DNA of 64,000 nucleotides from Lagopus muta (taxonomy: Eukaryota; Chordata; Aves; Galliformes; Phasianidae). Numbering within the stretch: position 1 is the first letter of the stretch; each line of letters begins with the position of its first letter. The stretch covers positions 36,721 to 100,720 of the forward strand of contig NW_026040159.1 in NCBI RefSeq assembly GCF_023343835.1. Reading direction: 5' to 3'. Of the stretch, positions 1-64,000 are shown piece by piece. The notes below the pieces were generated by a model that ran no database searches, was not told where the DNA came from, and saw only the letters and a program-made list of their open reading frames with translations. Both the position numbers and the translations under genes were made by a program.

Positions 1-360
1 CAGGCCTGATGGCGGCCGTGACGTTGGACGAGTCTGGGGGCGGCCTGCAGACGCCCGGAGGGGGGCTGAGCCTCGTCTGCAAGGCCTCTGGATTCACCTT
101 CAGCAGTTACCCCATGTTTTGGGTGCGACAGGCGCCCGGCGAGGGGCTGGAATTCGTCGCAGCTATTAGTGGTACTGGTAGTGGCACAGGCTATGGGGCA
201 GCGGTGCAGGACCGTGCCCCCATCTTGAGGGACAACGAGCAGAGCACAGCCAGCCTGCAGCTGAACACACAGGGCTGAGCACAGCGCCCCCTGCTGGTGC
301 GTTAAAGATGGTGCTGGTTGTGCTGGTGCTCGTGCTGGTCGCATCGATGTCGCTCCTGGG
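1..360 (+). pseudogene. IGHV: VH pseudogene 1 (5' edge of window)
   Basis: The window opens on the last bases of the leader-intron acceptor (CAG at 1-3), followed by the leader end GLMAA and a VH body in one frame. CDR1 region is SSYPMF and CDR2 is [14 protein letters not shown]3 reads [19 protein letters not shown], then decays: the frame hits TGA at 276-278 and the second conserved Cys is absent. A CTCF-type motif sits at 282-297. The D-like tail (about 301-357) is rich in Gly/Cys/Ala codons and ends IDVAPG in one frame. No RSS is visible. CDR2 is nearly identical to pseudogene 27, so the two are close paralogues. Confidence 0.9.
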
Positions 361-539
361 TTTTTTGTTTTCACCCAGAGCCCAGGTTGGGAGATCAGAG
401 ACCACTGGATGGAGCTGAGCTGAGAACAGACAGAACTCAGCTCGAATCTGCAGCAGGGAGCAAACAAGGATGGAACTGAGCACAGGGATGGGAGAAAATG
501 TGATGGAGAAGGTGGTGGAGATGGGGAGGGTGGTGAGGA
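361..539. other. VH 3' spacer
   Basis: Spacer after the D-like tail, containing the recurrent segment CTGCAGCAGGGAGCAAACA. The same spacer, with variations, flanks the hexamer satellite elsewhere (for example 1480-1612 and 22120-22289 on either strand). No gene or RSS is seen in it. Confidence 0.6.
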
Positions 540-772
540 TGGCCGTGGTCATGGTTATGCTTATGGTTATGGTCATATCCATGGTCATGGTTATGGTCAT
601 GGTCATCGTTATGGTCATGGTTATGGTTATGGTTATGGTCATGGTTATGGTCATGGTCATGGTTATGGTCATGGTCATGGTTATGGTCATGGTTATGGCC
701 ATGGTTATGGATATGGATATGGTCAGGGTTATGGTCATGGTTATGGATATGGATATGGTCGTGTTCACGATC
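540..772 (+). repeat. GGTTAT/GGTCAT hexamer satellite a
   Basis: Tandem hexamers GGTTAT and GGTCAT with GGATAT variants on the + strand. It is fused directly to the FR1 of VH pseudogene 2, so it replaces that gene's leader and start. Open frames across it (His-Asp, Met-Val or Gly-Tyr dipeptides) are only translations of the repeat. Confidence 0.9.
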
Positions 773-773
773 A

Positions 774-1100
774 TTGGAGGAGTCTGGGGGCGGCCTGCAG
801 ACACCCGAAGGGGGGCTGAGCCTCGTCTGCAAGGCCTCCGGATTCACCCTCAGCGATTATGCCATGCATTGGGTCCGACAGGCGCCCGGCAAGGGGCTGG
901 AATACGTTGCAGGTATTAGGAGTACTGGTGGTAGCACATACTATGGGTCGGCGGTGCAGGACCGTGCCCCCATCTCGAGGGACAACGATCAGAGCACGGT
1001 GAGCCTGCAGCTGAACACACAGGGCTGAGCACAGCGCCCCCTGGTGCCACGTGAAAAATGCTGGTAGTTGTGCTGGTTACTGTGGTTATGCTTATGGTGA
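774..1100 (+). pseudogene. IGHV: VH pseudogene 2, 5'-truncated
   Basis: VH body starting at [13 protein letters not shown] in FR1; the leader end and first FR1 residues are replaced by hexamer satellite. CDR1 is SDYAMH and CDR2 [12 protein letters not shown], with FR2 [16 protein letters not shown]3 ends in the decayed form with TGA at 1026-1028. The CTCF-type motif (1032-1049) is the short-linker variant CACGTGGCACCAGGGGGCGC on the complementary strand. A D-like tail with repeated GGTTAT-type codons runs to about 1100 and is followed by a degenerate heptamer CACAGGG. Confidence 0.88.
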
Positions 1101-1233
1101 CACGGCCGTCACAGGGCCACGTCTTCATCTGCAGCTGGGAAGCTTCCAGCTGGGGTGCAGAGCTGCATGCTGGGAGCAAAGAATTTCTGTCCCCAACAAG
1201 GCTGTGTCCATCACCATCCCCATTTCCATCCCC
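1101..1233. other. VH 3' spacer, type 2
   Basis: Segment beginning GGCCACGTCTTCATCTGCAG, followed by GGGAAGCTTCCAGC. Near-identical copies follow pseudogenes 15, 21, 22 and 26 (from about 15165, 20965, 22875 and 25880), so V unit and spacer duplicate together. No gene is seen. Confidence 0.6.
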
Positions 1234-1478
1234 ATAACCATAACCATGATCATAACCATGACCATAACCATGACCATAACCGTAACCATGACCATAATGA
1301 TGACCATGACCATGACCATGACCATAATGATGACCATAACCTTGACCACGACCATAACCATGACCATATCCATATCCATAACCATGACCATAACCATGAC
1401 CATAACCATGACCATGACCATAACCATGACCATATCCATATCCATATCCATAACCATGACCATAACCATGACCGCCTC
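1234..1478 (-). repeat. ATAACCATGACC hexamer satellite b
   Basis: Same hexamer family as array a but with the C-rich strand on +. It lies between the facing tails of pseudogenes 2 and 3. Confidence 0.9.
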
Positions 1479-1614
1479 CATCATCACATCCATCCCCACC
1501 CCTCCTAAGCAAAATTCTCTCCCCAGCTCCATCCCTGTTTGCTCCCTGCTGCAGATTTGGGCCGAGTTCTGCCCGTTCTGAGCCCAGCTCCATCGCCTGG
1601 CCTCCGATCTCTCA

Positions 1615-2006
1615 ACCAGGGCCGTGGGCGATGCCACCAAATCCAGGAGTGACGCCGGTGTGATTATCGCTACCAGCCCAACTACAACTGTAAGCACTTT
1701 TCGCGCAGTAATAGGTGGCGGTGTCGTCGGTCGTCAGGCTGTTCAGCTGCAGGGTCACCGTGCTCTGATCGTTGTCCCTCGAGATGGTGGCACGGTCCTT
1801 CACCGCCGACCCGTAGTATGTGTAACTACCAGCACTGTAGCTGATACCTGCGACGTATTCCAGCCCCTCGCCGGGCGCCTGTCGGACCCACTGCATGGTA
1901 TAACTGCTGAGGGTGAATCTGGAGGCCTTGCAGACGAGGCTCAGCCCCCCTCCGGGCGTCTGCAGGCCGCCCCCAGACTCGTCCAACGTCACGGCCGCCA
2001 TCAGGC
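1615..2006 (-). pseudogene. IGHV: VH pseudogene 3, intact FR3 with fused D
   Basis: One of five units with an undamaged V body. The acceptor CACAG ends at 2007 and the exon begins [17 protein letters not shown]1 is SSYTMQ and CDR2 [15 protein letters not shown]3 is complete ([11 protein letters not shown], second Cys present), and the frame continues into a Cys-containing D-like CDR3 ([13 protein letters not shown]) and TPGFGG without a stop through the V region. There is no first leader exon, promoter, J segment or RSS, so it cannot be expressed alone; it is best read as a gene-conversion donor able to supply CDR1 to CDR3. The copy departs from most others at KASRFT instead of KASGFT. Confidence 0.9.
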
Positions 2007-2061
2007 CTGTGGGGAAGGACAGACGGCGCTGATGGAGCCGCCAACACACGGCCTGGTGCAG

Positions 2062-2832
2062 CCAGGACCCATTCAGACCCCATAGAGACCCCATAAACAC
2101 CCCATAGACATCCCATAGAGACCTCACTGAGAGCCCATAGAGACCAGACTGAAACCCCATACAGACCCCATAAAAACCCCATAGACACCCCATAGAGACC
2201 CTATAAAGACCCCATAGACATCTCATAGACACCTCACTGAAACCCTATATGGACCCCATAGAGACACATAGAGACCCCATAGAGACCCCACAGAGAGCTC
2301 ATAGACACCCCATAGAGACCCCACTGAGACCCCATAGTGAGAAATCTATGGGGCTTCTTAGGTTCTTTTGGGGGTCTCTATGGGGTCTCTATGAGGTCTC
2401 TACGGGATGTCTATTGGGTCCCAAAGGAGTCTCAGTGGGGTATCTATGGGGTCTCTTTGGGGTCCCAAAGGAGCATCAATGGGGTCTCTATGGGGTCTCC
2501 CTGGGGTCTCTATAGAGTCACTAACGAGTATAAGTGGGGTCTCTATGAGGTCTCTATGGGGTCTCTATGGGGTCTCTACGGGGAGTCTATTTGGTCCCCA
2601 AGGAGTCTCAGTGGGGTCTCTATGGGGTCTCTATGGGGTCTCTATGAGGTCACTATGGGGTCTCTACGGGATGTCTATAGGGTCCCTAAGGAGTCTCAGT
2701 GGGGTCTCTATGGGGTCTCTATGGGGTCTCTATGGGGTATCTATGGAGTCCCTAAGGAATATCAGAGGGGTCTCTATGATGTCTATATGGGATATCTATG
2801 GGGTCTCTATGGGGTCTCAATGGGTCCTGGCT
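2062..2832. repeat. 11-bp minisatellite, polarity flip near 2340
   Basis: Tandem TGGGGTCTCTA units (variants 10-12 bp) filling the leader-intron position between head-to-head pseudogenes 3 (-) and 4 (+). Up to about 2335 the unit runs as CCCATAGAGAC, after it as GGGGTCTCTAT. The flip carries the core ATAGTGAGAAATCTATGGGG at 2334-2353. Confidence 0.92.
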
Positions 2833-2885
2833 GCACCAGGCCGTGTGTCAGCGGCTCCGTCAGCGCCGTCTGTCCTTCCCCACAG

Positions 2886-3240
2886 GCCTGATGGCGGCCG
2901 TGACGTTGGACGAGTCTGGGGGCGGCCTGCAGACGCCCGGAGGGGGGCTGAGCCTCGTCTGCAAGGCCTCTGGATTCACCCTCAGCAGTTACACCATGTT
3001 TTGGGTGCGACAGGCGCCCGGCGAGGGGCTGGAATCCATCTCAGCTATTAACAGTGCTGGTAGTAGCACAGCATACGCGTCGGCGGTGCAGGGCCGTGCC
3101 ACCATCTCGAGGGACAACGATCAGAGCACGGTGAGCCTGCAGCTGAACACACAGGGCTGAGCACAGCGCCCCCTGCTGGTGCGCGAAATGTTATGGCAGT
3201 GCTGCTGGTTGTTGTGCTGCTTTTGAGATCGATGAGCGCA
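2886..3240 (+). pseudogene. IGHV: VH pseudogene 4
   Basis: Begins at the leader-intron acceptor (CACAG ending 2885), with about 55 bp of conserved intron end upstream (GGTCCTGGCTGCACCAGG onward). CDR1 is SSYTMF and CDR2 [14 protein letters not shown]2 is [16 protein letters not shown]3 ([19 protein letters not shown]) runs into TGA at 3158-3160. CTCF-type motif at 3164-3179; D-like tail to about 3235. CDR2 is shared with pseudogene 17. Confidence 0.9.
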
Positions 3241-3334
3241 GATCAGGACATCAGCACCCAGGTGACATCAGTCGAGCTCTGATCTCTCAATCCGGGCTGT
3301 GGGTGACACAACTTAAATGCAGGGGCGACGTCGA

Positions 3335-3675
3335 TCCAACCAGCACAACCATAACAACAACCACTAGTAGCACCTTTCACACACCAGCAGGGGGCGCTGT
3401 GCTCAGCCCTGTGTTCAGCTGCAGGCTGGCTGTGCTCTGATCGTTGTCCCTCGAGATGGGGGCACGGCCCTGCACCGCTGCCCCATAGCTTGTGCTACTA
3501 CCAGTACTGTAAATACCTGCGAGCCACTCCAGCCCCTCGCTGGGCGCCTGTCGGACCCACATCATGCAATAACTGCTGAAGGTGAATCCGGAGGCCTTGC
3601 AGACGAGGCTCAGCCCCCCTCCGGGCGTCTGCAGGCCGCCCCCAGACTCGTCCAACGTCTCGGCCGCCATCAGCC
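3335..3675 (-). pseudogene. IGHV: VH pseudogene 5, frame variant of the decayed FR3
   Basis: Tail-to-tail with pseudogene 4. Leader end reads LMAAE instead of LMAAV. CDR1 contains an extra Cys (SSYCMM); CDR2 is [14 protein letters not shown]2 has [14 protein letters not shown]. The decayed FR3 is 2 bp shorter than in most copies, so the usual TGA is out of frame and translation runs to about 3377 ([13 protein letters not shown]). CTCF-type motif at 3384-3399; D-like tail 3335-3380. Confidence 0.9.
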
Positions 3676-3734
3676 CTGTGGGGAAGGACAGACGGCGCTG
3701 ACGGAGCCGCCGACACACGGCCTGGTGCAGCCAG

Positions 3735-4750
3735 GACCCATTGAGACCCCATAGAGACCCCATAGAGACCTCATAGAGACTCCATAGACATCGCATAGAC
3801 GCCCCTTAGAGACCCCATAGACATCCCATAGGGACCCCATAGAGACCCCACTGAGACCCCACTGAGACCCCACTGAGCACCCATAAAGACCCATAGAGAC
3901 CCCACAGACATCCCATAGATACCCCATGGAGACCCATAAAGACCCCATACAGACCCCATAGACAGCCCATGGAAAGCCGAATGAGACCCCAATGAGACCC
4001 CAATGAGACCCTGTAGAGACCCCATAGACACCCCACTGAGACCCCATAGAAACCCCATAGAGACCCATAGAGATGCCATTGAAACCCCATAGAGACCCTT
4101 AGAGACCTCATAGGGACCCCCTAAAGGCCCCATAGACATTCCATAGACACCCTATAAGCACCTCATAGAGACCCCATGCAGACCCCATAGAAACCCCATA
4201 GAAACCCCACTGAAACCCCATAGACACGCCATAGACATCCCATAGAGACCCCATAGAGACCCCTTAGAGACCCCATAGAGACCCTATAGAGACCCTATAG
4301 AGACCCCATAGACATTGCACTGAGACCCGATAGACACCCAATAGTGAGAAATCTATGGGGCCTCTTTGGGTCTTTAGGGGGTCCCTATGGGGTCTGTAAG
4401 GGTCTCTATGGGGTTTCAATGGCATCTCTATGGGTCTCTATGGGGTGTCTATGGGGTCTGTATGGGGTCTGTATGGGGTCTGTATGGGGTCTCATTTGGC
4501 TTTCTATGGGGTGTCTATGGGGTCTGTATGGGTCTCTATGGGGTATCTATGGGATCTCTATGCGGTCTCAGTGGGGTCTCTATGGGATGTCTATGGGTCT
4601 CAGTGGGGTGTCTATGGGGTCTCTATGGGATCTCTATGGGGTCTCTATGGGGTCTCTATGGGGTCTCAGTGGGGTGTCTATGGGGTCTCTAAGGGGTCTC
4701 TATGGGATCTCTATGGGGTCTCTATGGGATGTCTATGGGGTCTCAATGGG
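3735..4750. repeat. 11-bp minisatellite, polarity flip near 4340
   Basis: Leader-intron array between head-to-head pseudogenes 5 (-) and 6 (+). The flip core is CAATAGTGAGAAATCTATGG at 4339-4358, followed by GGCCTCTTTGGGTCTTTAGG. The right arm resembles 10510-11145 and, inverted, 12050-12590, so large pieces of the array are duplicated. Confidence 0.92.
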
Positions 4751-4811
4751 TCCTGCCTGCACCAGGCCGTGTGTCGGCGGCTCTGTCAGCGCCGTCTGTC
4801 CTTCCCCACAG

Positions 4812-5180
4812 GCCTGATGGCGGCCGTGACGTTGGACGAGTCTGGGGGCGGCCTGCAGACGCCTGGAGGGGGGCTGAGCCTCGTCTGCAAGGCCTCCGGA
4901 TTCACCTTCAGCAGTTATGACATGAATTGGGTCCGACAGGCGCCCAGCAAGGGGCTGGAATACGTTGCAGCTATTAGCAAAACTGGTAGTAGCACAGGCT
5001 ATGGGTCGGCGGTGCAGGGCCGTGCCCCCATCTCGAGGGACAACGATCAGAGCACAGTGAGCCTGCAGCTGAACACACAGGGCTGAGCACAGCGCCCCCT
5101 GGTGCCGCGCAAAGGAAGCTTATGGTTGTCCCGGTGCTTGTTGTGGTTACAATGCTGGTGCCATGGACGTCACAGTGCCC
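4812..5180 (+). pseudogene. IGHV: VH pseudogene 6
   Basis: Acceptor CACAG ends at 4811. CDR1 is SSYDMN and CDR2 [14 protein letters not shown]2 is [16 protein letters not shown]3 ends with TGA at 5084-5086. CTCF-type motif at 5090-5106 in the short form (CCCCCTGGTGCC). The D-like tail is followed by a perfect RSS heptamer CACAGTG at 5171-5177, but no nonamer stands 12 or 23 bp beyond it, so the signal is vestigial. The unit with its downstream satellite and pseudogene 7 is duplicated at 17001-18614. Confidence 0.9.
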
Positions 5181-5475
5181 AATTCCACGTGGGGAGCTTC
5201 CAGCTTGGAGGCAGAGCAAAAACAGTCAATAAAGAGTTGGAGCTGTGCTGGAATCACAGAATGGAGCCGTTCTGCAGGGGCCCTACGTCCCCTCATCCCC
5301 CCCCTGTTTCCCCCCATGGGGCTGAGAGAGGGGCTGGGCTCCGTGGGGACGCCGGGGCTCGGCTGCACGGTGGTGCTGTGTGGAGCTGTGGGGTGTGGGG
5401 ATGTGCTGGGCACGGACACGGCTCTGTCACTGTCACCACCACCATCAGCGTGTCAATAAACTGCCCCATATCTGT
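5181..5475. other. Spacer duplicated at about 17370-17664
   Basis: Unique-looking 300 bp between pseudogene 6 and satellite c. It holds TCAATAAAG (5226), GGAATCACAGAATGG, and a Gly/Cys-rich stretch ending GTCAATAAACTG. A near-identical copy follows pseudogene 17. The phrase ATCACAGAATGG resembles a CR1 retroposon signature, but the match is too short to call. No convincing coding frame. Confidence 0.5.
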
Positions 5476-5892
5476 ACCCATAACCATGACCATAACCATG
5501 ACCATAACCATGACCATAACCATGACCATAACCATGACCATAACCATATCCATAACCATGACCATAACCATGATCGTAACCATGACCATATCCATAACCA
5601 TGATCATAACCATGACCATAACCATGACCATAACCTTGATCGTAACCATGATTGTAACCATGATCATAACCATGATCATAACCATGATCATAACCATATC
5701 CATAACCATGATCGTAACCATGACCATAACCATGACCATGTCCGTATCCATAACCATCATCATAACCATGATCATAACCTTGATCATAACCATGACCATA
5801 ACCATGACCATAACCATGATCGTAACCATGACCATAACCATGACCATAACCATGACCATATCCATATCCATAACCCTGACCATAACCATGAG
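5476..5892 (-). repeat. ATAACCATGACC hexamer satellite c
   Basis: Longest hexamer block together with its duplicate at 17665-18088; contains GATCGTAACCAT and GATCATAACCAT variants. It sits between the facing tails of pseudogenes 6 and 7. Confidence 0.9.
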
Positions 5893-6029
5893 CGCCTCCA
5901 TCGTCACATCCATCCCCACCCCTTCTAAGCAAAATTCTCTCCCCAGCTCCATCCCTGTTTGCTCCCTGCTGCAGATTTGGGCCGAGTTCTGCCCGTTCTG
6001 AGCCCAGCTCCATCGCCTGGCCTCCGATC

Positions 6030-6420
6030 TCTTGGTCTGGGCTCAAGGTGACACCACCAAACCCAGGAGCGGCGTCGATACCATAAGCATTAGAACCATC
6101 ACCAGCAACACCAACCACCCAGCAGAAGTAGGTTGCCGTGTCCTCAGCCTTCAGGCCGTTCAGCTGCAGGCTCACCGTGCTCTGATCGTTGTCCCTCGAG
6201 ATGGTGGCACGGCCCTGCACCGCCGACCCATAGCTTGTGCTACTACCAGTGCTGCCAATACTTGCGACCCATTCCAGCCCCTCGCCGGGCGCCTGTCGCA
6301 CCCAAAACATGGGGTAACTGCTGAGGGTGAATCCAGAGGCCTTGCAGACGAGGCTCAGCCCCCCTCCGGGCGTCTGCAGGCCGCCCCCAGACTCGTCCAA
6401 CGTCACGGCCGCCATCAGGC
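6030..6420 (-). pseudogene. IGHV: VH pseudogene 7, intact FR3 with fused D
   Basis: Full V body from the acceptor at 6421 through [16 protein letters not shown]1 SSYPMF, CDR2 [12 protein letters not shown] and complete FR3 [14 protein letters not shown]3 is the cassette [19 protein letters not shown] followed by GFGG, shared almost exactly with pseudogenes 18 and 23. The frame stays open beyond the D-like region into the spacer and satellite. No leader exon 1, promoter or RSS. Likely a donor covering all three CDRs. Confidence 0.9.
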
Positions 6421-6477
6421 CTGTGGGGAAGGACAGACGGCGCTGACGGAGCCGCTGACACACGGCCTGGTGCAGCC

Positions 6478-7257
6478 AGGACCCATAGAGACCCCATAGA
6501 GACCATGTAGAGACCTCCTAGAGACCTCATAGACATCCCTTAGAGACCTCATAGAGACCCCACTGAGACCCCATAGAAACCCCATAGACATCCCCACTCA
6601 GACCCCAGACAGACCCCAGAGAGACCCTAAATAGATCCCATAGATTTCCCAATATGGGGTCTCTCTGGGGTCTGTATGGGATCTGTATGGGGTGTCTCTA
6701 GGGTCTCTATGGGACGTCTATGGGGTCTCTGTGGGGTCTGGATGGGGTCTCTATGGGGTCTCTATGGGGTCTCAGTGGAGTCTCTATGGGTCTCTTAGGG
6801 TCTCTATGGGATGTCTATGGGGTCTCCATGGGGTCTCTATGGGGTCTCTATGGGTCTCTATAGGGTCTGCATTGGGTCTCTATGGGGTCTCTCTGGGGTC
6901 TCAATGGGATGTCTATGGGGTCTCCATGGGGTCTCTATGGGGTCTCTATGGGGTGTCTATGAGATGTCTATGGGGTCTCTCTGGGGTCTCCATGGGGTCT
7001 CTCTGGGGTCTGTATGAGCTCTCTATGGGGTGTCTGTATGGGATCACTATGGGGTCTCTATGGGGTCTCTATGGGATGTCTATGGGGTCTCTATGTGGTC
7101 CCAGTGGGGTCTCTATTAGATCTTTAGGGGGTCTGTATGGGGTCACTATGGGATGTCTATGGGGTCTCCATGGGGTCTCTATGGGATGACTATGTGATGT
7201 CTATGGGGTCTCAGTGGGGTCTCTGTGGGGTGTCTACGGGGTCGCTATGGGGTCATC
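6478..7257. repeat. 11-bp minisatellite, polarity flip near 6650
   Basis: Array with flip core in inverted form, CATAGATTTCCCAATATGGG at 6639-6658. The right end joins the D-like tail of pseudogene 8 directly (GGGGTCATCAATGTAACC). The block 6660-7330 is repeated at 18958-19840. Confidence 0.9.
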
Positions 7258-7525
7258 AATGTAACCAGCACGGTGAACAGCATCACAATTAGCACCACTA
7301 CCACTAGCAGCAGCTTTCGCGCACCAGCAGGGGGCGCTGTGCTCAGCCCTGTGTGTTCAGCTGCAGGCTCACCGTGCTCTGATCGTTGTCCCTCGAGATG
7401 GTGGCACGGCCCTGCACCGCCGACCCGTATCTTGTGGTACCACCAGTGCTGCTGATACTTGCGACCCACTCCAGCTCCTTGCCGGGCGCCTGTCGGACCC
7501 ACAGCATCCCATAACTGCTGAGGGT
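7258..7525 (-). pseudogene. IGHV: VH pseudogene 8, truncated in FR1
   Basis: The V body is present only from FTLSSYGML onward: leader and most of FR1 are missing, and at about 7525 the sequence switches abruptly to 11-bp minisatellite. FR2 is [14 protein letters not shown] and CDR2 [14 protein letters not shown]3 is of the decayed type with the TGA; CTCF-type motif at 7324-7339. The D-like tail (7258-7323) is Ser/Gly-rich and abuts another minisatellite, so both ends are rearranged. Confidence 0.85.
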
Positions 7526-8277
7526 GAATCTATGGGTCTCTATGGGGTTTCAACGGCATGTCTATGGGTCTCATTGGGGTCTCTCCCTATGGCATCTCTA
7601 TGGTGCCCCTATGGGGTGTCTATGTGGTCTCTATGGGGTCTCAGCGGGGTCTCTGTGTAGTCTGTATGGGGTTGCAATGGGGTCCTTACGGGGTCTCTAT
7701 GGGTCTCTATGGGGTTTCAATGGCATTTCTATGGGTCTCAGTGGGGTCTCTCCCTATGGGGTCTCTATGGTGCCCCTATGGGGCATCTCTGGGGTCTCTA
7801 TGGGGTCTCAGTGGGGTGTCTGTGAGGTCTGTATGGGGTCACAATGGGGTCCCTACAGGGTCTCTATGGGTCTCTATGGGGTTTCAACGGCATCTCTATG
7901 GGTCTCAGTGGGGTCTCTCCCTATGGCGTCTCTATGGTGCCCCTATGGGGCATCTACGGGGTCTGTATGGGGTCTCAGCGGGGTCTCTGTGGGGTCTGTA
8001 TGGGGTCACAATGGGGTCCCTACGGGGACTCTATGAGCTCTCTATGGGGTCTCCATGGGGTCTCCATTGGGTCTCTATGGGGTCTGTATGGGGTCTGTAT
8101 GGGGTCTCTATTGGGTCTCTATGGGGTTTCAGTGGGGTCTCTTTGAGATGTCTATGGGGTCTCTATAGGGTCTCTATGGGGTGTCTATGGGGTATTTATG
8201 GGGTCTCTATGTGGTCCCAGTGGGGTCTCTATGAGGTCTCTACGGGGTCTCTTTAGGGTCTCTATGCGGTCTCAATG
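7526..8277. repeat. 11-bp minisatellite
   Basis: Single-polarity GGGGTCTCTAT array leading to the acceptor of pseudogene 9. It includes longer higher-order copies around CAACGGCATCTCTATGGG that recur three times (7555, 7718, 7888) and again near 13197. Confidence 0.9.
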
Positions 8278-8340
8278 GGTCCTGGCTGCACCAGGCCGTG
8301 TGTCGGCGGCTCCGTCAGCGCCGTCTGTCCTTCCCCACAG

Positions 8341-8705
8341 GCCTGATGGCGGCCGTGACGTTGGACGAGTCTGGGGGCGGCCTGCAGACGCCCGGAGGGG
8401 GGCTGAGCCTCGTCTGCAAGGCCTCCGGATTCACCTTCAGCAGTTATGGCATGCAGTGGGTCCGACAGGCGCCCGGCGAGGGGCTGGAATCTGTGGCCTG
8501 TATTACCAGCACTGGTAGTACCACAAGCTATGGGGCAGCGGTGGAGGGTCGTGCCCCCATCTCGAGGGACAACGAACAGAGCACAGCCAGCCTGCAGCTG
8601 AACACACAGGGCTGAGCACAGCGCCCCCTGCTGGTGTGCAAAAGCTGCTGCTAGTGGTAGTTGTGCTTATTGTGATGCTGTTCACCGTGCTGGTTACATT
8701 GATGA
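8341..8705 (+). pseudogene. IGHV: VH pseudogene 9
   Basis: Acceptor CACAG ends at 8340. CDR1 SSYGMQ and CDR2 [12 protein letters not shown], with a Cys as the first CDR2 residue. FR2 is [16 protein letters not shown]3 [20 protein letters not shown] then TGA at 8613-8615. CTCF-type motif 8619-8634. The D-like tail ends at the same minisatellite junction (ACATTGATGACCCCATAGCG) as pseudogenes 8 and 19. Confidence 0.9.
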
Positions 8706-8770
8706 CCCCATAGCGACCCCGTAGACACCCCACAGAGATCCCACTGAGACCCCATTGACACCCCACAGAG
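8706..8770. repeat. Short 11-bp minisatellite remnant
   Basis: About 65 bp of CCCATAGAGAC-type units joining the D-like tail of pseudogene 9 to the truncated start of pseudogene 10. Confidence 0.8.
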
Positions 8771-9165
8771 ACGTTGACGTTGGACGAGTCTGGGGGCGGC
8801 CTGCAGACGCCCGGAGGGGGGCTGAGCCTCGTCTGCAAGGCCTCCGGATTCACCTTCAGCAGTTACAACATGCAGTGGGTCCGACAGGCGCCCAGCAAGG
8901 AGCTGGAGTGGGTCGCAGGTATTGAGGATGATGGTAGTTACACATACTACGCGTCGGCGGTGGAGGGCCGTGCAACCATCTCGAGGGACAACGATCAGAG
9001 CACGGTGACCCTGCAGCTGGACGACCTGACGACCGACGACACCGCCACCTATTACTGCGCGAGAGGTTATGGCGGTGGCTGCGACGCTGCTGCTCAAGAT
9101 ATCGACGCCGACCTTGATTTGGTGCCCACTGAGGCATGGCGGTGTCCAGGCGCGGTGCTGTGATG
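8771..9165 (+). pseudogene. IGHV: VH pseudogene 10, intact FR3 with fused D, no leader
   Basis: Starts at TLDESGGG; the leader end and acceptor are replaced by minisatellite. CDR1 SSYNMQ, CDR2 [14 protein letters not shown]2 [16 protein letters not shown]3 is complete ([16 protein letters not shown]) and continues into a D-like CDR3 with one Cys ([16 protein letters not shown]), then runs to TGA at 9161-9163. This is the only + strand unit with an intact FR3 end. Confidence 0.9.
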
Positions 9166-9279
9166 CGGAGGCAAAAGTGGGGACGTCCTGGGTGCGGACG
9201 TGGGCTTCTGTCCCCTCTGCCACCACTGCTATTGTCACCATCACCTCCAAATCCATTTCCACGTCTTCCTGTCCAGACC
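9166..9279. other. Spacer before hexamer satellite d
   Basis: Segment GGAGGCAAAAGTGGGGACG through CCAGACCC; not seen elsewhere in the window in this form. No gene. Confidence 0.45.
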
Positions 9280-9366
9280 CATAACCATGACCATAACCAT
9301 GACCATAACCATGACCATAACCATGACCATGACCATAACCACGACCATGACCATGATCATGACCAT
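9280..9366 (-). repeat. Hexamer satellite d
   Basis: Short ATAACCATGACC block lying directly upstream of a leader-intron end (GGTCCTGGCTGCACC), the place normally held by 11-bp minisatellite. Confidence 0.85.
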
Positions 9367-9442
9367 CCACGTCTTTGTGGGTCCTGGCTGCACCAGGCCG
9401 TGCGTCGGCGGCTCCGTCAGCGCCGTCTGTCCTTCCCCACAG

Positions 9443-9812
9443 GCCTGATGGCGGCCGTGACGTTGGACGAGTCTGGGGGCGGCCTGCAGACGCCCGGAGG
9501 GGGGCTGAGCCTCGTCTGCAAGGCCTCTGGATTCACCTTCAGCAGTTACAACATGATGTGGGTGCGACAGGCGCCCGGCGAGGGGCCGGAATGGGTCGCA
9601 TGTATTAGCAGCACTGGTAGTGGCACAAGCTATGGGGCAGCGGTGCAGGGCCGTGCCCCCATCTCGAGGGACAACGATCAGAGCACGGTGAGCCTGCAGC
9701 TGAACACACAGGGCTGAGCACAGCGCCCCCTGCTGGTGCGCGAAACGTGCTACTAGTGGTTGTGGTGCTGCTTGTAGTGCTTGTGGTCACCACGCTGGTG
9801 AGATCGACGACC
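9443..9812 (+). pseudogene. IGHV: VH pseudogene 11
   Basis: Acceptor CACAG ends at 9442. CDR1 SSYNMM, CDR2 [14 protein letters not shown]2 [14 protein letters not shown] carries Pro instead of Leu. TGA at 9715-9717; CTCF-type motif 9721-9736. The D-like tail has repeated GGTTGTGGTGCT-type Cys/Gly/Ala codons and ends at a minisatellite junction near 9812. Confidence 0.9.
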
Positions 9813-11145
9813 CCATAGCGACCGCCTAGACACCCCATAGAGACCCCACTTAGTCTCCTTAGAGACCCCATAGACACCCCATAGAGACCCCATAGACACC
9901 CCATAGAGACCTCATAGAGACTCCATAGACATCCCATAGACACCCCTTAGAGACCCCATAGACATCCCATAGAGACCCCTCTGAGACCCCACCGAGCACC
10001 CATAAAGACCCATAGAGACCCCATAGTCATCCCTGAGAGACCCCATAGAAACCCCATAGACATCCCAGAGAGGCCCCATAAACATCCCATAGATACCCCA
10101 TAGAGGCCCACAAAGACCCCATTCAGACCCCATAGACACCCCATAGAAACCCGAATGAGACCCCAATGAGACCCCATACAGACCCCATAGACACCCCACT
10201 GAGACCCCATAGAAACCCCATAGAGACCCATAGAGATGCCATTGAAACCCCATAGAGACCCTTAGAGACCTCATAGGGACCCCCTAAAGGCCCCATAGAC
10301 ATTCCATAGACACCCTATAAGCACGTCACAGAGACCCCATACAGACCCCATAGAAACCCCATAGAAACCCCACTGAAACCCCATAGACACCCCATAGACA
10401 TCCCATAGAGACCCCATAGAGACCCCATAGAGACCCCATAGAGACCCCATAGAGACCCTATAGAGACCCCATAGACATTGCACTGAGACCCGATAGACAC
10501 CCAATAGTGAGAAATCTATGGGGCCTCTTTGGGTCTTTAGGGGGTCCCTATGGGGTCTGTAAGGGTCTCTATGGGGTTTCAATGGCATCTCTATGGGTCT
10601 CTATGGGGTGTCTATGGGGTCTGTATGGGGTCTGTATGGGGTCTCATTGGGGTCTCATTCGGGTTTCTATGGGGTGTCTATGGGGTCTGTATGGGGTCTG
10701 TATGGGGTCTGTATGGGGTCTCATTTGGCTTTCTATGGGGTGTCTATGGGGTCTGTATGGGTCTCTATGGGGTATCTATGGGATGTCTATGGGGTTTCTA
10801 TGTGGTCTCTATGGGATATCTATGGGATCTCTATGCGGTCTCAGTGGGGTCTCTATGGGATGTCTATGGGTCTCAGTGGGGTGTCTATGGGGTCTCAATG
10901 GGATCTCTATGGGGTCTCTATGGGGTCTCTATGGGGTCTCAGTGGGGTGTCTATGGGGTCTCTATGGGGTCTCAATGGGATCTCTATGGGGTCTCTATGG
11001 GATGTCTATGGGGTCTCAAAGGGATCTCTATGGGGCCTCTATGGTGTCTCTACGGGGTCCATATGGGGTCTCAGTGGGGTCTCTATGGGATGTCTATGGG
11101 GTCTGAATGGGGTCTCAGTGGGGTCTCTATGGGGTCTCAATGGGT
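9813..11145. repeat. 11-bp minisatellite, polarity flip near 10505
   Basis: Long array with flip core CAATAGTGAGAAATCTATGG at 10502-10521. The two arms form an imperfect inverted repeat of more than 600 bp each. It links the tail of pseudogene 11 to the leader intron of pseudogene 12. Confidence 0.92.
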
Positions 11146-11205
11146 CCTGGCTGCACCAGGCCGTGTGTCGGCGGCTCCATCAGCGCCGTCTGTCCTTCCC
11201 CACAG

Positions 11206-11550
11206 GCCTGATGGCAGCCGAGACGTTGGACGAGTCTGGGGGCGGCCTGCAGACGCCCGGAGGGGGGCTGAGCCTCGTCTGCAAGGCCTCCGGATTCACC
11301 TTCAGCAGTTACCCCATGTTTTGGGTGCGACAGGCGCCCGGCGAGGGGCTGGAATACGTCGCAAGTATTGGCAGCACTGGTAGTACCACAGGCTATGGGG
11401 CAGTGGTGCAGGGCCGTGCCCCCATCTCGAGGGACAACGATCAGAGCACAGTGAGCCTGCAGCTGAACACACAGGGCTGAGCACAGCGCCCCCTGCTGGT
11501 GCGCGAGATGTTATGGCAGTGCTGCTGGTTGTTGCGCTGCTTTTGAGATC
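11206..11550 (+). pseudogene. IGHV: VH pseudogene 12
   Basis: Acceptor ends at 11205; leader end LMAAE. CDR1 SSYPMF, CDR2 [12 protein letters not shown], then [10 protein letters not shown] (Val for Ala). TGA at 11478-11480; CTCF-type motif 11484-11499. Tail-to-tail with pseudogene 13 through about 100 bp of spacer (ATCGATGAGCGCAGATCAGG) that also separates pseudogenes 4 and 5. Confidence 0.9.
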
Positions 11551-11649
11551 GATGAGCGCAGATCAGGACATCAGCGCCCAGGTGACAGCAGTCGAGCTCC
11601 GATCTCTCGATCCGGGCTGCGGGTGGCACAACTTAAATGCAGGAGCGAC

Positions 11650-11995
11650 GTCGATACACCCAGCACAACCATAACAACCACCACTAGTAGCACCTTTTGA
11701 GCACCAGCAGGGGGCGCTGTGCTCAGCCCTGTGTTCAGCTGCAGGCTGGCTGTGCTCTGATCGTTGTCCCTCAAGATGGGGGCACGGTCCTCCACTGCTG
11801 CCCCATAGCCTGTGTCACTACCATAGCTGCTAATACATGCGACCCATTCCAGACCCTTGCCAGGTGCCTGTAGCATCCAATCCATCCCATAATCGCTGAA
11901 GGTGAATCCGGAGGCCTTGCAGCCGAGGCTCAGCCCCCCTCTGGGCGTCTGCAGGCCGCCCCCAGACTCGTCCAACGTCACGGCCGCCATCAGGC
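11650..11995 (-). pseudogene. IGHV: VH pseudogene 13, divergent FR2
   Basis: Acceptor ends at 11996. FR1 has QTPRGG and LGCKAS where others have QTPGGG and LVCKAS. FR2 is [14 protein letters not shown], losing the usual Val-Arg. CDR1 SDYGMD; CDR2 [12 protein letters not shown], which matches pseudogene 20. As in pseudogene 5, the decayed FR3 lacks 2 bp, so the frame passes the usual TGA ([13 protein letters not shown]). CTCF-type motif 11704-11719. Confidence 0.9.
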
Positions 11996-12051
11996 CTGTG
12001 GGGAAGGACAGACGGCGCTGACGGAGCCGCTGACACACGGCCTGGTGCAGC

Positions 12052-13688
12052 CAGGACCCATTCAGACCCCATAGACATCGCATAGAGACCCCACTGAGAC
12101 CCCATATGGACCCCGTAGAGACACCATAGAGGCCCCATAGAGATCCCATTGAGACCCCATAGACATCCCATAGAGACCCCATAGAGATCCCACAGAGACC
12201 CCATAGAGATCCCATTGAGACCCCATAGAGACCCCATAGACACCCCACTGAGACCCCATAGAGACCCCATAGAGACCCCATAGAGATCCCATTGAGACCC
12301 CATAGACACCCCACTGAGACCCCATAGACACCCCACTGAGACCCCATAGACATCCCATAGAGACCCCACTGAGACCGCATAGAGATCCCATAGATACCCC
12401 ATAGAGACCCATACAGACCCCATAGACACCCCATAGAAAGCCAAATGAGACCCCATACAGACCCCATACAGACCCCATACAGACCCCATAGACACCCCAT
12501 AGAGACCCATAGAGATTCCATTGAAACCCCATAGAGACCCTTAGAGACCCCATAGGGACCCCAACGAGACCCAAAGAGGCCCCATAGATTTCTCACTATT
12601 GGGTGTCTATCGGGTCTCAGTGCGATGTCTATCGGGTCTCTATGGGGTCTCTATGGGATCTCTATGGGGTCTCTATGGGGTCTCTATGGGGTCTCTATGG
12701 GGTCTCTATGGGATATCTATGGTGTGTCTATGGGGTTTCAGTGGGGTTTCTATGGAGTTTCTATGGGGTCTGTATGGGGTCTCTATGAGGTGCTTATAGG
12801 GTGTCTATGGAATGTCTATGGGGCCTTTAGGGGGTCCCTATGAGGTCTCTAAGGGTCTCTATGGGGTTTCAATGGCATCTCTATGGGTCTCTATGGGGTT
12901 TCTATGGGGTTTCAGTGGGGTGTCTATGGGGTCTCTATGGGGTCTCTATGGGTCTTTATGGGTGCTCAGTGGGGTCTCAGTGGGGTCTCTGAGGTCCCTA
13001 TGGGATGTCTATGGGGTCTCTAAGGGGCGTCTATGGGATGTCTATGGAGTCTCTATGAGGTCTTTATGGGATCTCTATGGGGTCACTATGGGGTGTCTAT
13101 GTGGTCTCTATGGGGTCTCAGCGGGGTCTGTATGGGGTCTGTATGGGGTCACAATGGGGTCCCTATGGGGTGTCTATGGGTCTCTATGGGGTTTCAACGG
13201 CATCTCTATGGGTCTCAGTGGGGTCTCTCCCTATGGCGTCTCTATGGTGCCCCTATGGGGCGTCTATGTGGTCTCTATGGGGTCTCAGTGGGGTCTCTGT
13301 TCTGTCTGTATGGTTTCACAATGGGGTCCCTTGGTGGTGTCTATGGGTCCCTGTGGGGTTTCAATGGCATCTCTATGGGGCCTCTATGGTGTCTCAGTGG
13401 GGTATCTATGGAATGTCTATGGGAACTCTATGAGCTCTCTATGGGGTCTCTATGGGGTCTGTATGGGGTCTGTATGGGGTCTCTATGGGGGTTCAGTGGG
13501 GTCTCTTTGAGATGCATATGGGGTCTTTATAGGGTCTCTATGGGGTGTCTATGGGGTATTTATGGGGTCTGTATGGAGTCCCAGTGGGGTCTCTATGAGG
13601 TCTCTATGGGGTCTCTCTAGGGTCTCTATTGGATGCCTATGGGGTCTCTACGGGGTCTCTTTGGGGTCTCTATGGGCTCTCAATGGGT
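12052..13688. repeat. 11-bp minisatellite, polarity flip near 12597
   Basis: Largest array, between head-to-head pseudogenes 13 (-) and 14 (+). The core is inverted here: CATAGATTTCTCACTATTGG at 12583-12602. The left arm is an inverted copy of the right arms at 4360-4750 and 10520-11140. Confidence 0.92.
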
Positions 13689-13748
13689 CCTGGCTGCACC
13701 AGGCCGTGTGTCGGCAGCTCCGTCAGCGCCGTCTGTCCTTCCCCACAG

Positions 13749-14120
13749 GCCTGATGGCGGCCGTGACGTTGGACGAGTCTGGGGGCGGCCTGCAGACGCC
13801 CGGAGGGGGGCTGAGCCTCATCTGCAAGGCCTCCGGATTCACCCTCAGCAGTTACCCCATGTTTTGGGTGCGACAGGCGCCTGGCGAGGGGCCGGAATTC
13901 GTCGCAGGTATTAGCAGCACTGGTAGTGGCACAAGCTATGGGGCAGCAGTGCAGGGCCGTGCCCCCATCTCGAGGGACAACGATCAGAGCACGGTGAGCC
14001 TGCAGCTGAACACACAGGGCTGAGCACAGCGCCCCCTGCTGGTGCGCGAAACGTGCTACTAGTGGTAGTGGTGCTGCTTGTAGTGGTTGTGGTCACCGCG
14101 CTGGTGAGATCGACGACCCC
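13749..14120 (+). pseudogene. IGHV: VH pseudogene 14
   Basis: Acceptor ends at 13748. FR1 has [11 protein letters not shown]1 SSYPMF, CDR2 [14 protein letters not shown]2 [17 protein letters not shown] 14021-14023; CTCF-type motif 14027-14042. The D-like tail joins minisatellite at about 14118 with the same phrase as pseudogene 11. Confidence 0.9.
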
Positions 14121-14575
14121 ATAGCGACCCCATAGAGAACCCATAGACATCCCATAGAGAGCTCATAGAGACCTCATAGACATCCCATAGAGACCCCAAA
14201 GACACCCCATAGACACCCCATAGATATCCCGTACAGACCGCATAGAGACCCCATAGAGACCCCATAGACACCCCATATACACCCCATACAGACCCCATAG
14301 ACATCATATACAGATCCCACTGAGACCCCACTGAGCCCCCACTGAGACCCCATAGACATCCCATAGAGATCCCATAGAGACCCCATAGACATCTCATAGT
14401 CATCCCATAGAGACTCCATAGAGACCCCATAGAGACCCCATAGACATCTCATAGTCATCCCATATAGATCTCATAGAGACCCCATAGAGATCCCACAGAG
14501 ACCCCATAGAGACCCATAGAGATGCCATTGAAACCCCATAGAGACCCATAGAGACCCCATAGACACCCCATTTTT
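14121..14575. repeat. 11-bp minisatellite
   Basis: CCCATAGAGAC-polarity array ending in a C/T-rich segment TTTTTCCTCTACCCCAG; no flip core. Confidence 0.9.
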
Positions 14576-14605
14576 CCTCTACCCCAGATTTGTCCTCTAT
14601 CTGTA

Positions 14606-14702
14606 GCCATAACCATAACCATGACCATAACCATGACTATGACCATGACCATGACCATAACCATAACCATGACCATAACCATAACCATAACCATGACCAT
14701 CC
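14606..14702 (-). repeat. Hexamer satellite e
   Basis: Short ATAACCATGACC block upstream of the divergent leader intron of pseudogene 15. Confidence 0.85.
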
Positions 14703-14804
14703 ACGTCACCATCTCTGGGATGTCCACCAGGTCTCTATGGGGTCTGGAGGGGACTTGGCTATGAGAGGCCATTTGACAGCGGCTCTGTCTGTCCTTCCCT
14801 ACAG

Positions 14805-15165
14805 GCCTGATGGCGGGCAAGATGTTGGATGAGTCTGGGGGCGGCCTGCAGATGCCTGGAGGGGGGCTGAGCCTCGTCTGCAAGGCCTCCGGATTCACCT
14901 TCAGCAGTTATGGGATGGAATGGGTCCGACAGGCGCCCAGCAAGGGGCTGGAATGGGTCGCATGTATTAACGCTGCTGGTAGCACAGGCTATGGGGCAGC
15001 GGTGCAGGGCCGTGCCCCCATCTCGAGGGACAACGATCAGAGCACAGTGAGCCTGCAGCTGAACACACAGGGCTGAGCACAGCGCCCCCTGCTGGTGCAC
15101 GAAAACCACTTGTGGTGGTTCTGGTTCTTATGGTTATGCTGGTGGTGACCCGGCCGTCACAGGGC
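14805..15165 (+). pseudogene. IGHV: VH pseudogene 15, divergent leader
   Basis: Leader-intron end differs from the standard one (GAGAGGCCATTTGACAGCGG) and the acceptor is CTACAG ending 14804. The leader/FR1 junction is [19 protein letters not shown], with two unusual Met residues. CDR1 SSYGME; CDR2 is one residue short ([11 protein letters not shown]). TGA 15074-15076; CTCF-type motif 15080-15095. The D-like tail carries GGTGGTTCTGGTTCTTATGG. Confidence 0.9.
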
Positions 15166-15291
15166 CACGTCTTCATCTGCAGCTGGGAAGCTTCCAGCTG
15201 GGGTGCAGAGCTGCATGCTGGGAGCGAAGAATTTCTGTCCCCAACAAGGCTGTGTCCATCACCATCCCCATTTCCATCCCCATTTCCATCC
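15166..15291. other. VH 3' spacer, type 2 copy
   Basis: Near-identical to 1101-1233 and to the spacers after pseudogenes 21, 22 and 26. No gene. Confidence 0.6.
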
Positions 15292-15484
15292 CCATAACCA
15301 TGACCATGACCATAATGATGACCATGACCATAACCATGACCATAATGATGACCGTAACCATGACCATGACCATAACCATAACCATAACCATAACCATGAC
15401 CATGACCATAACCATAACCATGACCATAACCATGACCATGACCATAACCATGACCATAACCATAACCATGACCATGACCACGAC
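15292..15484 (-). repeat. Hexamer satellite f
   Basis: ATAACCATGACC block with ATAATGATGACC variants; paralogous to satellites h and k. Confidence 0.9.
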
Positions 15485-15671
15485 CATCCTCACCACCCTC
15501 CCCATCTCCACCTCCTTCTCCATCACATTTTCTCCCATCCCTGCTCTCAGTTCCATCCCTGTTTGCTCCCTGCTGCAGATTTGAGCTGAGTTCTGTCCGT
15601 TCTCAGCTCAGCTCCATCCATTGGGCTCCGATCTCCCAACCTGGGCTCTGGTGACAACAAAAAACCCAGGA

Positions 15672-16021
15672 GCGACGTTGTTGCGACCAGCACGAGCACC
15701 AGCACAACCAGCACCAGCTTTTGCACGGCACCAGGGGGCGCTGTGCTCAGCCCTGTGTGTTCAGCTGCAGGCTGGCTGTGCTCTGATCGTTGTCCCTCGA
15801 GATGGGGGCACGGCCCTGCACCGCTGCCCCATAGCTTGTACCACTACCAGTGCTGCTAATACTTGCAACGTATTCCAGCCCCTTGCCGGGCGCCTGTCGC
15901 ACCCAAAACATGGGGTAACTGCTGATGGTGAATCCAGAGGCCTTGCAGACGAGGCTCAGCCCCCCTCCGGGCGTCTGCAGGCCGCCCCCAGACTCGTCCA
16001 ATGTCATGGCTGCCATCAGGC
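15672..16021 (-). pseudogene. IGHV: VH pseudogene 16
   Basis: Acceptor ends at 16022; leader end LMAAM. CDR1 SSYPMF (FR1 GFTIS), CDR2 [14 protein letters not shown]2 [14 protein letters not shown]. In-frame stop at 15747-15749. The CTCF-type motif is the short form ACCAGGGGGCGCTG near 15730-15743. Tail of GCACCAGCACAACC type on the + strand. Confidence 0.9.
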
Positions 16022-16077
16022 CTGTGGGGAAGGACAGACGGCGCTGACGGAGCCGCCGACACACAGCCTGGTGCAGT

Positions 16078-16936
16078 CAGGACCCATTGAGACCCCATAG
16101 AGACCCCATAGAAACCCCATTGAGACCCCATAGAGAGCTCATAGACATCCCATACAGACGCCATAGTGACCCCACTGAGACCCCATAGACGCCCCATGGC
16201 CATCCCATAGAGACCCCATAGAGACCCCATAGGGACCCCATTGGCATCCCGTAGAGACCCCATAGAGGCCCCATAGAGACCCCATAGACACCTCATAAAC
16301 ATACCATAGAGACTCAATGACATCCCATAGAGACCCCATGGAGACCCCATAGAGACCCCATAGACACCCTATAGACACCCCATATTGAGAAATGTATGGG
16401 GCCTCTTTGGGTCTTTAGTGGGATTCAATATGATCTCTATGGGGTGTCCATGGGGTGTCTATGGGGACTCTATGGGATGTCTACGGGGTCTGTATGAGCT
16501 CTCTATGGGGTCTCTCTTAGCTCTCTATGAGGTCTCTATGGGATCTCCATGGACTGTTTATGGGATCTTTTTGAGCTCTCTATGGGATGTCTATAAGGGT
16601 CTCTATTAGGTCCCTATGGGGTCCCTATGGTGCCTCTGTGGGGTCCCTATGGGGTCTCTATGGGGTCTCAGTGGGGCCTCTATGGGATGAATACGTGGTG
16701 TCTATGGGGTCACAGTGGGGTCTCAGTGGAGTCTCTATGGGATGTCTATGGGGTGTCAGTGGGGCCTCTATGGGATGTCTATGGGGTCCCTATGGGGCCT
16801 CTATGGTGCCTCCATAGGGTCTCTAAGGGGTCTGTATGGCATCTCTATGGGGTCTCTGTGGGGCCTCTATGGGATGTCTATGGGGTCTCTATGGGATCTC
16901 TATTGGGTCTCTATGGGGTCTCTATGGGGTCTCAAT
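16078..16936. repeat. 11-bp minisatellite, polarity flip near 16383
   Basis: Between head-to-head pseudogenes 16 (-) and 17 (+). The core variant is CATATTGAGAAATGTATGGG at 16381-16400, the same variant as at 24819. Right arm duplicated at 24840-25450. Confidence 0.92.
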
Positions 16937-17000
16937 GGGTCCTGGCTGCACCAGGCCGTGTGTCGGCGGCTCCGTCAGCGCCGTCTGTCCTTCCCCACAG

Positions 17001-17365
17001 GCCTGATGGCGGCCGTGACGTTGGATGAGTCTGGGGGCGGCCTGCAGACACCCGGAGGGGGGCTGAGCCTCGTCTGCAAGGCCTCTGGATTCACCATCAG
17101 CAGTTACACCATGCAGTGGGTCCGACAGGCGCCCGGCGAGGGGCTGGAATCCATCTCAGCTATTAACAGTGCTGGTAGTAGCACAGCATACGCGTCGGCG
17201 GTGCAGGGCCGTGCCCCCATCTCGAGGGACAACGATCAGAGCACGGTGAGCCTGCAGCTGAACACACAGGGCTGAGCACAGCGCCCCCTGCTGGTGCGCA
17301 AAGGAAGCTTATGGTTGTCCCAGTGCTTGTTGTGGTTACAATGCTGGTGCCATGGACGTCACAGT
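17001..17365 (+). pseudogene. IGHV: VH pseudogene 17
   Basis: Acceptor ends at 17000. CDR1 SSYTMQ (FR1 GFTIS), CDR2 [14 protein letters not shown]2 [17 protein letters not shown] 17273-17275; CTCF-type motif 17279-17294. A heptamer CACAGTG at 17360-17366 follows the D-like tail, as in pseudogene 6, again without a nonamer. Confidence 0.9.
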
Positions 17366-17664
17366 GCCCAATTCCACGTGGGGAGCTTCCAGCTTGGAGG
17401 CAGAGCAAAAAAGTCAATAAAGAGTTGGAGCTGTGCTGGAATCACAGAATGGAGCCGTTCTGCAGGGGCCCTACGTCCCCTCATCCCCCCTCTGTTTCCC
17501 CCCATGGGGCTGAGAGAGGGGCTGGGCTCCGTGGGGACGCCGGGGTTCGGCTGCATGGTGGTGCTGTGTGGAGCTGTGGGGTGTGGGGATGTGCTGGGCA
17601 CGGACACGGCTCTGTCACTGTCACCACCACCATCAGCGTGTCAATAAACTGCCCCATATCTGTA
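17366..17664. other. Spacer, duplicate of 5181-5475
   Basis: Differs from its partner at few positions (for example GAGCAAAAAAGTCAATAAAG). Part of a ~1.5-kb segmental duplication with 4812-6420. Confidence 0.6.
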
Positions 17665-18088
17665 CCCATAACCATGACCATAACCATGACCATAACCATG
17701 ACCATAACCATGACCATAACCAGGATCATAACCATGATCGTAACCATGATCGTAGCCATGATCGTAACCATGATCATAACCATGACCATAACCATGAACA
17801 TAACCAGGATCATAACCATGACCATAACCATGATCATAACCATGACCATAACCATGACCATAACCATGATCGTAGCCATGATCATAACCATGATTGTAAC
17901 CATGATCATAACCATGACCATAACCATGATCATAACCATGATGATAACCATGATCGTAACCATGATCGTAACCATGACCATAACCATGATCATAACCATG
18001 ATCATAACCATGATTGTAACCATGACCATAACCATGACCATAACCATGACCATATCCATATCCATAACCCTGACCATAACCATGACCG
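17665..18088 (-). repeat. Hexamer satellite g
   Basis: Paralogue of satellite c, with GATCATAACCATGATCGTAA variants. Confidence 0.9.
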
Positions 18089-18234
18089 CCTCCATCATCA
18101 CATCCATCCCCACCCCTTCTAAGCAAAATTCTCTCACCAGCTCCATCCCTGTTTGCTCCCTGCTGCAGATTTGGGCTGAGTTCTGCCCGTTCTGAGCCCA
18201 GCTCCATCACCTGGCCTCCGATCTCTCAACCTGG

Positions 18235-18614
18235 GCTCAAGGTGACACCACCAAACCCAGGAGCGGCGTCGATACCATAAGCATTAGAACCATCACCAGC
18301 AACACCAACCACCCAGCAGAAGTAGGTTGCCGTGTCCTCAGGCTTCAGGCCGTTCAGCTGCAGGCTCACCGTGCTCTGATCGTTGTCCAGCGAGATGGTG
18401 GCACGGCCCTGCACCGCCGACCCATAGCTTGTGCTACTACCAGTGCTGCCAATACTTGCGACCCATTCCAGCCCCTCGCCGGGCGCCTGTCGGACCCAGC
18501 TCATGGTATAACTGCTGAAGGTGAATCCGGAGGCCTTGCAGACGAGGCTCAGCCCCCCTCCGGGCGTCTGCAGGCCGCCCCCAGACTCGTCCAACGTCAC
18601 GGCTGCCATCAGGC
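18235..18614 (-). pseudogene. IGHV: VH pseudogene 18, intact FR3 with fused D
   Basis: Duplicate of pseudogene 7 in layout. CDR1 SSYTMS, CDR2 [14 protein letters not shown]3 ISLDNDQ (Leu for Arg, shared with pseudogene 23) and complete [14 protein letters not shown]3 cassette [19 protein letters not shown], then GFGG. CDR1 differs from pseudogene 7 while CDR2 and CDR3 are identical, a patchwork expected from conversion between donors. Confidence 0.9.
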
Positions 18615-18667
18615 CTGTGGGGAAGGACAGACGGCGCTGATGGAGCTGCTGACACACGGCCTGGTGC

Positions 18668-19771
18668 AGCCAGGACCCATTGAGACCCCATAGAGACCCC
18701 ATAGAGACCCCATAGAGACCCCATAGAGACCTCCTAGAGACCTCATAGACACCCCATTGAGACCTCATAGAGACCCCATAGAGACCCCATAGAAACACCA
18801 TAGACATCCCATAGACACCACACTGAGACCCCATAGAGACCCCTTAGAGACCCCATACAGACCCCACTGAGACCCCATAGAGACCCCGTAGACATCCCCA
18901 CTGAGACCCCATAGAGACCCCATACAGACCCCATAGAGACCCCATAGATTTCGCACTATGGGGTCTCTCTGGGGTCTGTATGGGTTCTGTATGGAGTCGC
19001 TATGGAGTCTCTATGGGGTGTCTATGGGGTCTCTATGGGGTGTCTATGGGGTCCCTATGGGGTGTCTATGGGGTCTCTACGGGACGTCTGTGGGGTCTCT
19101 GTGGGGTCTGGATGGGGTCTGTATGGGGTCTGTATGGGGTCCCAGTGGAGTCTCTATGGGTCTCTATAGGGTCTCCATTGCGTCTCTATGGGGTCTCTAT
19201 GGGTTCTCTATGGGATGTTTATGAGGTCCCTATGTGGTGTCTCTGGGGTCCATATGGGACGTCTGTGGGGTCTCTGTGGGGTCTGGATGGGGTCTCTATG
19301 GGGTCTCTATGGGATGTCAGTGGAGTCTCTATGGGTCTCTATAGGGTCTCTATGGGATGTCTATGGGGTCTCTCTGGGGTCTCTATGGGACGTCTGTGGG
19401 GTCTCTGTGGGGTCTGGATGGGGTCTCTATGGGGTGTCTATGGGGTCTCTATGGGGTCTCTATGGGGTGTCTATGAGATTTCTATGGGGTCTCTCAGGGG
19501 TCTCCATGGGGTCTCTCTGGGGTCTGTATGAGCTCTCTATGGGGTGTCTGTATGGGATGACTATGGGGTCTCTATGGGGTCTCTATGGGATGTCTATGGG
19601 GTCTCTATGTGGTCCCAGTGGGGTCTCTATTAGCTCTTTAGGGGGTCTGTATGGGGTCACTATGGGATGTCTATGGGGTCTCCATGGGGTCTCTATGGGA
19701 TGACTATGGGATGTCTATGGGGTCTCAGTGGGGTCTCTGTGGGGTGTCTACGGGGTCGCTATGGGGTCATC
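18668..19771. repeat. 11-bp minisatellite, polarity flip near 18957
   Basis: Core CATAGATTTCGCACTATGGG at 18942-18961. Right end joins the D-like tail of pseudogene 19 with the junction also seen at 7257. Confidence 0.92.
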
Positions 19772-20131
19772 AATGTAACCAGCACGGTGAACAGCATCAC
19801 AATTAGCACCACTACCACTAGCAGCAGCTTTCGCGCTCCAGCAGGGGGCGCTGTGCTCAGCCCTGTGCGTTCAGCTGCAGGCTCACCGTGCTCTGATCGT
19901 TGTCCCTCGAGATGGGGGCACGGCCCTGCACCGCTGCCCCATAGCTTGTACCACTACCAGTTCTGCTAATATAGGCGACGAATTCCAGCCCCTCGCCGGG
20001 CGCCTGTCGGACCCACTGCATCCAATAACTGCTGATGGTGAATCCGGAGGCCTTGCAGACGAGGCTCAGCCCCCCTCCGGGCGTCTGCAGGCCGCCCCCA
20101 GACTCGTCCAACGTCACGGCCGCCATCAGGC
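19772..20131 (-). pseudogene. IGHV: VH pseudogene 19
   Basis: Acceptor ends at 20132. CDR1 SSYWMQ (FR1 GFTIS), CDR2 [14 protein letters not shown]2 [16 protein letters not shown]3 ends LQLNAQG and stop at 19857-19859. CTCF-type motif 19838-19853. The D-like tail is Ser/Gly/Cys-rich and matches pseudogene 8. Confidence 0.9.
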
Positions 20132-20213
20132 CTGTGGGGAAGGACAGACGGCGCTGACGGAGCCGCCGACACACGGCCTGGTGCAGCCAGGACCCATTGA
20201 GACCACATAGAGA

Positions 20214-20490
20214 CCCTCACCCTCAGCTATTATGGGATGGATTGGGTCCAACAGGCGCCCGGCAAGGGGCTGGAATGGGTCGCCTGTATTAGCAGCTATG
20301 GTAGTGACACAGGCTATGGGGCAGCGGTGCAGGGCCGTGCCACCATCTTGAGGGACAACGAGCAGAGCACAGCCAGCCTGCAGCTGAACACACAGGGCTG
20401 AGCACAGCGCCCCCTGCTGGAGCGCGAAAGCTGCTACTAGTGGTGGTTGTTATGGTTGTGCTGGGTGTATCGACGTCGCTCCTGCATTTA
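20214..20490 (+). pseudogene. IGHV: VH pseudogene 20, truncated before CDR1
   Basis: Starts inside late FR1 at LTLSYYGMD, joined directly to about 20 bp of minisatellite that belongs to the leader intron of pseudogene 19. FR2 is [14 protein letters not shown] (Gln for Arg); CDR2 [15 protein letters not shown] 20399-20401; CTCF-type motif 20405-20420. Same breakpoint as pseudogene 24. Confidence 0.87.
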
Positions 20491-20564
20491 AGTTGTGTCA
20501 CCTGCAGCCTGGATCGAGAGATCGGAGCTCGACTGATGTCACCTGGGCGCTGCTGTCCCGATCT

Positions 20565-20636
20565 GCGCTCATCGATTTCAAAAGCAGCACAACAACCAGC
20601 AGCACTGCCATAACATCTCGCGCACCAGCAGGGGTT
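20565..20636 (-). pseudogene. Orphan D-like tail of a VH pseudogene
   Basis: A tail closely matching 24065-24140 (GATCTGCGCTCATCGAT... GCGCACCAGCAGGGG) with no V body: the V that should follow is replaced at 20636 by the FR1 of pseudogene 21, in the opposite orientation. It marks a rearrangement junction inside the CTCF-type motif. Confidence 0.75.
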
Positions 20637-20965
20637 GAGTCTGGGGGCGGCCTGCAGACGCCCGGAGGGGGGCTGAGCCTCGTCTGCAAGGCCTCCGGAT
20701 TCACCATCAGCAGTTATTACATGATGTGGGTCCGACAGGCACCCAGCATGGGGCTGGAGTGGCTCGCAGTTATTAGTAGTGGTGCTGGTACCACATACTA
20801 CGGGTCAGCGGTGCAGGGCCGTGCCACCATCTCGAGGGACAACGATCAGAGCACGGTGAGCCTGCAGCTGAACACACAGGGCTGAGCACAGCGCCCCCTG
20901 GTGCCACGTGAAAAATGCTGGTAGTTGTGCTGGTTACTGTGCTTATGCTTATGGTGACACGGCCG
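20637..20965 (+). pseudogene. IGHV: VH pseudogene 21, 5'-truncated
   Basis: Begins [16 protein letters not shown]1 SSYYMM (FR1 GFTIS), FR2 [14 protein letters not shown] with an unusual Met, CDR2 [14 protein letters not shown]3 [22 protein letters not shown] 20883-20885. CTCF-type motif about 20889-20904 in the short form. D-like tail and spacer match pseudogene 2. Confidence 0.88.
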
Positions 20966-21099
20966 TCACAGGGCCACGTCTTCATCTGCAGCTGGGAAGC
21001 TTCCAGCTGGGGTGCAGAGCTGCATGCTGGGACCGAAGAATTTCTGTCCCCAACAAGGCTGTGTCCATCACCATCCCCATTTCCATCCCCATTTCCATC
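20966..21099. other. VH 3' spacer, type 2 copy
   Basis: Copy of 1101-1233 and 15166-15291. No gene. Confidence 0.6.
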
Positions 21100-21352
21100 C
21101 CCATAACCATGACCATGACCATAACCATGACCATAACCATAACCATGACCATGACCATGACCATAACCATGACCATAATGATGACCATAACCATAACCAT
21201 GACCATAACCATGACCATAATGATGACCATAACCATGACCATGACCATAACCATGACCATAACCATGACCATAACCATGACCATAACCATGACCATAACC
21301 ATGACCATGACCATAACCATAACCATAACCATGACCATGACCATAACCACGA
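21100..21352 (-). repeat. Hexamer satellite h
   Basis: ATAACCATGACC block with ATAATGATGACC variants; flanked on the right by the CACCACCCTCCCCACCTCC spacer also found after satellites f and k. Confidence 0.9.
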
Positions 21353-21530
21353 CCATCCTCACCACCCTCCCCACCTCCACCTCCTTCTCCCTCACATTTT
21401 CTCCCATCCCTGCTCTCAGTTCCATCCCTGTTTGCTCCCTGCTGCAGATTTGAGCTGAGTTCTGTCCATTCTCAGCTCAGCTCCGTCCCTTGGGCTCTGA
21501 TCTCTCAATCCTGGCTGCCCACCGGCACAA
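21353..21530. other. VH 3' spacer
   Basis: Spacer ending near CTCTGATCTCTCAATCCTGG. The V unit expected next on the minus strand is missing; the unclassified insert follows instead. Confidence 0.5.
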
Positions 21531-22050
21531 CGCCTCCAGCTGTCCCCACATCATCGCTATTTTGTGGCAGGAAACACTGAGTTATTTCGGTCGTGCCTGA
21601 ACCCCGCGCTGAACCAGCAGAAGGAGCAGCTGCGTGCCGTGTTCCCTTTTTTGGCTTTTTCAATCTATTTTTTTCCTTTCTTTCCCCCCCCGTTTCACCC
21701 TATTTTTGGTTTGTTTTCCCCCCACCAGCGCAGCTGTGTGCTGACATCACAAGAGGCCACCCGTCGTCGCGCCAAGTTTGTTATGGGACTTTCAGACCCC
21801 CGTCTCGTAAACCTGTTTGGCATCAGGGATATTTCTTTGTCCTGAGGATCTGAGTTTGTCTTTTGAGTGGTTTTTCGGGTTGAATTCGGGAAGGGACAAA
21901 TGCAGGAAGGGGCAAAGGTGGTTGGAGGGGGGCGCATAGATGCATGCAAGGCCTATGGCGGCACATGCAAGCTGTTGCCCCACGGTGTGGGTAAAGAGGG
22001 CGGCAAGGGGATCCCAGTTCATCATCACAATTAGCGCTGCCAACTGCCTC
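21531..22050. other. Unclassified unique insert
   Basis: The only ~500-bp stretch in the VH cluster that is neither V unit, spacer nor satellite. It has a pyrimidine tract (21640-21725), TGTGCTGACATCACAAGAGG, TGGGACTTTCAGACCCCCG and a G-rich part near 21900-21940. Short open frames on both strands have no recognisable domain. It could be a worn transposable-element or LTR fragment, but no terminal repeats, primer-binding site or coding motif were found. Confidence 0.35.
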
Positions 22051-22054
22051 AAGA

Positions 22055-22140
22055 AATGAGCTTGCAGTGGTTGTGGTGATGAAGCTCATGGCGTCGACGT
22101 CGCTCCTGGGTTTGGTGGCGTCACCCAGAGCCCAGATTGA
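22055..22140 (+). pseudogene. Second orphan D-like tail
   Basis: GCAGTGGTTGTGGTGATG through GGCGTCGACGTCGCTCCTGG matches the D-like tail and downstream spacer of pseudogene 1 (CGATGTCGCTCCTGGGTTTT), but no V body precedes it. Right-hand boundary of the insert above. Confidence 0.65.
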
Positions 22141-22289
22141 AAGATCGGAGCCCAGGCGACGGAGCTGAGCTGAGAATGGACTGAACTCAGCTCAAATCTG
22201 CAGCAGGGAGCAAACAGGGATGGAACTGAGCACAGGGATGGGAGAAAATGTGATGGAGAAGGCGGTGGAGATGGGGAGGGTGGTGAGGA

Positions 22290-22520
22290 TGGTTATGGCC
22301 ATGGTTATGGTTATGGTTATGGTCATACCCATGGTCATGGTTATGGGTATGGTCATCATTATGGTCATGGTTATGGTTATGGTTATGGTTATGGTCATGG
22401 TCATGGTCATGGTTATGGTCATGGTTATGGCCATGGTCATGGTTATGGTCACGGTTATGATCATGGTTATGGATATGGATATGGTCAGGGTTATGGTCAT
22501 GGTTATGGATATGGATATGG
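22290..22520 (+). repeat. Hexamer satellite i
   Basis: GGTTAT/GGTCAT polarity on +, paralogue of satellite a; fused to the FR1 of pseudogene 22 in the same way. Confidence 0.9.
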
Positions 22521-22535
22521 TCGTGTTCACGATCA

Positions 22536-22865
22536 TTGGAGGAGTCTGGGGGCGGCCTGCAGACACCCGAGGGGGGGCTGAGCCTCGTCTGCAAGGCCTC
22601 TGGATTCACCCTCAGCAGTTATGCCATGCTGTGGGTCCGACAGGCGCCCGGCGAGGGGCTGGAGTGGGTCGCAGGTATTGAGGATGATGGTAGTAACCCA
22701 GTCTATGGGGCAGCAGTGGAGGGCCGTGCCACCATCTCGAGGGACAACGATCAGAGCACGGTGAGCCTGCAGCTGAACACACAGGGCTGAGCACAGCGCC
22801 CCCAGCTGGTGCGTGAAAGGTGCTACTAGTGGTAGTTGTGGTGCTTATTATGCTGGTGGTGACAT
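22536..22865 (+). pseudogene. IGHV: VH pseudogene 22, 5'-truncated
   Basis: Starts [13 protein letters not shown], like pseudogene 2. CDR1 SSYAML, CDR2 [14 protein letters not shown]2 [17 protein letters not shown] 22788-22790. The CTCF-type motif (22794-22809) has a variant CAGCGCCCCCAGCTGG. Facing pseudogene 23 across satellite j. Confidence 0.88.
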
Positions 22866-22989
22866 GGCCGTCACAGGGCCACGTCTTCATCTGCAGCTGG
22901 GAAGCTTCCAGCTGGGGTGCAGAGCTGCATGCTGGGGACAAAGAATTTCTGTCCCCAACAAGGCTGTGTCCATCACCATCCCCATTTCC
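22866..22989. other. VH 3' spacer, type 2 copy
   Basis: Another copy of the 1101-1233 spacer. No gene. Confidence 0.6.
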
Positions 22990-23090
22990 ATCCCCATAAC
23001 CATGACCATAACCATGACCATGACCATGACCATGACCATAATGATGACCATAACCTTGACCATGACCATAACCATGACCATAACCATGAC
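22990..23090 (-). repeat. Hexamer satellite j
   Basis: Short ATAACCATGACC block between facing tails of pseudogenes 22 and 23. Confidence 0.88.
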
Positions 23091-23234
23091 CGCCTCCATC
23101 ATCACATCCATCCCCACCCCTTCTAAGCAAAATTCTCTCACCAGCTCCATCCCTGTTTGCTCCCTGCTGCAGATTTGGGCTGAGTTCTGCCCGTTCTGAG
23201 CCCAGCTCCATCACCTGGCCTCCGATCTCTTGGT

Positions 23235-23618
23235 CTGGGCTCAAGGTGACACCACCAAACCCAGGAGCGGCGTCGATACCATAAGCATCAGAACCATCAC
23301 CAGCAACTCCAACCACCCAGCAGAAGTAGGTTGCCGTGTCCTCAGCATTCAGGCCGTTCAGCTGCAGGCTGGCTGTGCTCTGATCGTTGTCCAGTGAGAT
23401 GGTGGCACGGCCCTGCACCGCCGACCCGTAGTTTGTGCTACTACCAGTGCTGCCAATACTTGCGACCCATTCCAGCCCCTCGCCGGGCGCCTGTCGCACC
23501 CAGCTCATGGCATAACTGCTGAAGGTGAATCCAGAGGCCTTGCAGACGAGGCTCAGCCCCCCTCCGGGCGTCTGCAGGCCGCCCCCAGACTCGTCCAACG
23601 TCACGGCCGCCATCAGGC
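23235..23618 (-). pseudogene. IGHV: VH pseudogene 23, intact FR3 with fused D
   Basis: Acceptor ends at 23619. CDR1 SSYAMS, CDR2 [14 protein letters not shown]3 [11 protein letters not shown] and complete [14 protein letters not shown]3 [19 protein letters not shown], then GFGG, one residue different from pseudogenes 7 and 18. The frame is open from the leader end through the D-like region and spacer. Confidence 0.9.
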
Positions 23619-23681
23619 CTGTGGGGAAGGACAGACGGCGCTGATGGAGCCGCTGACACACGGCCTGGTGCAGCCAGGACC

Positions 23682-23721
23682 CATTGAGACCCCATAGAGA
23701 CCCCATAGAGACCCCATAGAG
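23682..23721. repeat. 11-bp minisatellite remnant
   Basis: About 40 bp of CCCATAGAGAC units between pseudogene 23 and the truncated pseudogene 24; the same junction stands between pseudogenes 19 and 20. Confidence 0.8.
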
Positions 23722-23990
23722 ACCCTCACCCTCAGCTATTATGGGATGGAATGGGTCCGACAGGCGCCCGGCAAGGGGCTGGAATGGGTTGCCTATATTA
23801 GCAGCTATGGTAGTGACACAGACTATGGGGCAGCGGTGCAGGGCCGTGCCCCCATCTCGAGGGACAACGATCAGAGCACAGCCAGCCTGCAGCTGAACGC
23901 ACAGGGCTGAGCACAGCGCCCCCTGCTGGTGTGCGAAAGCTGCTACTAGTGGTGGTTGTTATGGTTGTGCTGGTTGCATCGACGTCGCTC
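23722..23990 (+). pseudogene. IGHV: VH pseudogene 24, truncated before CDR1
   Basis: Starts [11 protein letters not shown]2 [17 protein letters not shown]2 [14 protein letters not shown]3 ending LQLNAQG with TGA 23908-23910. CTCF-type motif 23914-23929. Same breakpoint as pseudogene 20, so the pair comes from one duplicated truncated ancestor. Confidence 0.87.
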
Positions 23991-24084
23991 CTGCATTTAA
24001 GTTGTGTCACCCGCAGCCCGGATCGAGAGATCGGAGCTCGACTGATGTCACCTGGGCGCTGATGTCCTGATCTGCGCTCATCGA

Positions 24085-24426
24085 TCTCAAAAGCAGCACA
24101 ACAACCAGCAGCACTGCCATAACATTTCGCGCACCAGCAGGGGGCGCTGTGCTCAGCCCTGTGTGTTCAGCTGCAGGCTCACCGTGCTCTGATCGTTGTC
24201 CCTCGAGATGGGGGCACGGCCCTGCACCGCTGCCCCATAGCTTGTGGTACTACCAGTGCTGCCAATACTTGCGACGAATTCCAGCCCCTCGCCGGGCGCC
24301 TGTCGCACCCAAAACATGGTGTAACTGCTGAAGGTGAATCCGGAGGCCTTGCAGACGAGGCTCAGCCCCCTCTGGGAGTCTGCAGGCTGCCCCCAGACTC
24401 GTCCAACGTCACGGCCGCCATCAGGC
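24085..24426 (-). pseudogene. IGHV: VH pseudogene 25, frameshift in FR1
   Basis: Leader end and [15 protein letters not shown] are in one frame; the rest of the V body ([19 protein letters not shown]) is in another, so FR1 has lost one base near 24370. CDR2 [12 protein letters not shown]. Stop 24153-24155; CTCF-type motif 24134-24149. The only V unit here with a frameshift in FR1. Confidence 0.88.
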
Positions 24427-24486
24427 CTGTGGGGAAGGACAGACGGCGCTGACGGAGCCGCCGACACACGGCCTGGTGCAGCCAGG

Positions 24487-25450
24487 ACCCATTGAGACCC
24501 CATAGAGACCCCATAGAGACCCCATAGAGACCCCATAGACATCCCATAGGCATACCGTACAGACCCCATAGGGATCACTTAGAGACCCCATAGGCGCTCC
24601 ATGGCCATCCCATAGAGTCCCCATAGAGACCCCATAGAGACCCCACAGACTCCCCATATACACCCCAAAAACACCCCATAGATATCCTGTAGAGACCCCA
24701 TAGACATCCCATCGAGACCCCATAGACACCTCACAAACATACCATAGAGACTCAATGACACCCCATAGAGACCCCATGGAGACCCCATAGAGACCTCACA
24801 GACACCCTATAGACACCCCATATTGAGAAATGTATGGGGCCTCTTTGGGTCTTTAGTGGGATTCAATATGATCTCTATGGGGTGTCCATGGGGTGTCTAT
24901 GGGGTGTCTATGGGGTGTCTATGGGGACTCTATGGGATGTCTACGGGGTCTGTATGAGCTCTCTATGGGGTCTCTCTTAGCTCTCTATGAGGTCTCTATG
25001 GGATCTCCATGGAATGTTTATGGGGTCTTTTTGAGCTCTCTATGGGATGTCTATAAGGGTCTCTATTAGGTCCCTATGGGGTCTCTATGGGGTCTCAGTG
25101 GGGCCTCTATGGGATGTCTACGTGGTGTCTATGGGGTCACAGTGGGGTCTCAGTGGAGTCTCTATGGGATGTCTATGGGGAGTCAGTGGGGCCTCTATGG
25201 GATGTCTATGGGGTCCCTATGGGGCCTCTATGGTGCCTCCATAGGGTCTCTAAGGGGTCTGTATGGCATCTCTATGGGGTCTCTGTGGGGCCTCTATGGG
25301 ATGTCTATGGGGTCTCTATGGGATCTCTATTGGGTCTCTATGGGGTCTCTATGGGGTCCAAATGGGGTCTCAGTGGGGTGTCTGTGGGGTCTGTATCGGG
25401 TCTCTATGGGATCTCTATTGGGTCTCTATGGGGTCTCTATGGGGTCTCAA
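24487..25450. repeat. 11-bp minisatellite, polarity flip near 24823
   Basis: Between head-to-head pseudogenes 25 (-) and 26 (+). Core CATATTGAGAAATGTATGGG at 24819-24838. Right arm duplicates that of 16400-16936. Confidence 0.92.
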
Positions 25451-25515
25451 TGGGTCCTGGCTGCACCAGGCCGTGTGTCGGCGGCTCCGTCAGCGCCGTC
25501 TGTCCTTCCCCACAG

Positions 25516-25875
25516 GCCTGATGGCGGCCGTGACGTTGGACGAGTCTGGGGGCGGCCTGCAGACGCCCGGAGGGGGGCTGAGCCTCGTCTGCAAGGCCTC
25601 TGGATTCACCTTCAGCAGTTACAACATGATGTGGGTCCGACAGGCGCCCAGCGAGGGGCTGGAGTGGGTCGCAGGTATTGAGTATGATGGTAGTGACCCA
25701 GTCTATGGGGCAGCGGTGCAGGGCTGTGCCCCCATCTCGAGGGACAACGATCAGAGCACGGTGAGCCTGCAGCTGAACACACAGGGCTGAGCACAGCGCC
25801 CCCTGCTGGTGCGCGAAATATGCTGGTAGTGATGCTTGGTGTGGTGGTTGGGGTTGTGCTGCTGGTGACATGGCC
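25516..25875 (+). pseudogene. IGHV: VH pseudogene 26
   Basis: Acceptor ends at 25515. CDR1 SSYNMM, CDR2 [14 protein letters not shown]2 [14 protein letters not shown], and QGCAPIS with Cys replacing the FR3 Arg. TGA 25788-25790; CTCF-type motif 25794-25809. Last + strand V unit before SALL2. Confidence 0.9.
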
Positions 25876-25984
25876 GTCACAGGGCCACGTCTTCATCTGC
25901 AGCTGGGAAGCTTCAAGCTGGGGTGCAGAGCTGCATGCTGGGAGCGAAGAATTTCTGTCCCCAACAAGGCTGTTTCCATCACCA
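25876..25984. other. VH 3' spacer, type 2 copy
   Basis: Copy of 1101-1233, slightly diverged (GGGAAGCTTCAAGC). No gene. Confidence 0.55.
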
Positions 25985-26172
25985 TCCCCATAACCATGAC
26001 CATGACCATAACCATGACCATGACCATGACCATAACCTTGACCATAACCTTGACCATAATCATGACCATAACCATGACCATAACCATGACCATGACCATA
26101 ACCATGACCATAATGATGACCATAACCATGACCATGACCATAACCATGACCATAACCATGACCACAACCACG
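25985..26172 (-). repeat. Hexamer satellite k
   Basis: ATAACCATGACC block between facing tails of pseudogenes 26 and 27. Confidence 0.9.
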
Positions 26173-26364
26173 ACCATCCTCACCACCCTCCCCACCTCCA
26201 CCTCCTTCTCCCTCACATTTTCTCCCATCCCTGCTCTCAGTTCCATCCCTGTTTGCTCCCTGCTGCAGATTCGAGCTGAGTTCTGTCTGTTCTCAGCTCA
26301 GCTCCATGCATTGGTCTCCGATCTCCCAACCTGGGCTCTGGGTGACAACAAAAAACCCAGGAGC

Positions 26365-26712
26365 GACGTCGATGCGACCAGCACGAGCACCAGCACAACC
26401 AGCACCAGCTTTCACACACCAGCAGGGGGCGCTGTGCTCAGCCCTGTGTGTTCAGCTGCAGGCTGGCTGTGCTCTGCTCGCTGTCCCTCGAGATGGGGGC
26501 ACGGCCCTGCACCGCTGCCCCATAGCTTGTGCCACTACCAGTACCACTAATAGCTGCGACGAATTCCAGCCCCTCGCCGGGCGCCTGTCGCACCCAAAAC
26601 ATGGGGTAACTGCTGAGGGTGAATCCGGAGGCCTTGCAGACGAGGCTCAGCCCCCCTCCGGGTGTCTGCAGGCCGCCCCCAGACTCGTCCAACGTCACGG
26701 CCGCCATCAGGC
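26365..26712 (-). pseudogene. IGHV: VH pseudogene 27, last of the cluster
   Basis: Acceptor ends at 26713. CDR1 SSYPMF, CDR2 [14 protein letters not shown]2 [16 protein letters not shown]3 [10 protein letters not shown]. Stop 26438-26440; CTCF-type motif 26419-26434. No V-like sequence is found beyond it toward SALL2, so this is one border of the VH cluster. Confidence 0.9.
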
Positions 26713-26771
26713 CTGTGGGGAAGGACAGACGGCGCTGATGGAGCCGCTGACACACGGCCTGGTGCAGCCAG

Positions 26772-27822
26772 GACCCATTGAGACCCCATAGAGACCTCAT
26801 AGAGACTCCATAGACACCCCATAGAGACCCCTTAGAGACCTCATAGACATCCCATAGAGACCCCATAGACACCCCGTAGAGACCCCTTAGAGACCCCATA
26901 GACATCCCATAGACACCCCATAGAAACCCCATAGACATCCCATAGAGACCCCAGAGAGACCCTACAGACATCCCATAGAAACCCAATAGACACCCCATAG
27001 ATACCTAATAGTCACCCCATAGACATCCCATAGAGACCCCACTGAGACCCCACAGAGCCCGTATAAAGACCCATAGAGATACAATTGAGACCCCATAGAG
27101 ACCCATAGATACCCCATAGACACCCCATACAGGCCCTATCGAGGCACCATAGAGGCACCATAGAGACCCCATAGACAACCCATAGAGACCCCATGGAGAC
27201 CCATAGAGACCCCATAGAGACCTCATAGAGACCCCATAGGGACCCCATAGGGACCCCGTAGGGACCCCATAGAGACCCATAGAGACCCCATAGAGACCCG
27301 ATAGAGACCCCATACAGACCCCATAGACACCCCACAGAAACCTGAATGAGACCCCAATGATACCCCATAGAGACCCATGCAGACCCCATAGACATCCCAT
27401 AGAGACCCATGGAGACCCATAGAGACCCCATAGGGACCCATAGACACCCCATAGAGACCCATAGGGACCCCATAGAGACTCCACCGAGGCCCCACTGAGA
27501 CCCCATAGACATCCCATAGAGACCCCATAGAGACCCCATCGAGACCCCATACAGACCCCATAGACACCCCATAGAAACCTGAATGAGACCCCAATGATAC
27601 CCCATACAGACCCATAGAGACCCCATAGAAACCCCATAGAGACCCCACAGAGACCCCATAGGGACCCCGTGGGGACCCCATAGAGACCCCATAGGGACCC
27701 CACAGGGACCCCATAGGGACCCCATAGACATCCCATAGAGACCCATAGACGCCCCATAGAGTCCCATAGAGACTCCATAGAGACCCATAGAGACCCCATA
27801 GAGACCCCACAGAGACCCATAG
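26772..27822 (-). repeat. Terminal 11-bp minisatellite
   Basis: Single-polarity CCCATAGAGAC array extending from the leader intron of pseudogene 27 to the cluster border; no flip core. The long minus-strand frames across it (Gly-Ser-Leu-Trp-Gly-Leu-Tyr type) are repeat translations. Confidence 0.92.
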
Positions 27823-28030
27823 AGACAGAAGGGAGGTCCATGCTTTTATTTTGCCCTTTTTTGCCCCTTTTTGCCCCAAAATCGGCGCCGTTTTCCCTCT
27901 TCCCCCCCCCAAAATCAGCATTTTCTGTTTCCAGGGGTTTTTTTTTTGCCCCAAATTTGCCTTTTTTTGCCTTTTTTTTCGCCTTTTTTTCCTCCTTTTT
28001 GCAGCTTTTTCGGCCTTGGAGGACCGCAAT

Positions 28031-28050
28031 CAGCGCCCCCTGCCGGCTGG
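28031..28050 (-). promoter_or_regulatory. CTCF-type motif at the cluster border
   Basis: On the minus strand CCAGCCGGCAGGGGGCGCTG, a close fit to the known CTCF core (CCANNAGGGGGCGC type). Unlike the others, it is not inside a V unit. A second partial GGAGGACCGCA phrase repeats on both sides. Binding is an inference from sequence. Confidence 0.5.
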
Positions 28051-28116
28051 AGGACCGCATTGCAGCCCCCTTTCATTCTCATAAGCAGAAGGCATTTTTT
28101 GCCGCTCCCCTCCCTT

Positions 28117-28132
28117 ATTTGCATATGCAAAT
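28117..28132. promoter_or_regulatory. Palindromic double octamer (OCT/POU site)
   Basis: ATTTGCATATGCAAAT is a perfect 16-bp palindrome made of two overlapping Ig octamers (ATGCAAAT on each strand); its centre TGCATATGCA also matches the MORE element that binds POU dimers. Octamers are standard in Ig V promoters. It lies about 85 bp from the CTCF-type motif. No transcript start can be assigned. Confidence 0.5.
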
Positions 28133-28440
28133 CGAGGCCACGCCTCTGCCGCCCTCAAAGCTTTATTGGGTTCGCTCGTTAGCGCTTAATTAGAGCAGCA
28201 ATCATTTAATTGGAGGCCGGTTAATTACTAGGTTCTTCATTAGTATGTGAAGATGTAGGAAGGATTAATATGCATTAATGAAATGTTAATTAAACAAAGC
28301 AGGGAAAGCTTTAACGAGCGCAGTGGTGAGAAAGGGGTAAATTAATGCTTAATTAATGTTTAATTAGCGCTTAATTAATGTTTAATTGAACATCAAGTCC
28401 AGCCAACAATTAGCTGTCGTCAATCATCAGATAATTAACA

Positions 28441-30364
28441 GCGAAGCTTTATTATTTTATTATTTTGTTATTATTTCGTCATTTATTCTTTTATTAATTT
28501 TTATTATTTATTATTTTATCATTTTATTGCTTTATTAGTCATTATTTTATTATTGTTTCATTATTTCATTATTTTATTATTTTATTATTTCGTTATTATT
28601 TCCTCATTTTTTCTTTTATTAATTTCATTATTTATTATTTTATCATTTTATTATTTTATTCTTTATTATTTTATTATTTTATTGCTTTATTAGTCATTAT
28701 TATTGTTTTATTATTTTATTGTTTTATTATTCTATTATTTTATTATTATTTCATCATTTTTTCTTTTATTAATTTTATTCTTTATTATTTTATCAATTTA
28801 TTGCTTTATTCGTCATTATTTTATTATTCTCTCATTATTTTATTATTTTATTATTTCATTATTTCATTATTTCGTTATTATTTTCATTATTTTATTATTT
28901 TACCATTTTATTGATTTTTTATTCATTATTTTATTATTGTTTAATTATTTTATTATTTTATTATTTTATTATTTCATTATTTCATTATTTTATTATTTTA
29001 TTATTTTATTATTTTATTAATTTCATTATTTATTATTTTACCATTTAATTGATTTTTTATTCATTATTTTATTATTGCTTCATTATTTCATTATTTTATT
29101 ATTTTATTATTATTTCATCATTTTTCTATTAATTTTATTATGTATTATTTTTATCATTTTGTTGCTTTATTAGTCATTATTTTGTTATTTTATTATTTTA
29201 TTATTTTTTGATTTTTTTCATCATTTTTTCTTTTATTAATTTTATTTTTTATTGTTTTACCATTTTATTGCTTTATTAATCATTATTATTGCTTTATTAT
29301 TTTATTGTTTTATTATTCTATTATTTTGTTATTATTTCATCATTTTTTCTTTTATTAATTTTATTCTTTATTATTTTATTATTTATTAGTCATTATTTTT
29401 TTATTATTTTGTGATTATTTCATCATTTATTCTTTCATTAATTTTATTATTGATTATTTTATCATTTTATTGCTTTATTAGTCATTATTTTATCATTGTT
29501 CCATTATTTTATTATTTTATTATTTTATTATTTTATTATTTTATTATTTTGTTATTATTTCACCATTTATTCTTTTATTAATTTCATTATTTATTATTTT
29601 ACCATTTCATTGATTTTTTATTCATTATTTTATTATTGCTTTATTATTTTATTGTTTTATCCTGTTATTAATTGTATTATTTATAACTTTTATCATTTTA
29701 TTGCTTTATTAGTCATTATTTTATCATTTTTCCATTATTTTATTGTTCTATTGCTTTATTATTTCGTTATTATTTCATCATTTATTCTTTTATTAATTTC
29801 ATTATTTATTGCTTATTTTATATTTTATAATGTTTATTTATTTATAATTAATCATAAAATTATTATTATTATTAATTATATAATTATTCTTTATAATAAT
29901 ATTTTGTTATTCTATTGTAATCATTATTTCATTCTTTATCATTTTATATTGATATTATTTCATTATTATCATTAATTATCGCATTATTTATCATTTTATA
30001 TTGACAATTTATTGTTATTCATTAATTCATTATTTATTATTTCCTATTATTTCATTGATATTATTTCATTATTTATTATTTTATTATATTATGGCATTAT
30101 TGATATTATTGATATTATTTTATGTGTTAATAAAATTCCCATTACTTTATTACTAATTACCGCGTTGATTTTTATACGTTTTATTACCATTAATTAATGC
30201 CATCAATGTTATTTCATTAGTTTTGATTTCATTTCATTAGTTTTAATTAATTACTGCTGATTCATTATTTCTATTTCTTATTATTTCGTTTATTATTTAT
30301 TTATTATTTATTGTATTATTTTATTATTATTTTATTACTATTTATTCTGTTTATTTATCTTATC

Positions 30365-30414
<50 letters not shown>

Positions 30415-30560
30415 TTATTTATTATTATTATTTTATTTATTTTTTAATTATTTTTTATTTTTTATTTTTTATTTTATTTTATTATTAATTATATATTAAT
30501 ATAATTATATATTAGTTATATATTATTTATTTATCTATTTATTTCATCATTTATTCTATT
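28441..30560. repeat. AT-rich microsatellite, T-rich strand on +
   Basis: About 2.1 kb of TTATTATTTTATTATTTCATT-type units, including a pure ATT run near 30370-30415. No gene; Phe/Tyr/Leu-rich open frames are repeat artefacts. Confidence 0.92.
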
Positions 30561-30589
30561 TATTATTTTATTTATTGTTTTATTTGAAA

Positions 30590-33540
30590 AGAAAGGAGAA
30601 ATCAAATAAAAATTAATGAGAACAAAAGCAGAAATTAATGTGAATAAAACAATAGTAATAATAATATTAATAACATTGATATAATAATAATAATAATAGT
30701 AATAATAATAGTAATAATGTAAAATGACAGTAATAAAATAACTGTAATAAAATAATAATAATAATAAAATAATAAGGAAATAAAAAATAAAGGAAAATAA
30801 AATAAAGGAAAATAAAATGAAATTAATAAAATTCATAAAATAAAATAATAATAATGATGATAATAATAATGATAATAATAATAAAATACTGATAAGGAAA
30901 TAAAATAAAATAATAAAATAAAAATGAAATTAATGAAATAAAGTAAAATAAAGTAAAATAAAATAAAATAAAATAAAATAAAATAAAATAAAATAAAATA
31001 AAATAAAATAAAATAAAGAAAAATAAAATAAAATTAATAAAATAAAATAAAATAAAGGAAAATAAAATTAATAAAATTAATAAAATAAAATGAAACGAAA
31101 TAAAGGAAAATAAAATAGAATTAATAAAATCAATAAAATAAAATAAATTGAAATAACGGAAAATAAAATAAAGGAAAATAAAAAATAAAATGAAAGTAAT
31201 AAAAGTAATAAAATAAAATAAAATTAATAAAATAAAATTAATAAAATTAATGAAATAAAATAAAATAAAATAAAATAAAATAAAATAAAATAAAGGAAAA
31301 TAAAATAAAGGAAAATAAAATAAAATTAATGAAATTAATAAAATAAAATGAAATGAAATAAAGGAAAATAAAATAGAATTAATAAAATCAATAAAATAAA
31401 ATAAATTGAAATAACGGAAAATAAAATAAAGGAAAATAAAAAATAAAATGAAAGTAATAAAAGTAATAAAATAAAATAAAATAAAATAAAATAAAATAAA
31501 ATAAAGGAAAATAAAATAAAGGAAAATAAAATGGAATTAATAAAATTAATAAAAAAGTAAAACGAAGCCAAATAAAATAATGGGACATAAAAGGAAATAA
31601 AAGGAAACAGGAAAGGAAATGAAAGGCAATAAATAAAAGGGAGCAGGATGAATAAAATAGAATTAATAAAAATTAATGAATGAATTAATTAATTGAAATA
31701 AAATTAATAACAATTTATGAAATCAAATAAAGAAAATAAAATTAAAATAAAGCATAATAAAATTAATGAAACTAATAAAAAATAAATAAAATGAAGGAAA
31801 ATAAAAGGAAGTAAAATAAATAAAAGGAAATAATATAATATAATATAATATAATATAATATAATATAATATAATATAATATAATATAATATAATATATAA
31901 TAATTAATAACGGCAAGTAATAAAAATAATAATAAATAAAATAAAGGAAAATAAAAAGAAAATGAAGTGATGAAATGAAGTCAATGAATCAGAGGAAAAT
32001 GAAAGAAAATTAATATTAAAATTAAATGAATTAATTAAAATTAATAATAAAATTAAAAATTAATAAAATTAATGAATAGAAGAAAATAAAGTGAATAAAA
32101 ACAATCAAAGGAAATGAAATCAAACAATGGAAATGAAACCAATAAAATGAAACAAATAAAAAATAAAGGAAATGAAAAATAAAATGAAAAATAAAAGAAA
32201 TGGAAAAATAAATGAAAAATAAAAGGAAATTAAAAAATAAAATGAAAAATAATAGAATAATAAAAATAAAATAAAATAAATAAATAAATAAATAAATAAA
32301 TAAAAATAAAATAAATGAAAAAATAAAATAAACGAAAAACAAAATAAATGAAAAAATAAAACAAAAGAAAAATAAAAGGAATGAAAAATAAAAGGAAATA
32401 AAAAATAAAAGAAATGAAAAATAAAATAAATAAAAAATAAAATAAATAAAAATAAAAATAAATGGAAAAATAAAAGAAATGAAAAAATAAAAGAAATGAA
32501 AAAATAAAACAAAAGAAAAATAAAACAAAAGAAAAATAAAAGCAATGAAAAGTAAAAGGAAATAAAAAATAAAATAAATAAAAATAAATGGAAAAATAAA
32601 AAATGAAAATTAAAAGGAAATAAAAAATAAAATGAAAAATAAAAGAAATGAAAAAATAAAACAAAAGAAAAATAAATGGAATGAAAAATAAAAGAAATGA
32701 AAAACAAAATAAACGATAAATAAAAGAAATGAAAAATAAAAGGATATAAAAAATAAATGAAAAATAAAATAAACGAAAAATAAAAGGAAATAAAAAATAA
32801 AATGAATGAAAAATAAAATAAAGGGAAAATAAAATAAATGAAAAGTAAAAGAAATGAAAACATAAAAGAAATGAAAAATAAAATAAACGAAAAATAGAAG
32901 GAAATTTAAAATAAAATGAAAAATAAAATGCAAAATAATGGAATTGAAAAATAAAATAAATGAAATAAATAAAAATAAATGAAAAATAAAATAAACGAAA
33001 AATAAAAGAAATGAAAAAATAAAACAAAAGAAAAATAAATGGAATGAAAAATAAAAGGAAATAAAAAATAAAATAAATAAAAAATAAAATAAATAAAAAT
33101 AAACGAAAAATGAAAGAAATGAAAAAATAAAAGAAATAAAAAATAAAAGAAATAAAAATAAACGAAAAATGAAAGAAATGAAAAAATAAAAGAAATAAAA
33201 CAGAAAAAATGAAAAATAAAAGAAATGAAAAATAAAAGGAATGAAAAAATAAAAGGAATGAAAAATAAAATTCATAAAAATAAAATAAACGAAAAATAGA
33301 AGGAAATTAAAAATAAAATGAAAAATAAAAGAAATGAAAAATAAAAAGAAAAAGAAAATGAAAAATAAAAGAAATAAAAAATAAAAGAAATGAAAAATAA
33401 ACGAAAAATAAACGAAAATTAAAAGAAATGAAAAATAAAAGGAAATAAGAAATAAAATAAATGAAAAATGAAATAAACGAAAAATAAAATGTGATAATAA
33501 ATACAATATATATTATATAAATAATATAATGAATTAATTA
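30590..33540. repeat. AT-rich microsatellite, A-rich strand on +
   Basis: About 3 kb of AAAATAAAATAAAGGAAAAT-type units. Sub-blocks: pure AAAAT near 30950-31015, TATAA repeats at 31830-31905, AAATAAATGAAAAATAAAAG from 32160. The polarity change from T-rich to A-rich lies at about 30560-30590. Confidence 0.92.
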
Positions 33541-33835
33541 TTAAAATGAGGTAAATGAAAAGAAATTGCAGCAAAATGGCGGGAATTTGGGGCCGTTGGG
33601 GAAAGAGGGGGGGAAAAGGATCGAAGCCCCGCGTTAAAACCGAGGCAATTAATTAAATGCAATTCAATTAAGTGCGGGACAGAAAAAGCGAGGTTTTGCT
33701 CGCTCTGTTTTTAACCAAAATCGCCCTTTTTCACCCCAAAACGCCTCATTGCCCTCCTCAGTGAAACGCGCGGCTGCTTCTGTGCAAAACAGCCGTTTTC
33801 AGCCCCCTCTGTGTGGGGGGGAAAACCCTTCGGGC
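33541..33835. other. Transition segment upstream of the promoter-like array
   Basis: AT content falls sharply here; AAAATGGCGGG (YY1-like) near 33573 and a CpG-containing stretch follow. No coding region seen. Confidence 0.4.
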
Positions 33836-35657
33836 GGAAACAGCGCTCAAAAATAGCAAAAAAATCGCCAATTTCCCCTTTTTTGCCCCAATTTGGCGCG
33901 GAGCGTTCGCGTCCTGAGGCCTCTTGTCCGCCCTGCGCCGCCGTAGCGTTGCCGAGGGGGCGGGATCTGCCTGGCAACGCGCTGTGATTGGCTGCGGCCC
34001 TTAGCAACGGCGTGGAGGCCCTTAGCAACGGCGCCATTTTGCTTAGCAACCGCGCTGCCATTCATTGAGGCCTACGGGGGGAAAAGTGTTCGGGCGGAAA
34101 GGGCGCCGAATCGTAGCCAAAATCGCAGATTCGCCCTTTTTCGCCCCAATTTTACGTGTCTTCGGTGCGGAACTTTGCCCTTTAATTTTGCCCTACTTTT
34201 ACACGCCCTTGATGCGGAGCGTTCGCGTTCTGAAGTCTCTTGTGCGCCCTGCGCCGCCGTAGCGTTGCCGAGGGGGCGGGATCTGCCTGGCAACGCGCTG
34301 TGATTGGCTGCGGCCCTTAGCAACGGCGTGGAGGCCCTTAGCAACGGCGCCATTTTGCTTAGCAACCGCGCTGCCCTTCATTGAGGCCTACGGGGGAAAA
34401 AGCGTTCGGGCGGAAAGGGCGCCGAATCGTAGCCAAAATCGCAGATTCGCCCTTTTTCGCCCCGATTTTACTTGTCTTCGGTACGGAACTTTGCCCTTTC
34501 TTGCCCCAATTTTACACGCCCTTGGTGCGGAGCGTTCGCGTTCTGAAGTCTCTTGTGCGCCCTGCGCTGCCGTAGCGTTGCCGAGGAGGCGGGATCTGCC
34601 TGGCAACGCGCTGTGATTGGCTGCGGCCCTTAGCAACGGCGTGGAGGCCCTTAGCAACGGCGCCATTTTGCTTAGCAACCGCGTTGCCCTTCATTGAGGC
34701 CTACGGGGGGGAATGCGTTCGGGCGGAAAGGGCGCCGAATCGTAGCCAAAATCGCAGATTCGCCCTTTTTCGCCCCAATTTTACGTGTCTTCGGTACGGA
34801 ACTTTGCCCTTTAACTTTGCCCTTATTTGCCCTACTTTTACACGCCTTTGGTGCAGAACGTTCGCGTTCTGAAGTCTCTTGTGCGCCCTGCGCCGCCGTA
34901 GCGTTGCCGAGGGGGCGGGATCTGCCTGGCAACGCGCTGTGATTGGCTGCGACCCTTAGCAACGGCGTGGAGGCCCTTAGCAACGGCGCCATTTTGCTTA
35001 GCAACCGCGCTGCCCTTCATTGAGGCCTACGGGGGGAAAAGCGTTCGGGCGGAAAGGGCGCCGAATCGTAGCCAAAATCGCAGATTCGCCCTTTTTCGCC
35101 CCAATTTTACTTGTCTTCGGTACGGAACTTTGCCCTTTCTTGCCCCAATTTTACACGCCCTTGGTGCGGAGCGTTCGCGTTCTGAAGTCTCTTGTGCGCC
35201 CTGCGCTGCCGTAGCGTTGCCGAGGAGGCGGGATCTGCCTGGCAACGCGCTGTGATTGGCTGCGGCCCTTAGCAACGGCGTGGAGGCCCTTAGCAACGGC
35301 GCCATTTTGCTTAGCAACCGCGCTGCCATTCATTCAGGCCTACGGGGGAAAAAGCGTTCGGGCGGAAAGGGCGCCGAATCGTAGCCAAAATCGCAGATTC
35401 GCCCTTTTTCGCCCCAATTTTACGTGTCTTCGGTGCGGAACTTTGCCCTTTCTTGCCCTAATTTTACACGCCTTTGATGCGGAGCGTTCGCGTCCTGAGG
35501 TCCCTTGTCCACCCTGCGCCGCCGTAGCGTTGCCGAGGGGGCGGGATCTGCCTGGCAACGCGCTGTGATTGGCTGCGGCCCTTAGCAACGGCGTGGAGGC
35601 CCTTAGCAACGGCGCCATTTTGCTTAGCAACCGCGCTGCCATTGAGGCCTACGGAGT
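33836..35657 (+). promoter_or_regulatory. Six tandem ~313-bp promoter-like units upstream of SALL2
   Basis: The phrase CGTTGCCGAGG starts at 33947, 34263, 34576, 34902, 35215 and 35528, spacing 313-326 bp. Each unit has a GC box (GGGGCGGG or GGAGGCGGG), TGGCAACGCG, an inverted CCAAT box (TGATTGGCTG), three CTTAGCAAC words (RFX X-box half-sites) and CGCCATTTTG (YY1-like), then a CpG-rich linker with TTCGGGCGGAAAGGGCGCCG. The array ends about 200 bp before the SALL2 start codon. Interpretation as a multiplied CpG-island promoter is inferred; RFX, NF-Y and YY1 motifs are known elements. The small open frames in it repeat with the units and are not genes. Confidence 0.7.
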
Positions 35658-35863
35658 GGAAAAAGGAAGGGGGGGGGGGGGGGGTTAAGGGAAGGAAAGG
35701 GTTAAAAGAAACAAAAGAAAGGATAAAAAAAAAAAAAAAAGGAAAAGAAAAGAAAAGAAAAAAGAGGAAAATAAAGGAGTTTTTTGAAAGGGAAAGGCGA
35801 GAAAAAAAAGGAAAAGAAGGAATCGGGGCGGGTCGCTGAGGGGCCCCATCCGGGGCTCCGTCG
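35658..35863 (+). other. SALL2: Probable SALL2 5' UTR
   Basis: Begins with a long G run (35667-35685) and an A/G-rich stretch, then a GC-rich segment just before the ATG (GGCCCCATCCGGGGCTCCGTCG). The transcription start cannot be fixed from sequence. Confidence 0.4.
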
Positions 35864-35906
35864 ATGCCGAGGTTGAAGCAGCGCCGGCCGCAGCAGCTCC
35901 GATACG
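35864..35906 (+). CDS. SALL2: SALL2 exon 1 (coding part)
   Basis: ATG at 35864 followed by PRLKQRRPQQLRY, then a donor CG|GTGCGT at 35906/35907. SALL proteins start with a conserved NuRD-recruiting peptide of the form MSRRKQxxPQ; this one keeps KQRRPQQL, which fits SALL2 best, but has Pro-Arg-Leu in place of Ser-Arg-Arg. The exon ends in phase 1 and joins exon 2 in frame (Gly codon across the junction), which opens straight into a Ser tract. Position directly downstream of the CpG-rich array supports it as the first exon. The change in the repressor peptide could weaken NuRD recruitment; that is inference. Confidence 0.8.
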
Positions 35907-36296
35907 GTGCGTTTATTTTTGGGGGGGGGGGGTTCATGAGATTTTGAGGGTATTTTGGTGAGAAAATGGTGGGGTTTGGGGGTTGAGGGGGGGGGGGAAA
36001 TGGGGGGAAAATGGGGAAAATGAGCCAAAAATGGGGAAAATGAGCCAAAAATGAGGTGGGAAAAGCGGATTGGGGGGGGGGATAGGGGGGGCAGGGGGGG
36101 AAGTGTCCCAAAATTGCTTGGAATGGACCCAAAATGGGGTTTGTGGAAGGCAGGGTCCCCTAAAAGGCATTTGGGTTTTGGGGGGGGGGGGGGTTTGGGG
36201 GGGGGAGATGGGGGGGGGATGGGGGGGGGGGATGGGGGGGGATGGGGAGGGGGGGGGTTGAAAACGGTTTGAAATTGATTAAAATGCCCTGAGGAA

Positions 36297-36357
<61 letters not shown>

Positions 36358-38920
36358 TGTTCGATTGACCTGAAATTGATTCAAAAGAGGCGCTGGGATG
36401 CAATAAAATGTCTGAAATATGGAAGATTTTGGATGGAAATCCCTCAAATTGATACAGAATCGGGCCTAAAACCCCTCAGAATGACCCAAAATGGACCGAA
36501 ATCCTTCAAATCACCTGCAAATTGACCATAAAACACCTCAGAATGACTCAAAATTGCCCTAAATTTCTCAAATCTCCTCAAAATTATCCCCCAAATCACC
36601 TCAGAATGGCCCAAAATGGACCAAAATCCCTCATTTTAGGGACAATATCCCTCAATTTTGGGCCAATATCCCTCATTTTTTGGGTCAGTATCCTTCATTT
36701 TTGGCCAACATCCCTTATTTTTGTCCAATATCCTCATTTTTGGGCCAACATCCCTCATTTTTTGCCAATATCCCTCATTTTTGGCCAACATCCCTCAATT
36801 TTGGGCCAATATCCCTCATTTTTGGGCCAACATCCCTCATTTTTGTCCAATATCCCTCATTTTTGTCCAATATCCCTCATTTTTGGGCCAACATCCCTCA
36901 TTTTTGTCCAATATCCTCATTTTTTGTCCAACATCCCTCATTTTTGGGTCAATATCCCTCATTTTTGGGCCAACATCCCTCAATTTTGGGACAATATCCC
37001 TCTTTTTTGGCCAACATCCCTCATTTTTTGGGTCAATATCCCTCATTTTTGTCCAATATCCTCATTTTTTGTCCAATATCCCTCATTTTTGGGCCAACAT
37101 CCCTCAATTTTGGCCAATATCCCTCAGTTTTGACCAACATCCCTCATTTCTTGACCAATATCCCTCATTTTTGGCCAATATCCCTCATTTTTGGCCAACA
37201 TCCCTCATTTTTTGGGTCAAATATCCCTCAATTTTGGGCCAACATCCCTCATTTTTTACCAATATCCCTCAATTTTTGTCCAATATCCCCCATTTTTGGC
37301 CAGTATCCCCTCATTTTTGGGCCAAGATCTCTCATTTTTGTCCAATATCCTCATTTTTTGGCCAACATCCCTCATTTTTGGGCCAATATCCCTCATTTTT
37401 GGCCAACATCCCTCATTTTTGTCCAATATCCTCATTTTTTGTCCAACATCCCTCATTTTTTGTCCAACATCCCTCATTTTGGCCAACCTCCCTCAATTTT
37501 GGGACAACATCCCTCATTTTTGGGCCAACATCCCTCATTTTTGGGCCAATATCCCTCATTTTTGTCCAATATCCCTCAATTTTGGGCCAACGATCCCTCA
37601 TTTTTGACCAATATCCCTCAATTTTTGTCCAATATCCCCCATTTTTGGCCAACATCTCTCATTTTTGGGCCAACATCCCTCATTTTTCGGTCAATATCCT
37701 TCATTTTTGGGCCAACATCCCTCATTTTTAACCAATATCCCTCATTTTTGGCCAACATCCCTCATTTTTGGGTCAATATCCTTCATTTTTGGCCAACATC
37801 CCTTATTTTTGGGCCAACATCCCTCATTTTTGTGGCCAATATCCCTCATTTTTTGGCCAACATCCCTCATTTTTGGGCCAATATCCCTCATTTTTGGGCC
37901 AACATCCCTCATTTTTGTCCAATATCCTCATTTTTTGGCCAACATCCCTCATTTTTGGCCAACATCCCTCATTTTTGGCCAATATCCCTCATTTTTGACC
38001 AACATCCCTCATTTCTTGACCAATATCCCTCATTTTTGGCCAATATCCCTCAATTTTGGGCCAATATCCCTCAATTTTGGGCCAATATCCCTCATTTTTG
38101 ACCAATATCCCTCAATTTTGGGCCAACATCCCTCTTTTTTGGGCCAACATCCCTCATTTTTTGGGTCAATATCCCTCAATTTTGGGCCAACATCCCTCAT
38201 TTTTGACCAATATCCCTCAATTTTGGGCCAATATCCCCCATTTTTGGCCAACATCCCTCATTTTTGGCCAATATCCCTCATTTTTGACCAACATCCCTCA
38301 TTTCTTGACCAATATCCCTCATTTTTGGCCAGTATCCCTCAATTTTTGGCCACTATCCCTCATTTTTGGCCAACATCCCTCATTTTTTGGGTCAATATCC
38401 CTCAATTTTGGGCCAACATCCCTCATTTTTGACCAATATCCCTCAATTTTTGTCCAATATCCCTCATTTTTGGCCAATATCTCTCATTTTTGGGCCAACA
38501 TCCCTCATTTTTGGCCAGTATCCCTCATTTCTTGACCAATATCCTCATTTTTGGCCAACATCCCTCAGTTTTGGCCAGTATTCCTCATTTTTTACCAATA
38601 TCCCTCAATTTTGGGTCAACATCCCTCAATTTCTGGGGCCAACCTCCCTCAATTTTGGGCCAACCTCCCTCAATTTTGGGCCAACCTCCCTCAATTTTGG
38701 GCCGACATCCCTCATTTTTGGGCCAATATCTCTCATTTTAGGACCCCTTTTTAGGGCCCAAAACCACTCATTTTGGGGGGCCGTTTTCACTCCTTTTTAC
38801 CAGATCACCCAAACAACGACCCCCCCCCCTCCCCCTCCCCCCCCCCAAACCCCCCTCCCCATTTTGGGAACAATTCACCCTAATTTTCACCCCCTCTTTT
38901 TTTTTTTTGTCTCCCCCCAG
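35907..38920 (+). other. SALL2: SALL2 intron 1
   Basis: GTGCGT donor; acceptor after a T/C tract (TTTTTTTTTTGTCTCCCCCCAG). Contents: G-rich part to 36260, AAT trinucleotide run 36296-36355, then about 2.1 kb of a ~21-bp minisatellite (CCAACATCCCTCATTTTTGGG, 36640-38735). No gene inside. Confidence 0.75.
36640..38735 (+). repeat. ~21-bp minisatellite in SALL2 intron 1
   Basis: About 100 copies of CCAACATCCCTCATTTTTGGG with CCAATATC and GTCCAATATC variants. Long open frames (Asn-Ile-Pro-His-Phe type) are translations of the unit. Confidence 0.92.
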
Positions 38921-41900
38921 GTTCCCCCGGCGCCTCCCCAGCCCCCCGCCGTCCTCCCAAGGACCCTTCCTCCTCCTCTTCCTCTTCCTCTTCCTCTTCC
39001 TCTTCCTCTTCCTCTTCCTCTTCCTCTTCCTCCTCTTCCTCTTCCTCTTCCTCCTCTTCCTCTTCCTCTTCCTCTTCCTCTTCCTCCTCCTCCTCCTCTT
39101 CCTCCTCTTCCTCTTCCTCTTCCTCTTCCTCTTCCTCCTCTTCCTCTTCCTCTTCCTCTTCCTCTTCCTCTTCCTCTTCCTCTTCCTCTTCCTCTTCCTC
39201 TTCCTCTTCCTCTTCCTCTTCCTCTTCCTCTTCCTCTTCTTCCTCCTCTTCCTCTTCCTCTTCCTCCTCCCCGTGGACCCCTCCAGCCATGCCATCAGAA
39301 CCAGAACCCCCCCATCCCGCCGTCGCCCCCCACCACCCCAAAACCCCCCCAATTCTGGCGCTTGCCCCCTTGACATCCCCCTGTTGCTGGAGGAGCTCCG
39401 GGTGTTACAACAACGTCAGCTCCGCCAAATGCAGCTGACCGAAGACATCTGTCGCCAGGTCCCTCCTCTTGGGGGCCCTGAGCACCCCAAAATCCCGCTC
39501 CCCCCCCTTCCCCCACCTCCCCCCCCCTCGCAAAAAGCCGCATTTCATCGCTGGGAAACCTTTTTTCCCTCTTTTCCCCCCTAAAAACCAACCTCATGCC
39601 ACCGCCGCCGCGGCCGCTTTCTTCTTGGCGGCCCCCTACCGCGGTGGGGGGTTGGGGTGATGCCGGTGGTCTCGGCCCACCCCCCAAATTTGCCCACCCC
39701 CCAAATTTGGCAGCGGGGGACGCGGTGGGGACGCGACACGAGTGCGGCTTTTGCGGGAAGGGATTCGGGAGCGAAAGCGCCCGCCAGATCCACCTCAGGT
39801 CCCACACGGGCGAACGGCCCTACGGCTGTAACGTCTGCGGCAACCGCTTCACCACGCGCGGCAACCTGAAGGTTCACTACCACCGGCACAGGCAGAAGGT
39901 TCACCGCATGGCCGGGAGCCCCCAGGCCACCAACGGGGGTCAGTTGGCCTCCAGCAACACCCAGTTGGCCTCCAGCAACAACCAGTTGGCCTCCAGCTAC
40001 AAACAGTTGGCCTCCAACAGCACCCAGTTGGCCTCCAGCAACACCCACTTGGCCTCCAGCAACACCCAGTTGGCCTCCAGCTACAACCAGTTGGGCCTCC
40101 AACAGCACCCAGTTGGCCTCCAGCAACACCCAGTTGGCCTCCAACAGCACCCAGTTGGCCTCCAGCAACACCCAGTTGGCCTCCAACAACAACCAGTTGG
40201 CCTCCAGCAACACCCAGTTGGCCTCCAACAGCACCCAGTTGGCCTCCAGCAACACCCAGTTGGCCTCCAGCTACAACCAGATGGCATCCAACAGCGTGCA
40301 GGCCACTTGTCAACACTCAACTGGCCTCCAGCAACACCCAGTTGGCCTCCAGCAACACCCAGTTGGCCTCCAGCAACAACCAGTTGGCCTCCAACAACAC
40401 CCAGTTGGCCTCCAGCAACACCCAGTTGGCCTCCAACAACAACCAGTTGGCCTCCAACAACAACCAGTTGGCCTCCGACAGCGTGCAGCCACTTGTCAAC
40501 ACCCAGTTGGCCTCCAGCAATACCCAGTTGGCCTCCAACAACACCCAGTTGGCCTCCAGCAACACCCAGTTGGCCTCCAGCAACACCCAGTTGGCCTCCA
40601 ACAGTGTGCAGCCACTTGTCAACGCTCAACTGGCCTCCAGCAACACCCAGTTGGCCTCCAGCAACACCCAGTTGGCCTCCAACAGCGTGCGGCCACTTGT
40701 CGACAACCAGTTGGCCTCCAACAGCACCCAGTTGGCCTCCAACAGCACCCAGTTGGCCTCCAGCAACACCCAGTTGGCCTCCAGCAACACCCAGTTGGCC
40801 TCCAACAGCACCCAGTTGGCCTCCAGCAACACCCAGTTGGCCACCAACAGCAACCAGTTGGCCTCCAACAGCGTGCAGCCACTTGTCATCACTCAATTGG
40901 CCTCCAGCAACAACCAGTTGGCCTCCAACAGCACCCAGTTGGCCTCCAGCTACAACCAGTTGGCCTACAGCAACACCCAGTTGGCCTCCAGCTACAACCA
41001 GTTGGCATCTGACAGCTTGCAGCCACTTGTCAATACTCAGCTGGCGTCCAGCAACACCCAGATGGCCTCCAAGAACACCCAGTTGGCCTCCAACAGCATG
41101 CAACCGCTTGTCATCACTCAACTGGCCTCCAACAGCACCCAGTTGGCCTCCAACAGCACCCAGTTGGCCTCCAGCAACAACCAGTTGGCCTCCAACAACA
41201 CCCACTCGGCCTCCAGCAACACCCAGTTGGCCTCCAACAGCACCCAGTTGTCCTCCAGCAACACCCAGTTGGCCTCCAGCAACACCCAGTTGGCCTCCAA
41301 CAGCACCCCAGTTGGCCTCCAGCAACACCCAGTTGGCCTCCAACAGCGTGCAGCCACTTGTCAACACCCAGTTGGCCTCCAGCAACACCCAGTTGGCCTC
41401 CAACAGCACCCAGTTGGCCTCCAGCAACACCCAGTTGGCCTCCAACAGCACCCAGTTGGCCTCCAACGGCACCCAGTTGGCCTCCGACAGCGTGCAGCCA
41501 CTTGTCAACATTCAACTGGCCTCCAACAACACCCAGTTGGCCTCCAACAGTGTGCAGCCACTTGTCAACACTCAGCTGGCCTCCAGCAACAACCAGTTGG
41601 CCTCCAACAGCACCCAGTTGGCCTCCAACAACACCCAGTTGGCCTCCAGCAACACCCAGTTGGCCTCCAGCAACACCCAGTTGGCCTCCAGCAACACCCA
41701 GTTGGCCTCCAACAGCACCCAGTTGGCCTCCAAGAACACTCAGTTGGCCTCCAGCAACAACCAGTTGGCCTCCAGCAACACCCAGTTGGCCTCCAACAAC
41801 ACCCAGTTGGCCTCCAACAGCGTGCAGCCACTTGTCAACACCCAGTTGGCCTCCAGCAACACCCAGTTGGCCTCCAACAGCACCCAGTTGGCCTCCAGCA

Positions 41901-44900
41901 ACACCCAGTTGGCCTCCAGCAACACACAGTTGGCCTCCAACAGCGTGCAACCGCTTGTCAACACCCAACTGGCCTCCAGCAACAACCAGTTGGCCTCCAG
42001 CAACAACCAGTTGGCCTCCAACAGTGTGCAGCCACTTGTCATCACTCAAGTGGCCTCCAGCAACACCCAGTTGGCCTCCAACAACAATCAGTTGGCCTCT
42101 GACAGCATGCAGCCACTTGTCGAGACCCAACTGGCCTCCAGCAACAACCAGATGGCCTCCAGCAACACCCAGTTGGCCTCCAGCAACACCCAGTTGGCCT
42201 CCAACAGCACCCAGTTGGCCTCCAGCAACACCCAGTTGGCATCCGACAGCGTGCAGCCACTTGTCATCACTCAACTGGCCTCCAGCAACACCCAGTTGGC
42301 CTCCAGCAACAACCAGTTGGCCTCCAACAGCGTGCAGCCACTTGTCAACACTCAAATGGCCTCCAGCAACACCCAGTTGGCCTCCAGCAACACCCAGTTG
42401 ACCTCCAGCAACACCCAGTTGGCCTCCAACAACAACCAGTTTGCATCCAACAGCGTGCAGCCGCTTGTCAACACCCAACTGGCCTCCAGCAACACCCAGT
42501 TGGCCTCCAACAGCAACCAGTTGGCCTCCAGCAACACCCAGTTGGCCTCCAGCAACACCCAGTTGGCCTCCAACAGCGTGCAGCCACTTGTCATCACTCA
42601 AGTGGCCTCCAGCAACACCCAGTTGGCCTCCAACAACAATCAGTTGGCCTCCAACAGCGTGCAGCCACTTGTCAACACCCAGTTGGCCACCAGCAACACC
42701 CAGTTGGCCTCAAGAACAACCAGTTGGCCTCCAGCAACAACCAGCTTGGCCTCCAACAGCGTGCAACCGCTTCTTAACACCCAGTTGGCCTCCAGCAACA
42801 ACCAGTTGGCTTCCAACAGTGTGCAGCCACTTGTCATCACCCAACTGGCCTCCAGCAACACCCAGATGGCATCCAAGAACACCCAGTTGGCCTCCAACAA
42901 CAACCAGTCGCATCCAACAGCGTGCAACCGCTTGTCGACTCTCATCTGGCCTCCAGCAACACCCAGTTGGCCTCCAGCAACACCCAGTTGGCCTCCAGCA
43001 ACACCCAGTTGGCTCCAACAGCGTGCAGCCACTTGTCGACACCCAACTGGCCTCCAGCAACACCCAGATTGCATCCAACAGTGTGCAACCGCTTGTCGAC
43101 ACTCAGTTGGACTCCAGCAACACCCAGCTGATGGCCAACAACACCCAACCAAGTTCCAGCAACACCCAACTGATCTCCAACACCCAACTGATCTCCAACA
43201 CCCAACTGATGGCCAATGACACCCAACTGAAGGCCAACAACACCCAACCAACTTCTAACTACACCCAACTGATCTCCAGTACCCAACTGATGGCAACCAA
43301 CACCCAGCTGATGGCCACCAACACCCAACTGATGGCCAACAACACCCAACCAGGTTCTAACACCACCCAACTGATCTCCAGTACCCAACTGATGGCAACC
43401 AACACCCAACTGATGGCCGACAACACCCAACTGACTTCTAACAACACCCAACTGATCTCCAACACCCAGCTGATGGCCACCAACACCCAACCAAGTTCCA
43501 ACAACACCCAACCACCTTCTGACAGCACCCAACCGATCTCCAACACCCAGCTGATGGCCACCAACACCCAGCTGATGGCCACCAACACCCAACCAAGTTC
43601 CAACAACACCCAACCAACTTCTAACAACACCCAACTGATCTCCAACACCCAACTGATGGCCAACAACACCCAGCTGATGGCCAACAGCACCCAACCAACT
43701 TCTAACAACACCCAACTGATCTCCAACACCCAACTGATGGCCACCAACACCCAACCAACTTCTAACAACACCCAACTGATCTCCAACACCCAACTGATGG
43801 CCACCAACACCCAACCAACTTCTAACAACACCCAACTGATCTCCAACACCCAACTGATGGCCAACAACACCCAACCAACTTCTAACAACACCCAACTGAT
43901 CTCCAGCACCCAGCTGATGGCCACCAACACCCAACTGATGGCCAACAGCACCCAACCAACTTCTAACAACACCCAACTGATCTCCAACACCCAACTGATG
44001 GCCAACAACACCCAGCTGATGGCCACCAACACCCAACCAAGTTCCAGCAACACCCAACTGATCTCCAACACCCAGCTGATGGCCACCAACACCCAACTGA
44101 AGGCCCACAACATCCAACTGATCTCCAACACCCAACTGAAGGCCGCCAACACCCAGCTGATGGCCAACGACACCGAACCAACTTCTAACAACACCCAACT
44201 GATCTCCAACACCCAACTGATGGCCAACAACACCCAACTGATGGCCACCAACACCCAACCAAGTTCCAGCAACACCCAACTGATCTCCAACACCCAACTG
44301 AAGGCCAACGACACCGAACCAACTTCTAACAACACCCAACTGATCTCCAACACCCAACTGATGGCCAACAACACCCAACCAACTTCCAGCAACACCCAAC
44401 TGATCTCCAACACCCAACTGATGGCCAACGACACCCAACTGACTTCTAACAACACTCAACTGATCTCCAACACCCAACTGAAGGCCAACGACACCCAACC
44501 AAGTTACAACACCTCCCAACTGATGTCCAACTCCCAACTGATGGCCAACAACACCCAACTGATGGCCAACAACACCCAGCTGATGGCCAATGACACCCAA
44601 CCAACTTCTAAGAACACCCAACTGATTTCCAGCACCCAACCAACTTCCAGCAACACCCAACCGATCTCCAACACCCAACTGAAGGCCACCAACACCCAGC
44701 TGATGGCCAACAGCACCCAACCAAGTTCCACCAACACCCAGCTGATCTCCAACACCCAACTGAAGGCCAACGACACCCAACTGACTTCTAACAACACCCA
44801 ACTGATCTCCAACACCCAGCTGATGGCCACCAACACCCAACCAGGTTCTAACACCACCCAACCGATCTCCAACACCCAACTGATGGCCACCAACACCCAA

Positions 44901-47159
44901 CCAAGTTCCAACAACACCCAGCTGATCTCCAACACCCAATTGAAGGCCAGTGACACCCAACCAACTTCTAACAACACCCAACTGATCTCCAACACCCAAC
45001 TGAAGGCCACCAACACCCAACTGATGGCCACCAACACCCAACCAACTTCTAACAACACCAAACTGATCTCCAACACCCAACTGATGGCCAACAACACCCA
45101 ACTGATCTCCAACTCCCAACTGATGGCCACCAACACCCAACTGATGGCCAACAACACCCAACCAAGTTCCAACAACACCCAACTGATCTCCAACACCCAA
45201 CTGATGGCCAACAACACCCAACTGATGGCCAACAACACCCAACCAAGTTCCAACAACACCCAACTGATCTCCAACACCCAACTGATGGCCAACAACACCC
45301 AACCAACTTCTAGCAACACCCAACTGATCTCCAACACCCAACTGATGGCCACCAACACCCAGCTGATGGCCAACAGCACCCAACCAACTTCTAACAACAC
45401 CCAACTGATCTCCAACACCCAACTGATGGCCAACAACACCCAACCAATTTCCAGCAACTCCCAACCGATCTCCAACACCCAACTGATGGCCACCAACACC
45501 CAGCTGATGGCCAACAACACCCAACTGGTGGCCACCAACACCCAACTGACTTCTAACAACACCCAACCGAAGGCCAACACCCAACTGATGGCCAACGACA
45601 CCCAACCAAGTTCCAGCAACACCCAACTGATCTCCAACACCCAACTGAAGGCCACCAACACCCAGCTGATGGCCAACAGCACCCAACTGATGGCCAACAA
45701 CACCCAACTGAAGGCCAATGACACCCAACCAACTTCCAGCAACACCCAACTGATCTCCAACACCCAACTGGTGGCCACCAACACCCAACTGATGGCCACC
45801 GACACCCAACCCAATTCTAACAACACCCAACTGATCTTCAATACCCAACTGAAGGCCAACAACACCCAACTGATGGCCAACAATGCCCAACCAAGTTCCA
45901 ACAACATCCAACCAACTTCTAACAACACCCAACTGATCTCCAACACCCAACTGAAGGCCAACAACACCCAACCAGGTTCTAACAGCACCCAACCGATCTC
46001 CAGCACCCAACTGATGGCCACCAACACCCAACTGACTTCTAACAACACCCAACTGATCTCCAACACCCAACTGAAGGCCAACAACACCCAACTGATGGCC
46101 AACAGCACCCAACCAAGTTCCACCAACACCCAACTGATCTCCAACACCCAACTGAAGGCCAACGACACCCAACTGAAGGCCAACGACACCCAACTGATGG
46201 CCAACAACACCCAACCAAGTTACAACACCACCCAACTGATCTCCAACACCCAACTGATGGCAACCAACACCCAACTGATGGCCACCAACACCCAACCAAC
46301 TTCTAACAACACCCAACTGATCTCCAACACCCAACTGCTGGCCAATGACACCCAACCGACTTCTAACAACACCCAACTGATCTCCAACACCCAACTGAAG
46401 GCCAACAACACCCAACTGATGGCCACCAACACCCAACCAACTTCCAGCAACACCCAACTGATGGCCACCAACACCCAACTGATGGCCAACGACACCCAAC
46501 CCACTTCCAGCACCCCCCAACTGCTGCCTGCCCCCATCCAACCCCTCCCCACCACCACCCTCCTCCTGCTGAAGACATCCGACCTCCAACCGAGGCCGGG
46601 TGACGAAAACCCCCTTCCATCCCAACCCCCCAAACCCAGGACCACCGGTTGGGCTCTGTTGGGCACCCCCCCAAATCTGTGGGTCCCTTCCATTTCAGAA
46701 AGCTCCCAAGAGCCCCAGGTGGTGACAAAATCCCCCCCAACCACGACAACGACAGGCGGAGGAACCCGAATCCAATGCCCTGTGTGCCGTCGGGTGTTGA
46801 GCTGCCAACGGGGGTCCAGGTCTCATTTTGGGGGTCACGTCCCCCTTCCGGTGTCGGGTTTGTGGGAGGGGGTTCACAAGTCGGGGTCACCTGAGAGCTC
46901 ATTTTGGGGGTCACCGAGGGGTCGACCCGAATGCCTGTAGTTTTGGGGATGGTTTGGGGTCGCAACAACAACAACGGGGTTATTTGGGGAGGGGGGGGCT
47001 GTTGCTGCTGCCCCAAGAGGAGGGGGAACAACGGAACCAGGAGGAAGAGGAGGAGGATGGAGAGGAAGAGGCGGAGCCCCGAGTGATGGGGGGGGGACCC
47101 CCGAAGGAGGAAGAGGAGGAAGAGGGGAGGAAGGCGGAGAGGAGGGGACGAGAGGGGAG
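38921..47159 (+). CDS. SALL2: SALL2 exon 2, with giant heptad-repeat linker and frameshifts
   Basis: Core of a spalt-type C2H2 transcription factor. In order: [16 protein letters not shown] then a Ser tract (38968-39270); Q-rich dimerisation region [28 protein letters not shown] (39374-39457); [13 protein letters not shown], matching the family motif KPLLPLFSPIKP; zinc-finger pair 1 (39742-39896: HECGFC...[14 protein letters not shown]...[16 protein letters not shown]); about 2,190 residues of heptads; zinc-finger pair 2 (46772-46910: [12 protein letters not shown]...[20 protein letters not shown]); Gln run and Glu-rich acidic region to 47159. The second pair is closer to SALL2 than to SALL1/3/4. 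Pieces lie in different frames, with shifts in homopolymers near 39340, 39530, 39600-39730, 40090, 40306, 41308, 42712, 42745, 42908, 43012 and 46830. Read literally from finger pair 1 the frame stops at 43217-43219. The third central finger, the N-terminal C2HC finger and the C-terminal pair were not found. Annotated as a gene because the domains are conserved; decay is the alternative. Confidence 0.8.
38968..39275 (+). repeat. TCTTCC hexamer tract coding poly-Ser
   Basis: About 300 bp of TCC/TCT codons in the frame set by exon 1. All-pyrimidine strand, so capable of triplex (H-DNA) structure and prone to length change. Vertebrate SALL proteins do carry Ser runs, but much shorter. Poly-Glu, Lys-Arg, Leu-Phe and Leu-Pro frames here are shadows. 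Confidence 0.85.
39941..46510 (+). repeat. SALL2: 21-bp coding minisatellite inside SALL2
   Basis: Roughly 310 units of 21 bp. Part A (39941-43115): CAGTTGGCCTCCAGCAACACC, coding QLASSNT or QLASNST, interrupted regularly by a SVQPLVNT segment. Part B (43120-46510): CAACTGATGGCCAACAACACC, coding a higher-order 20-residue unit QLMANNT + QPTSNNT + QLISNT. Part A has almost no stop in any of six frames; part B has TGA in the other forward frames. It replaces the linker between the two zinc-finger pairs, about 200-300 residues in mammals. Confidence 0.9.
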
Positions 47160-50100
47160 GTATGGAAGGGGGGGGGGGGGGGGTCGTTTTTGGGGTGGTT
47201 TTGGTGGATTTTGGGGGGGGTGGGGGGTCGATTTTGGGGTGGTTTTGGTGGATTTAAAGGGTTTTGGGGGGGGATGGGGGTCGATTTTGGGGGGGTGGGG
47301 GTCGATTTTGGGGTGGTTTTGAGAGATTTAAGGGATTTTGGGGGGGGTTTTGGGGGCTGGGGGGTCGTTTTTGGGGTGGTTTTGGTGGATTTAAGGGGTT
47401 TTATTGGGGGTGGGGGTCATTTTGGGGGTGATTTTGATGCATTTAAGGGGTTTTTGGGGGGGGATGGGGGTCGTTTTTTGGGGTGGTTTTGGTGGATTTT
47501 GGGGGATGGGGGGGTCGATTTTGGGGTGGTTTTGATGCATTTAAGGGGTTTTTGGGGGGGATGGGTCGTTTTTGGGGTCATTTTGGGAGATTTTTGGGGG
47601 GTGGGGGTCGTTTTTGGGGTGGTTTTGATGCATTTAAGGGGTTTTTGGGGGGGGTGGGGGTCGTTTTTGGGTTGGTTTTGGTGGATTTTGGGGGGGTAGG
47701 GGTCGATTTTGGGGTGATTTTGATGCATTTAAGAGGTTTTGGGGGGTATTTTGGGGGTGGGGGTCGATTTTGGGGTGGTTTTGGTGGATTTTGGGGGGTG
47801 GGGGTCGATTTTGGGGATGATCTTGGGAGATTTAAGGGGATTTTGGGGGGTAGGGGGTCGATTTTGGGGTGGTTTTGATGCATTTAAGGGGTTTTGGGGT
47901 TTTTTGGGGGGGGCTCAGGGTCGATTTTGAGGTGGTTTGGGCAGATTTTGGGGGGTGGGGGTCGATTTTTGGGTGATTTTGATGCATTTAAGGGGTTTGG
48001 GGGGGGATGGGGTCATTTTTGGGGTGATTTTGGTGGATTTTGGGGGGTGGGGGGTCATTTTTGGGGAGATTTTGGGGGATTTAAGGGATTTTGGGGGGTA
48101 TTTTGGGGGTGGGGGTCGTTTTTGGGGTGATTTTGGTGCATTTAAGGGGTTTTGGGGGGGGGATGGGGTCATTTTTGGGTTGGTTTTGGTGGATTTTGGG
48201 GGGGTGGGGGACGATTTTGGGGTGGTTTTGGGAGATTTAAGGGGTTTTGGGTTTTTTTGGGGGGGTGGGGGGTCGTTTTTGGGGTGGTTTTGGTGGATTT
48301 AAGGGGTTTTTGGGGGGTGGGGGGGTCGATTTTGCATGATTTTGGGGGATTTAAGAGGTTTTTGGGGGGCTGGGGTCGATTTTGGGGTGGTTTTGATGCA
48401 TTTAAGGGGTTTTTGGGGGGGGATGGGGTCATTTTTGGGGTGGTTTTGGGAGATATTGGGGGGTGGGGGTCGATTTTGGGGTGGTTTTGGTGGATTTAAG
48501 GGATTTTAGGGGGGCTGGGGTCGTTTTTGGGGTGGTTTTGATGCATTTAAGGGGTTTTTGGGGGGGGATTGGGGTCGTTTTTGGGGTGGTTTTGGGGGAT
48601 GTTGGGGGGTGGGGGGTCGTTTTTGGGGTGATTTTGATGCATTTAAGGGGTTTGGGGGGGGGTGGGGGTCGTTTTTGGGGTGGTTTTGGTGGATATTGGG
48701 GGTGGGGGGTCGATTTTGGGGTGATTTTGGGAGATTTAAGGGGATTTTGGGGGGTAGGGGGTCGATTTTGGGGTGGTTTTGATGCATTTAAGGGGTTTTT
48801 GGGGGGTGGGGGGTCGATTTTGGGGTCATTTTGATGCATTTTAGGTTTTTGGGGGGGGATGGGGGTCGTTTTTGGGGTGGTTTTGGTGGATTTTGGGGGG
48901 GTTGGGAGTCGTTTTTGGGGTGATTTTGATGCATTTAAGGGGGTTTTGGTTGGTGGGGGGGGTCGATTTTGGGGTGATTTTGGTGGATTTAAGGGGTTTT
49001 ATTGGGGGTGGGGGTCGTTTTTGGGGTGGTTTTGATGCATTTAAGGGGTTTTTGGGGTTTTTTTGAGGGTGGGGGGTCGATTTTGGGGTGGTTTTGGTGG
49101 ATTTTGGGGGGTGGGGGGGTCGATTTTGGGGTGACATTGATGCATTTAAGGGGTTTTGGGGTTTTTTTGGGGGGGTCAGGGTCGATTTTGGGGTGGTTTG
49201 GGCAGATTTTGGGGGGTGGGGGTCGATTTTTGGGTGGTTTTTGATGCATTTAAGGGGTTTTTGGGGGGGATGGGGGTCGTTTTTGGGGTGGTTTTGGTGG
49301 ATTTTGGGGGATGGGGGGTCGTTTTTGGGGTGATTTTGATGCATTTAAGGGGTTTTTGGGGGGTGGGGGGTCGATTTTGGGGTGATTTTGATGCATTTAA
49401 GGGTTTTGGGGGGGATGGGGGTCGTTTTTGGGGTGATTTTGGTGGATTTAAGGGGTTTTTGGGGGGGGATGGGGGTCGATTTTGGATGATTTTGGTAGAT
49501 TTTAGGATTTTTGGGGGGCTGGGGTCGTTTTTGGGGTGATTTTGATGCATTTAAGGGGTTTTAGGGGGGTGGGGGTCGTTTTGGGGTGATTTTGAGAGAT
49601 ATTGGGGAGTGGGGGGGTCGTTTTTGGGGTGGTTTTGGAGATTTTTGGGGGTGGGGGTCATTTTTGGGGTGGTTTTGGTGTATTTAAGAGGTTTGGGGGG
49701 GGCTGGGGTCGATTTTGGGGTGGTTTTGATGCATTTAAGGGGTTTTATTGGGGGTGGGGGGTCGTTTTTGGGGTGGTTTTGGTGGATTTTGGGGGGTGGG
49801 GGGTCGATTTTGGGGTGGTTTTGGGAGATATTGCGGGGGTGGGGGTCGATTTTGGGGTGGGTTTTGGTGGATTTAAGGGGTTTTTAGGGGGGCTGGGGTC
49901 GATTTTGGGGTGGTTTTGGGAGATTTAAGGGGTTTTAGGGGGTATTTTGGGGGTGGGGGTCGATTTTGGGGTGGTTTTGATGCATTTAAGGGGTTTTTGG
50001 GGGGGATGGGGGTCGTTTATGGGGTGATTTTGGTGGATTTAAGGGGTTTTTTAGGGGGCTGGGGTCGTTTTTGGGGTGATTTTGATGCATTTAAGGGGTT

Positions 50101-50766
50101 TTTGGGGGGTGGGGGTCGTTTTTGGGGTGATTTTGAGAGATATTGGGGAGTTGGGGGGGTCGTTTTTGGGTGGTTTTGGTGGATTTTGGGGGGTGGGGGT
50201 CGATTTTGGGTGGTTTTGGTGGATTTAAGGGGCTTTGGGGGGTATTTGGGGGGTGGGGGTCGTTTTTGGGGTGGTTTGGGCAGATTTTGGGGGGTGGGGG
50301 GTCGAATTTTGGGTGATTTTGATGCATTTAAGGGGTTTTGGGGGGGGATGGGGGTCATTTTTGGGGTGGTTTTGGTGGATTTTGGGGGGTGGGGGTCGAT
50401 TTTGGGGTGGTTTTGGGAGATTTAAGGGGTTTTGGGGGGTATTTTGGGGGGTGGGGGTCGTTTTTGTGGTGATTTTGGGAGATTTTTGGGGGTGGGGGTC
50501 ATTTTTGGGGTGGTTTTGGTGGATTTAAGGGGTTTTTGGGGTGTGGGGGGGTCGATTTTGGATGATTTTGGGGGAATTTAAGAGGTTTTTGGGGGGATGG
50601 GGGTCGTTTTTTGGGGTGGTTTTGGTGGATTTTGGGGGGTGGGGGGTCCGATTTTGGGGTGATTTTGATGCATTTACGGGGTTTTTGGGGGGGATGGGGG
50701 CAGATTTGGGGTCTCCTGCCCCCAAATTTGGGGGGTGCTGACCACCCCCCCCCCCCCCTTTTTCAG
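47160..50766 (+). repeat. SALL2: SALL2 intron 2, G-rich minisatellite
   Basis: Donor GGAG|GTATGG; acceptor CCCCCCCCTTTTTCAG. Almost all of it is a ~50-60-bp unit of the type TTTTGGGGTGGTTTTGATGC followed by ATTTAAGGGGTTTTTGGGGG, with GGTCGATTTTGGGG. The + strand is strongly G-rich, favouring G-quadruplexes and R-loops. No gene inside. Confidence 0.85.
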
Positions 50767-50847
50767 TCCTCCAAGGGATGCAAGGAGGGGAGCAGACGAC
50801 ACCGACCCCCCCCCCAAAAAACAGGGGAAGGGGGGAGAAGTAGAGAG
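50767..50847 (+). CDS. SALL2: Candidate SALL2 exon 3
   Basis: An 81-bp non-repetitive island with a good acceptor (CCCTTTTTCAG) and donor (GAGAG|GTGAGG). Joined in phase 2 to exon 2 it reads SPPRDARRGADDTDPPP and KKQGKGGEVER with no stop. No zinc finger or known SALL2 motif is present. Mammalian SALL2 has no such exon, so the call rests on splice sites and the sharp loss of repeat only. Confidence 0.4.
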
Positions 50848-53708
50848 GTGAGGACCCCCCAAAATTGGGGGGGATTTGGGGTTTTTGGGGGGGTTTGGGG
50901 GGGAGTTGGGGGGGATTTGGGTTTTTTGGGGGGGTTATGGGGGGTTTGGGGGGGGATTTGGGGGGGTTTGGGGGGGGATTTGGGGTTTTTGGGGGGGGGG
51001 TTGGGGGGGATTTGGGGTTTATGGGGGGGATATGGGGGGATTTCGGGGCTTTGGGGGGGGTTATGGGGGGGATTTGGGGTTTTTGGGGGGCTTTGGGGGG
51101 GATTTGGGGTGGGTTTGGGGGGGATATGGGGGGATTTGGGGGGGTTTGGGGGGTTTTGGGGGGATTTGGGGGGGGTGGGGGGGATTTGGGGTGGGTTTTG
51201 GGGGGGGATTTGGGGCTTTTGAGGGGGTTATGGGGGGGTTTGGGGGGGATTTGGGGTTTGGGGGGATTTGGGGTTTGGGGGGGGGTTGGGGGGGAGTTGG
51301 GGGGATTTGGGGTTTTTGGAGGGGGATATGGGGGGATTTGGGGGGGTTTGGGGGGGATTTGGGGTTTTGGGGGGATTTGGGGTTTTGGGGGGGATTTGGG
51401 GGGGAGTTGGGGGGGTTTGGGTTTTTTGGGGGGGTTATGGGGGGATTTGGGGGGGTTTTGGGGGGATTTGGGTTTTTTTTTGGGGGGTTATGGGGGGATT
51501 GGGGGGAAGTTGGGGGATTTGGGGTTTTTGGGGGGGGATATGGGGGGATTTGGGGGGGTTCTGGGGGGGTTTTGGGGGGATTTAGGGGGGGGAGTTGGGG
51601 GGATTTGGGGTTTATGGGGGGGGATATGGGGGGATTTGGGGAGTTTTGGGGTGGGTTTGGGTGGGATTTGGGGTTTTGGGGGGGGGTTGGGGGTTTTGGG
51701 GGGGTTATGGGGGCATTTGGGTGTTTTTTTGGGGGGGGATTGGGGGGATTTGGGGTTTTTGGGGGGGGGTATGGGGGATTTGAGGGGTTCTGGGGGGGTT
51801 TTGGGGGGTTTTGGGGGGGTTGGGGGTTTTTGGGGGGGTTTTGGGGGGCTTTGGGGGGTTTCTGGGGGGGTTTTGGGGGGTGTTTGGGGTTTTTAGGGGG
51901 GATTTGGGTGCTTTTTTGGGGGGGATAAGGGGGGATTTGGGGGGGTTTGGGGGGGATTTGGGGTTTTTAGGTGGGTTATGGGGGGGGTTGGGGGGGTTTG
52001 GGGGGGGGGTTGGGGGGGGTTTGGGGGGGATTTGTTTTTTTTGGGGGGGTTATGGGGGGATTGGGGGGGGAGTTGGGGGGATTTGGGGTTTATGGGGGGG
52101 ATATGGGGGGATTTGGGGGCATTTAGGGGGGGTTTGGGGGGGATTTGGGGGGATTTAGGGGGGGGTTGGGGGGGATTTGGGATTTTGGGGGGGATTTGGG
52201 TGGGTGTGGGGGGGTTTTGGGGGGGGTTTGGGGGGGGATTTGGGGTTTGGGGGGGGGTTGGGGGGTTCTGGGGGGGATTTGGGGGGGTTTGGGGTTTTGG
52301 GGGGGATATGGGGGGTTTTGGGGGGGGGTTGGGGGGGAGTTGGGGGGATTTGGGGTTTTGGGGGGGGTTGGGGGTTTTTAGTGGGGTTATGGGGGGATTG
52401 GGGGGGAGTTGGGGGGATTTGGGGTTTATGGGGGGGGATATGGGGGGATTTGGGGAGTTTTGGGGTGGGTTTGGGGGGGATTTGGGGTTTTGGGGGGATT
52501 TGGGGTTTATGGGGGGGGATATGGGGGGTTTTGGGGGGGGTTGGGGGGATCTGGGGGGATTTTGGGGGGTTTTTGGGGTGGGTTTTGGGGGGATTTGGGG
52601 TTTTTTGGGGGAGTTGGGGGGTTTTGGGGGGGTTTTGGGGGGGATTTGGGTTTTTTTTGGGGGGTTTGGGGGGGATTTGAGGGGATTTGGGGTTTTTGGG
52701 GGGCATTGGGGGGTTTTTGGGGGTGGGTTTGGGGGATTTGGGGTTTTGGGGGAGGGTTGGGGGCATTTGGGTGTTTTTTGGGGGGGGGTTGTGGGGATTT
52801 GGGGTTTTTGGGGGGGGATATGGGGGGATTTGGGGGGGGTTGGGGTTTTGGGGGGTTTTTGGGGGGGTTATGGGGGGATTGGGGGGGGTTGGGGGGATTT
52901 GGGGTTTTTGGGGGGGATATGGGGGGATTTGGGGGGGCTTGAGGGGATTTGGGGTTTGGGGGGGGTTGGAGGGTTCTGGGGGGGTTTTGGGGGGTTTTGG
53001 GGGGGGGTTGGGGGGGATTTGGGGGAGTTTGGGGTTTTTTGGGGGGGATATGGGGGGATTTGGGGGGATTTGGGGGGGGTTTGGGGGGTTTTTGGGGTGG
53101 GTTTGGGGGGATTTCGGGTTTTTGGGGGGGTGTGAGGTTTTGGGGGGTTTTTGGGGGGGATTGGGGGGGGTTTGGGGTTTTTGGGGGGGGGTTGGGGGGT
53201 TTTGGGGTTTCTAGGTGGGTTATGGGGGGGGTTTTGGGGTGGGTTTGGGGGCATTTGGGGTTTTTAGGGGGTTATGGGGGATTTTAGATGGGTTATGGGG
53301 GGTTTTGGGGGTGAGTTTGGGGGGTATTTGGGGTTTTTTTGGGGGTTTTGAGGGGGATATGGGAGCCTCAAAGGGATTTTGGGGTGAATTTATGGGGTTT
53401 TTGGGGTTCCTGGGGATCAAAGATGGGATTTTTATGGGGTTTTTAATGGGATTTGGGGTTTTTTGGGGGGGTTTGGGGTTTTTTGGGGGTATTTTGGGGT
53501 ATTTTGGGGTTTTTAGGGGGGGATATGGGAGCCTCAAAGGGATTTTGGGGTGAATTTATGGGGTTTTGGGGTTTCTGGGGATCAAAGATGGGATTTTTTA
53601 TGGGGTTTGGGGGGATTTTGGGGGAGAATCGAAGCAATTTGGGGTCCTTTCACCCATTTTAAGGCCATTTTGGGGCCTCTTCCTCCGCACCCCTTTTTCC
53701 CCCCACAG
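50848..53708 (+). repeat. SALL2: SALL2 intron 3, G-rich minisatellite
   Basis: Tandem GGGGGGATTTGGGGTTTTTG units with GGGGATATGGGGGGATTTGG variants to about 53330, then a larger ~190-bp duplication (GGGAGCCTCAAAGGGATTTT at 53361 and 53528). Gly/Phe/Trp-rich and Pro-rich frames across it are not genes. Confidence 0.85.
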
Positions 53709-53724
53709 GAACACCGAAAACTGA
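53709..53724 (+). CDS. SALL2: Candidate SALL2 terminal exon (end of coding)
   Basis: After a clean acceptor (TTTCCCCCCACAG), the phase carried from 50847 gives R-N-T-E-N and TGA at 53722-53724. The non-repetitive sequence then continues as a possible 3' UTR to an ATTAAA signal at 53828. Consistent phases across three junctions are mild support only; the exon could be untranslated or belong to no transcript. Confidence 0.3.
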
Positions 53725-53860
53725 AGGGATTTAAAACACCCAAATTCGGAGGGTTTCACCCCAAAATCCTCCCCCCCCCCCCCCCCCAATTTAACTCCCA
53801 TAGCGTAGAGCGGAGGCTCCCCCCGCAATTAAAGCAATTTAATGACCGTTTTTTCGCCTT
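53725..53860 (+). other. SALL2: Possible SALL2 3' UTR with ATTAAA signal
   Basis: ATTAAA at about 53828-53833, a common variant poly(A) signal, followed by GCAATTTAATGACCG and a T-rich stretch. If real, SALL2 ends about 400 bp before the METTL3 start codon. Confidence 0.35.
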
Positions 53861-53914
53861 TTGTCGTTTAATTTTGGGGGTCAAAGCGGCCCCCCCCCCC
53901 CCCCCCCCCATCAC

Positions 53915-54259
53915 ACCGCCGCCATTTTGTGCCCTTTCTCCCCCTCACGGGGGCGCCGCTGCCCCCCTCAAGATGGCGCCGCCCTCAACCAAGATGGCGG
54001 CGCGCCGCGTAAGCCAAACAAGCGGCGCTTATGCCAGCCGCCAAGATGGCGGACGGCGCTTCAAGCACATCCGGTCTCAGCCGGAAGATGCCTGAATGCG
54101 CCCTCAACCAACATGGCGGAAGGAGCGGCGGGAACCTAAAGGGCGCTGCCAGTAGGCAAGACGGCGGAAGCGGCTTCGGGGACATCCGGTTCAGACCGGA
54201 AGCGGGTGCGGAAGCGGGAAGGAGCTCTGAGGGGGGGGAAAAGGGGAGGGGGGTCGGCC
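53915..54259 (+). promoter_or_regulatory. METTL3: METTL3 promoter, YY1- and ETS-rich CpG island
   Basis: YY1-type words: GCCGCCATTTTG (53918), CAAGATGGCGCC (53969), CAAGATGGCGG (53990 and 54042), AACATGGCGGA (about 54110) and CAAGACGGCGG (54158). ETS/GABPA-type words: ACATCCGGT (54067 and 54182) and CCGGAAG (54081 and 54196). No TATA box. This is the usual makeup of a housekeeping promoter; the density of YY1 words in 250 bp is striking. Factor binding is inferred. Confidence 0.75.
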
Positions 54260-54353
54260 ATGTCGGATACTTGGAGCTCCATCCAGGCCCATAAGAAGCA
54301 ATTGGATTCGCTGCGGGAGCGGCTGCAGCGGAGGAGGAAGCAGGACCCGCTCG
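54260..54353 (+). CDS. METTL3: METTL3 exon 1
   Basis: Encodes the first 31 residues of the m6A methyltransferase catalytic subunit: MSDTWSSIQAHKKQLD, then SLRERLQRRRKQDPL. This is essentially identical to the mammalian N terminus, whose leader helix binds WTAP in the nuclear m6A writer complex. The start is fixed by that identity. Donor CTCG|GTGAGG at 54353/54354, phase 1. No sign of decay. Confidence 0.95.
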
Positions 54354-54399
54354 GTGAGGGGGATTTTGGGGTGAAATCGAGGGGATTTGGGGCCGGGGG

Positions 54400-57300
54400 G
54401 GTCGGGGGGTTTGGGGGGGGAGATGCGAGGGGTGTTGATGGGTTTGGGGGGCCTGGGGTGGTCAGGAAGGAGGCTGAGGGGATTTGGGGGGGGGGGGGGT
54501 ACTGTGGGCAGGAGGGGGCAATAGGGGGGCTTGGGGGGGCAATGAAGGGGGTTTGGGGGGGGAGGGGGCAGTGAGGGGGGTTTGGGGGGGGCAATGAAGG
54601 GGGTTTGGGGGGGGGAATGTGGGGGGTTGAGGGGGACAATATGGGGGTTTAGGGGGGGCAATAAGGGGGGTTTAGGGGGGCAATGTGGGGGGTTTGGGGG
54701 GGCTTTTGGGGGGGAGGGGGCAATAGGGGGGTTTGGGGGGGGAAATATGGGGGGTTGGGGGGGGCTTTTGGGGGGGAGGGGGTAATATGGGGGGTTTAGG
54801 GGGGCAATGGGGGGGGCTGGGGGGATAATATGGGAGGTTGGGGGGGTTTGGGGGGGCAATATGGGGGGTTTGGGGGGGCAAAGTGGGGGGGAGGGGGCAA
54901 TAGGGGGGGTTGGGGGGGGAATGAGGGGGGGTTAGGGGGGGCTTTTGGGGGGGAGGGGGCAATATGGGGGGGTTGGGGGCCGCAATGTGAGGGGTTTGGG
55001 GGGGGAGGGGGGCAGTGAGGGGGGTTTGGGGGGGGGCAATATGGGGGTTTGAGGGGGGGAAATGTGGGGGGTTTGGGGGGGGCTTTTGGGGGGGAGGGGG
55101 CAATAGGGGGGTTTGGGGGGGCAATGAGGGAGGGTTGGGGGGGCAGTGGGGGGGTTTGGGGGCAATATGGGGGGTTTGGGGGGGGGCAATGAGGGAGGGT
55201 TGGGGGGGCTTTTGGGGGGGAGGGGGCAATGTGGGGGGTTGGGGGGGCAATGTGAGGGGTTTGGGAGGGGAGGGGGCAGTGAGGGGGGTTTGGGGGGGGC
55301 AATGAAGGGGGTTTGGGGGGGGGAATGTGGGGGGTTTGGGGGGACAATATGGGAGGTTGGGGGGGGTTGGGGGGGCAATGTGGGGGGTTGGGGGCCGCAA
55401 TGTGAGGGGTTTGGGGGCGGAGGGGGCAGTGAGGGGGTTTGGGGGGGCAATATGGGGGGTTTGGGGGGGGGAATGTGGGGGGTTTGGGGGGGGCAATATG
55501 GGGGGTTTGGGGAGGGAAATGTGGGGGGTTTGTGGGGGACTTTTGGGGGGGGAGGGGGCAATAGGGGGGTTTGGGGGGGGGGCAATATGGGGGTTTGGGG
55601 GGGGGAAATGTGGGCGGTTTGGGGGGGGCTTTTGGGGGGGAGGGGGCAATGTGGGGGGTTGGGGGGCAATGTGAGGGGTTTGGGGGGGGAGGGGGCAGTG
55701 AGGGGGGTTTGGGGGGGGCAATATGGGGGATTTGGGGGGGAAATGTGGGGGGTTTAGGGGGGGCTTTTGGGGGGGAGGGGGCAATATGGGGGACTTGGGG
55801 GGGAATTAAGGGGGGTTAGGGGGGTTTGGGGGGGTAGGGGGCAGTGAGGGGGGTTTAGGGGGGCAATGAGGGGGGGTTGGGGGGGCAGTGGGGGGGAGGG
55901 GGCAATATGGGCGGTTTGGGGGGGAAATGTGGGGGGTTTGGGGGGGGCTTTTGGGGGGGGAGGGGGCAATGTGGGGGACTTGGGGGGGCAATGAGGGAGG
56001 GTTGGGGGGGGCTTTTGGGGGGGGATTTGGGATGGGAATGGGGGGTTTGGGGGGGGCAATGAGGGGGGGTTGGGGGAGCAGTGGGGGGGGGAGGGGGCAA
56101 TATGGGGGGTTTGGGGGGAAATGTGGGAGGTTAGGGGGGGGCTTTTGGGGGGGAGGGGGCAATGTGGGGGGTTTAGGGGGGCAATGGGGGGGTTGGGAGG
56201 GCAATATGGGAGGTTGGGGGGGGTTTGGGGGGGGGTTGGGGGGACAGTGTGGGGGGAGGGGGCAATAGGGGGGTTTGGGGGAGGGGAATGAGGGGGGGTT
56301 AGGGGGGCTTTTGGGGGGGAGGGGGGCAATAGGGGGGTTTGGGGGGGAAATGTGGGGGGGTTGGGGGGGTTTGGGGGGGTAGGGGGCAATATGGGGGGTT
56401 TAGGGGGGCAATAGGGGGTTTGGGGGGGCTTTTGGGGGGGAGGGGGAAATAGGGGGGCTTGGGGGGGGCAGTGAAGGGGATTTGGGGGGGAGAGGGCAGT
56501 GAGGGGGGTTTGGGGGGGGCAATATTGGGGGTTTGGGGGGGAAATGTGGGGGGTTTGGGGGGGGCTTTTGGGGGGGAGGGGGCAATAGGGGGGTTGGGGC
56601 AATGAAGGGGTTTTGGGGGGGGGAGGGGGCAGTGAGGGGGGTTTGGGGGGGGCAATATGGGGGGTTTGGGGGGGAAATGTGGGGGGTTTGGGGGGGGCTT
56701 TTGGGGGGGGAGGGGGAAATATGGGGGGTTTGGGGGGGCAATGAGGGGGGGTTGGGGGGGTATTGGGTGGGGAGGGGGCAATATGTGGGACTTGGGGGGG
56801 AATGAAGGGGAGTTAGTGGGGGTTTGGGGGGGGTAGGGGGCAATATGGGGGGTTTAGGGGGGCAATGGGGGGGGTTGGGGGGGACAATATGGGGGACTTG
56901 GGGGGGGAATGAAGGGGGGTTTGTGGGGTAGGGGGCAATATGGGGGGTTTAGGGGGGCAATGGGGGGGTTGGGGGGGGCTTTTGGGGGTGGAGGGGGCAA
57001 TAGGGGGGTTTTGGGGGGAAATGTGGGGGGGTTAGGGGGGGTTTGGGGGGGTAGGGGGCAATATGGGGGGTTTAGGGGGGCAATGGGGGGGGTTGGGGGG
57101 ACAATATGGGAGGTTGGGGGGGGGTTTGGGGGGGGTTGGGGGGGCAATAAGGGGGGTTTGGGGGGGGCAATGGGTTGGGTTTGGGGGGGGCTTTTGAGAG
57201 GGAAGGGGGCAGTATGGGGGTGTGGGGGGCAATGAGGGAGGGTTGGGGGGACAATATAGGGGGGTTTAGGGGGGCAATGTGGGGGGTTTGGGGGGAGCTT

Positions 57301-58680
57301 TTGGGGGGGAGGGGGCAATATGGGGGACTTGGGGGGGAATTAAGGGGGGTTAGGGGGGTTTGGGGGGGTAGGGGGCAGTGAGGGGGGTTTAGGGGGGCAA
57401 TGAGGGGGGGTTGGGGGGGCAGTGGGGGGGAGGGGGCAATATGGGGGGTTTGGGGGGGCAATGAGGGGGGGTTGGGGGAGCAGTGGGGGGGGGAGGGGGC
57501 AATATGGGGGGTTTGGGGGGGAAATGTGGGGGGTTTGGGGGGGGCTTTTGGGGGGGGAGGGGGCAATATGGGGGGGTATGGGGGGGGCATTGAGGGGGAC
57601 TTGGGGAGGTAGTGGGGGGGGAGGGGGCAATATGGGGGGTTTAGGGGGGCAATGGGGGGGTTTGGGGGGACAATATGGGAGGTTGGGGGGGCAATAAGGG
57701 GGGTTTAGGGGGGAAATGTGGGGGGTTTGGGGGGGGCTTTTGGGGGGAAGGGGGCAATAGGGGGGTTTGGGGGGGAAATGGGGGTTTGGGGGGGGCTTTT
57801 GGGGGGGATTTGGGATGGGAATGGGGGGTTTGGGGGGGCAATGAGGGGGGGTTGGGGGAGCAGTGGGGGGGAGGGGGCAATATGGGGGACTTGGGGGGGG
57901 AATGAAGGGGAGTTAGGGGGGTTTTGGGGGGGGTAGGGGGCAATAGGGGGGTTTGGGAGGGAAATGGGGGTTTGGGGGGGGCTTTTTGGGGGGGGAGGGG
58001 GGCAATATGGGGGGTTTGGGGGGGCAATGGGGGGGGGGCTGGGGGGACAATATGGGGGGTTTGGGGATTTGGGGGGGGAAATGGGGGGGGGTAAGGGGGC
58101 TACTGTGGGGGGCGAGGGGGGCAATATGGGGGTTTGGGGGGGCAATGAGGGGGGGGGTTAGGGGGGGCTTTTGGGGGGGAGGGGGGCAATGAGGGGGGTT
58201 GGGGGGGCAATGGGGGGGTAGGGGGCAATAGGGGGGTTTGGGGGGGCAGTGGGGTGTTTGGTGGGGCAATAAGGGGGGTTGTGGGGGAAATGTGGGGGGT
58301 TTGGGGGGGGCTTTTGGGGGGGGAGGGGGCAATAGGGGGGTTTGGGGGGGCAATGAGGGGGGTTTGGGGGGGCAGTGGGGGGGGTAGGGGGCAATATGGG
58401 GGACTTGGGGGGGGAATGAAGGGGAGTTAGGGGGGTTTTGGGGGGGGTAGGGGGCAATATGGGGGGTTTAGGGGGGCAATGGGGGGGTTGGGGGGACAAT
58501 ATGGGAGGTTGGGGGGGCAATGAGGGGGGGTTGGGGGGGGTAGTGGGGGGGGGAGGGGGCAATATGGGGGACTTGGGGGTGGAAATGTGGGGGGTTTGGG
58601 GGAGAAGGGGTCAATATGGGGGGGTTGGGGGGGGCAATATGGGGGGTTTGGGGGGGGGCAATGTGTGGGGTTGAATGTGG
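54400..58680 (+). repeat. G-rich minisatellite in METTL3 intron 1
   Basis: Tandem GGGGGGCAATATGGGGGGTTT and GGGGGGCTTTTGGGGGGGAGG units. Runs of four or more G recur every few bases on the transcript strand, ideal for G-quadruplexes. Confidence 0.9.
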
Positions 58681-58689
58681 TTTGAACCC

Positions 58690-59375
58690 CATTTTGGGTT
58701 CAAAATCCCAGATTTTAGGTCACCCTGTTCATTTTGGGCTCAGAATCCCCCATTTTGGGGTCAGAACCCCTCATTTTGGGGTCAAAATCCCCCCTTTTTG
58801 GGTTCAGAATCCCCCCTTTTTGGGTCGCCCTGTACATTTTGGGGTCAGAATCCCCCATTTTAGGTCAAAACCCCTCATTTTGGGGTCAGAATCCCCCATT
58901 TTAGGTCAGAACCCCTCATTTTGGGGTCAGAATCCCCCATTTTGGGCTCAGAACCCCACATTTTGGGTCACCCTGTACATTTTGGGCTTAGAATTCCCCA
59001 TTTTGGGCTCAGAATCCCCCATTTTAGGTCAGAACCCCTCATTTTAGGTTCAGAATCCCCCATTTTGGGCTCAGAACCCCACATTTTGGGCTCAGAACCC
59101 CACATTTTGGGACACCCTGTACATTTTGGGCTCAGAATCCCCCATTTTGGGCTCAGAATCCCCCATTTTAGGTCAGAATCCCCCATTTTGGGCTCATAAT
59201 CCACCATTATGGGTCACCCAGTACATTTTGGGCTCAGAATCCCCTATTTTGGGGTCAGAATCCCATATTTTAGGGTCAGAACCCCACATTTTGGGTCACC
59301 CTGTACATTTTGGGCTCAGAATCCCCCATTTTGGGGTCAGAACCCCACATTTTGGGCTCAGAATCCCCCATTTTA
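58690..59375 (+). repeat. ~21-bp minisatellite in METTL3 intron 1
   Basis: About 33 units of CATTTTGGGCTCAGAATCCCC with TTGGGTCACCCTGTA inserts. Confidence 0.9.
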
Positions 59376-59610
59376 GGCCCCCTCCCCCCGTGCATTTTCA
59401 AGTGGAAATCTCATCTTTTAGGCTCAAGAACCTCAATTTTAGGGGGGGGGGGGGGGCGTTGGAGGGGATGGGAGACCCTCTGACCTCCCCCCCCCCCCCC
59501 CCATTTCCCCCCATCCCACCCCCAGACCCCCGCCACACCGACCCCTCTCAGCCCCCCCCTCCCCTCCCCACCCATCCTCCCCCTTTTCACCCCCCCGGTT
59601 CTGTTGGAAG

Positions 59611-59789
59611 CTCCATCCCCACTTGTGGGGGGGGTCGGGGGGGGTCTCTACCAACCCCACTACGGATGGAGGGGGGGTCCCGAATTGGCCCCCGACCCGG
59701 CTTTGGAGCGTCGGTTGCTTCTTCACCTCGCCGACGTCGCCCTCGCTTTACCCACCGACGCCGGGGCGATTCGGGGGGCCATCGATACG
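59611..59789 (+). CDS. METTL3: METTL3 exon 2
   Basis: Encodes GPELAPDPALERRLLLHLAD then VALALPTDAGAIRGAIDT, aligned with the mammalian PELATDPELEKKLLHHLSD region; donor ATACG|GTGAGC at 59789/59790, phase 0. The 5' end is uncertain. The better acceptor (CATCCCACCCCCAG, exon from 59526) would start DPRHTDPSQPP but lies in another frame and needs a one-base shift in the G runs at 59626-59645. The acceptor used here (GTTGGAAG, 59609-59610) keeps phase with exon 1 and needs no shift. The 5' half is poorly conserved among vertebrates, so it cannot decide. Confidence 0.8.
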
Positions 59790-59794
59790 GTGAG

Positions 59795-61320
59795 CTGGGG
59801 GGGGGGGGTCTTTGGGGGTCTTTAGGGGGTCTTGGGGGGTTTTTGGGGGGGTCTTTGGGGGGTCTCTGGGGGTCTTTGGGGGTCTCTGGGGGGTCTTTGG
59901 GGGTCTCTGGGGGTCTTTGGGGGGTCTTGGAGGCCTTTGGGGGCCCTTGGGGGGGGTCTTTGAGGGGTCTTGGGGGGTCTCTGGGGGTCTTTGGGGGGTC
60001 TTTAGGGGGTCTTGGGGGTCTTTAGGGGGTCTTTGCGGGTCTTTAGGGGGTCTTTGAGGGCCCTTGGGGGGTCTTTGGGGGGTCTTTGGGGGTCTTTGAG
60101 GGGTCTCGGGGGGTCTTGGGGGGTCTTTGAGGGGTCTTTGGGGGGTCTTTAGGGTTTCTTGGAGGTCTTTGGGGGTCTTTGTGGGTCTTTAGGGGGTCTA
60201 TGGGGGGTCTTTAGGGGTCTTGGGGGATTTTTGGGGGGTCTTTGGGGGTCTGTGGGGGGCCTTTGGGGGGCCTTTGGGGGTCTTTAGGGGTCTTGGGGGG
60301 TTTTTGGGGGGTCTTTGGGGGTCTGTGGGGGGCCTTTGGGGGGCCTTTGGGGGTCTTTGGGGGTCTTCAGGGGTCTTTGAGGGGTCTTGGGGGGTCTACG
60401 CGGGTCTTTGGGGGTCTCTGGGGGGTCTTTGGGGAGTCTTGGGGGTCTTTGAGGGGTCTATGAGGGTCTTGGGGGTCTTTGGAAGGTGTTTAGGGGTGTT
60501 TGGGTGGTGTTTGGGGGTCTTTGGGGATCTTTGGGGGGTCCTTTGGGGCATCTTTGGGGGCCCTTGAGGGGTCTTTGAGGGGTCTTGGGGGGTCTCTGGG
60601 GGTCTTTGGGGGGTCTTGGGGGTCTTTGGGGGCCCTTGGGGGCTTTTTGGGGGGTCTTTGGGGGTCTTTAGGGGGTCTTTGAAGGTCTTTGGGGGGCCTT
60701 TGGGGGTCTTTGGGGGACTTTGGGGGTCTTTGGGAGGTCTTTGGAGGTCTTTGGGGTGCCTTTGGGGGTCTTTAGGGGGTCTTGGGGGGGTCTTTGGGGG
60801 TCTTCAGGGGTCTTTGAGGGTCTTTGGGTGTCCTTGGGGGGTCTTTGGGGGTCTTTGGGGGTCTTTGGGGGTCTTTGGGGGCCCTTGGGGGCTTTTTGGG
60901 GGGTCTTTGGGGGTATTGGGGGGGGCCTTGGGGGTCTTTGGGGGGTCATTGGGGGACTTTGGGGTGCCTTTGGGGGGTCTTTCAGGGTCTTTGAGGGTCT
61001 TTGGGGGGGTCTTGGACGTCTTTGGGGGGCCTTTGGGGGTCTTTGGAGGTCTTTGGGGGTCTTTGGGGGTCTTTGAGGGGTCTTTGGGGGGTCTTTGCGG
61101 GTCTCTGGGGGGTCTTGGGGGGTGTTTGGGGGTCTTGGTGGTCTTTGGAGGTCTTTGGGGGGTCTTTGGGGGTCTTTGGGGGGTCTTTGGGGGTCTTTGG
61201 GGGTCTTTGGGGGGTCATTGGGGGACTTTGGGGTGCCTTTGGGGGGTATTGGGGGTTTTGGGGGGTCTTTGGGGGTTTTTGGGGGGTCTTTGAGGGGCCT
61301 TTGGGGGTCTTTGGGGGGTC
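59795..61320 (+). repeat. GGTCTTTGGGGG minisatellite
   Basis: Tandem 11-13-bp units on +, G-rich on the transcript strand, resembling in composition but not identical to the VH-cluster unit (GGTCTCTATGGG). Confidence 0.9.
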
Positions 61321-61324
61321 AAAT

Positions 61325-63670
61325 TTCTCCAAGAAAGGCCAAAATTGACCCAAATCTCTCCAGGAACGACCCAGATTGACCCAAGTTGACCCAAATCTCC
61401 CCAACAAAGACCAAAATTCATCGAAATTGACCCAAATCTCCCCAAGAAAGGCCCAAATTGACCCAAATCTCTCCAGGAAGGGCCCAAATTGACCCAAGTT
61501 GACCCAAATCTCTCCAAGAAAGACCAAAGTTGACCCAAATCTCTTCAAGAAAGACCAAAATTCATCGAAATTGACCCAAATCTCTCCAAGAAAGACCAAA
61601 ATTCATCGAAATTGACCCAAATCTCCCCAAGAAAGACCCAAATTGCCCCAAATCTCTAAAAGAAAGGCCCAGATTGACCCAAATCTCCCCAAGAAAGACC
61701 AAAATTGACCCAAATTTCTCCAAGAAAGACCAAAATTGACCCAAATGGACCCAAATCTCTACAAGAAAGGCCCAGATTGACCCATGTTGACCCAGATCTC
61801 CCCAAGAAAGACCAAAATTGACCCAAATCTCTCCAAGAAAGACCAAAATTGACCCAAATTTCTCCAAGAAAGACCCAAATTGACCCAAATCTCCCCAAGC
61901 AAGACGAAAATTGACCCAAATCTCTCCAAGAAAGGCCCAAATTGTCCCAAGTTTGCCCAAATTGACCCAAGATGACCCAAATCTCCCCAAGAAAGGCCAA
62001 AATTGACCCAAATCTCTCCAAGAAAGACCAAAATTGACCCAAATCTCTCCAAGAAGGGCCAAAATTCACCCAAATCGACCCAAGTTGACCCAGGTATCCC
62101 CAAGAACGGCCCAAATTGACCCAGATCTTCCCAAGAAAGACCAAAATTGACCCAAATCTCTACAAGAAAGGCCCAAATTGACCCAAATCTCTACAAGAAA
62201 GGCCAAAATTGACCCAAATCTCTCCAAGAAAGACCAAAATTGACCAAAATTGACCCAGATCTCCCCAAGAAAGGCCCAAATTGACCCAAATCTCTCCAAG
62301 AAAGACCAAAATTCATCGAAATTGACCCAAATTGACCCAAGAAAGACCAAAATTGACCCAAATCTCTCCAAGAAAGGCCCAGATTGACCCAAGTTGACCC
62401 AAATTGCCCCTAGTTGACCCAGATCTCTCCAAGAAAGACAAAAATTGACCCAAATCTCTCCAGGAAGGGCCCAAATTGACCCAAATTGACCCAAATTGAC
62501 CCAAGAAAGGCCGAAATTGACCCAAGTTGACCCAAATCTCTCCAAGAAAGACCAAAATTGACCAAAATTGACCCAGATCTCCCCAAGAAAGGCCCAAATT
62601 GACCCAAATCTCTCCAAGAAAGACCAAAATTCATCGAAATTGACCCAAATCTCCCAAGAAAGACCAAAATTGACCCAAATCTCTCCAAGAAAGACAAAAA
62701 TTGACCCAAATCTCTCCAGGAAGGGCCCAAATTGACCCAAGTTGACCCAAATTGACCCAAGAAAGGCCGAAATTGACCCAAGTTGACCCAAATCTCTTCA
62801 AGAAAGACCAAAATTGACCCAAATCTCCCCAAGAAAGACCAAAGTTGACCCAAATTTCTCCAAGAAAGACCCAAATGGACCCAAATCTCTCCAGGAAGGG
62901 CCCAAATTGACCCAAGTTGACACAGATCTCCCCAAGAAAGACCAAAATTGACCCAAATCTCTCCAAGAAAGGCCCAAATTGACCCAAGTTTGCCCAAATT
63001 GACCCAAGATGACCCAAATCTCTCCAAGAAAGGCCAAAATTGACCCAAATCTCTCCAAGAAAGACCAAAATTGACCCAAATCTCTCCAGGAAGTGCCCAA
63101 ATTGACCCAAGATGACCCAAATTGACCCAAGAAAGACCAAAATTGACCCAAGTTGACCCAAATCTCTCCAACAAAGACCAAAATTGAACCAAATCTGTCC
63201 AAGAAAGGCCAAAATTCATCCAAATGGACCCAAATCTCTCCAAGAAAGACCAAAATTGACCCAAGTTTGCCCAAATTGACTCAAGATGACCCCAAATCTC
63301 CCCAAGAAAGGCCGAAATTGACCCAAGTTTACCCAGATCTCCCCAAGAAAGACCCAAATTGACCCAAATCTCTCCAGGAAGGGCCCAAATTCATCCAAGT
63401 TGACCCAAATCTCCCCAAGAAAGACCAAAATTGACCCAAATCTCTCCAAGAAAGGCCAAAATTGACCCAAATCCCTCCAAGAAAGGCCAAAATTGACCCA
63501 AATCTCTCCAAGAAAGGCCAAAATTGACCCAAGTTTGCCCAAATTGATCCAAGATGACCCAAATCTCCCCAAGAAAGGCCGAAATTGACCCAAGTTGACC
63601 CAAATCTCTCCAAGAAAGACCAAAATTGACCAAAATTGCCCCAAATCTCCCCAAGAAAGACCCCAAATGA
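61325..63670 (-). repeat. 31-bp minisatellite in METTL3 intron 2
   Basis: About 75 copies of a 31-bp unit, GACCCAAATCTCTCCAAGAA followed by AGACCAAAATT. Minus-strand frames rich in Trp-Val-Asn-Phe-Gly are repeat translations. Confidence 0.9.
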
Positions 63671-63689
63671 CCCCCGAAATTTTCCCCAG

Positions 63690-64000
63690 CCCGAGACGCC
63701 GGCGACGCAGCGCATGGTGGAAAGCCTCCTCCAGAAGTTCGCCGCTCAGGAGCTGATCGAGGTTCGCCGGGGTCTCCTGGCCGAAGGTCCCACCATCGTC
63801 ACCTACGCCGACCACTCCAAGCTGGCGGCCATGACAGGCGCCGAACGCGGCGGGGACGGCGACGCCGACGTCGCCGGGAGGAAACGCAGAGCGGAGCAGG
63901 ATAATTCCGGCGGCGTCGGTTCAACCGGAGCGGAAACTGGGAAAGAAATGGTGAAAAAATCTCGTAAGCAGGCGTCCGACGTGGATCTGGAGATTGAGAG
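63690..64000 (+). CDS. METTL3: METTL3 exon 3 (cut by window end)
   Basis: Follows exon 2 in phase 0: PETPATQRMVESLLQKFAAQ, then ELIEVRRGLLAEGPTIVTYA, DHSKLAAMTGA, a Gly/Asp-rich stretch, RKRRAEQDNS, and KKSRKQASDVDLEIES. These match the mammalian protein, including the nuclear localisation segment KKSRK. A mammalian Ala/Ser-rich stretch between RAEQD and KKSRK is shorter here. The exon is open to the last base; the CCCH zinc fingers and the catalytic DPPW domain lie beyond the window. Function: catalytic subunit of the METTL3-METTL14 complex that methylates adenosine N6 in nuclear pre-mRNA. Confidence 0.95.

Follow-up and report, generated by a model that had tools for sequence, protein, structure and literature searches.

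The V end of the IGH locus of Lagopus muta appears to lie immediately beside SALL2 and METTL3, an arrangement that we attribute to the departure of a block comprising the TRA/D locus and DAD1. For this adjacency together with its proposed history, both drawn from one genome, we put the probability at about 0.7. The window, by which we mean the whole 64,000-nucleotide stretch analysed, covers the final 64 kb of C45, a contig of 100,720 bases. A sequence-only reading had reported 27 VH units in the window, followed by SALL2 and METTL3 in one orientation, and this description was borne out by tblastn and by the positions of the SALL2 motifs and METTL3 exons, both genes being on the forward strand (Table 1). 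Two interpretations had been offered: that IGH has been linked to the SALL2 block since ancient times, or that the units are VH-delta segments belonging to a TCR delta locus. Our data support the former, as V, D and J elements with IGH-type RSSs share their contig with SALL2 and METTL3, and do not support the latter.

Results

Using a chicken VH1-like protein as the tblastn query against the contig, we identified 36 VH-like units on C45. Of these, 27 fall within positions 15-26701 of the window, 16 on the forward and 11 on the reverse strand. Even the weakest match was strong (E=1.3e-18 for the contig and 5.5e-22 for the window), and neither a mononucleotide shuffle nor a reversed copy of C45 produced any match at E<=0.01. 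With 150 of 515 candidates scored, at least eight V-set domain matches on C45 exceeded the Pfam cut-off. When the genome was searched with one of the window's VH sequences, 36 of 45 matches were on C45, with 58-100% identity. The other nine were all on C28 and reached only 36-43% identity; no second VH cluster was seen elsewhere among the matches listed.

A single VH unit, C45:16357-16644 on the reverse strand, bears an RSS, whose heptamer and nonamer show 2 mismatches with a 24-base spacer and 4 with a 23-base spacer. In the other 35 units, no RSS with <=4 mismatches was detected (spacers of 22-24 bases, within 160 bases past the aligned part). The leader exon of the RSS-bearing VH, C45:17603-17647(-), reads MSPSVTSLLLLAALP and is followed by GGTGAG. 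It lies 1003 bases upstream of its VH, the nearest 500 bases containing none, and is the sole such leader on C45 at a threshold of >=9/15 residues. The only D that we found, C45:10704-10733(-), has a 12-spacer RSS on each side, with 2 and 1 mismatches, and none of 60 first-order random regions contained paired 12-spacer RSSs when <=4 mismatches were allowed per RSS. The J at C45:7833(-) possesses a 23-spacer RSS with 3 mismatches; its nonamer has 2 mismatches at the 23 spacer versus 7 at the 12 spacer, and its 3' end runs into the splice donor GGTGAGT. Allowing <=6 mismatches per RSS, we detected no D of the TRD type (12-23 or 23-12) between V and J.

The order along C45 is J, D, the VH with its leader and RSS, the 35 RSS-less VH units, SALL2 and METTL3, with the VH-D-J direction pointing away from SALL2. 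Because the left part of the contig combines a 23/24-spacer VH carrying a leader, a 12-12 D and a 23-spacer J, we identify the cluster as IGH. Judged by its sequence, the VH cluster with D and J is laid out as an IGH locus, of which it would form the V end in this bird. The sequence-only reading had proposed searching leftward for a functional VH, D/J and constant exons. The search did yield a functional-looking VH, D and J, whereas constant exons were located only on other contigs, IgM-like on C105 and IgA-like on C149, both small and without physical link to C45.

At the other end of the cluster, the forward-strand genes SALL2 and METTL3 stand adjacent; the receptor locus whose V side they border is IGH and not TRA/D. 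The first zinc-finger pair matched many zinc-finger chains in the PDB, with top scores for multi-finger proteins such as ZNF568; SALL4 and SALL3 chains were among the 60 matches listed. The gene is presumably SALL2, and not another SALL, as METTL3 adjoins it. A candidate second SALL2 at C25:6.242 Mb was rejected: the sequence there is a degenerate stretch resembling SALL2, with the same minisatellite and with retroelement-like ORFs beside it, and we consider it a secondary copy because C25 lacks a METTL3 exon 3 match. No SALL2 match on C28 was among those listed (150 of 1090 candidates scored).

METTL3 exon 3 matched the catalytic subunit of the m6A methyltransferase in the PDB (E=1.9e-26). 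Its single match in the genome was on C45, none being listed on C28. The gene is truncated at the right edge of the window because C45 ends there, and an MT-A70 search for the remainder matched C7 twice and C3 once, and neither C45 nor C28. In human, SUPT16H lies beyond METTL3; here SPT16-family matches were found on C43, where the 10 kb beside them contained no recognisable neighbour gene.

The TRA/D locus maps elsewhere, with TRAC at C28:5.052 Mb(+) and DAD1 at C28:5.062-5.064 Mb(-); within the 10 kb examined, the gene beyond DAD1 carries a VIT domain. ABHD4 was found in neither of the two places where it might be expected, beside DAD1 (10 kb on C28) and between IGHV and SALL2. Abhydrolase_1 gave nine matches among those scored (19 of 46 candidates), none of them on C28 or C45, and an exon-by-exon search of the genome, a weak test, returned no match to the OXA1L family.

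Table 1. Features of the window (window positions; RSS absence refers to the scan described in the text)
Feature	Position	Strand	Basis
VH-type unit, RSS absent	15..266	+	tblastn + RSS scan
VH-type unit, RSS absent	771..1019	+	tblastn + RSS scan
VH-type unit, D-like 3' extension, RSS absent	1699..1995	-	tblastn + RSS scan
VH-type unit, RSS absent	2897..3148	+	tblastn + RSS scan
VH-type unit, RSS absent	3410..3664	-	tblastn + RSS scan
VH-type unit, RSS absent	4823..5077	+	tblastn + RSS scan
VH-type unit, D-like 3' extension, RSS absent	6122..6409	-	tblastn + RSS scan
VH-type unit, partial match, RSS absent	7355..7528	-	tblastn + RSS scan
VH-type unit, RSS absent	8352..8606	+	tblastn + RSS scan
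VH-type unit, D-like 3' extension, RSS absent	8774..9064	+	tblastn + RSS scan
VH-type unit, RSS absent	9454..9705	+	tblastn + RSS scan
VH-type unit, RSS absent	11217..11471	+	tblastn + RSS scan
VH-type unit, RSS absent	11730..11984	-	tblastn + RSS scan
VH-type unit, RSS absent	13760..14014	+	tblastn + RSS scan
VH-type unit, RSS absent	14825..15064	+	tblastn + RSS scan
VH-type unit, RSS absent	15759..16010	-	tblastn + RSS scan
VH-type unit, RSS absent	17012..17266	+	tblastn + RSS scan
VH-type unit, D-like 3' extension, RSS absent	18316..18603	-	tblastn + RSS scan
VH-type unit, RSS absent	19869..20120	-	tblastn + RSS scan
VH-type unit, in-frame stop, RSS absent	20177..20389	+	tblastn + RSS scan
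VH-type unit, RSS absent	20637..20876	+	tblastn + RSS scan
VH-type unit, RSS absent	22533..22778	+	tblastn + RSS scan
VH-type unit, D-like 3' extension, RSS absent	23320..23607	-	tblastn + RSS scan
VH-type unit, partial match, RSS absent	23725..23898	+	tblastn + RSS scan
VH-type unit, partial match, RSS absent	24162..24365	-	tblastn + RSS scan
VH-type unit, RSS absent	25527..25781	+	tblastn + RSS scan
VH-type unit closest to SALL2, RSS absent	26447..26701	-	tblastn + RSS scan
Spacer, 12.7 kb, mostly tandem and simple repeats	26702..39368		ORFs inspected by eye, no other gene recognised
SALL2 N-terminal motif	39369..39461	+	SALL family motif
SALL2 zinc-finger pair	39734..39901	+	PDB matches, genome search
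SALL2 second zinc-finger pair	about 46770-46914	+	reading frame differs between its two fingers
METTL3 exon 1, coding part from ATG	54260..54355	+	resemblance to METTL3
METTL3 exon 2, recognised part, then splice donor	about 59679-59789	+	resemblance to METTL3
METTL3 exon 3, cut by contig end	about 63690-63998	+	PDB match

Discussion

The locus resembles IGH of chicken and duck in its VH family, in having a single V with leader and RSS among RSS-less V units, and in its 12-12 D and lone 23-spacer J. By analogy with chicken IGH, the one RSS-bearing VH would join D and J, and the RSS-less units may serve as donor sequences in AID-driven gene conversion. One functional VH is reported with 58 pseudogenes in chicken (PMC3308330) and with 57 in mallard (PMC13060830). 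The 35 RSS-less units counted here are a minimum should the locus be incomplete on C45. The locus further differs from these two in the one D found and in the constant genes being on other contigs. The available parts of the chicken and duck IGH accounts make no mention of SALL2-METTL3 as a neighbour.

VH units beside SALL2-METTL3 could also belong, as VH-delta segments, to a TCR delta locus that retained its flank, since VH-delta genes are reported from several tetrapods and SALL2-METTL3 are described as bordering TRA/D at its 5' end in opossum, human, mouse and, at a greater distance, cow (PMC2275272). We nevertheless reject this identity as highly improbable: the 12-12 D and 23-spacer J are of the IGH type, no TRD-type D accompanies them, and TRAC and DAD1, together with the only other VH-like matches of the genome search, are on C28 and not on C45. 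Galliform TCR-delta2 does share an antibody-like V with C45, yet by published accounts it consists of one VH-delta/D/J/C cassette, on chromosome 10 in chicken (PMC10972964), in contrast to the large V cluster with IGH-type RSSs seen here, and the duck TCR-delta2 reportedly has a 12/23 D and a 12 J (PMC5278385). A misjoin in the repeat-rich stretch, by which IGH sequence was fused to SALL2-METTL3 sequence of another origin, seems unlikely. The sequence between VH and SALL2 is indeed mostly of low complexity (an AT-rich simple repeat with 11-21% GC over 28-34 kb, then 313-, 41- and 21-base tandem repeats), in which misjoins can arise, and a VGP preprint describes bird IGH on short contigs, likely owing to dot chromosomes with HiFi dropout. 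However, C45 is gap-free, without any N, and a chance misjoin would hardly hit exactly the two genes found at the V side of opossum TRA/D. SALL2 and METTL3 are moreover oriented outward, as expected beside a V cluster from their orientation in human.

Pieced together from Xenopus, axolotl and mammals, the ancestral tetrapod order would have been OXA1L-IGHC-IGHV-ABHD4-DAD1-TRAC...TRAV-SALL2-METTL3. Only ABHD4 and DAD1 are reported between IGH and TRA/D in X. tropicalis (PMC9911811), and a figure legend places axolotl IGHV near ABHD4 (PMC12967993). If the TRA/D and DAD1 block moved to another chromosome in the bird lineage, its departure would have made IGHV the direct neighbour of SALL2. One excision would suffice because removing a single contiguous block from the inferred ancestral order gives the order and orientation that we observe. 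We consider it somewhat better than an even chance that one bird-lineage event left the IGHV-SALL2 junction as its scar: the DAD1-TRA/D block would have been excised from an antigen-receptor super-locus (IGH-ABHD4-DAD1-TRA/D-SALL2-METTL3) and moved, and IGH would have been fused, probably on a dot chromosome, to what was formerly the V-side flank of TRA/D. A real but secondary linkage, with IGH or SALL2-METTL3 translocated independently in birds and no old neighbourhood retained, would agree with reports that such loci moved in axolotl and newt, and also with ABHD4, which retention needs somewhere, being found on neither side. Given that a single excision accounts for order and orientation, we regard it as distinctly unlikely. 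Weighing against our own reading are the unlinked constant exons, the lone D and the failure to find ABHD4 or, in a weak test, OXA1L.

The excision proposal invites comparison with other tetrapods. As in X. tropicalis, IGH and genes flanking TRA/D share one neighbourhood (PMC9911811); the difference is that in our bird IGHV directly adjoins SALL2, with TRA/D and DAD1 on a separate contig. In the newt Pleurodeles, the SALL2/METTL3/DAD1/ABHD4 block is reported on the IGH chromosome, directly adjoining IGH in one haplotype, which also argues against a misjoin here, and the TCR genes have moved off (PMC12698447). The newt block remains intact with DAD1 and ABHD4, whereas here SALL2-METTL3 alone remained in place and DAD1 accompanies TRAC. 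In mammals, too, METTL3 and SALL2 border the V side of an antigen receptor, as in opossum (PMC2275272), but there the locus is TRA/D and here it is IGH.

That METTL3 and SALL2 flank the 5' end of TRA/D in opossum and not in chicken was stated in 2008, DAD1 being at the 3' end in chicken too (PMC2275272). The chicken statement relied on Ensembl data of its time, from which dot-chromosome genes may be missing. Against our reading, two other reports state that SALL2/METTL3 flank TRA/D in birds (PMC12698447, PMC12529555). The absence of the two genes from the chicken TRA/D flank had already been reported, and their place beside IGHV seems to be new. Among the papers found, titles and abstract openings yielded no earlier description of an IGH-SALL2 link in birds or of SALL2-METTL3 beside IGHV.

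In other tetrapods, breaks separate IGH from TRA/D, and we found no published positions for them. A bird IGHV beside the former TRA/D flank places one such break within 12.7 kb and could account in a simple way for the earlier finding in chicken, where TRA/D was reported to lack SALL2/METTL3 as flanking genes. If the junction is indeed a scar, the whereabouts of the missing 5' TRA/D flank of chicken would be explained, and the same IGHV-SALL2 junction would be predicted in other birds. The history of the linkage thereby becomes directly testable in complete assemblies of birds, crocodiles and turtles. The adjacency looks like a surviving trace of a time when antibody and T-cell receptor genes were neighbours.

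V, D and J segments on the contig carrying SALL2 and METTL3

The window comprises bases 36721-100720 of contig C45 and, because C45 is 100,720 bases long, its right edge is the contig end. C45 contains no N, and 36.7 kb of it are readable to the left of the window. Using a chicken VH1-like protein as tblastn query, we found 36 VH units on C45, 27 of them inside the window (15-26701; 16 on the forward and 11 on the reverse strand). The weakest match had E=1.3e-18, and no VH match at E<=0.01 was obtained in shuffled or reversed C45. The alignments held in-frame stops in 3 of the 36 units, one of these in the window.

A single VH bears a recombination signal sequence (RSS), with 2 mismatches at a 24-base spacer and 4 at 23. 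Its leader exon lies 1003 bases upstream, and no further stretch of C45 matches at least 9 of its 15 residues. For the other 35 units, a search of the 160 bases past the aligned part with spacers of 22-24 gave no RSS at <=4 mismatches. The end of FR3 was reached by nine of the 36 matches, namely the RSS-bearing VH and eight others (five in the window), which by eye are continued by D-like sequence. The 23-spacer RSS of the J has 3 mismatches, and paired 12-spacer RSSs at the threshold used for the D were absent from 60 first-order random regions.

Features on C45, C28 and the contigs with constant exons (bare positions are window coordinates)
Feature	Position	Strand	Details
J	starts C45:7833	-	reads AAGSIDAWGTGTEVVVSS, then GGTGAGT; 23-spacer RSS
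D	C45:10704-10733	-	30 bases; 12-spacer RSS on both sides
VH with RSS	C45:16357-16644	-	heptamer and nonamer, 24-base spacer
Leader exon of this VH	C45:17603-17647	-	MSPSVTSLLLLAALP, then GGTGAG
SALL2 N-terminal motif (presumed)	39369-39461
SALL2 zinc-finger pair, first	39734-39901
SALL2 zinc-finger pair, second	46770-46914
METTL3 exon 1	ATG at 54260
METTL3 exon 2	ends near 59789		splice donor
METTL3 exon 3	acceptor near 63690		cut by contig end
Nine VH-like V genes	C28 4.95-4.99 Mb	+	genome search with window VH
TRAC	C28 5.052 Mb	+	Pfam PF09291 above cut-off; PDB TCR alpha chain, E=3.3e-52
DAD1	C28 5.062-5.064 Mb	-
CH4-type exon	C105:35-37 kb	-	top PDB match IgM, E=1.1e-51
CH exon	C149		top PDB match IgA heavy chain, E=2.4e-35
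Another CH exon	C149		top PDB match IgA1 among many heavy chains, E=2.2e-27

The sequence-only reading had left a choice between an IGH locus kept beside SALL2-METTL3 by ancient linkage and VH-delta segments of a TCR delta locus. IGH segments follow the rule V(23)-(12)D(12)-(23)J. In duck TCR-delta2, as described in PMC5278385, D segments are 12/23 and J segments 12; no D of the TRD type was found between V and J of C45, even with 6 mismatches allowed in each RSS.

In chicken IGH, one RSS-bearing VH joins D and J, and RSS-less units are gene-conversion donors. The anatomy of C45 fits this model: by analogy, the single RSS-bearing VH would recombine with the D and J, and gene conversion would draw on the RSS-less units. 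Chicken and mallard sources for the model are PMC3308330 and PMC13060830; the former gives about fifteen D for chicken, whereas we found one on C45. Nothing on C45 points to a role of SALL2 or METTL3 in IGH recombination or gene conversion.

TCR alpha/delta and constant genes on other contigs

Genome-wide searches covered 1,026,658,476 bases in 165 contigs. With one window VH as query, 49 candidates gave 45 matches, 36 of them on C45; the other nine, weak at 36-43% identity, lie on C28 (5,130,816 bases) and are probably TRDV. C28 also carries TRAC and, 67 kb from its end, DAD1. The next gene past DAD1 (C28:5063001-5073000) encodes a VIT domain; no ABHD4 was seen beyond DAD1 in that interval. 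Among the best 150 of 1090 candidates for SALL2 fingers, C28 yielded nothing but one generic 33-bit finger (1.887 Mb), and METTL3 exon 3 had no match on C28.

Matches of the C1 set in the assembly include C105 (49,478 bases, IgM-type) and C149 (28,925 bases, IgA-type), separate small contigs to which C45 has no link. This fits the VGP preprint PMC13320880, according to which IGH of birds is found on short contigs, the likely cause being its location on dot chromosomes, which suffer HiFi dropout.

SALL2, METTL3 and the surrounding repeats

METTL3 exon 3 matched METTL3 structures in PDB (E=1.9e-26) and had one match in the whole genome; the three genomic matches of an MT-A70 search fell on C7 and C3, with neither C45 nor C28 represented. 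Against PDB, the first SALL2 finger pair was topped by multi-finger chains such as ZNF568, with SALL4 and SALL3 chains among the 60 best. In the genome (best 150 of 1090 candidates), C45 itself ranked first and a decayed C25 copy next (84%), followed by three loci at 71-75%, which we take to be the other SALL genes.

The second finger pair has a frame shift between its fingers, either real or a sequencing error. Between the two pairs lies a 6.5-kb minisatellite of ~21-base units (39941-46500), exon or intron, that stays open in long ORFs (1245 and 1512 aa) whose frames differ. The SALL2-like fragment on C25 (6237501-6246500), 84% over the finger pair, has the same minisatellite and adjoins retroelement-like ORFs.

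The interval from the last VH (26701) to SALL2 (39369) is mostly repeats, and no further gene was recognised there. It includes a highly AT-rich simple repeat of ~5 kb (28448-33490; GC 11-21% over 28-34 kb), T-rich in its left and A-rich in its right half, the rest of the contig being GC-richer, and a tandem array (33893-35665) of 5.6 copies of a 313-base unit with 93% matches. Long 21/41-base and G-rich 10-62-base minisatellites surround SALL2 and METTL3 (36621-38739 and 47188-53645), a repeat type that may hamper dot-chromosome sequencing.

Origin of the linkage

In Xenopus tropicalis, IGH lies between SLC7A7-OXA1L and ABHD4-DAD1, and ABHD4 and DAD1 alone separate it from TRA/D, the TCR alpha/delta locus (PMC9911811). 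A figure legend places ABHD4 near axolotl IGHV (PMC12967993). METTL3, SALL2, DAD1 and ABHD4 are given as flanking TRA/D in frog, human, mouse and opossum (PMC12529555), and a newt has the METTL3-SALL2-DAD1-ABHD4 block without its TCR genes, directly adjoining IGH in one haplotype (PMC12698447). PMC12698447 and PMC12529555 state that bird TRA/D has SALL2 and METTL3 as flanking genes, which is supported neither by the L. muta genome nor by a 2008 report using Ensembl releases of that time (PMC2275272), which places METTL3/SALL2 at the 5' end of opossum but not chicken TRA/D, the latter also having DAD1 at its 3' end.

A composite of these sources suggests the ancestral order IGH-ABHD4-DAD1-TRA/D-SALL2-METTL3. 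Loss of the DAD1-TRA/D block would leave IGHC-J-D-V-SALL2-METTL3; from J onward, C45 reads J-D-V-SALL2-METTL3, equal to this predicted remainder. The basis for linking IGH with SALL2-METTL3 is one gap-free contig of one genome, together with its fit to the gene order that amphibians and mammals would predict. ABHD4 and OXA1L have no place assigned in the assembly, and therefore a single excision of the DAD1-TRA/D block in the bird lineage stands not as proven but as the simplest reading.
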